Origin: Gammaproteobacteria bacterium
GTDB taxonomy: Bacteria > Pseudomonadota > Gammaproteobacteria > Pseudomonadales > Azotimanducaceae
Length of the DNA: 32,405 nt
Assembly: GCA_009842245.1 (NCBI GenBank)
Contig: VYFT01000013.1
Coordinates: 30,402 to 62,806, forward strand
Direction: 5' to 3'
The notes below the pieces were generated by a model that saw only the letters and a program-made list of their open reading frames with translations, was not told the DNA's origin and did no database searches. Position numbers and translations under genes: made by a program. Position 1 is the first letter of the stretch; each line of letters opens with the position of its first letter. Shown here piece after piece: positions 1-32,405 of this stretch.

Positions 1-260
1 ATGCAGGTTGCGATCAGTAAGACTCCTAGAGGTAACATCCAGAATCCGAGTATGGGTAAGAACCCCAAGGTTCCGCCAATTATGAGAGGTATTCCAAGTG
101 CAAGACGGACGATTATTCTTAAGACGACAGGGAGCCGCTTCCCAAAGTTCAAAAACTTAAGAATCAAGCGTTTGAAAAATGGGGAATTAAGAACGTCTAT
201 CGCTGTTTGAATGGGGTAGAAGAGAATCTTTCCGACACGATGGAATAGGGTAGCGAACAT
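1..260 (-). CDS. small two-helix membrane protein, 3' end beyond the window
   Basis: An open minus-strand frame begins at ATG 258-260 and stays open to the left edge, giving 86 codons with the C-terminus missing. An in-frame TAA lies six codons upstream of the ATG, so this is the first ATG available; no strong ribosome binding site precedes it. The protein starts MFATLFHRVGKILFYP. A basic amphipathic stretch (about residues 29-49) is followed by two hydrophobic segments, about residues 44-62 and 66-84, joined by a Gly-rich turn (IIGGTLGFLPILGFWMLPLG). Small membrane proteins with a GFLPxLGFWMxPLG hairpin occur in many proteobacteria as uncharacterised inner-membrane proteins. That family resemblance is from memory; no function can be assigned. 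The plus-strand frame over the same bases gives a basic, composition-poor peptide and is taken as its shadow. Confidence 0.7.
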   Translation of the reverse strand, partial: MFATLFHRVGKILFYPIQTAIDVLNSPFFKRLILKFLNFGKRLPVVLRIIVRLALGIPLIIGGTLGFLPILGFWMLPLGVLLIATC

Positions 261-595
261 AAGAAAACTAATCGTTTATCTGGGAATCGGAAGTAACTCG
301 ACTGAAAAATGTATAAATTTCGTAATCACAGAATCTCACGATTTTAGGAGCATGAGTAAATATAACTGTATTTGCGTTTTAGGATTACCTAGATTGTACC
401 ACTCACTTGGTCTGTGTAATCGTATCATGCAGAACAAAAATTTACTCTATCAAATTGATCGTTGGATTAGTCGCCTCACTCTCAGTTCTGTTGGTGACCT
501 TAGAAAGACTTCTGTGTTTGATTCACAGTTCTCCAATTTTCAGCCGCTTGTACATAATCCACGACATTCGAATTAATTGAAGAAACGCACAAATC
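261..595. other. intergenic spacer between divergent genes
   Basis: These 335 bp separate the minus-strand membrane-protein gene from the plus-strand hydratase gene, so promoters for both should lie here. I see no convincing -35/-10 pair and no tRNA-like cloverleaf or terminator. A 74-codon open frame (352-576, plus) starts only one base after an AGGAG and has no recognisable protein features, so I do not call it a gene. Confidence 0.5.
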
Positions 596-1306
596 ATGGA
601 TGAATTGATAGCGCAAATCGTCAACGCCCTCCAAACCCGAACAACACTACCGAAATTCTCGAACTCACTTACGGTAACCGAAGCATACGAAATACAACAC
701 CACGTTGTCTCAAACCTTGGTTCTGACTCAGTTGTCGGCATTAAAGCTGGTCTTACTTCAAAAGGAAGTCAGGAAACGTTCGGAATTTCGCATCCCGTAC
801 TTGGACGAATATTTGAGTTTGGTCGATTGTTCTCTGGTACATCGTTCAATGAGACGCGAGGTGGGTTTCTGGAGTGTGAAATCGGCGTGCGTCTCGACGA
901 ATCTCGTAGTCCGATCTCCGTCTGTCCTGTCATCGAATTACCACGCTTAGCGTTCAGAAATCCAGATGATGCACTCGGTCCAAATTTAATTGCATGTAAT
1001 GTCGCAGCGGACAGGTATATCGTTGGAGACTGTACGGAAATTCCTAGATCCTTTGCTGAACGATCAGTGACTCTGAGTCGAGATAGAGAAATTCTTTGCA
1101 CAGCGAGTCTTAGCGAACCGTTAGGTGGACCACTTGACTCATTAGCTTGGATGCAAACCGAAGTAAAAGCGCGCGATATTGCAGTTCCAGACGGCGCACT
1201 CATGCTCACAGGAGCGTGTGGCGGCATTCATCCAGCACGACCCGGCAAATATGTCGCTGACTACGGTAGTTTAGGTAGAGTCGAGTTTGAAGTCCTAGTG
1301 GACTAA
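596..1306 (+). CDS. 2-keto-4-pentenoate hydratase / fumarylacetoacetate-hydrolase-superfamily protein
   Basis: This 236-aa protein belongs to the MhpD/HpcG (hydratase/decarboxylase) branch of the fumarylacetoacetate hydrolase fold. That branch hydrates or decarboxylates 2-keto-enoic acids in meta-cleavage pathways using Mg2+ or Mn2+. Visible family features are K50 in a GIKAGLTS motif, the metal-ligand pair E93 and E95 (FLECEIG), and E114 in PVIELPR. The usual ADN motif reads ACN (residues 133-135), and the protein is somewhat shorter than the typical 260 aa. It converges on the homogentisate dioxygenase gene, with only 25 bp between the stops. Homogentisate breakdown needs a final C-C hydrolysis, and no classical fumarylacetoacetase is in the window, so a role in that pathway is possible but is inference from position. 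The upstream GAAGAAA is a weak ribosome binding site. The exact substrate is unknown. Confidence 0.8.
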   Translation: MDELIAQIVNALQTRTTLPKFSNSLTVTEAYEIQHHVVSNLGSDSVVGIKAGLTSKGSQETFGISHPVLGRIFEFGRLFSGTSFNETRGGFLECEIGVRLDESRSPISVCPVIELPRLAFRNPDDALGPNLIACNVAADRYIVGDCTEIPRSFAERSVTLSRDREILCTASLSEPLGGPLDSLAWMQTEVKARDIAVPDGALMLTGACGGIHPARPGKYVADYGSLGRVEFEVLVD

Positions 1307-1331
1307 TCTCCGTCCGAAGAACGCTACCTAA

Positions 1332-2444
1332 CTACGAGCTCTCCCAACTCCGAGAGTAGCCCTCAATTTCATAATCGGTCGCACTGACTTCCAGCGAATC
1401 TCGCGTATCTAGCATGACTGCGATTTCGTCCGTGTGAGTATTCGGTTGCTCAAACACTCGCTTCAAGGCTCCTGGGTGCGGCCCGTGTGTAATCCCACCA
1501 GGATGGTAGGTCATCATACCGACATCGATGTGGTCTCGACTGAAAAAGTGTCCCGCATGAAAGAAAATCACTTCATCATAGTCTTCGTTGTTGTGGAAGA
1601 ACGGTACTTTGATCGCGGTTTCGTCTGTTTCAAACGGACGTGGTACAAAAGTGCTGACCATAAAGCGATCGCAGACGAAAGTCGCGTGCGCGGATGGGGG
1701 TAGATGGTATCTATGACTATTAACCGGCAAAATATCGTCGACGTTAATCCGAACGGGAACAAGGTCACCAGTCCAACCGACCGCATCGAGTGGGTTGTAC
1801 GGATACTCGACTTTTGTAACTCTATTGTGTTTCTTGATTTTTACAGTCCATGAGGACTCATCTTGTTGAGCGAGAAACACATCATCCATCTCAGGCGTGT
1901 CTAGCTTCGCTGGATCAAAAATCGCATGCGCCCCTAACATACCTTTATCTGGAAGTGAGTATTGGGAATTCGTAGCCTCAACGAGTAGCACGTTCATTGG
2001 AGATTCGTGTTCGACGCGCCACATCGTACCTCTAGGTACAACGATGTAATCTCCCTTGCGAATCGCAAGGTGTCCAAAGTCGCAGAAGAAGTCGCCTTCG
2101 CCTTCGTGAACAAACAACAGTAGGTCACCGTCGGCATTTCTCGCTAGAGTCGACATGGACTTGGAAGTATTCCAAAGCGAAACACGTACATGTTTGTTGT
2201 ACAAGACTTCCACACTGTCCCAAGGATCATTTGTTTCCGATACGTTCTGAAGATTAAAAGCTCGAGGTTGTAACTCACCTTCAATATTCGACCATCCGGT
2301 CGGCGGTCGTTTGTGATAGATTCGCGATGAAGGTCCAGAGAACCCCTCGCGGCCGATTTCACGTTCAAAACTACCTTCCGGTAAGTCTCGATGCGCTTGT
2401 CTCGAAGTTTCGCCTTGTTGCCAAATTGCGTTAAACGGTTTCAT
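1332..2444 (-). CDS. hmgA: homogentisate 1,2-dioxygenase
   Basis: This 370-aa cupin-type non-haem iron enzyme opens the ring of homogentisate to maleylacetoacetate, in the cytoplasm, in tyrosine and phenylalanine catabolism. It matches the shorter bacterial form of the family; the eukaryotic and Pseudomonas enzymes are about 430-445 aa. Recognisable blocks are LLLFVHEGEG (about 108-117), GDYIVVPRGTMWRVE (131-145), the PFFHNNEDYDEVIFFHAGHF region, and YHPGGITHGPHPGA (313-326). By comparison with the human enzyme, H284, E291 and H320 are the likely iron ligands and H314 lies in the active site; this alignment was made by eye. The start has a good AGAGGAG ribosome binding site six bases upstream, at 2451-2457. 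Its first 14 bases overlap the end of the hydroxyphenylpyruvate dioxygenase gene, so the two are co-transcribed and probably translationally coupled. Confidence 0.93.
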   Translation of the reverse strand: MKPFNAIWQQGETSRQAHRDLPEGSFEREIGREGFSGPSSRIYHKRPPTGWSNIEGELQPRAFNLQNVSETNDPWDSVEVLYNKHVRVSLWNTSKSMSTLARNADGDLLLFVHEGEGDFFCDFGHLAIRKGDYIVVPRGTMWRVEHESPMNVLLVEATNSQYSLPDKGMLGAHAIFDPAKLDTPEMDDVFLAQQDESSWTVKIKKHNRVTKVEYPYNPLDAVGWTGDLVPVRINVDDILPVNSHRYHLPPSAHATFVCDRFMVSTFVPRPFETDETAIKVPFFHNNEDYDEVIFFHAGHFFSRDHIDVGMMTYHPGGITHGPHPGALKRVFEQPNTHTDEIAVMLDTRDSLEVSATDYEIEGYSRSWESS

Positions 2445-3486
2445 TGAGTACTCCTCTTAGTTGCTGATCTCTCTCAATGCTCTCAAACAAAGCTTGAAAA
2501 TTACCTTCTCCAAATCCTTGATTACCTCGTCTTTGAATAATCTCAAAGAAGATCGGTCCAATTAGGTCTACAGTAAAGATTTGAAGCAAATATCCTGATT
2601 CTGGTGACCCATCAAGAAGAATCTGTCTTTCACGCATCGCTTCCACATTTTCACCGTGACCCTCGACTCGCGCGTTGAGTGCTTCGTAGTATGTATCTGG
2701 TGTGGACTGAAATTCAACGCCGTTAGCGCGTAATACGTCTACCGCGCTAAAAATGTTGTCAGTGTGAAGCGCGATGTGTTGAATACCTTCGCCGTTATAT
2801 CGGTGCAAGAATTCTTCAATCTGCGATTTGTCGTCCGCTGATTCGTTGAGCGGAATCCGAATTTTGCCACACGCGCTAGTCATCGCTTTCGACGTTAAGC
2901 CGGTTTGGACGCCGTGAATCTGAAAGTACTGAGCTTCGTGAAATTCAAACACGTTTTCATAAAAATCCGCTAATTTAGACAAATTCCCTCGAAACAGATT
3001 GTGGGTTAAGTGATCCAGGAATGTGAGAGGGCCGCTGGCACTAGCAAATGCAGTTTCATCGAGGTCGAAGTCTACGTCGTAAATAGTCCGATCACCGTAG
3101 CGGTCCACTAGGTAGAGATGTGAACCCCCGACACCTTCAAAAGCAGGGATGGACAGTTCCATTGGTCCAACGTTAGTCTCAACAGGTTTAGCGCCGCGTT
3201 GCACCGCTATGTTCGTTGCGTGGTTAGCGTCTTTTACACGAATTGCAAATCCGTTCGCAGAATCTCCGTGTGTTTGCGCGAAGTGGTGGGATTGACCTTC
3301 ACTTTCGGCATTGATCAAGAAGTGAATGTCGTTTTGCTTGTAGAGCAAGACGTTTTTGGATCGATGTTTTCCAACAAGGTTAAAACCGATCTTGGAAAAT
3401 ACTCCCTGTAAATAGTCCGGATTCTCGCAAGCAAATTCGACAAACTCAAAGCCGTCGGTGCCGATACTATCATTTCGTTTCGACAT
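2431..3486 (-). CDS. hppD: 4-hydroxyphenylpyruvate dioxygenase
   Basis: This 351-aa Fe(II) dioxygenase converts 4-hydroxyphenylpyruvate to homogentisate, the substrate of the next gene. It has the two-domain vicinal-oxygen-chelate fold. The facial triad is visible as H159 (LDHLTHN), H237 (GIQHIAL) and E315 (PIFFEIIQRR). The C-terminal GFGEGNFQALFESIERDQ block is the family's closing helix. An ATG 17 codons further upstream (3537) is in frame. I chose 3486 because GGAGAG sits six bases before it and because the longer version would cross the promoter and the start of the divergent regulator. The length then fits bacterial enzymes of about 350-360 aa. Regulation is probably by the divergent MarR protein. 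Confidence 0.95.
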   Translation of the reverse strand: MSKRNDSIGTDGFEFVEFACENPDYLQGVFSKIGFNLVGKHRSKNVLLYKQNDIHFLINAESEGQSHHFAQTHGDSANGFAIRVKDANHATNIAVQRGAKPVETNVGPMELSIPAFEGVGGSHLYLVDRYGDRTIYDVDFDLDETAFASASGPLTFLDHLTHNLFRGNLSKLADFYENVFEFHEAQYFQIHGVQTGLTSKAMTSACGKIRIPLNESADDKSQIEEFLHRYNGEGIQHIALHTDNIFSAVDVLRANGVEFQSTPDTYYEALNARVEGHGENVEAMRERQILLDGSPESGYLLQIFTVDLIGPIFFEIIQRRGNQGFGEGNFQALFESIERDQQLRGVLNETV

Positions 3487-3492
3487 AATTAA

Positions 3493-3498
3493 CTCTCC
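3493..3498 (-). promoter_or_regulatory. ribosome binding site of hppD
   Basis: On the minus strand GGAGAG lies six bases before ATG 3486. It settles the start of hppD in favour of this ATG over the in-frame ATG at 3537, which has no such site. Confidence 0.75.
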
Positions 3499-3503
3499 GT
3501 ATT

Positions 3504-3527
3504 TAGTTTCATTATTATATAGTTTCA
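3504..3527 (-). promoter_or_regulatory. hppD promoter -10 box within a direct-repeat candidate operator
   Basis: On the minus strand two exact copies of TGAAACTA (3520-3527 and 3504-3511, 16-bp period) flank a perfect TATAAT (3514-3519). No good TTGACA-like -35 is seen at the expected distance, so the promoter may be weak or activated. The position between a MarR gene and its divergent target, with the repeats framing the -10, makes this the likely binding site of that regulator. MarR dimers usually bind inverted rather than direct repeats, which lowers confidence. On the plus strand TATATA (3516-3521) ends seven bases before the marR ATG, so the same site could control both directions. Confidence 0.5.
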
Positions 3528-3528
3528 A

Positions 3529-3999
3529 ATGGAACAAAAATCAAGTTTACAGTTACAGTACTTTTTACCATATCGACTATCCGTGCTGTCGAACAATGTT
3601 AGCTCTTTGTTAGCTTCTCTGTATACGGAAAAATTTGGAATTTCAATTCCAGAATGGAGAACAGTAGCAGTCTTGGGTGAAGAACCCGGATTGACGAGTA
3701 CTCAGATCGCGATGCGCGTAGCGATGGATAAGGTCGCGGTTACTCGAGCGGTCCAAAGCTTAATAGAAAAACAATTCGTTCTACGTAGTTCATCGCAAGC
3801 AGACGGTCGTGTGTCGCATCTAAATTTAACTGAGAGGGGTCAGCGTGTTTATGACGAAGTAGTTCCGATGGCTCTGAACTTTGAACGTGAAATATGGGGT
3901 GCGTTGGCACCGGAGGAACAATCTTACTGGGTGAAGTTGTTCTCAAAAATGGAGCAACGCGTGGAAGAAATTCGCAACGGCGTACCTAAGCTCGATTAG
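3529..3999 (+). CDS. MarR-family transcriptional regulator
   Basis: This 156-aa winged helix-turn-helix protein of usual MarR length has the dimerisation helices at both ends. The DNA-binding core runs from about residues 55 to 100: LTSTQIAMRVAMDK (helices 2-3), the recognition helix around VAVTRAVQSLIEK, and a wing with the family's DxR motif (D92, R94). It is divergent to hppD-hmgA with a 42-bp spacer and is the obvious candidate to sense an aromatic intermediate and control that pair. There is no Shine-Dalgarno sequence before the ATG, and an in-frame TAG lies three codons upstream, so no longer form exists. A TATATA box seven bases before the ATG suggests a leaderless mRNA. The effector is unknown. 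Confidence 0.92.
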   Translation: MEQKSSLQLQYFLPYRLSVLSNNVSSLLASLYTEKFGISIPEWRTVAVLGEEPGLTSTQIAMRVAMDKVAVTRAVQSLIEKQFVLRSSSQADGRVSHLNLTERGQRVYDEVVPMALNFEREIWGALAPEEQSYWVKLFSKMEQRVEEIRNGVPKLD

Positions 4000-4034
4000 T
4001 TTTCATCACCTTGATCGCCGGGGACGAGAACGTA

Positions 4035-4069
4035 TCGATTGTCTTCGATAAATCAATCGAAGAGTTTTT
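4035..4069 (+). terminator. possible rho-independent terminator of the marR gene
   Basis: TCGATTG (4035-4041) and CAATCGA (4054-4060) form a 7-bp perfect stem with a 12-base loop, followed after four bases by TTTTT (4065-4069). It lies 35 bp after the marR stop and overlaps the end of the convergent lipoprotein gene. The stem is short and the U-tract brief, so this is tentative. Confidence 0.35.
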
Positions 4070-5300
4070 GCACTACTAGACTGTTTCCGGAATGCAGTAG
4101 CAAATCTCCGTTCTCTCGAAGATGCGAAATTCTTGTCGATGCAGGACTTCGCCACAACTCAAGGACCTGCCCGTTGTCGAAGAGTTCTACCAAAATTGAA
4201 CCGCAGGGAGCTATGTCTGTCCCACATGAGACCAGTGACTGTGAGACCACCGCAAATCTTCTGTATTCGCAATCCTTTAAACTAGACACATCAGCGAGAT
4301 CGACATCTGCGCACGAGTTGTACTCGTGCCAACCAGACACGTAGCCTACACCACGCGCACTTTGAAGCGGCCACCGTTCCAATACGTTCCCATTCTGGTC
4401 GTGGACCACAATCGCGTCCTCAGCATTGTCCCAATCTACAAAGTGAACTGAATCTTCTTCGATCGCGATGACACGCGGATTTTTGAAGTTCCGGACGCTC
4501 TGTCGACCACATGGGGACTCTCCGTCCAACACGACTAAGTCCCAATAATCACGAGCAGCATACAGCGTGTTGTTTTCGCCAGCAATCACCGACAGTTCAT
4601 ACTCGTCGTCTTTTTCGGTCAATGGCAGCATTTCGATGAAAAGTTCTGTTGCACCATCACAATTCAGATCGACCGATTGAGATGAACGTACCATAAATGT
4701 GGGTAGCTCTACAACTTGAGGAGAACTATTGGTGATTTCGTATATCAAAACTTGGGTCGGAGAAGTAGGGTGAATAAGAACCACGCTGTCTACACCATCT
4801 CCATTTGTGTCTACGATGATCGGACCGTACGCGCCTCTCGGAATATCTAGTTCGTAATTTTGGGCACCACCATCGAGACCGCGGAATGCAAGTACGTAGT
4901 AGTCTTTGTCTCGATATGGAGTGACAATAAGTCTCAACGCGGCTAGATACATTGCATCACGGTGTCTGACGAAATACCACGGTTTGTATAAGATTGATCG
5001 TGAGGTGACTCGTGAACTGCGATTCAGTGTAGTGATGCGGCTCAGAGAGTAGTCTCCGTCAAATGTACCGATAGCTCGTCTACCTGCGATTACTACTTGG
5101 CGATCATGTTCGCGCACGATCAAATCAGATCCCAGAACGAAGTCATCATCTGCATGAACATACACCGCTCCGGGGATTGGCTCGTGTTGAAATGCTCCGA
5201 CAGGAAACGCCGTTATTAACCAAAAGCTACAACTGGTGACCGTCAAGCAGAAAATTAGTATTGCGAACCCCGCCAACAGTAATCTAGGTCGGAACTTCAT
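4053..5300 (-). CDS. predicted lipoprotein with FG-GAP-like acidic loops
   Basis: This 415-aa protein starts with a basic, hydrophobic signal sequence and a lipobox VTSC (residues 21-24). C24 would be lipidated, and Ser at +2 predicts outer-membrane sorting in Gram-negatives. Two acidic calcium-loop-like motifs typical of FG-GAP/VCBS beta-propeller repeats follow: DTNGDGVDS (164-172) and DLNCDGATEL (211-220). The remainder is beta-rich with six further Cys residues, consistent with an exported, disulfide-bonded domain. The start overlaps the stop of the preceding gene as ATGA, so the two are translationally coupled. Length (415 against 414 aa), loop spacing and the C-terminal block (GDLLLHSGNSLV here, GRLLFHSVSNLV there) make it a diverged tandem paralogue of that gene. 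No enzymatic motif is seen and the function is unknown. Confidence 0.75.
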   Translation of the reverse strand: MKFRPRLLLAGFAILIFCLTVTSCSFWLITAFPVGAFQHEPIPGAVYVHADDDFVLGSDLIVREHDRQVVIAGRRAIGTFDGDYSLSRITTLNRSSRVTSRSILYKPWYFVRHRDAMYLAALRLIVTPYRDKDYYVLAFRGLDGGAQNYELDIPRGAYGPIIVDTNGDGVDSVVLIHPTSPTQVLIYEITNSSPQVVELPTFMVRSSQSVDLNCDGATELFIEMLPLTEKDDEYELSVIAGENNTLYAARDYWDLVVLDGESPCGRQSVRNFKNPRVIAIEEDSVHFVDWDNAEDAIVVHDQNGNVLERWPLQSARGVGYVSGWHEYNSCADVDLADVSSLKDCEYRRFAVVSQSLVSCGTDIAPCGSILVELFDNGQVLELWRSPASTRISHLRENGDLLLHSGNSLVVQKLFD

Positions 5301-6541
5301 TCTTTAGCTCGCTCAAGATTTTCCGGGAGACTAACCTCTACCAAGTTAGACACCGAATGAAATAACAAGCGTCCATCGCTAGTCAGTAAGCTAGCGAAAC
5401 TCCAGTTCGGCCATGTGGCCAGCGTATTCCAAGTTCCATCGGGATGAAGTAACAAAGCCCAAGTACCACAGTCGTCCTTTTCCCAGAAAAATTGTTCGCA
5501 CCCGTGTCCGTAGATCGCATAAACCGACAGATACCGGGAACAATCCTGTTTTGCAGTAATTCCCGACTCATTTGCTGCAACACAATTAGTGTCGATCAAA
5601 GGGTAAAAATTCAACGGGCGACGCATCCCAGTCATTCGCACCTCCCAAGAGTGCTTCTCCGCACCTGAGAGATGGATTAGTTTCAAATAGTCCTGTACCG
5701 GACTATCTGTGTAGTACCGCCCCACGTTCCCTGGAGAGAATTGTGTCAAGAAATTTTCGAAATATCTCTCTAACTTCAGTGGATCTTTACTCTTCACGTT
5801 CGAGGTGCAGGCACGAATCTTACGCCAGTTATTTTGAAGATGTGTTCGATATCTAGTTAGTTCAAAATTTTGGTCTTTCAAAGTCAAAACGAAATAGCCA
5901 TACGACTGCCACTCGTTGTCATGTTCGAGGATCGAGTCATAACCCGCCCGAAACATCAACTCTTCGTTACCGTCGCAATCAAAGTCCGTCTCTGTTACGC
6001 GGTAGATATTCTCTAATTTGGTATCAAACCAAGACTTCGAAACGTCATGTAAGCTGTCGTCAGCCAAGTTGTACACAGTCAGAGAATCATCGCCCTCGAC
6101 GATAACACTATCGACGCCATCTCCGTCAAAATCTGCAACACCAATATTAGAACAAGTGTCGCAAAGTCGCACTTCAGAAATGTCTCCTAAATCAGGAGAA
6201 ATGAACAATAGGTGGGGAATTCTCAGGTCTTCTGTCATGGGTTTGCGGTTATAGCCTACCATTCCAAGTCCATTGGAAAAGCGAGCAAGCTCAACGTTTA
6301 GAAAAGCACCTTTGAGTTTCTTTTTTGCAATGACACTGTATTCCCGGTCTAAGAACACCATACCAAAATATCCTGCTACCGCAATGGAGCCGTTATCCAG
6401 TTCCACCATATCGAAGACGTTGCCCACTTGGTTGGTCGTATCGTGCGTAAAGACTATTTTCGGTTCACTACCGAAACACTTAACCCCGATTAAACAGAGC
6501 AGAGATACTAGCAGGTAACTTTGAATAAGCTTACATCTCAT
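5297..6541 (-). CDS. exported FG-GAP-like protein
   Basis: This 414-aa protein starts at ATG 6541, preceded by a strong GGAGGGG (6544-6550). A start 23 codons further upstream is open but lacks such a site and would hide the signal peptide. Residues 1-25 form a Sec signal (MRCKLIQSYLLVSLLCLIG, then CFGS before EPK). The Cys near its end is preceded by Lys, so it is not a lipobox. Acidic loops DFDGDGVDS (137-145) and DFDCDGNEEL (186-195) match FG-GAP-type calcium-binding loops. A CxxC pair (C127, C130) and several other Cys residues suggest oxidative folding in the periplasm. It is first of a coupled pair with the following lipoprotein. It lies 302 bp after the last giant TPR gene on the same strand, so it may or may not belong to that operon. 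No function is recognised. Confidence 0.75.
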   Translation of the reverse strand: MRCKLIQSYLLVSLLCLIGVKCFGSEPKIVFTHDTTNQVGNVFDMVELDNGSIAVAGYFGMVFLDREYSVIAKKKLKGAFLNVELARFSNGLGMVGYNRKPMTEDLRIPHLLFISPDLGDISEVRLCDTCSNIGVADFDGDGVDSVIVEGDDSLTVYNLADDSLHDVSKSWFDTKLENIYRVTETDFDCDGNEELMFRAGYDSILEHDNEWQSYGYFVLTLKDQNFELTRYRTHLQNNWRKIRACTSNVKSKDPLKLERYFENFLTQFSPGNVGRYYTDSPVQDYLKLIHLSGAEKHSWEVRMTGMRRPLNFYPLIDTNCVAANESGITAKQDCSRYLSVYAIYGHGCEQFFWEKDDCGTWALLLHPDGTWNTLATWPNWSFASLLTSDGRLLFHSVSNLVEVSLPENLERAKE

Positions 6542-6843
6542 AGCCCCTCCACCAAGAACCATGACTTTGTTCGAGCAAACTCTTGAGTAGTTAGTGAGTG
6601 GAATCATCACCTAGTGTCACGATCGCGAAGATATCCCCCAACGCATCCAGAAAAACTCGGTACCAACGGACATTGTTTCCCAGTGAAACTTGCGCGCGTC
6701 GCACAACATGTGATTGAACTTCCTTTGAGAGCGCTCAACGCACTATTCCACATTTAAATGATGCGTTAATTCAATAGAAGCTTCTTGCTCATCAAATACA
6801 GAGTTCGTGTGCAAGTAAGAAAACTCTACACCTCGCGATGAAT
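6542..6843. other. intergenic spacer after the third giant TPR gene
   Basis: These 302 bp hold the strong ribosome binding site of the next gene and presumably its promoter. On the minus strand TTGAAT followed 18 bases later by TGGAAT is a poor promoter match. AGAGTT and AACTCT could pair across a 16-base loop shortly after the TPR stop, but no U-tract follows. I see no small gene here. Confidence 0.4.
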
Positions 6844-9800
6844 TTACAGAATTGAAGTCTCGAGAGCGTCTTGTGCGGTTTCAAGCTCTTGAATTCGTTG
6901 GTTTATCTCGGTGATGTATGCGTCATCTCCTTTAGCTTCACCAATTTTTAGTAGTTCATGCAGGACCGAAAGCCCAGCATCCTCAATCGAAATCAAGCTA
7001 GCCGTCGCAAACGCTACCTCGGTTGATTCAGAATTGCGTAAAGTCTGTAAGAAAGGTACCAGTTGGGCGTTGGTGAAAAACTCATAGCCAATTCCCTCGG
7101 CTAATAAGGCCGGAGGAAGTGGGAATTCGGTCTCCACGGTCAGCGTCGCAATGGGTTCTAATTCGTTCCGACTTAGACTCGCAATATTGGTTTCCACGAA
7201 ATCATTCACCTTATTCGCAATCTTCTGTAGTTCTGACGTTCTACCTCGTTGGTTGAACTCATACGCAAGCACGCTGATTACATCAATGAGTTTTTTCTTA
7301 TGCATCGATTCGTCATTCAACCAACTTGCGAGAGCCGTAGAAATCTCGTCCATCCACTTTGCGTTGTCGTAATCTAACAGCATATCAAAGGTGTAAAACA
7401 CGAAGTCGACACTCGACGGAGCTTCGGTGTTGAAAATGTACAGTCTTTCCGGTCCTGGAATTGTGATACCGGTAATCGAGGTGTAGCTGTCGATCGCCGC
7501 CTGAACTCGATATATGGGTGGCATAATGTAAATATTAGAAGACTCTTCCTCTAGATCACTAAATTCCTTCGAAGCCTCCACTTGCGCACTTTCAAACAGT
7601 GGTTTCATATACGTTAAAGCTTCTTCCCATTGACCTGTCTTCGCATAAATGGAAGCGATGTGTATTAATGGTAGGGCTTCGTATCCTCTGAGTAGCCGTT
7701 TACTGTTTGGAAAGTCCAAGAGTTCGTCTAAGGTTGGACTGAGTTCGCGCGCCATTGAAATGACGTCCTCAGTTGGATAGACTTTCGCGAGCATTTCGAG
7801 AACTACGATATCGGCGAAGAATGACGATTCTACGCGATCGTCGTAGCGGCGCAGAATTGGCAATATGCTCTGAACAAACGCGCGACTGTACTCTGTAGGC
7901 ATCAATTCGACTACGTCATCCACAATCGTTCCAACGTGTATGTGTGCACTTGTCTGTGACAGACTAATGAAACGACTGCTATTGAAGTCTCGAAAGTTGG
8001 CGATACTCGCTACGAGTAATTTGTAGTACTGAATAGCGTTCTCCCAGTCTTCTAACCTACTATAAAACTGTGCGATATTCAGTATTTGTGAACTCGTAAA
8101 ACCTGACAAACTCTCAGTCCAGTTGAAGAATGCGGTTCGCATCTCTTCGGTAAGTTCTTGATTGACTTCGTTCGAGAGGAACATCCATAGAGTGAATTCA
8201 TGGTCGTCCGCATTGTTTGAGGTGACTTCTTCGGTCAGTTCTGCTAGACGTCTGTCCCGATCTTCATTGTGGTGTGCGTAGGCGCGAGCCACGAGTTCGT
8301 ACCATTGTGGGGAGCTCCTTCGAATCCATGGGTCTTGAGAACGGATAAGGATCTCTAGTTCACTACCAATAGAGAAGTTTGCAATTATCTTTTCTATAAG
8401 TTTGTCTGATTCGCCGGTACTGTCGTCTGTGTCTTGCTCGAGATAACTAGCGAAAGACCACGCGGTAGTACCGCTGACAAATGGCGAGTATGCATAACCA
8501 TATAAGATGGAGTACCCGTCGATTTTGGTTTGATCAGAAGGCCAATTCAAGAAAGTGTTCAATGCATTGCCAACGTAAGAAAACGGATCTTGATTGAGAT
8601 TCTGTAGGTTTATGTTTCGCCAGAAATGCCGGACCAAGTTCGCTACTTCGGTGCTGTTATTCTCCGGTCCCATTTTTGCTAATTCCGCAGCAGCGCGCTT
8701 CACGTTCTTTGGCAATCGCTCCGCGTATGGATCCGTGTCTAGCTCTTCGTCCTCAGATTCAACATCTCGGATCATATGCAATACGGCATCTGGGTGTGTG
8801 CCGTAGATATTCGGAGATTCATCGTTACGAGCAAGAATGTCATCCATAACTTCTTGGTATCGTAGGTCGTCGCCACCGTCTTGCGCTACTTCGAGCGCAA
8901 TGTCGTAGTGCTCCTGTCGCTTGCTCCAGATAAAGTATGCCGCGCGCAACGGTTCATTTAATTTGTCGCGTTCGTAGTTTTCTCGAAGTAATTGTGAGAC
9001 TTTCGACATTTCTTGAAAGTCTTTACCGATGACGTACTGCAATAGACTCATGCGGTGTGTCTCATTGTCTGGGAAGCAGGCGATCAGTGCTTTCATTACG
9101 GCTTCCGTATCTGCGAGCGGGGGTACATCTCGTCCGACGTTTACGAGGTAATCGCCGCGAGAAACTAGATAGTTCGCTTGCTCTTCCGTGGGGCAATCGC
9201 CCGCAATCATATTTTCCAGCATTTGCGTTAGTTCATCTGTGTAATTTTCTTCAATGATCGAACGCACGTAATAGTCGTTTCGCAGATCACTATCGATCAG
9301 TGTTTTGAACGCTGCGAGCTTAGAGCCTTCAAAATAGTCAGAAATCATGCCCGCGACATCGACTGCTAATTCTGTTCGGGTTGAAAGAACGTCGACAATA
9401 TCGCGCAAAACTGATAAGTTAGTTGGTTCGATATCGAAATCTAAAATGAATTGATAGACGTAACTTAGGGCGAATTCGTCTTGAAAGTCGATCTGATTGA
9501 TGAACTGAATTGCAAGGTCTTTGAATACTTCTCTTTCGCTGTTGCTAAATTTCAACTTGAGAAGATCTTGTATTGCCGTAGTTTGGTAATTGATTAGGAG
9601 CACTTGCGGAGTGCCAGTATCACCCGGTGCTTCCATGGTGTACTCAAAAAACCGGAGAAGATCGTTAGGATCATCTCTTTCAGTTAAGTACGCCCAGATG
9701 CTTGGCTTCGCCGAGTAATATCCGTCGATGTAGTCCCGAACTTCCTCTTCCTCCAGCACAGCCATGAAGTCGTCAATGGTTTCGAACATCGGTCCGTAAT

Positions 9801-12800
9801 ATTCCTCTAGCACCGATAGGAATTCAGGATCTTGCACGATTGCTCTCACTAATCGTACCGGCTCGTCATTCAATTCCAGAACAGCTGAAGAAACCAATTG
9901 AGCGAAGTCTCTGTCGTTCAACACTACTTTTCCGTAGAAAACGGCACTTCGAATAGAAGTACTTGAACCGTCGGTGATGAAGCCTTGATATATGTCTTCG
10001 ATCGGTTTCGACGCTTCGGTGAGGTTTAGCAATCGAGTTACTGTTTCCACGTCTCGACTCTCGATAGCCGCTGCTAATTCTTCACTTAGCACATCTGTCT
10101 GCTTTTCGTCTTCCTCAAAAAATACCTGTGGAAGCATCTCGTCGAGCTGAGCGGACATTTGAATTCCAAAATGGTTGTACTGTCCTTTGAGGTGTCTGGA
10201 AAACTGGCGTACTGTGCGAAAACTGTCGTAGTACTCGTGCTCTTCGTCAACTTCGTCTGCGTTCGCGAGCTCTTCAATGACATCGGGCGGTGGTGGGTTC
10301 GCAAGGAATGTCGCAGCGAGTTCAAGATCAAGTTCATTAACTATGTCTGGTCGGTCCAATGCGCCACACAATCGTCGAATGAACTGGCAGAGATAGTTCA
10401 GCTGAGAGTATCGTGACAATGGAAGTTCTTCACCATCAGCGCGCAGTGCATTGACGTTTCCTAAGACCCGCCGAAACACCATTCGAACTTTCTCAAAATT
10501 GGAATCTGACAAAGCTTCGTTATCCGGCCAGGTTGAAATCACACCCTGCGCAAATGCTTCGTAGTAAGTGGTGTAGTCTCGATTTACGCTGGTATTTCGC
10601 GAACCTGCAAATATGTAGCTAGGTCGGCGGATTCGACCAGGATTGACTTGAGGAGCATCGGCGTGGAGCTTTTCAGGCTGACTCTGCAGTATGTTCAACA
10701 TGCCGTTGAGATAGAGCGTATTTGCCACGTCATATTGGAAATTTGCTTCTCTGAGTACGCCAGTCTTAATGAGAAGCGTATTGTTGTCTTGATTTAAGGA
10801 CAGAGCGTGGCTGTAGAAAGCTAACGCTTGCTTAGTGTGTCCTGCTTCTTGGAATAGATCAGCCTTGGTTTGATTCACGTCCAAGTCGCCGGTGATGTCG
10901 CGAATCAAGTTGAGCGATTTCTCTGCGCCCAACGTGTCGTCTCTCTCTAAAAGTGTCTTCGCCAGAGAGATATACACCTCTGGTGGCAAAGCTTGACGCA
11001 ATCCGATGAGACGGCGACCATAGGTCAGTTGTCGCTCAGGATCGCCACGTTTAGCGGTGAAGGCAAAAAATCCAGCGTCTTGTGTTGCCATGGTGACTAA
11101 TTCTCTCAACACAGACAGTCGGCGTATTCCTGCTTGTGAGATCGAATTTTCGATCGCAACGAACTCTGCCTCGGTGTCTAGTGTTTCAGTGGCAATTTCT
11201 CCGAGTAGTGTATAAAGATAGAAACGGTCCTCCTTACTCGTAATCCGTTCCAAAATAATACGATGAGCCCATCGGAACGTTGCTTGGTGTTGTCGCGGTA
11301 AACGGAATCCAAACCGATTCTGCCCGATCATGTTTAGGATACCGTCAATGGCTACGACAAATTCGTTATCGTTTTTAGAATGTTCGGCGACATACTGAAA
11401 AACTGCGACTGCTTCGTCAGTTCGGTTCGACTCTTTTAGTAACTCACCCATCAACAGTAAGTTGTCGCTGTGTGTGGGATGATTTATCAGGGCTAAGCGA
11501 TAACTTTCGATAGCCTGTTCGGTGAACCCACTCATTGAGAGGACGCTGGCTTCAAACTCTCCTGTTACGGCCTCTTCATCGTATTTCTTTAGCTCTTCGA
11601 GCCAGTGAAGGATATCATCGAGCTTGTCATCGCTACTGGCTACCATATTGAACGCGACCATGTTCAAGACGATGTTTTGAATATGTTCGAGTCGATGCTC
11701 TGGGTCGATTTCCTCTAACCGTCGGAGAACCGTGTCGTACTTGTCATACTCATTCAACTGCACGTAGATTGCACCCAATTGTCTGAGCTTTTCCACCTCA
11801 GGTATGTCAGCATAAGCAGCAAATTCTTCCACGACTTCGGCTGCTGTGAAAGAGTCACCGATTTCGGTGTAGATTCGTACGAGTAGATTAATTTCGTTTC
11901 GGTCCGCGGTTTTTTCCCAGAGTTTGTCCTCTAGTTCAATCGCGAGATCAGCAAGCACGTTCAACTCTGCCGCAATCAAGAGAAATTGACTCTCAGCGAA
12001 ACTTCGACGCGCCGGAGCTGTTTCAGCGAGCCAGATTTCTTGCCAAATTTGTAAGGACTCTTCTTTGTTGCCATTTACGCTGTGGAGCCATGCTAAGCGC
12101 ATGCGATCATCGTACCCGAGTGGTTCCTCGTTAATCTCCTCTAATTTAGTAAATATCGCTAACGCGTTCTCATATTTTTGCAGCCGTTCAAAGCCGTCGG
12201 CCACGATCCTCAAGTCCCCCGAATCTTCGGGTAAGTCTTCAAGTAGTACGTTTAGCGCTTCAGTCGCTTCGTTGTAGCGACCCTTGTGATAATGTGCTTC
12301 AAAAAGAAATATCTGCCCCGTGGTTGTAGGACCGTACGCGTCAGCATGTTGTTTGATCATCTCGAGGCTTTCGGATTCAAATCCCATTTGGTTCATATAT
12401 CGTCCAGCATGCGTCAAGATGTCTATGTTGTCTGCATTGTTTTCTTGGAGTTTTCGCCAAACTGCCCAGGACTGTTCCCTTTCTGCAATACTGATGTAGT
12501 GCGAGGCTAATCCAGAGTACCAAAGTACAACATTCGGTTCCTGCTCGATCAGTCGTTCATACTCAAGAATCATTTCCTCGGTTCGCTTGGAAATGTCGTA
12601 AATTTGTAACAGGCGATATCGCGCTTCGATGTCGTCGGTTTCTTGTTCGATCGAGTGGTAGAGAGCGATTGCTTCGTCGTATAGTTCCAAATCGATGAGA
12701 AGATCAATTTGTAGATCGATTAAGTCTCGATCTTTATCTTGAAAGTTCCGAAGAATCTCAAGCAACTCTTCCAGATTCTCCTGTTTGCGATACGTTTCAT

Positions 12801-13575
12801 CAACCAAAGTCAATGCATACAGCCCATCAAACCGAGTGGTACTAGCGTCGTACGCCAACCAAGAATGAGTCTCCGCGGTTTCGTAGTCTTCTGACGTTAA
12901 TCCCCATTCCGTAAGTCGGAGCAATTGTCGGAAGTAGTGTTTGGAATTTGGATCTGGACGGTAAAGTTCAATGGCTTTGTCTGGTTGCCCTAAGATCGCT
13001 AGAGTGAGAGCGGCGCGATTTTTGAACTCTTGGTCTTGCTGTTGTGCTAACGCATACAAGTCGTCAACGTTGGTTGTATTAACCCCGATCATGGCGAGGC
13101 GAATCCGAATGAATTCCCGCTCGTCTTCCAGTTCGGTCGACTCTAGAGTTTTGTTGTACCAGTTAATAGCTTCGCGTTCTTCGCCTTGAGCATCGAGCAA
13201 TCTTGCCTTTAAAAGGGTTCCATCTGTCGTTTCGTTCAACTCGAGAGCTTGGTCTACTGCTTGAATTGCGTTTTCAAAGTTTCCATAGCGCCAATACAAG
13301 TGTGCGATACTCAAATATGACTTTGCTCGATACGCGTTGGTGTTGTTCTCATCTTCAGCGTCCGAGGTCAGTGTAGCAACTGGTTCCTCAACACTTCGAT
13401 AAGTCTTTATAGAATCGGTGTAAACATCATCAATCAGAGTCAACGACAAGCGGTTCGGACTCGCATTGTCTTCGATCAAGACTTCAATTGGTGTGCCGAA
13501 CGCTACCCAACAGAGTCCGATTCCAATGATCTTTACAAATCGTCGTAGGAAAAGAGAGAATAAATTTGGATTCAT
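6844..13575 (-). CDS. giant secreted TPR/alpha-solenoid protein C (third paralogue)
   Basis: This 2243-aa protein is the last of three tandem paralogues. An open frame continues 92 codons upstream to 13851. I take ATG 13575 because a signal-like segment follows directly (RRFVKIIGIGLCWVAFG, residues 11-27, probable cleavage near G27), because homology to the other two begins at residue 42 (RLSLTLI), and because the upstream codons add three Cys to a protein that otherwise has five in total. Residues from about 83 carry TPR motifs (YRAKSYLSIAHLYWRYG) over roughly the first thousand residues. After that comes a less regular helical half ending in a C-terminal block shared by all three (AGLSVLHELLKIGEAKG). 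It is strongly acidic. Mature cysteines occur only as C-x6-C (about 1066) and a DCP...CFP pair (about 1460 and 1500). No catalytic motif is seen. It is probably a periplasmic scaffold or partner-binding rod for the vWA membrane proteins upstream. The ribosome binding site is weak. Confidence 0.85.
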   Translation of the reverse strand: MNPNLFSLFLRRFVKIIGIGLCWVAFGTPIEVLIEDNASPNRLSLTLIDDVYTDSIKTYRSVEEPVATLTSDAEDENNTNAYRAKSYLSIAHLYWRYGNFENAIQAVDQALELNETTDGTLLKARLLDAQGEEREAINWYNKTLESTELEDEREFIRIRLAMIGVNTTNVDDLYALAQQQDQEFKNRAALTLAILGQPDKAIELYRPDPNSKHYFRQLLRLTEWGLTSEDYETAETHSWLAYDASTTRFDGLYALTLVDETYRKQENLEELLEILRNFQDKDRDLIDLQIDLLIDLELYDEAIALYHSIEQETDDIEARYRLLQIYDISKRTEEMILEYERLIEQEPNVVLWYSGLASHYISIAEREQSWAVWRKLQENNADNIDILTHAGRYMNQMGFESESLEMIKQHADAYGPTTTGQIFLFEAHYHKGRYNEATEALNVLLEDLPEDSGDLRIVADGFERLQKYENALAIFTKLEEINEEPLGYDDRMRLAWLHSVNGNKEESLQIWQEIWLAETAPARRSFAESQFLLIAAELNVLADLAIELEDKLWEKTADRNEINLLVRIYTEIGDSFTAAEVVEEFAAYADIPEVEKLRQLGAIYVQLNEYDKYDTVLRRLEEIDPEHRLEHIQNIVLNMVAFNMVASSDDKLDDILHWLEELKKYDEEAVTGEFEASVLSMSGFTEQAIESYRLALINHPTHSDNLLLMGELLKESNRTDEAVAVFQYVAEHSKNDNEFVVAIDGILNMIGQNRFGFRLPRQHQATFRWAHRIILERITSKEDRFYLYTLLGEIATETLDTEAEFVAIENSISQAGIRRLSVLRELVTMATQDAGFFAFTAKRGDPERQLTYGRRLIGLRQALPPEVYISLAKTLLERDDTLGAEKSLNLIRDITGDLDVNQTKADLFQEAGHTKQALAFYSHALSLNQDNNTLLIKTGVLREANFQYDVANTLYLNGMLNILQSQPEKLHADAPQVNPGRIRRPSYIFAGSRNTSVNRDYTTYYEAFAQGVISTWPDNEALSDSNFEKVRMVFRRVLGNVNALRADGEELPLSRYSQLNYLCQFIRRLCGALDRPDIVNELDLELAATFLANPPPPDVIEELANADEVDEEHEYYDSFRTVRQFSRHLKGQYNHFGIQMSAQLDEMLPQVFFEEDEKQTDVLSEELAAAIESRDVETVTRLLNLTEASKPIEDIYQGFITDGSSTSIRSAVFYGKVVLNDRDFAQLVSSAVLELNDEPVRLVRAIVQDPEFLSVLEEYYGPMFETIDDFMAVLEEEEVRDYIDGYYSAKPSIWAYLTERDDPNDLLRFFEYTMEAPGDTGTPQVLLINYQTTAIQDLLKLKFSNSEREVFKDLAIQFINQIDFQDEFALSYVYQFILDFDIEPTNLSVLRDIVDVLSTRTELAVDVAGMISDYFEGSKLAAFKTLIDSDLRNDYYVRSIIEENYTDELTQMLENMIAGDCPTEEQANYLVSRGDYLVNVGRDVPPLADTEAVMKALIACFPDNETHRMSLLQYVIGKDFQEMSKVSQLLRENYERDKLNEPLRAAYFIWSKRQEHYDIALEVAQDGGDDLRYQEVMDDILARNDESPNIYGTHPDAVLHMIRDVESEDEELDTDPYAERLPKNVKRAAAELAKMGPENNSTEVANLVRHFWRNINLQNLNQDPFSYVGNALNTFLNWPSDQTKIDGYSILYGYAYSPFVSGTTAWSFASYLEQDTDDSTGESDKLIEKIIANFSIGSELEILIRSQDPWIRRSSPQWYELVARAYAHHNEDRDRRLAELTEEVTSNNADDHEFTLWMFLSNEVNQELTEEMRTAFFNWTESLSGFTSSQILNIAQFYSRLEDWENAIQYYKLLVASIANFRDFNSSRFISLSQTSAHIHVGTIVDDVVELMPTEYSRAFVQSILPILRRYDDRVESSFFADIVVLEMLAKVYPTEDVISMARELSPTLDELLDFPNSKRLLRGYEALPLIHIASIYAKTGQWEEALTYMKPLFESAQVEASKEFSDLEEESSNIYIMPPIYRVQAAIDSYTSITGITIPGPERLYIFNTEAPSSVDFVFYTFDMLLDYDNAKWMDEISTALASWLNDESMHKKKLIDVISVLAYEFNQRGRTSELQKIANKVNDFVETNIASLSRNELEPIATLTVETEFPLPPALLAEGIGYEFFTNAQLVPFLQTLRNSESTEVAFATASLISIEDAGLSVLHELLKIGEAKGDDAYITEINQRIQELETAQDALETSIL

Positions 13576-13919
13576 GAAATTCACTATTTGCAAACGCGGA
13601 AGCCTATTGAGAACAAGGTCGGTACCACTGCTAACGCTACCAATATTCAAAGAACGTCGATACCATCCATCGCTAGGTGGACGGAGACAGAGTAAATGAG
13701 ATTCGGGTGGTACGAACCGAACGCCTTGACAAAGCAGTTCAGCGAACGGACAAGCTTCTCTCAACAAATAAATAATTGTAAGGATATCAGCGTACGATAC
13801 CTTGCGAAGACTGTAGCTTTGCGTACTCGGTAGACCCCTGTGTCCACTCAAGACTTACGTGGAACGCGTATGGGAACTAGAAGAGGTCCAAAAGATTTCA
13901 CATAGTTGTTGAAAAGTTC
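13576..13919. other. intergenic spacer between giant TPR genes B and C
   Basis: These 344 bp lie on the path of the putative operon. Most of it is open in the frame of the next gene without a stop, but the encoded peptide is Cys-rich, lacks TPR features and has no counterpart in the paralogues, so I treat it as non-coding. A TACAAT hexamer (13775-13780, minus) could be a -10 box, but no -35 is visible. A short AGTTCT/AGAACT hairpin spans the stop of gene B (13915-13929). Confidence 0.4.
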
Positions 13920-16900
13920 TTACAGAACTCGAACCTCCAACGTGTTTCGAGCTAATTCAAGCGCTTCAATTCGTTCGTCCAAGTCAGCTACAAATGCTTC
14001 TTCGTTCGCTGCCGCACCTACTTCTCTCAGTTCTTTAAGTATGGACAATCCAGATGTTTCGATAGGGATTTCTTGAATTGCCACAAACATTTCCTCCGGC
14101 GTACCCGTTTCACGCAACTTTTGTATCAATGCGATACGCTGTTCGGTTGAAAAGTAACCTAAGCTCAACATTTTGGAGAATAATACAGGAGTTAACGGAA
14201 ATTCCGCCTGATTCGCAAGATAAGAGAAAGGTACTAATTGTCTCGAAGTGAGACTCTCTACTCTCTCTGTTAACCATCGCGTTAGCTTGCTTGCAAGAGC
14301 ACTTCTACTTTCGTGCTTCTCAAGTTTGAAATACTCGTTGTATATGACTGCAAGCAGATCAATCACGATGTCTGAGTCTACATCGTCGTTGTTCAAGAGC
14401 TGAACAAACTCGTCGGTCAAACGATCCATCCACGTATCGTTCTCAAAGTCAAACAGCCGATCATGCATTGCGAATACCAATTCTGCACTAGAAGTGTACT
14501 TTTGATTTGAAGGGTTCGGCATGTTAAAGGGAACAGTAATTCCTAGCGTGTTGGAAAATTCTCTGATTAAGTTTTCGAGATAGTAAATCTCATTGGGTCG
14601 ACCGAACGGACTGTACCTGTCCATGCTCATATCGCCAATATCTGAAGATGAAGCGATACTTTCCGTTGATAACAATTGCTTGATTTGACCCAATGCGTCA
14701 TTGAATTTTGAACCACTAATCTGAACTTGGATCGTGGCAATCAGAGGTAGTGCTTCAAACGGTTTCACCGGAGTGCTATGATCGTCCGGGAGCGTTGTTG
14801 ATGCGCGAATTTCTCGGGCGATTTCGAAGATTTCATCAGGCTGAAAAACCTTACCCAAGATTTCAATGTTGAATAGATCCGAAATAAACCGCCCAATTTC
14901 ACGATCGTCGAATCGTTGGGCTACAGGTAACAAGCTCTTTATGAACGCTTTACTTTCCTCAGGTGGCAACCATGCAATCACATCCTCAAAGATAAGAGCT
15001 AGCGACAGAGGTTGGTTGTTATTCCTATAACCGTAGTAACCGCTCTGAAATTCGTTAAAGTCCGCGCGATTCACCACCAATAATTTGTATATTTCAGTCG
15101 CCTTATCCCACTCATCCAATCCAGCAAAAAACCGAGCTACATTTAGTAGTTGTGGTTGCGTAGGAGAATCCAACTCACGAGCCCACTCCTCGAACTTTGT
15201 GATCACCTCAAGTGAGGGTTGAGTTTGAGACTCGTTCGTGAGGTGCATCCACATCATGAATTCATGTTCGTTAGCAACGCCAGACAGAATCTTGTCTGTG
15301 AGTTCCTGCAATCGTTGTGTAAGGTCATCGGGATGGTGCCCATACGCTTTGCGAATCGTTTCATACCACCTCGATTTTTCATCCGTTTGGCTACCATAAA
15401 AGAAGCTGTACTGGTACGGGTTGTAAGGATTGTTTTGGGACCGGAGCAAAAGTTCGAGCTCGCGCCCTAATGGAAACATTTCAATAGTCCGATCCATTAA
15501 TCGTTCGTAGTCGGTCTGTTCTCGATATGAATAGTTTGCCCTGCCTATGTAGGAAGACCAGTTGAAAGCAAAACTTCCATAACCATAGTAACTGGAACCA
15601 TAGAAATTCACGTGCCCGGATTCCTCAAAATCGAACGGCCAATCCAGAAACATAAGAGTTTTCGACCCGCCCATGGAATAAGGGGAGCTGGTGTCTAAAC
15701 TTTGGAGGTTTATATTGCGCCAAAATAGTCGCACAGCTTCGGCGGCGTCAGATGCACTAGCGGTCTCATCAAGTTCAGCTATTTTTGTAGCGGCTCGAGC
15801 GACGTTTTTAGGATACCGGTCGACTATTGGGGGCGCTGTAAATTCGTTAGTAGGACGCAGTTCGCTCGGTATCAATGAACGTAGTATGTAAGCTTCCGAA
15901 CTACCGGTACGCACGTTCTCTTCATTGCTTGCGATGATATCCGCTAAGATCTCCTGGTTGCGAAGATCAGGGCCACCGTCGGTAGCAACATTCAGCGCGT
16001 CGACAAAGAATTCTCGTTGCTTATTCCAAAAGAAATATGCAGTGCGAATCGACTCATTAGTTTTATCTCGTTCGTAGACTTCGTTAAACAATTTTCGCAC
16101 TTCTTTTGTGTCATTGCTGTATAGCGTCGACCGCAGCAGATCGATCTCATAACTAGTATCTTCTGGGAAACACTGCATCAACCCGCGAGTGTAGTCGGTC
16201 CTCAGGGCTTGATATGCTTGTCGGTCGGCACCAAAACGATTAAAGGCGTAGTTTGCAACGCTATCGATCTTAGCGATGAGCTCTTCTGTTAAACAGTCTC
16301 CGTCTATCACTCGCTGCATCGTCGCACGAATTTCTTCGTGGAATCGGGTGCCAATTAAATCCTGTACCACCCAAGATATGTACTCCCCTGGTTCCACATC
16401 TAACAACGTTAGAAAAGCTTCCTCTTTGGAACCTTCGTAGTACGCGGGCAGAATCACTTCGAGCTTCCAATCTTCACCCAGTCGTTCGTCTACTGCGTCA
16501 TACACTTTCAAAAGTAAGTCAAGGTTGTCAGGATGGGCGTCAAAGATTGCAACTAGTTGCCACACAGATTGAGATATGTATTCATCCTGAAAGTCGATTG
16601 TTCTCACCATGTCTAAGGTCGCTGCTTCCAGAGTCCGGCGTTGAGAGTTGTTCAGATCAAGCCTTACTAACTCTTCGTACATTTGTGCAAGAGTGCGTAC
16701 GTGTGGTTGATAGGGCGGTGGATCCGGTGGAAGGCTGTCAACGACATACTCATAGTATTTGACGCTCTCGTTGGGATTTTCGCGAGACTGAATGTATTGC
16801 CACAGTCCCATGCTACCGTACTGCAGTCCTTGGCGCATATGCACATTGTCCGGATCCTCTAGGATTAGCTTAATTTCGTCAAAATCCCGGAAGAGCGGTC

Positions 16901-19900
16901 CGACCACTTCTTCTAGTTGAGCAACTAATTCTGGGTCGGAAAGAAGCATGCCAAGTAGCTGAGCGGGTTCTCCTTGGAGCTTAGCCGTGATCGTGGGTAC
17001 CATACGGACATACTCACGTTCGCCAAGAATAGATCGCGAGTATCCCAGTACATCACGAGGATTCGCAACCGAGAACATACCCCGATTGAATCGGTTCGGA
17101 GGAGCGTCGTCCGCTTGAGGTTCATCTAAGAATTCGTAGAAAATTTGAGCGACAGGTTTTGATGGTTCGACAATATTCAAAAGTCGCGCAGTACGTTCTA
17201 CATCTTTAGCGTCGATCGCCTTCGTCAATTCTTGCGAGAGAAGATCGGTTTCTTCTGCAGTATCGGTTGCGATTTCCTCAGACGTATCGCCGAGCAATTC
17301 GTTTAGTTCATCCGATAAATACAGACCATTGGCTTTGTACTCTTCTCGAAGGTAATCGGCAAAGCTTGCACCACTCTCGCCTCCTGCCATCTCTGCCATC
17401 ATCGCGGAAACACTAACTGGCATCACCATTCCCATAGATTGCATCATGCCCATAGCGGCAGCTACTTCGGAATCGCCTCCGTTTGAACTCGTATCAGACT
17501 CCTCGGGGGTCTCTTGGAGAAAGACGCCTGCTAATTCCATGTCCATCGCGTGTGCGAAGTCAACTTGTTCAAGCACTGAGCACAGCCGGCGTACAAAGCG
17601 ACAAAAATAGTCTAAGCGAGAAAAACTCGTAATCTGTAGACCTTCCTCTCGCTCTGGAAGCGTTTGGATGTATTCAAGCTCATCATTGAAAAACTTGTGC
17701 AATTTTGCGAATTGCTCTTCAGACTCCTCAGGGTCTTTAGGCCAAGTAGCGATTACGCCTTGAATCAATGGTTCGTAGTAGGTGTTGTAATCACGGTTCA
17801 CGCTAGTGTTTTGAGGTCCACCCCATCCCATACTCGTTCCAGACACTGGTACGTCCGCGTACAGTTGCGCCGGTTGGCTTCGAAGGACATTGAGCATACC
17901 TCTCATGTAGAGGTTTGCCGCAACTTCGTCTTGCCCGTTTCCTTCCCTTAGCGCGGCTGTTTTTATCAGTAGGAGTAGGTTGTTTTGATTTAGCGCTAAC
18001 GCATGACTATAAAAAGCAAGTGCTTTCTTGTAGAACCCAGCTTCTTGAAACAAGTCCGCTTTGGTTTGATTTACATCTAAGTCGCCAGTGATGTCCTGGA
18101 TCAAGTCAAGTGATTTCTCTGCTCCTAATTGATCGTCTTGACTCAATAGAGTCTTCGCAATGCTGATGTAGACCTCAGGGGGTAATTGTTGGCGTAGCCC
18201 TATGAGCCGGCGTCCATACGTGATTTGTCGATCAGGGTCATTGACGCTCCGGCCATAGTAGAAGTACCCCTGACCCGGGGTAGACATGGTAACTAGTTCA
18301 CGAAGTACTGACAGCCTTCGAATCCCAGCTTGAGAAATAGAGTTCTCGATCGCAACGAACTCACTTTCGGTGTCTCGAAATTCGGTCGCAATTTCGGATA
18401 ATAGGGTATATAAGTAGAACTTGTCCTCTTTTTGGGTAATTCGTTCCAGAATAATGCGGTGCGCCCACTTGAACACTGCTTCGCGGTTGTAGCCTAGCCG
18501 TTGCCCCCACCCTTGTTGACCGTACATGTTCAAAATACCGTCGATGGCTACCACAAATTCGTTGTCGTCCTTTGCGTGTTCCGCAATATATTGAAAAATG
18601 GCAACTGCTTCGTTTTGTCGTTCCGACTCTTTCAGAAGTTCGCCCATAAGCAACATGTTGTCGCTATTTTCTGGTTGTTGAACCAACGCTAATCGATAAC
18701 TTTCGATGGCCTCTTCTGTGAAACCGGCCATGGACAATACGCTCGCTTCAAACTCCCCCGCTACCGCGTCCTCGTCGTACTTACGTAGTTCTTCTAGCCA
18801 GTAGAAAATGTCTTCCAGGCGGTCTTCCGATTCTTCGTTAACCGTATACGCGACAGCATTGAGTACGATGTTTTGAATGTGTTCCATTCGGTTGTCTTCA
18901 TCGATCTCTACTAGTTCTCGGAGGACCTTGTCGTACTTGTCGTACTCGTTCAATTGCAGATAAACCAAACCTACTTGGCGCAAACGCTCCGTTGGTGGCA
19001 TATCTGTGTACTTTGCGAATTCTTCGATGACTTCGCGGGCACTGAATGCATCACTGACCTGAGTGTATATACGGACCAATAAATTGATCTCGTTTTTGTC
19101 AGCTTCTTCGCTATAGAGTTTGCGTTCGATGTCGATCGCAATTTTCGCGAGCTGATTGAGTTCGGCTGCTAGTAGCAAGAATTGAGCTTCCGCAAACTTA
19201 CGTCGAGCTGGCGTGTCTTCTTGCACCCAGATATCTTGCCACAGGTGCATCGCTGTTTCACGGTTTCCTGCTACACTCTCTAGCCATGCAAGACGCATGC
19301 GGTCATCGTACCCAAGTTCTTCTTCTTCACTCTCCTGAACTTTCACGAATACATCTAGTGCAAGATCAAATCGTTGTAGTCTTTCGTATGCATCTGCTAC
19401 CGTACGCAAGTCGCCTGAGTTTTCGGGAAGTGCTTCGGTCAGTTCTTCCAACTCGGCAGTAGCTTCGTCGTATCGACCATTCGCAAGGTGTGCCTCAAAC
19501 AAGAAAATCTGCCCAGTGGTGGACGGTCCGTGTCTCTCCCGATGGCGCTCGATTATCGCCATACTCTCTTCTTCGAAACCCATTTGTGACATATAGCGTC
19601 CGCCATGGGTAAGGATGTCAATGTTGTCGGGATTGTTTTCTTCAAGTAAGTGCCACACCTTAAGCGACTCTTCCGGTTGAGCAACACTTACAAAGTGAGA
19701 CGCGAGGCCGGAATACCACAACACTGTATTGGGCTCCTCATTTATCAGTCGTCGATATTCGGCTACCATTTCGTCAGTACGTCGCGCCACATCGTAAATC
19801 TGTAGTAGACGGTAGCGGGTAGTGAGATCCTCTGGATTCTCATTCATCGATTGGAATATAGCGATTGCTTCGTCATATCGCTCAAAATCTGACAAAAGAT

Positions 19901-20777
19901 CGATGTGTAAGTCGGTGAGATCTCGGTCCTTATCTTGTCTCTCAGAGAGTACGGTAAGTAATTCCTCGAGATTTTCTGCTTTCCGATATGCTTCATCGAC
20001 CAAGGTCAATGCATAAAGCGCATCAAAACGAGTCTCCGCAGCTTCGTACGCGAGCCACGCGTTCTTTTGTGCAAGTTCAAAGTCTTCGCATAAGATTCCC
20101 CACTCGGTGATGCGCAAGAGCTGTCGGTAATAGAACTTGCTTTCAGGACTAGGTTGGTAAAGTTCAACTGCGTTCGTTGGATGTCCCAATACCGCCAAGG
20201 TTAGTGCGGCTCGATTCTTAAATTCTTGATCTTCTTGAGAGGCAAGATCAATCAAAGCCTCGACATTCGTCGGTTGTACATCAATCATTGCGAGCCGAAT
20301 TCGAATGAACTTTTGTTCCTCGGGGAGTTCAGTGAGTTCGAGCGTCTTCTGATACCACTCGACAGCATCACCCCGTTGCCCCTGAGCATCTAGCAATCGA
20401 GCTTTGAGGAGCGTACTATCAGTGGTTTCCTCTAGCTCAATGGCTCTATCTGCCTCTTCGATCGCACTATCAAAATGACCAAACCGCCAATAGAGATGAG
20501 CCATCGAAAGGTAAGACTTCGCACGAGTGCGATCGTCTACGTTGGTATCTTCCGCTACGACGCGCAACTCTTCGATCGCTATATCGAGACTACGGTGTTT
20601 TAATATTCCATCGTTGAACACCTGATACACCAGGTCTAAATCTAGTCGTTCCCCGGTTTGGTTCGCTTGTTTAAGGTCCTCAAGTGCTCCTGCCAGAATT
20701 GAAGCTGCCGTGGTAGTCGCGATAACAGCAATTAGCAGTCTGAGAATTGGGTGAAAGCGTGTTCGAATGTGTTTCAT
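13920..20777 (-). CDS. giant secreted TPR/alpha-solenoid protein B (second paralogue)
   Basis: This 2285-aa protein has a Sec signal peptide: a basic start, a hydrophobic core to about residue 28, and a likely cut after AGA at 31. TPR motifs begin at about residue 85 (TRAKSYLSMAHLYWRFG), and the whole protein is colinear with A and C. The shared SQAGIRRLSVLRELVTM block sits at about residue 815, LFWRNINLQSL at about 1684, and the AGL/SGL-type C-terminal helix block at the end. It has five Cys: one in a TPR (about 225), C-x6-C (about 1062), and the DC...CFP pair (about 1495 and 1536). Unique to this copy are a Met/Gly/Ala-rich linker around residues 1090-1135 (MGMMQSMGMVMPVSVSAMMAEM) and a Tyr-rich stretch around 1720-1750 (YGSSYYGYGSF). 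The ribosome binding site is weak (AGAAG), but the 281-bp spacer upstream holds a candidate promoter. It is presumably periplasmic and acts by protein binding. No enzyme motif is seen. Confidence 0.88.
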   Translation of the reverse strand: MKHIRTRFHPILRLLIAVIATTTAASILAGALEDLKQANQTGERLDLDLVYQVFNDGILKHRSLDIAIEELRVVAEDTNVDDRTRAKSYLSMAHLYWRFGHFDSAIEEADRAIELEETTDSTLLKARLLDAQGQRGDAVEWYQKTLELTELPEEQKFIRIRLAMIDVQPTNVEALIDLASQEDQEFKNRAALTLAVLGHPTNAVELYQPSPESKFYYRQLLRITEWGILCEDFELAQKNAWLAYEAAETRFDALYALTLVDEAYRKAENLEELLTVLSERQDKDRDLTDLHIDLLSDFERYDEAIAIFQSMNENPEDLTTRYRLLQIYDVARRTDEMVAEYRRLINEEPNTVLWYSGLASHFVSVAQPEESLKVWHLLEENNPDNIDILTHGGRYMSQMGFEEESMAIIERHRERHGPSTTGQIFLFEAHLANGRYDEATAELEELTEALPENSGDLRTVADAYERLQRFDLALDVFVKVQESEEEELGYDDRMRLAWLESVAGNRETAMHLWQDIWVQEDTPARRKFAEAQFLLLAAELNQLAKIAIDIERKLYSEEADKNEINLLVRIYTQVSDAFSAREVIEEFAKYTDMPPTERLRQVGLVYLQLNEYDKYDKVLRELVEIDEDNRMEHIQNIVLNAVAYTVNEESEDRLEDIFYWLEELRKYDEDAVAGEFEASVLSMAGFTEEAIESYRLALVQQPENSDNMLLMGELLKESERQNEAVAIFQYIAEHAKDDNEFVVAIDGILNMYGQQGWGQRLGYNREAVFKWAHRIILERITQKEDKFYLYTLLSEIATEFRDTESEFVAIENSISQAGIRRLSVLRELVTMSTPGQGYFYYGRSVNDPDRQITYGRRLIGLRQQLPPEVYISIAKTLLSQDDQLGAEKSLDLIQDITGDLDVNQTKADLFQEAGFYKKALAFYSHALALNQNNLLLLIKTAALREGNGQDEVAANLYMRGMLNVLRSQPAQLYADVPVSGTSMGWGGPQNTSVNRDYNTYYEPLIQGVIATWPKDPEESEEQFAKLHKFFNDELEYIQTLPEREEGLQITSFSRLDYFCRFVRRLCSVLEQVDFAHAMDMELAGVFLQETPEESDTSSNGGDSEVAAAMGMMQSMGMVMPVSVSAMMAEMAGGESGASFADYLREEYKANGLYLSDELNELLGDTSEEIATDTAEETDLLSQELTKAIDAKDVERTARLLNIVEPSKPVAQIFYEFLDEPQADDAPPNRFNRGMFSVANPRDVLGYSRSILGEREYVRMVPTITAKLQGEPAQLLGMLLSDPELVAQLEEVVGPLFRDFDEIKLILEDPDNVHMRQGLQYGSMGLWQYIQSRENPNESVKYYEYVVDSLPPDPPPYQPHVRTLAQMYEELVRLDLNNSQRRTLEAATLDMVRTIDFQDEYISQSVWQLVAIFDAHPDNLDLLLKVYDAVDERLGEDWKLEVILPAYYEGSKEEAFLTLLDVEPGEYISWVVQDLIGTRFHEEIRATMQRVIDGDCLTEELIAKIDSVANYAFNRFGADRQAYQALRTDYTRGLMQCFPEDTSYEIDLLRSTLYSNDTKEVRKLFNEVYERDKTNESIRTAYFFWNKQREFFVDALNVATDGGPDLRNQEILADIIASNEENVRTGSSEAYILRSLIPSELRPTNEFTAPPIVDRYPKNVARAATKIAELDETASASDAAEAVRLFWRNINLQSLDTSSPYSMGGSKTLMFLDWPFDFEESGHVNFYGSSYYGYGSFAFNWSSYIGRANYSYREQTDYERLMDRTIEMFPLGRELELLLRSQNNPYNPYQYSFFYGSQTDEKSRWYETIRKAYGHHPDDLTQRLQELTDKILSGVANEHEFMMWMHLTNESQTQPSLEVITKFEEWARELDSPTQPQLLNVARFFAGLDEWDKATEIYKLLVVNRADFNEFQSGYYGYRNNNQPLSLALIFEDVIAWLPPEESKAFIKSLLPVAQRFDDREIGRFISDLFNIEILGKVFQPDEIFEIAREIRASTTLPDDHSTPVKPFEALPLIATIQVQISGSKFNDALGQIKQLLSTESIASSSDIGDMSMDRYSPFGRPNEIYYLENLIREFSNTLGITVPFNMPNPSNQKYTSSAELVFAMHDRLFDFENDTWMDRLTDEFVQLLNNDDVDSDIVIDLLAVIYNEYFKLEKHESRSALASKLTRWLTERVESLTSRQLVPFSYLANQAEFPLTPVLFSKMLSLGYFSTEQRIALIQKLRETGTPEEMFVAIQEIPIETSGLSILKELREVGAAANEEAFVADLDERIEALELARNTLEVRVL

Positions 20778-21058
20778 AATCGAGGGGTTCTTCTATTGAT
20801 TAAATTAAGAAAAGCTCACAGCTTAGTATAAGTATAAACGAGACGATTTACTTCGAAGTGATCGAACTCAATCTTTTGGCAAAGAGTTAGTTGTGCACGG
20901 GTTTCTTACCGACACCGTTGCCTGTATGTAGAGTACAGACTTAATTTCCGATCTCTGTTTGTTCGTGTGTAGATGCGAACTATTGCAATGCACGCGCCAT
21001 CGTATGTAGACAGCGCGTAATTTGTCACAATTAGAATCGAATGGAGTCCACTATTAAT
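20778..21058. other. intergenic spacer between giant TPR genes A and B
   Basis: These 281 bp have no open frame of note. They contain a palindrome followed by tandem TATACT boxes, annotated separately, which suggests gene B can be transcribed on its own. No clear terminator follows gene A. Confidence 0.45.
20825..20864 (-). promoter_or_regulatory. candidate promoter/operator of TPR gene B
   Basis: On the minus strand a near-perfect inverted repeat CGATcACTTCGAAGTaaATCG (20844-20864, core ACTTCGAAGT) is followed by two adjacent TATACT hexamers (20831-20836 and 20825-20830). The palindrome occupies the place where a -35 element would be, and no TTGACA-like sequence is present. That is the usual layout of a regulator-dependent promoter. 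The ATG of gene B is about 50 bp further on. Confidence 0.35.
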
Positions 21059-24000
21059 CTAGAGCACGCTCGGTTCCAACTCTCGATGCGCAGTCTCTAA
21101 GGTTCGAATCTTAGCTACCACTTCTCGAACATATTCGTCGTTGTTCACAGACAGTCCGATTTCCGCAAGCTCGCGGAGAACTGACAGACCAGCCGAATCT
21201 ATAGAAATTGTCTCTGCAGTAGCGAACGCTTCCGTTGCAGTGTTCGATTCACGCAGGGTCTTTAAGATCGTTGCAATATCCGTAGGGTCTAGAACATCGA
21301 GTTCAAACGCGTACGAGACAACTTCGGGATCTAAAGGAAACTCTGCATCAACCGCCAGCTGGAAAAATGGTTGAATACTACGCTGATCTAGTGAACGATG
21401 GTACTTCGTAAGCCAAGTACTGATCTTCGACCACGCGTTCGCCACTTTTTCTGGTTCATCGCGTAGGTCATATTCGAAAGCAATTACGGACAGCATTTCG
21501 ATGAGGCCACGCTCATCCAATTTTTCATCTTCGAGCCAATCCGTCATCGAAGCGACAAGCAGATTCATCCAGTCATCGTTATCAAAGTCGAAGATCGTGT
21601 CGCGTTCTCTGAATAACTGCATCACATTGGGTGAAACCAACGGTACCTCGGCGTCCGAACTACCGCCTGAGCCGCCTGGGCCAGCACTAACACTGATAGG
21701 TAGGCCGCCACTAACCGCACTGATGACAGCGGATGCTTGCGCGGCGCTTACCGAGATCGACGCGCCACCTACAGAAATCACAGTATTACCAGCAGCAATC
21801 AAAGCATCAGGACCAGAAATGTCTTGACCGTCGGTCTCTTCTACCACAACTTCTACGAAGATCGGACGGAGATATTTCACGGCCTCGTTTAATTCACCTG
21901 TCTCGACCAGCACGCGAATGATCTGTAACAATGGTTTAATAGCGTCAGTTTCCGGCGCAACATTTCGTTTCCCATTCTGCAGTAGCTCAGCAATAGATGG
22001 ACGTAGTCGCTCCGCGACTTCAAGCACTTCGTCTGCTGGATAGACTTGAGCCAATAATTCCACTGTTTTTGCGTTGAGACTCTGTTCAGGAACGTCGACA
22101 TCAAAAGGCCGTACCATCGGTAATATTCGTTCCACGAATTTCTGCGCCGTCGTAATTGATGTGTTTTGCGCTACGGTGTCAATTAATCCAAACAAGTCTA
22201 CTGGATTATTGGGGTCACCACCGTACGAAATTCGAACGGAGCCGAAGTATGGGTCTGATCTGGAAAGATTTAGTGCGTATAGTGTGTAGTAATCTATCGC
22301 TTTTTCAGTCAGTTCGGTACGCGCGAACAACTGCGCGATATTAAGAGTCTGCAATGCGGTAGGACTCGATAGTTCAGCGACCCATTGATTGAATGCGTCA
22401 AGCATTTCTGCTGAAACATCCTGCTCCGCTATATTCGAAAGGTACATCCACAAACTGAATTCATGCTCATCTGCTGTTTCGGTCAATACAGCACTTGTGA
22501 GTTCTGCTAGTCGCTCATCGCGATCCCTTGGGTGGAGAGCATAAGCTTGTACGAGAAGGTTATACCACTGATGGGCATATTGTCTTTGCGAGGGAGTTTG
22601 TGCCATCAAATGCAACTCAAGATCGCGTCCGACAGAAAACTGACTCACCAACCAATCTAAGAGCTTATCGGATACCTCCGGCTGTTCAATGCTCTTTTGC
22701 ATCAGATACATAGATAATGTACTAGCAAACGTCACATACGGCGATCTCGAATAGCCGTAAAAGTCAGTGTTTGCCAATTCACTTTGGTTTAATGGCCAAT
22801 TCATGAACATCCCCAAAGGAGTTCCAGGTAAGTAAATTCTTTGACTACCGCCGATGTTTTGTGTATTCAGATTCCGCCAAAACAAGCGAAGAGCATCCCC
22901 GGCATCCCTTGAATTATTGGAATCATCAAGCTGTGCGATGGCATTGGCTGCAGTTTTTATGTTCTTAGGAATCCGATCGTCGATACCAAGTATGATCCGT
23001 GATCCGATATTCATCATGTTTCCCTTGTTGCGAACTAGGGTCAGGATGTTGTCAGGATGATTTCCATACTTATATCTAGAAGCGTCGTTGCGTTTCAGGA
23101 TGTCGTCAAGAATGTCTCGTTTCGAAAGATCTGGTTCTCCGTCGCTAGCAACCGCAAGGGCGGAAACGTAATCTTCTTGTTGTTTGTTCCAGAGAAAATG
23201 AGCAGTTCGAATTCCTTCGATGGTGTTGTCCCGTTCATAGGCACTCTGTAATTGTTCTCCAATCCGGCTTTTGATTCCACTTTCTATCGCGTAGACGATT
23301 AAATTTCGTCGATATTCGTCATTTTCCGGGAAACACTCCAACAAGCTCTGCCCGAGTACGTATCGGTCAATATCCGTGTTGATAAAAGGCGTGGAGAATC
23401 CCCGGCTGGGAAACAACAGGGCAACGTGACTCTCGTCAGGGCACTCTCCATCCACCATGGCTAAGAGCATACCATTGGCTTCTTCCCGAAAGTACTGCAT
23501 TATCGCAGACTGCACAGAATAGGACCACCGCGTATCTACGTTTGCATTCAACAATTTCGAAAATGCAGAGTCGCGTCGATCGTCGAAGTAATCCTCAAAA
23601 ATTTCGAATGCATCGAAACCCAATTCGGCTCTTTGAGAAATCATGCGAACAACATCCAAATGGACGTCTTGACTGTCTTCATGAATGTTGAAATTTAGCA
23701 CCATGCGCAACAATGAAGACATAACATACTCGTCCTGAAAGTCGATTTGATTGATCAAATCTGTTGCTGCGGTTTTAAAACGAGATCGCTGTTGGCGATT
23801 CCATTCCATCTCTACTAATTCCGCATATTTGTTGATGTGGTCGTAGGTCATGCTACGCACCCTCGGGTCGTTGCTTGTCGGTTGTGCGACCTGGTACTCG
23901 TAGTATTGCAACATCTCGTCGTTGTTCTCGCGACGTCTTATGTAGTCCCAAATTCTTTGATACATGAAGAATGAACGTGCCGCTTGTTGCTTTGCTTCTG

Positions 24001-27000
24001 GAGTCTCGAGCAGATCAATAATCTCATCCACGGACTCAAAGAATGGACCATAGTCCTCTTCTATCTCTTGAATTAAGTTGACGTTTCCAGACAGTAATTG
24101 GATTAATTCTTGAGGACTGTCTTTTAGTCTAGAGACAATGCGTGAAGTCAGTCGAGCGACGGTAACCTCGTCGAAAAGCTGCTTCGCATATCTAAGCACT
24201 TGTTGATAGTTGCGATTCTCAACCATTTGCTGGAACACTTCGTCAACTGGTTCCGGTAAGGTCATAATGGCGGCGAGGCGAGCGATTCGATCAACGTTTT
24301 GACTTTGTACGGCCATTCGAAAATCTCGCTTAAGCAAGTTTTCGTCTGCTAATTCCTCTGCGGACAGGCTATCGTCGTCGCCTTCAGAGCGGTCTGGTAC
24401 TAAGGCAAGAATTTCTTCTGGAATCTTCAAACCATACAGTTTGTATTCGCTTTCGATGGTCGAGAAGAAATCTCCTGAAGTAACCGTTGTTGTAAGTCTA
24501 TCTCCTCCAGGTAACGTAATCGTCGTCGACGTGGTGATGGAGCGCTTGCCTTGAGGATCATTTTTGTCATTTAATGCTTGCTCTGGCTCTGAAGTTGGAA
24601 CATCGATGAACACTTCCGCAAGCTGGATGTCGCGTGCGTAAATAAACTCTTCCTGCCCAACTGATGCACCAAGGCGGCGGATGAATTTAGAGAGATGGTC
24701 CAAACGAGAGTAGCGGGGTAGGTGGACTCCTTCTTCCTCCTCTCTCATCTCAATGACGCTCGCGAGTTCTTTTTGAAACATCACGTCGATCTCAGCGAGA
24801 TTAGCTGCTACTTCAGTTTCTACCGTCGGCCAGGTAGCGATTACACCTTGAGTAAAAGGTTCAAAGAACGTCTGGTAGTCGCGATTCACGCTCAGATTCC
24901 GACTCCCACCAGGCATTCGTATACCTACCGGGAGCATAGCTTGGATGTTCGCCATGTTCGACGGTGCTTGAGAGTCAGTGTGGAGCTTCTCGGGTTGAGT
25001 GCGAAGTACGTTGAGTATTCCTTTCATGTAAAGCGTGTTGGCAACATCTAGCTGTCCATTCGCTTCCCTCAATACCGCAGTCTTGAGTAGCAAAGTACTG
25101 TCGTCCTGATTTAGGGCTAATGCGGTGCTGTAAGAAGTAAGTGCTTGTTTGACGTACCCTGCTTCTTGAAACAAATCGGCTTTTGTTTGGTTAATGTCGA
25201 TTAGACCAGTGATATCTCGCACTAAATTCAACGACTTCTCCGCACCAAGAGTGTCGTCGCGGTCCATCAACGTCTTTGCCAGATTGATGTAAACTTCAGG
25301 CGGTAATTGTTGACGGAGGCCTATGAGACGGCGACCGTACCGGAGTTGGCGTTCTGTATCTCCAGCTTTTTGATTCAATGAAAATACACCAGCGTCTCGC
25401 GTGGACATCGTCACCAATTCGCGTAAGACAGAGAGCCGTCGAATTCCCGCTTGGGAGGTGGAATTTTCGATAGCGACAAACTCGCCTTCGGTGTCAAGAG
25501 TTTCCATCGCGATTTCGCCAAGTAACGTGTATAGGTAAAACTTGTCGTCGCTACCAGTGATTCGTTCTAAGATAATCCGGTGAGCCCATCGAAAAGTTGC
25601 TTGGTCGTTGGGTGGGAGCCTTTGTCCAAAGCGTTCTTGCCCGATCATGTTTAGGATGCCATCGATCGCAACGACAAACTCGTTATCGTCACGTGAATGC
25701 TCAGCAACATATTGGAATACGGCCACGGCTTCATCGATACGACCCGTCTCTTTCATCAAATCTCCCATCAGGAGCATGTTATCACTGTGTTCTGGGTGGC
25801 GCACTAACGCATATCGGTAGCTTTCAATAGCTTCCTCGCGGAATCCACTCATAGAAAGAACGCTAGCTTCAAATTCACCAGTCACCGCTTCCTCGTCAAA
25901 CAAGCGCAACTGTTCCAGCCAGTGTTTAATTTCGTCTAACTTTTCATCACTTTCTTCTTGTACCGTAAAGGCAACCATGTTCAATACGATGTTTTGGATG
26001 TGTTCAAGACGATTTTCGGGGTCGACTTCTTCGAGTTGCCTCAATACCTTGTCGTACTTATCGTATTCTTGTAGTTGCAAGTACACGGACCCAAGCTGAC
26101 GGAGTTTGTCCACTTCTGGCATGTCCGAGTACCGTGCATATTGTTCGACTACCTCAGCGGCTGAAAACGAGTCTCCGACCTCCGTATAAATTCGAACAAG
26201 CAGGTTGATGTCATTTTTATCAGCGCTTTGTTCAGTGAGTTTGTTTTCTAGGTCGATTGCAATGCGGGCGAGCTTATTGAGTTCGGCTGCAAGTAAAAGA
26301 AACTGACTTTCCGCAAACGCCCGTCTAGCGGGTGTATTTTCTTGGAGCCAAATTTCCTGCCAAAGACGCAGTGCTTCTTCCCGATTCCCAATAACGCTAT
26401 GGAGCCAAGCAAGTCTCATACGGTCGTCATAACCTAATGCTTCACCTTGATATTCCTCGACTTTGGAGAATAGTTGCAATGCTTGGTCGTACTTTTGCAA
26501 ACGTTCATAAGCATCCGCTACGGTACGCAAGTCTCCAGCATCTTCAGGTAGAAACTCGACCAGTTGATTCAAAGCTTCGATAGCTTCGTTGTTGCGACCC
26601 TTGTTGAAATGTACTTCAAACAAATACATTTGCCCAGTGGTTGTTACGCCGTGCGATGCGCGGTGTCGATCAACCATTGCGAGACTTTCGGCTTCAAAGC
26701 CCATTTGGCCCATTAATCGACCTGCATGGACCAGCAAATCAATGTTTTCTGAGTTGTTCTCTTCAAGAGTACGCCATACCTCGCCGGCGCGCTCAGGTTC
26801 CGCAACAGCCACGTAGTGAGATGCTAAACCAGAATACCACAACACAGTGTCTGGTTCCTCGTCGATAAGCCGTTCGTACTCTGCAATCATCTCATCAGTA
26901 CGCCTGGATACATCGTAAATCTGCAACAACCGAAATCGTGCGTCAAGATCGGTGGGATCGATCTCCATAGAGCGGTACAACTCTATCGCTTCGTCGTAGC

Positions 27001-27907
27001 GTTCCAGGTCAGTGAGTAGGTCAATGTGCAAGTCGACCAAATCTTGATCTTTGTCTTTACGCTCATTTAATTCGGTGACCAATTTGTCCAATTCCCCGTT
27101 GAGCCGGTAAGCTTCATCGACCAGAGTCAGCGCGTAAAGTCCGTCGAAACGAATATCTGTGCTGTCATACGCGCGCCAAGCAAATTCTTGGGCAGTTTCA
27201 TAATCTTCCGCAATAATCGCCCACTCTGCGTAGCGGATTAGATGCCGAAAGTACTTCTCGTCGTTCGGGTCAGGCTTGTATAGTTCAAGTGCTTTATCCG
27301 TATGCCCAAGTACCGCAAACGTAATAGCAGCCCGATTCTTAAACGTTTGATCTCGGTCGGTAGCAAGTTTGTAAAGTGCGTCGACGTTACTCTTATCAGT
27401 GTCAATCATCGCAAGACGAATCTGGATGAATTCTCGTTCGTCGGGACTGTCGGAACCAGCAAACGCTTGTTCGTAGTGCTCTAAAGCTAGTGACTCATCT
27501 CCGTTCGCGTCTGCTATTCTTCCCGCTAGGATGAAGTAGTCAATCGCAAGTTCGTCTTGTAACGATTCGTTTTCCGCAAGCGTGGTGAGAACTTCTGTAG
27601 CTTGGGGCAGTTGTCCATAACGCCAATATAGGTGAGCGATGGACAAATACGACTTTGCGCGATGCCAAGTCTCGTTTTCCGAGTCTTCAGCAGTCTCCGT
27701 AAGATTGGACACTGCTGCTTCAATACTCTGGTTCTCTAGTATCGATTCGTTAAATACTTCTTTAATTAATTCAAGGGATAGACGTCCCTTTTGTGCGTTA
27801 CTCGCGTCGAGTGCATCCAGAGTAGGTATTGCCGCGTGTGTGGTCACGTTGGCAACAACAAGTAGTACTAGACCGATTAGCGAGGAGGTGAGTGGCTTGA
27901 CTTTCAT
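21059..27907 (-). CDS. giant secreted TPR/alpha-solenoid protein A (first paralogue)
   Basis: This 2282-aa protein has a clear Sec signal peptide (hydrophobic residues 9-20, cut after THA at 25). GAGGGA seven bases before the ATG and a gap of only 31 bp after the vWA gene tie it to the DUF58/vWA operon. TPR motifs start at about residue 83 (HRAKSYLSIAHLYWRYG) and continue through the N-terminal half. Colinear landmarks are SQAGIRRLSVLRELVTM (about 826), LFWRNLNTQNI (about 1676) and AGLSVLRELAEIG near the end. It contains only two cysteines, DGEC and LLECFPEN (about 1488 and 1524), and lacks the C-x6-C pair of B and C. Private insertions are a Thr-rich linker (about 1125-1150, TTSTTITLPGGDRLTTTVTS) and a Ser/Gly/Val low-complexity stretch (about 2045-2095). 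It is probably a periplasmic partner of the vWA proteins. No catalytic motif is seen. Confidence 0.9.
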   Translation of the reverse strand: MKVKPLTSSLIGLVLLVVANVTTHAAIPTLDALDASNAQKGRLSLELIKEVFNESILENQSIEAAVSNLTETAEDSENETWHRAKSYLSIAHLYWRYGQLPQATEVLTTLAENESLQDELAIDYFILAGRIADANGDESLALEHYEQAFAGSDSPDEREFIQIRLAMIDTDKSNVDALYKLATDRDQTFKNRAAITFAVLGHTDKALELYKPDPNDEKYFRHLIRYAEWAIIAEDYETAQEFAWRAYDSTDIRFDGLYALTLVDEAYRLNGELDKLVTELNERKDKDQDLVDLHIDLLTDLERYDEAIELYRSMEIDPTDLDARFRLLQIYDVSRRTDEMIAEYERLIDEEPDTVLWYSGLASHYVAVAEPERAGEVWRTLEENNSENIDLLVHAGRLMGQMGFEAESLAMVDRHRASHGVTTTGQMYLFEVHFNKGRNNEAIEALNQLVEFLPEDAGDLRTVADAYERLQKYDQALQLFSKVEEYQGEALGYDDRMRLAWLHSVIGNREEALRLWQEIWLQENTPARRAFAESQFLLLAAELNKLARIAIDLENKLTEQSADKNDINLLVRIYTEVGDSFSAAEVVEQYARYSDMPEVDKLRQLGSVYLQLQEYDKYDKVLRQLEEVDPENRLEHIQNIVLNMVAFTVQEESDEKLDEIKHWLEQLRLFDEEAVTGEFEASVLSMSGFREEAIESYRYALVRHPEHSDNMLLMGDLMKETGRIDEAVAVFQYVAEHSRDDNEFVVAIDGILNMIGQERFGQRLPPNDQATFRWAHRIILERITGSDDKFYLYTLLGEIAMETLDTEGEFVAIENSTSQAGIRRLSVLRELVTMSTRDAGVFSLNQKAGDTERQLRYGRRLIGLRQQLPPEVYINLAKTLMDRDDTLGAEKSLNLVRDITGLIDINQTKADLFQEAGYVKQALTSYSTALALNQDDSTLLLKTAVLREANGQLDVANTLYMKGILNVLRTQPEKLHTDSQAPSNMANIQAMLPVGIRMPGGSRNLSVNRDYQTFFEPFTQGVIATWPTVETEVAANLAEIDVMFQKELASVIEMREEEEGVHLPRYSRLDHLSKFIRRLGASVGQEEFIYARDIQLAEVFIDVPTSEPEQALNDKNDPQGKRSITTSTTITLPGGDRLTTTVTSGDFFSTIESEYKLYGLKIPEEILALVPDRSEGDDDSLSAEELADENLLKRDFRMAVQSQNVDRIARLAAIMTLPEPVDEVFQQMVENRNYQQVLRYAKQLFDEVTVARLTSRIVSRLKDSPQELIQLLSGNVNLIQEIEEDYGPFFESVDEIIDLLETPEAKQQAARSFFMYQRIWDYIRRRENNDEMLQYYEYQVAQPTSNDPRVRSMTYDHINKYAELVEMEWNRQQRSRFKTAATDLINQIDFQDEYVMSSLLRMVLNFNIHEDSQDVHLDVVRMISQRAELGFDAFEIFEDYFDDRRDSAFSKLLNANVDTRWSYSVQSAIMQYFREEANGMLLAMVDGECPDESHVALLFPSRGFSTPFINTDIDRYVLGQSLLECFPENDEYRRNLIVYAIESGIKSRIGEQLQSAYERDNTIEGIRTAHFLWNKQQEDYVSALAVASDGEPDLSKRDILDDILKRNDASRYKYGNHPDNILTLVRNKGNMMNIGSRIILGIDDRIPKNIKTAANAIAQLDDSNNSRDAGDALRLFWRNLNTQNIGGSQRIYLPGTPLGMFMNWPLNQSELANTDFYGYSRSPYVTFASTLSMYLMQKSIEQPEVSDKLLDWLVSQFSVGRDLELHLMAQTPSQRQYAHQWYNLLVQAYALHPRDRDERLAELTSAVLTETADEHEFSLWMYLSNIAEQDVSAEMLDAFNQWVAELSSPTALQTLNIAQLFARTELTEKAIDYYTLYALNLSRSDPYFGSVRISYGGDPNNPVDLFGLIDTVAQNTSITTAQKFVERILPMVRPFDVDVPEQSLNAKTVELLAQVYPADEVLEVAERLRPSIAELLQNGKRNVAPETDAIKPLLQIIRVLVETGELNEAVKYLRPIFVEVVVEETDGQDISGPDALIAAGNTVISVGGASISVSAAQASAVISAVSGGLPISVSAGPGGSGGSSDAEVPLVSPNVMQLFRERDTIFDFDNDDWMNLLVASMTDWLEDEKLDERGLIEMLSVIAFEYDLRDEPEKVANAWSKISTWLTKYHRSLDQRSIQPFFQLAVDAEFPLDPEVVSYAFELDVLDPTDIATILKTLRESNTATEAFATAETISIDSAGLSVLRELAEIGLSVNNDEYVREVVAKIRTLETAHRELEPSVL

Positions 27908-27938
27908 TGAAAGGTCCCTCGTCTTGTCAAGTGTGTGT

Positions 27939-30434
27939 TTAGCTAGCTCTAGGCCAGCGTCTATATATCAGGTCTCCAAGGTATGCAAGAAGTGCGAGGA
28001 GAAAAATCCATGGCCGAAAATCGAAAATACCGTAGGCCACACTTCCCATACTGAGCGTTTGTGTGAGTTCAGTGGAGTTGGAATCAGATACGGACAAACC
28101 ACCAGTTTGATCCGCTAGTGCATCGAGATCCAAACCATTAACGGGATCAACCTGATTCTCACGAACTTGATCGGTAGCGGCTAAGCTGACAACTCGCCAT
28201 TCTCGATTGTTGAACGTATTGCCAACACCCATGTAGAGATCCGCTTTTGCGGATGAACGAATATCTGCTTCATATAACCCCGGCGCGGTTTCATCAAAAT
28301 CTGGTGCTGTCCCTTCGTGCGGTGTGGAGTCTAGCTCATATAGCTGTAGAGTAGGGCTTAACTCTTCTACTCTCGGGACACGGTTAGCAATGACCGTAGT
28401 CTTACCATACTGCCTGCGTACATCAATTTCGAACACGCGAACCTCCGGGGCAGTCTTACGTACGATTCGTCCGAGAAATTCCGAATAGTCTTCCCAATTG
28501 TTCCACGTACGGGTCCCCTCACCGACAGGTTCAGTCATCATAGCAGTGACGCGACCCAGTCCGAACAACCATGTAGCGACGACGGGGTGTTCAGTCTCCT
28601 CCACAGCAAGCAATACTTCGGCACCGTCTTTAGCCGATACTTCAACGTAACCGTTTAGAGGACGTATAGACTCAGGTTCAATCTCGCCCCACCAGCCAGT
28701 TCCAGCGCTCGCAACTAGTTGAAACGCGCCACGTTTATACATAGGCGATTTCTTCGTTGAAGACTGCTTGAAAATTAAGTCAATTATTTGGAACTGATTA
28801 CCGACAGCGTAGAAACGACCGCCACCCCAATTAGCGAAGTCAGCCATTATTTGATTGTGCCCGCCCTGTCCGACCAAAATCGTTGACAATGTGATCCGAT
28901 CGCGGTTGATTCGTCGTACCATCGCCTCGTAGTTCGCGTCTTCGACACCTGCATCGGTGATGAGAATGATGTGCTTGAATCGCGTGTTAACGTTTTGTAG
29001 ACCATAGTAAGCTTCCTGTACGGCAGGAAACATCACGGTTCCACCAATTGCTTTCATTCGACCGATTGCTCGATCGACCTCAATCTTGTTGGTCGCAGGT
29101 TGCATTGGGATTGCCCAGTGTTTATTGCCATAGAACTCGACAATTCCAATTCGGTCATGTGGTTGTAATCGGCGTACTGCTAGCCTAGCTATGTGTTTAG
29201 CCAATTCAATGCGACTACCACCCATTGATCCGGACGTATCAAGAATGATCGCGACTCCGACGCTTGGGTCAATTTTGTCCTGGTCGCCAGGAATGTCCAC
29301 TGGGAACAAATCGGTAAGCGGGGAGTCGTGAAATCCACCGTCACCAAAAGCAGCTTCGCCTCCGCTGTGGATCAATCCCGTACCCTGTTCTTTTACCTGC
29401 TCGGCGATTTTGTTTAGCAAATCTTCGTCGAGCGAACTTGTTGGTACATCGTCAACTAATACTACATCGTACGGCGATATTGGGTACGTACCATCTATCT
29501 CTTGAGGATTTGGGGCGTCAATTTCGAATCCAGATCCCAGCAATCGTTCTAAATTATTTTTTGCACCTACCTGTCTTTCCCCCAGATACAGAACTCTCAC
29601 AGGGTTCTGAATCGGCAACACAGATCGCATTGAGTTGTTTGTCAAATCGGGGTCTAGAGACTCGTCGACGTTTAGTGTCACTTCTATTTCCTTAAAGCCA
29701 GGTTCGTCGACTCGGAAAGACAGTACTTGTCGTATTCTCCCGTCACTGACGAGTTGTTCACTTTCAGCTAGTGTTTGATCCGTTTCTACATCCCGCACCA
29801 TGATGCTAAAATCGGACGCACTTCCAACGACATCAACATAAACCTTCGCATCATCTCCGGCTCGGACGTCATTGGCTTCGACACCACTGACAAATATGTC
29901 TGAGTCGTCACTTAGCTTGACGGAGTTCACTGGTATCCCTCGAGAAATCAAATGATCGTAAGACTGTCCCCAGTGCCGATCGGTCGCGAGACCGTCCGAT
30001 ATCAAAGTGACTGAACCCTGCTCACCCAGAGGAATCATCTGCGCCGCTTTTTCTAGCGCATCGCCCAAAGGTGAGAGATCGTCATTCAGATGAGTTACCG
30101 CTTCACCTTCGACTACCGGTTCTTCACCGCCAATTTGTATGAAACTGACATCACCTTCGCGGCTGAATTGTGTACGCAATTCCTGTGCAGTCTCAACCGC
30201 TTCGCTTCGTTGAGATTCTGTCAGGCTCGCAGACTGATCTAAGATGATGGCAAAGTGCTTGTCTTCACTGTCCGTAATAAACACGGGCTTCATCAAACCG
30301 ACGGTCAGTAGCGCGAGTATCAAGGACCGTATTACTAGGTGTGGAATACGTCGTTGACCGCCCGGCCAAAACCATAAAACCGGCAACAGAAAAAATAGTA
30401 ATGCGAATAACGGGTAGGTAAATGAAATGTCCAT
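27939..30434 (-). CDS. membrane protein with two vWA domains and a glutamine-amidotransferase-like domain
   Basis: This 831-aa protein has two N-terminal membrane helices (about 5-23 and 31-50, with basic GGQRR between them) and one near the C-terminus (about 808-824, followed by YRRWPRAS). By the positive-inside rule the large middle part is periplasmic. Its order is a first vWA domain (about 58-175, MIDAS D66-x-S-x-S70, D147 in LISDG), a beta-rich segment, a class I glutamine-amidotransferase-like fold (about 278-385, LIHSGGEAAFGDGGF) without the nucleophilic Cys, and a second vWA domain (about 392-560, MIDAS D399-x-S-x-S403, T466, D494). A beta-rich C-terminal part follows. Proteins of this layout sit beside MoxR AAA+ and DUF58 genes. 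The start is one base after the previous stop, with GGAGG inside that gene's last codons. It probably binds metal-dependent protein ligands, possibly the TPR proteins encoded next. Confidence 0.9.
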   Translation of the reverse strand: MDISFTYPLFALLFFLLPVLWFWPGGQRRIPHLVIRSLILALLTVGLMKPVFITDSEDKHFAIILDQSASLTESQRSEAVETAQELRTQFSREGDVSFIQIGGEEPVVEGEAVTHLNDDLSPLGDALEKAAQMIPLGEQGSVTLISDGLATDRHWGQSYDHLISRGIPVNSVKLSDDSDIFVSGVEANDVRAGDDAKVYVDVVGSASDFSIMVRDVETDQTLAESEQLVSDGRIRQVLSFRVDEPGFKEIEVTLNVDESLDPDLTNNSMRSVLPIQNPVRVLYLGERQVGAKNNLERLLGSGFEIDAPNPQEIDGTYPISPYDVVLVDDVPTSSLDEDLLNKIAEQVKEQGTGLIHSGGEAAFGDGGFHDSPLTDLFPVDIPGDQDKIDPSVGVAIILDTSGSMGGSRIELAKHIARLAVRRLQPHDRIGIVEFYGNKHWAIPMQPATNKIEVDRAIGRMKAIGGTVMFPAVQEAYYGLQNVNTRFKHIILITDAGVEDANYEAMVRRINRDRITLSTILVGQGGHNQIMADFANWGGGRFYAVGNQFQIIDLIFKQSSTKKSPMYKRGAFQLVASAGTGWWGEIEPESIRPLNGYVEVSAKDGAEVLLAVEETEHPVVATWLFGLGRVTAMMTEPVGEGTRTWNNWEDYSEFLGRIVRKTAPEVRVFEIDVRRQYGKTTVIANRVPRVEELSPTLQLYELDSTPHEGTAPDFDETAPGLYEADIRSSAKADLYMGVGNTFNNREWRVVSLAATDQVRENQVDPVNGLDLDALADQTGGLSVSDSNSTELTQTLSMGSVAYGIFDFRPWIFLLALLAYLGDLIYRRWPRAS

Positions 30435-30435
30435 C

Positions 30436-32169
30436 TTAGGGCATTAGCCTCCGTTGATAAATGTACCACTCTGTAAACACTAAGGCTAGAGCTAAGAGCA
30501 TTAGCCAAGTAATAAGCTCCCAAAGTGGGTATGGTGAGGTGGTGGGAGACGTTCCACTGTCTACGATGTCCGGGCTGAGGCTTCCAACAGTTGAAGTCTT
30601 ATCCAACAAGGAAATGACTCCAGGCAGCTCATCGGTCAATTCAAACTCTCCAGTAGCGTTCCGAACGAAGTACGTACCGACCGCAAGTTCAGAAAGAGCG
30701 TCAGTATCCGCTAGCGACGTACCAGCACTCTGTTCAATAGCCTGTCTTCCAGCCGCCAAGTACGCATACCATGGTGCTTCGTCGGCGAGGTAACGCATTG
30801 ATTTGGAGATGAACAAAGGAAAGCTGATGCTCTCGCGAAAGTTGAATTCGTCTTCGACAACAGGTTGCCACACCGAGACAAAGCGCTGATCACCAAAGTG
30901 TAAGCGTACCGAAATATCACGTTCGATCTCTTGCGCGATTGCAGTCGCATCAATCTGTTCAAGACCGAGTCGTTCAATCGTACGATCTAAAGCCCTTTCA
31001 CTGTTTATGTCTTGAGGTCCGACATACCCGATTTCGAATGCTTGTTCTTGGGCCGTCTCTGCGACGACTTGAAACGTGGGAAGTGTCGATGGAGGATCTG
31101 TTGGTCCCAGTACGGCAACTTCTGCTTCACTTTCTGGTACGATGACTAGCGCCGGATCAGCGTTGAGTGCAGGCAGTATCGATGCGGGAACGTTAGCTCC
31201 AAGGTAGACTGGAATCTGCCTCCTAGTGGGTAAGACTAAACTTGCTTCATTGTCAAATTCAAGATCGTCTTCGCCTGCCAGTGACACATTAAGTTGTGAT
31301 CCGTCGGCTAGAACATCACTGAGCAAAAAGTCTGAATCTTCAACCGCTCTTAAATTGTCGCTTGATACCACTTGTTCTCCAACGGTTATCGTCAAGTCCG
31401 AAGCTGTGACAGCGTCCGCGTTGTTTTGCAAAACGCGTATGAGTACATCAACTCTGTCCCAAGCACCAGAAAGTGGCTCACCGACTCCAAGAGCAACGAT
31501 ACCTCGGTTTGAAAATTCGCTATCGTCTTCCGGTAGTCGACTTTCGACACTCACATTGTCTGGCAAATCGTCGATAACTTCGGGAGGTATTGACGACCTA
31601 CCGTAAACTATTACGTGAACTTGGTTCTCTGCGTTTACGGCATCTCTTGCAATTAATCGAAGCTGATCTTCAACGCTTGAACGAGCGGATACAGGTGTTT
31701 GGTCATCCAACCGTTGCTTTAGTACTTTCGTCTCCTCGTCGGATGCGAGTACCTTAAGGTTGTGTTCTCCAGCGAAGTACACTTCTCTTTGTTGATCAGG
31801 ATAAGAGCGTACGTCGTTGAGCAGTTGCTGTTTCGAAATCTCGAAGTCATTGCCAACAGCGCTTTGAGCTGAACCGTCAAGGATGAGCGCGTAAAAATTT
31901 GCGGTCTCGGAACGGTCGGTTCGCAAATCGGCGAAACCGAGCCAAAGAAGCGCACAGATCAGCAGGCATAGTAACCACGCTAGCCAGTGTTTAAATCGCT
32001 GACGAAAGACTCGCACCGGAGCATCGCGTACTGCTTCCGCCCAAAAGAGTGTCGTCGCGACGGGTATTCGAGTGTACCGAATTCTTAGTTGCTGTAACAG
32101 ATATAGTCCGCCTGCCAACGCGACGAGACCTGCACCGAAGAGCAAGGGGCTTAAGTTTAATAGATTCAT
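30436..32169 (-). CDS. BatA-like membrane protein with degenerate vWA domain
   Basis: This 577-aa protein has the N-terminal two-helix BatA module: a first helix at about 8-26, a cytoplasmic basic loop with LFWAEAVRDA, and a second helix at about 62-80. A periplasmic region follows, then a C-terminal helix at about 549-570 and a basic tail YQRRLMP. The vWA-like domain begins at about residue 92, but its MIDAS reads D98-G-S100-A-Q102, so the second Ser is replaced, and the later Asp-Gly of strand 4 is absent (HVIVYGRSS). It therefore probably does not bind metal there. The start overlaps the DUF58 stop as ATGA and the stop is one base before the next gene, so all three are translationally coupled. 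It is likely a structural partner of the two-vWA protein in a MoxR-linked membrane complex. Confidence 0.85.
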   Translation of the reverse strand: MNLLNLSPLLFGAGLVALAGGLYLLQQLRIRYTRIPVATTLFWAEAVRDAPVRVFRQRFKHWLAWLLCLLICALLWLGFADLRTDRSETANFYALILDGSAQSAVGNDFEISKQQLLNDVRSYPDQQREVYFAGEHNLKVLASDEETKVLKQRLDDQTPVSARSSVEDQLRLIARDAVNAENQVHVIVYGRSSIPPEVIDDLPDNVSVESRLPEDDSEFSNRGIVALGVGEPLSGAWDRVDVLIRVLQNNADAVTASDLTITVGEQVVSSDNLRAVEDSDFLLSDVLADGSQLNVSLAGEDDLEFDNEASLVLPTRRQIPVYLGANVPASILPALNADPALVIVPESEAEVAVLGPTDPPSTLPTFQVVAETAQEQAFEIGYVGPQDINSERALDRTIERLGLEQIDATAIAQEIERDISVRLHFGDQRFVSVWQPVVEDEFNFRESISFPLFISKSMRYLADEAPWYAYLAAGRQAIEQSAGTSLADTDALSELAVGTYFVRNATGEFELTDELPGVISLLDKTSTVGSLSPDIVDSGTSPTTSPYPLWELITWLMLLALALVFTEWYIYQRRLMP

Positions 32170-32405
32170 ACTAGTAAATTTCTTGTTTGGAACATCAAAC
32201 TCAATTGGTCTAAGATGTCTTTTTCGGTATCGATTTGAACTAAACCTGAGCCAAGAGAATCCGCGAGATCGATAAGGGATTCGTTGAATGTGCCGTAAAC
32301 ACGTTTGTATTCGCGAATCACCTGAGGTTCAATAGTTACATCAATTGCTTCATCCAATTCACAATCGACTAAACGAAGGTCCCCGACAATCTCTGGGTTC
32401 AATTC
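32166..32405 (-). CDS. DUF58 protein, C-terminal end only
   Basis: An open frame enters from the right edge and ends at TGA 32166-32168, giving 79 residues. It matches the C-terminus of DUF58 proteins: a VDCELDEA core strand region, then a helix with REYKRVYGTFNESLIDLADSLG, then VQIDTEKDILDQLSLMF. This corresponds to the family's closing pattern of a Tyr-containing helix, a hydrophobic strand, a TD/TE motif and a final helix. DUF58 proteins are soluble, contain a vWA-like fold and lie directly after moxR in Bat-type operons, so a moxR gene is expected further right. The stop overlaps the next start by four bases. The frame has no true start in the window. Confidence 0.75.
   Translation of the reverse strand, partial: ELNPEIVGDLRLVDCELDEAIDVTIEPQVIREYKRVYGTFNESLIDLADSLGSGLVQIDTEKDILDQLSLMFQTRNLLV

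Follow-up and report, generated by a model that had tools for sequence, protein, structure and literature searches.

Envelope gene sets of the MoxR/DUF58/vWA kind are widespread, but for most of them the clients are not known. Among them, the Bat operons (MoxR-DUF58-BatA-BatB-BatC-BatD-BatE) join MoxR and DUF58 to membrane vWA proteins with a periplasm-facing domain and to TPR partners. The locus described here has the same kinds of components, and in it MoxR is likewise followed by DUF58, on contig C82 of the same genome and in relatives. It differs from Bat operons in that its repeat partner is about 2240 aa long and in the addition of two members, a protein of about 550 aa (P550) and a transmembrane (TM) protein with four segments. 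On reading through the ORFs of the conserved block we recognised no BatC, BatD or BatE.

According to the available text of one report, MoxR proteins are thought to be chaperones that mature specific complexes together with vWA partners (PMC3893208). In Rhizobium leguminosarum, the MoxR operon RL3499-RL3502 (MRP subfamily) has been tied to envelope integrity in the accessible sections of three papers (PMC3893208, PMC5118466, PMC5700661). By its description it shares MoxR with our locus, and the same sections mention no giant solenoid for it. The PFNA cluster of Bifidobacterium (pkb2-fn3-aaa-atp-duf58-tgm) likewise places MoxR and DUF58 beside a large species-specific secreted protein, as the accessible part of the source describes it (PMC8430577), but it differs in its FN3 beta domains, kinase and transglutaminase, and it belongs to a Gram-positive bacterium. 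The MoxR-vWA ternary conflict systems (VMAP and others) also couple a MoxR-vWA chaperone pair to a third, variable protein, although the portion of the source available does not list a giant solenoid of the periplasm in the role of that third protein (PMC7159879). In general Pfam and PADLOC scans of the scanned members of our locus, we found no VMAP, iSTAND, FtsH or beta-propeller, and bpMoxR matched MoxR only. At the generic level of the solenoid fold there was a match to LbcA (7rqf), a much shorter TPR protein that partners the protease CtpA of Pseudomonas aeruginosa. We know of no link between LbcA and MoxR.

A literature search did not find, in the text accessible to it, any block that combines P550 with an exported ~2240-residue solenoid. 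The engine of the locus, that is, the MoxR set, is already known; the variant with P550 and a giant exported solenoid is new, and it looks like an undescribed envelope machine.

Results

The window, by which we mean the whole stretch of 32,405 nucleotides analysed, corresponds to bases 30402-62806 of contig C21 (62806 bases), in a genome of 2.58 Mb and 83 contigs. It contains the following genes.

32166..32405, minus strand: final 79 codons of the DUF58 gene, which is truncated at the end of the contig
30436..32169, minus strand: BatA-like membrane protein, 577 aa, with three hydrophobic segments and, in its vWA-like region, a degenerate MIDAS
27939..30434, minus strand: vWA/GATase-like membrane protein, 831 aa, with an intact MIDAS and a large domain predicted to be periplasmic
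21059..27907, minus strand: giant alpha-solenoid g1, 2282 aa, with TPR families over cut-off, a conserved orthologue group and a signal-like N-terminus
13920..20777, minus strand: giant alpha-solenoid g2, 2285 aa, with TPR families over cut-off and a conserved orthologue group
6844..13575, minus strand: giant alpha-solenoid g3, 2243 aa if counted from the ATG at 13575, with TPR families over cut-off and AlphaFold2 models

A first-pass annotation had described this set of frames, and the BatA-like protein, the vWA/GATase protein, the three giants of more than 2200 aa and the 31-bp spacing between the vWA gene and g1 are all present. The DUF58 gene that it reported is there too, but only as the last 79 codons, because the right end of the window is also the end of the contig. 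The DUF58 stop overlaps the BatA-like start by 4 bases, the BatA-like and vWA genes are 1 bp apart, and the giants are separated by 281 bp (g1-g2) and 344 bp (g2-g3). Such gaps, in which no terminator-like site was found on the minus strand, leave room for separate g2 and g3 promoters. One minus-strand promoter-like site (21028-20999) lies inside the first gap, and over the 19 kb scanned such sites were no commoner than in shuffles (20 vs 23.5). The g3 frame can be read from 13851 (2335 aa, that is, 92 codons beyond the ATG at 13575); in five of five g3 orthologues (L045-L049) the first start codon lies 3 residues ahead of the position of this ATG, and the g3 start was taken as the ATG at 13575.

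Downstream of g3, at 4053-6610, the window contains two overlapping genes (437 and 415 aa) coding for hydrophobic N-termini, with one sub-threshold FG-GAP match and one lipobox-like VTSC (by eye) between them. The 437-aa gene was present in one of 58 genomes, the own, and the 415-aa gene in one copy in the own genome, where it was searched. Tyrosine/homogentisate degradation genes (HPPD, homogentisate dioxygenase-like and a MarR regulator) occupy positions 596-3999 and flank the last giant in several relatives as well.

AAA_3 gave four matches in the genome of the window, three of them above cut-off (C62, C26 and C82). The end of C82 carries two copies of the TM-protein gene, moxR and then a DUF58 gene running off the contig, and family scans of this contig identified MoxR (AAA_3, 1.5e-61) and DUF58 (5.2e-23). 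With the 301-aa DUF58 of G011 as reference, the C82 fragment (219 residues) corresponds to residues 1-219 (97% match) and the fragment in the window (79 residues) to residues 223-301 (94% match), leaving three residues missing between C82 and C21. Since the ends of these contigs share no exact overlap of at least 20 bases, their adjacency is inferred and not proved, and rests on the DUF58 fit and on the intact order in relatives. On these terms, the moxR that the first-pass annotation had expected upstream fits at the end of C82, across the contig break, and it is in place in relatives.

The C82 MoxR has AAA_3 and AAA_lid_2 over cut-off and the P-loop motif GVPGLGKT; its closest solved structure is 2r44 (E=1.2e-81), and it also matches the bpMoxR family above cut-off (2.5e-15). 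The DxSxS motif is kept in all nine DUF58 rows recovered from 13 sources. The three MoxR proteins of the genome are 40-44% identical. As read from translations by eye, C62 carries a Bat-type operon made up of MoxR, DUF58, two vWA membrane proteins (one BatA-like, the other seemingly bearing TPR-like repeats) and a BatD-like protein, and C26 another MoxR-DUF58 cluster. The best explanation is that the genome has three MoxR systems and that the one in the window is separate from the Bat-type operon.

The TM-protein gene upstream of moxR is doubled at L009:3326-5110 and 5675-7459 and at G011:C27:69994-73982. The own copies have 95% DNA identity along 2.1 kb, including 1628 bp without any mismatch, and those of G011 99.8%; the TM proteins of the two genomes are only about 89% identical to each other. 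Such near-identical copies within genomes may reflect either concerted evolution or an assembly artefact.

Of the two membrane proteins, only one keeps the MIDAS. The vWA/GATase protein has it intact (Pfam VWA_2, 5.4e-15; GATase1_like 27.0 bits, at cut-off), with D399/S401/S403/T466/D494 invariant in 7/7 rows, but the BatA-like protein lacks the second serine of DxSxS in all 12 rows obtained from 13 sources (L056 yielded none), showing DGSA in 11 and DASA in L055. Against Pfam BatA it scored 19.2 bits (E=0.0016), below the cut-off of 25.9.

Hydropathy gave three segments for the BatA-like protein (1-19, 62-80 and 548-566), with basic residues between the first two, and two N-terminal segments for the vWA/GATase protein, with a third at the C-terminus seen by eye under the threshold. 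By the positive-inside rule, the large domains of both proteins are predicted to be periplasmic. In the accessible part of a study on Borrelia, the vWA domain of BB0173 faces the periplasm (PMC5700661). Each giant has one N-terminal hydrophobic segment. For MoxR the sole segment above threshold is the P-loop region, and for DUF58 there is none. MoxR and DUF58 should thus be cytoplasmic, without an N-terminal export signal, and P550 and the giants, with their signal-like N-termini, appear to be exported from the cytoplasm. Hydropathy therefore fits the earlier picture of periplasmic vWA domains beside exported giants.

A genome-contig scan seeded with two peptide patterns gave 27 loci. Sources include Parashewanella curva C51 (Alteromonadales; L069), a Woeseiaceae MAG (L059) and two records titled as uncultured Pseudomonadales chromosomes (L062 and L066), and nearly all others are MAG contigs. 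We surveyed 25 stretches of the own genome and relatives by tblastn with seven kinds of block gene plus a further family, S600, treated below. The order P550-TM-MoxR-DUF58-BatA-vWA-giant, on a single strand, was complete in ten of them (G003, G006, G023, L059, L060, L061, L062, L064, L068 and L069). G010 and G011 keep this order from the TM protein onward, without P550 upstream; L052 and L057 start inside the TM gene and L051 at MoxR, and in G014 the block runs from P550 through vWA, where the contig stops. The remaining stretches are cut by contig ends or show the distal part of the block only.

The first giant lies directly downstream of vWA in 19 of the 21 stretches showing that position. 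The exceptions are L066, with a giant at the head of the block, and L070, with no core gene within ~2.4 kb upstream of the giant. P550 and the four-segment TM protein are conserved members beyond the set recognised earlier. P550 has a signal-like N-terminus (by eye), C-terminal TPR matches that are weak at most, and a weak sub-threshold match to the BatC model (E=0.067). In the own clade of the window P550 is located elsewhere than the block; the own genome has two relatives of it, about 32% identical, together on C13.

Giants were found at E<=1e-50 in 12 of 58 related genomes, the own included, and seven more had weak matches only (2e-5 to 1e-3). The same 12 genomes have the vWA protein (E<=1e-30) and P550 (E<=1e-10), and the other 46 have none of the three at these thresholds. 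Together with the adjacency described above, this bears out the linkage between giants and vWA genes that had been proposed. Since 11 of the 12 genomes belong to one genus, they do not represent 12 independent events, and much of the co-occurrence is accounted for by common ancestry. Of 369 genomes drawn from the class, only the own one had the N half of the giant, and three had the vWA protein, namely the own genome and two others; in these two, G270 and G351, it is about 25% identical and lies beside DUF58, with MoxR also in G351, and there was no giant on the stretches fetched. In a draw of 398 genomes from the phylum, vWA at E<=1e-25 was found in the own genome only. To judge from these searches, the block is present in a small number of gammaproteobacteria.

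Several Pfam TPR families scored above cut-off in all three giants, with the best stretches mostly in the N half (g3 scanned from 13851). The halves of g3, modelled separately with AlphaFold2, are both all-helical (pLDDT 84.2 and 81.7). The model of the N half has 57 helices, and neither model shows a barrel or a strand-rich domain. The whole protein is thus modelled as a single solenoid, helical throughout, in which some 2240 residues form about 120 helices. Compared with five giants from outside the clade, those of the window are 43-50% identical in the N half and 17-23% in the C half, and the C halves of the three paralogues are 31% identical to one another. By these figures the N half is conserved and the C half is faster-evolving. 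Purifying selection was found in all seven orthologous pairs with unsaturated dS, with dN/dS of 0.03-0.14 (N half) and 0.06-0.23 (C half). This selection and the recurrence of the gene order in other contigs indicate that the locus is more than a chance arrangement.

Trees of both halves were made by a quick method from 33 and 32 rows. The proteins g1, g2 and g3 fall into three orthologous groups, and members of each occur in the window and in five or more further MAG loci, which implies that the triplication predates these species. Within the genus, L055 (G010) has one giant, G006 two and G007 four, the second and third of G007 being recent copies. Outside it we saw one giant per block, although in L064 an additional, incomplete giant-like match (19602-21033) lies past the main one. 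On this distribution, two to four giants are a derived state of the genus of the window. The first-pass annotation had read the giants as the TPR partner of a Bat operon expanded in triplicate, which does not agree with the single giant outside the genus nor with the separate Bat-type operon on C62; the presence of the latter means that the giants did not replace it.

In G006 (C8:77704-91423), two giants are identical over a run of 2821 bp within the N half, outside which their identity is about 46-60%. The own genome has an extra, isolated giant-like frame of 1737 aa (G000:C55:12980-18193), whose C-terminal end looks frame-shifted and which is possibly a decaying copy. It adjoins tandem S600 genes, six full and one partial.

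S600 is a family of ~600-640 aa with an N-terminal anchor, whose genes lie between g2 and g3 in G007, G011, L048 and L049; the window itself has none. At E<=1e-5 there are 52 matches in the own genome, a pair of which probably come from one gene, including arrays of 11 consecutive genes on C9 and of seven filling C20, and others on C19, C55, C72 and further contigs. S600 genes are also found on G007:C1 and G013:C43. At E<=1e-10, and with the proviso that matches are not exactly genes, the giant-bearing genomes G002, G004, G008, G010 and G014 have 44, 64, 50, 34 and 59 matches, and G006, G007, G011 and G013 at least 74, 78, 77 and 77. In all, ten of the 11 giant-bearing genomes of the genus, the own included, have 34 or more (range 34 to at least 78), and the seven giant-free members have 0-6 (among these, the completeness of G001 and G012 is only 78% and 77%). 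In G003 the block is entire and yet there are only three matches, and G023, a giant-bearing genome from another genus, has none, hence S600 cannot be an obligate client. Two S600 members scanned gave no Pfam family above cut-off. Short matches of the S600 profile to designed PPR proteins suggest a helical-repeat fold, and profile comparison showed no relation with either half of the giants.

Discussion

The reading as an enlarged Bat operon found no support, given that a Bat-type operon is present separately (C62, by eye). We tentatively favour, at slightly less than even confidence, a MoxR-powered periplasmic assembly machine, the mechanism of which is put together from sequence features. MoxR/DUF58 would spend ATP on the cytoplasmic side and switch the membrane vWA proteins, whose MIDAS or neighbour domains would dock the conserved N half of the giant. 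The variable C half would hold lineage-specific clients or envelope partners, and the machine may then assemble or scaffold complexes of the periplasm or outer membrane. Where several giants are present, each additional one would bring new client specificities to the same engine, and the anchored, solenoid-like S600 proteins are candidate clients or partners in the genus of the window. Such a machine is supported by the block order, the co-occurrence, the identity contrast between N and C halves, the MIDAS, the topology, the helical models, the selection and the S600 counts. Against it count the layouts of L066 and L070, the absence of upstream P550 in G010 and G011, the own P550 relatives on another contig, the contig break across which the MoxR-DUF58 adjacency was deduced, the gaps allowing separate g2 and g3 promoters, and the common ancestry of 11 of the 12 co-occurring genomes. 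For S600 as a client, the low count in G003, its absence from G023 and the lack of a profile relation to the giants also count against.

The same predicted compartment, the very long solenoid, the faster-evolving C half and the co-occurrence with vWA and P550 would also suit an envelope scaffold, in which the giant is a strut from the inner-membrane vWA proteins to the peptidoglycan or outer membrane and MoxR/DUF58 only assembles it. Loss of the strut would give envelope fragility, as for RL3499-RL3502, for which the accessible text reports membrane/envelope and morphology defects (PMC3893208, PMC5700661). We consider this rather unlikely, though still worth attention, as three to four divergent giants per genome, with paralogous C halves at 31% identity, seem more than a strut needs.

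A further reading, which we regard as quite improbable, is that giants, P550 and S600 are extracellular symbiosis factors of animal-associated bacteria, matured by the MoxR set. Most of the 27 loci are MAGs, several of whose names we take to be those of sponge projects, and the expansion occurred within one genus. In the accessible part of the work on Bifidobacterium PFNA, MoxR and DUF58 are also linked with FN3, a large secreted protein that binds the host (PMC8430577). Nevertheless, the N-termini are signal-like or single-anchor and nothing more, none of the conserved members was recognised as an outer-membrane export gene, and for the putative sponge origin a literature search on one MAG name led to no source paper. 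Least probable of all, and hardly to be expected, is a role in conflict (defence), as in the MoxR-vWA ternary systems, the C half of the giant then supplying the variable modules: the bpMoxR match over cut-off, the one variable component and the paralogue expansion agree with it, but the components look membrane-bound or exported, both halves are under purifying selection, and no effector domain was recognised in the scanned members. Moreover, PADLOC gave no family at E<=0.01 for DUF58 (C82 fragment), BatA-like, vWA and g3, and weak AAA-type matches only for MoxR.

Returning to the assembly machine, a huge exported partner in fixed order with membrane vWA proteins offers a direct test of what periplasmic vWA domains bind, and the block occurs in a named strain, Parashewanella curva C51. 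Additionally, S600 represents a large uncharacterised family that tracks the machine within one genus. It is conceivable, though in our opinion unlikely, that the giants are exchangeable client adaptors of the MoxR machine, in one genus servicing the hyper-expanded S600 family. If this were true, the locus would be part of a system for envelope-protein diversification, with a constant engine, adaptors with a constant N half and a variable C half, and a large paralogous client set. The S600 repertoire serviced in this way, with some 34 to at least 78 proteins anchored in the membrane, would take up a few per cent of the genome.
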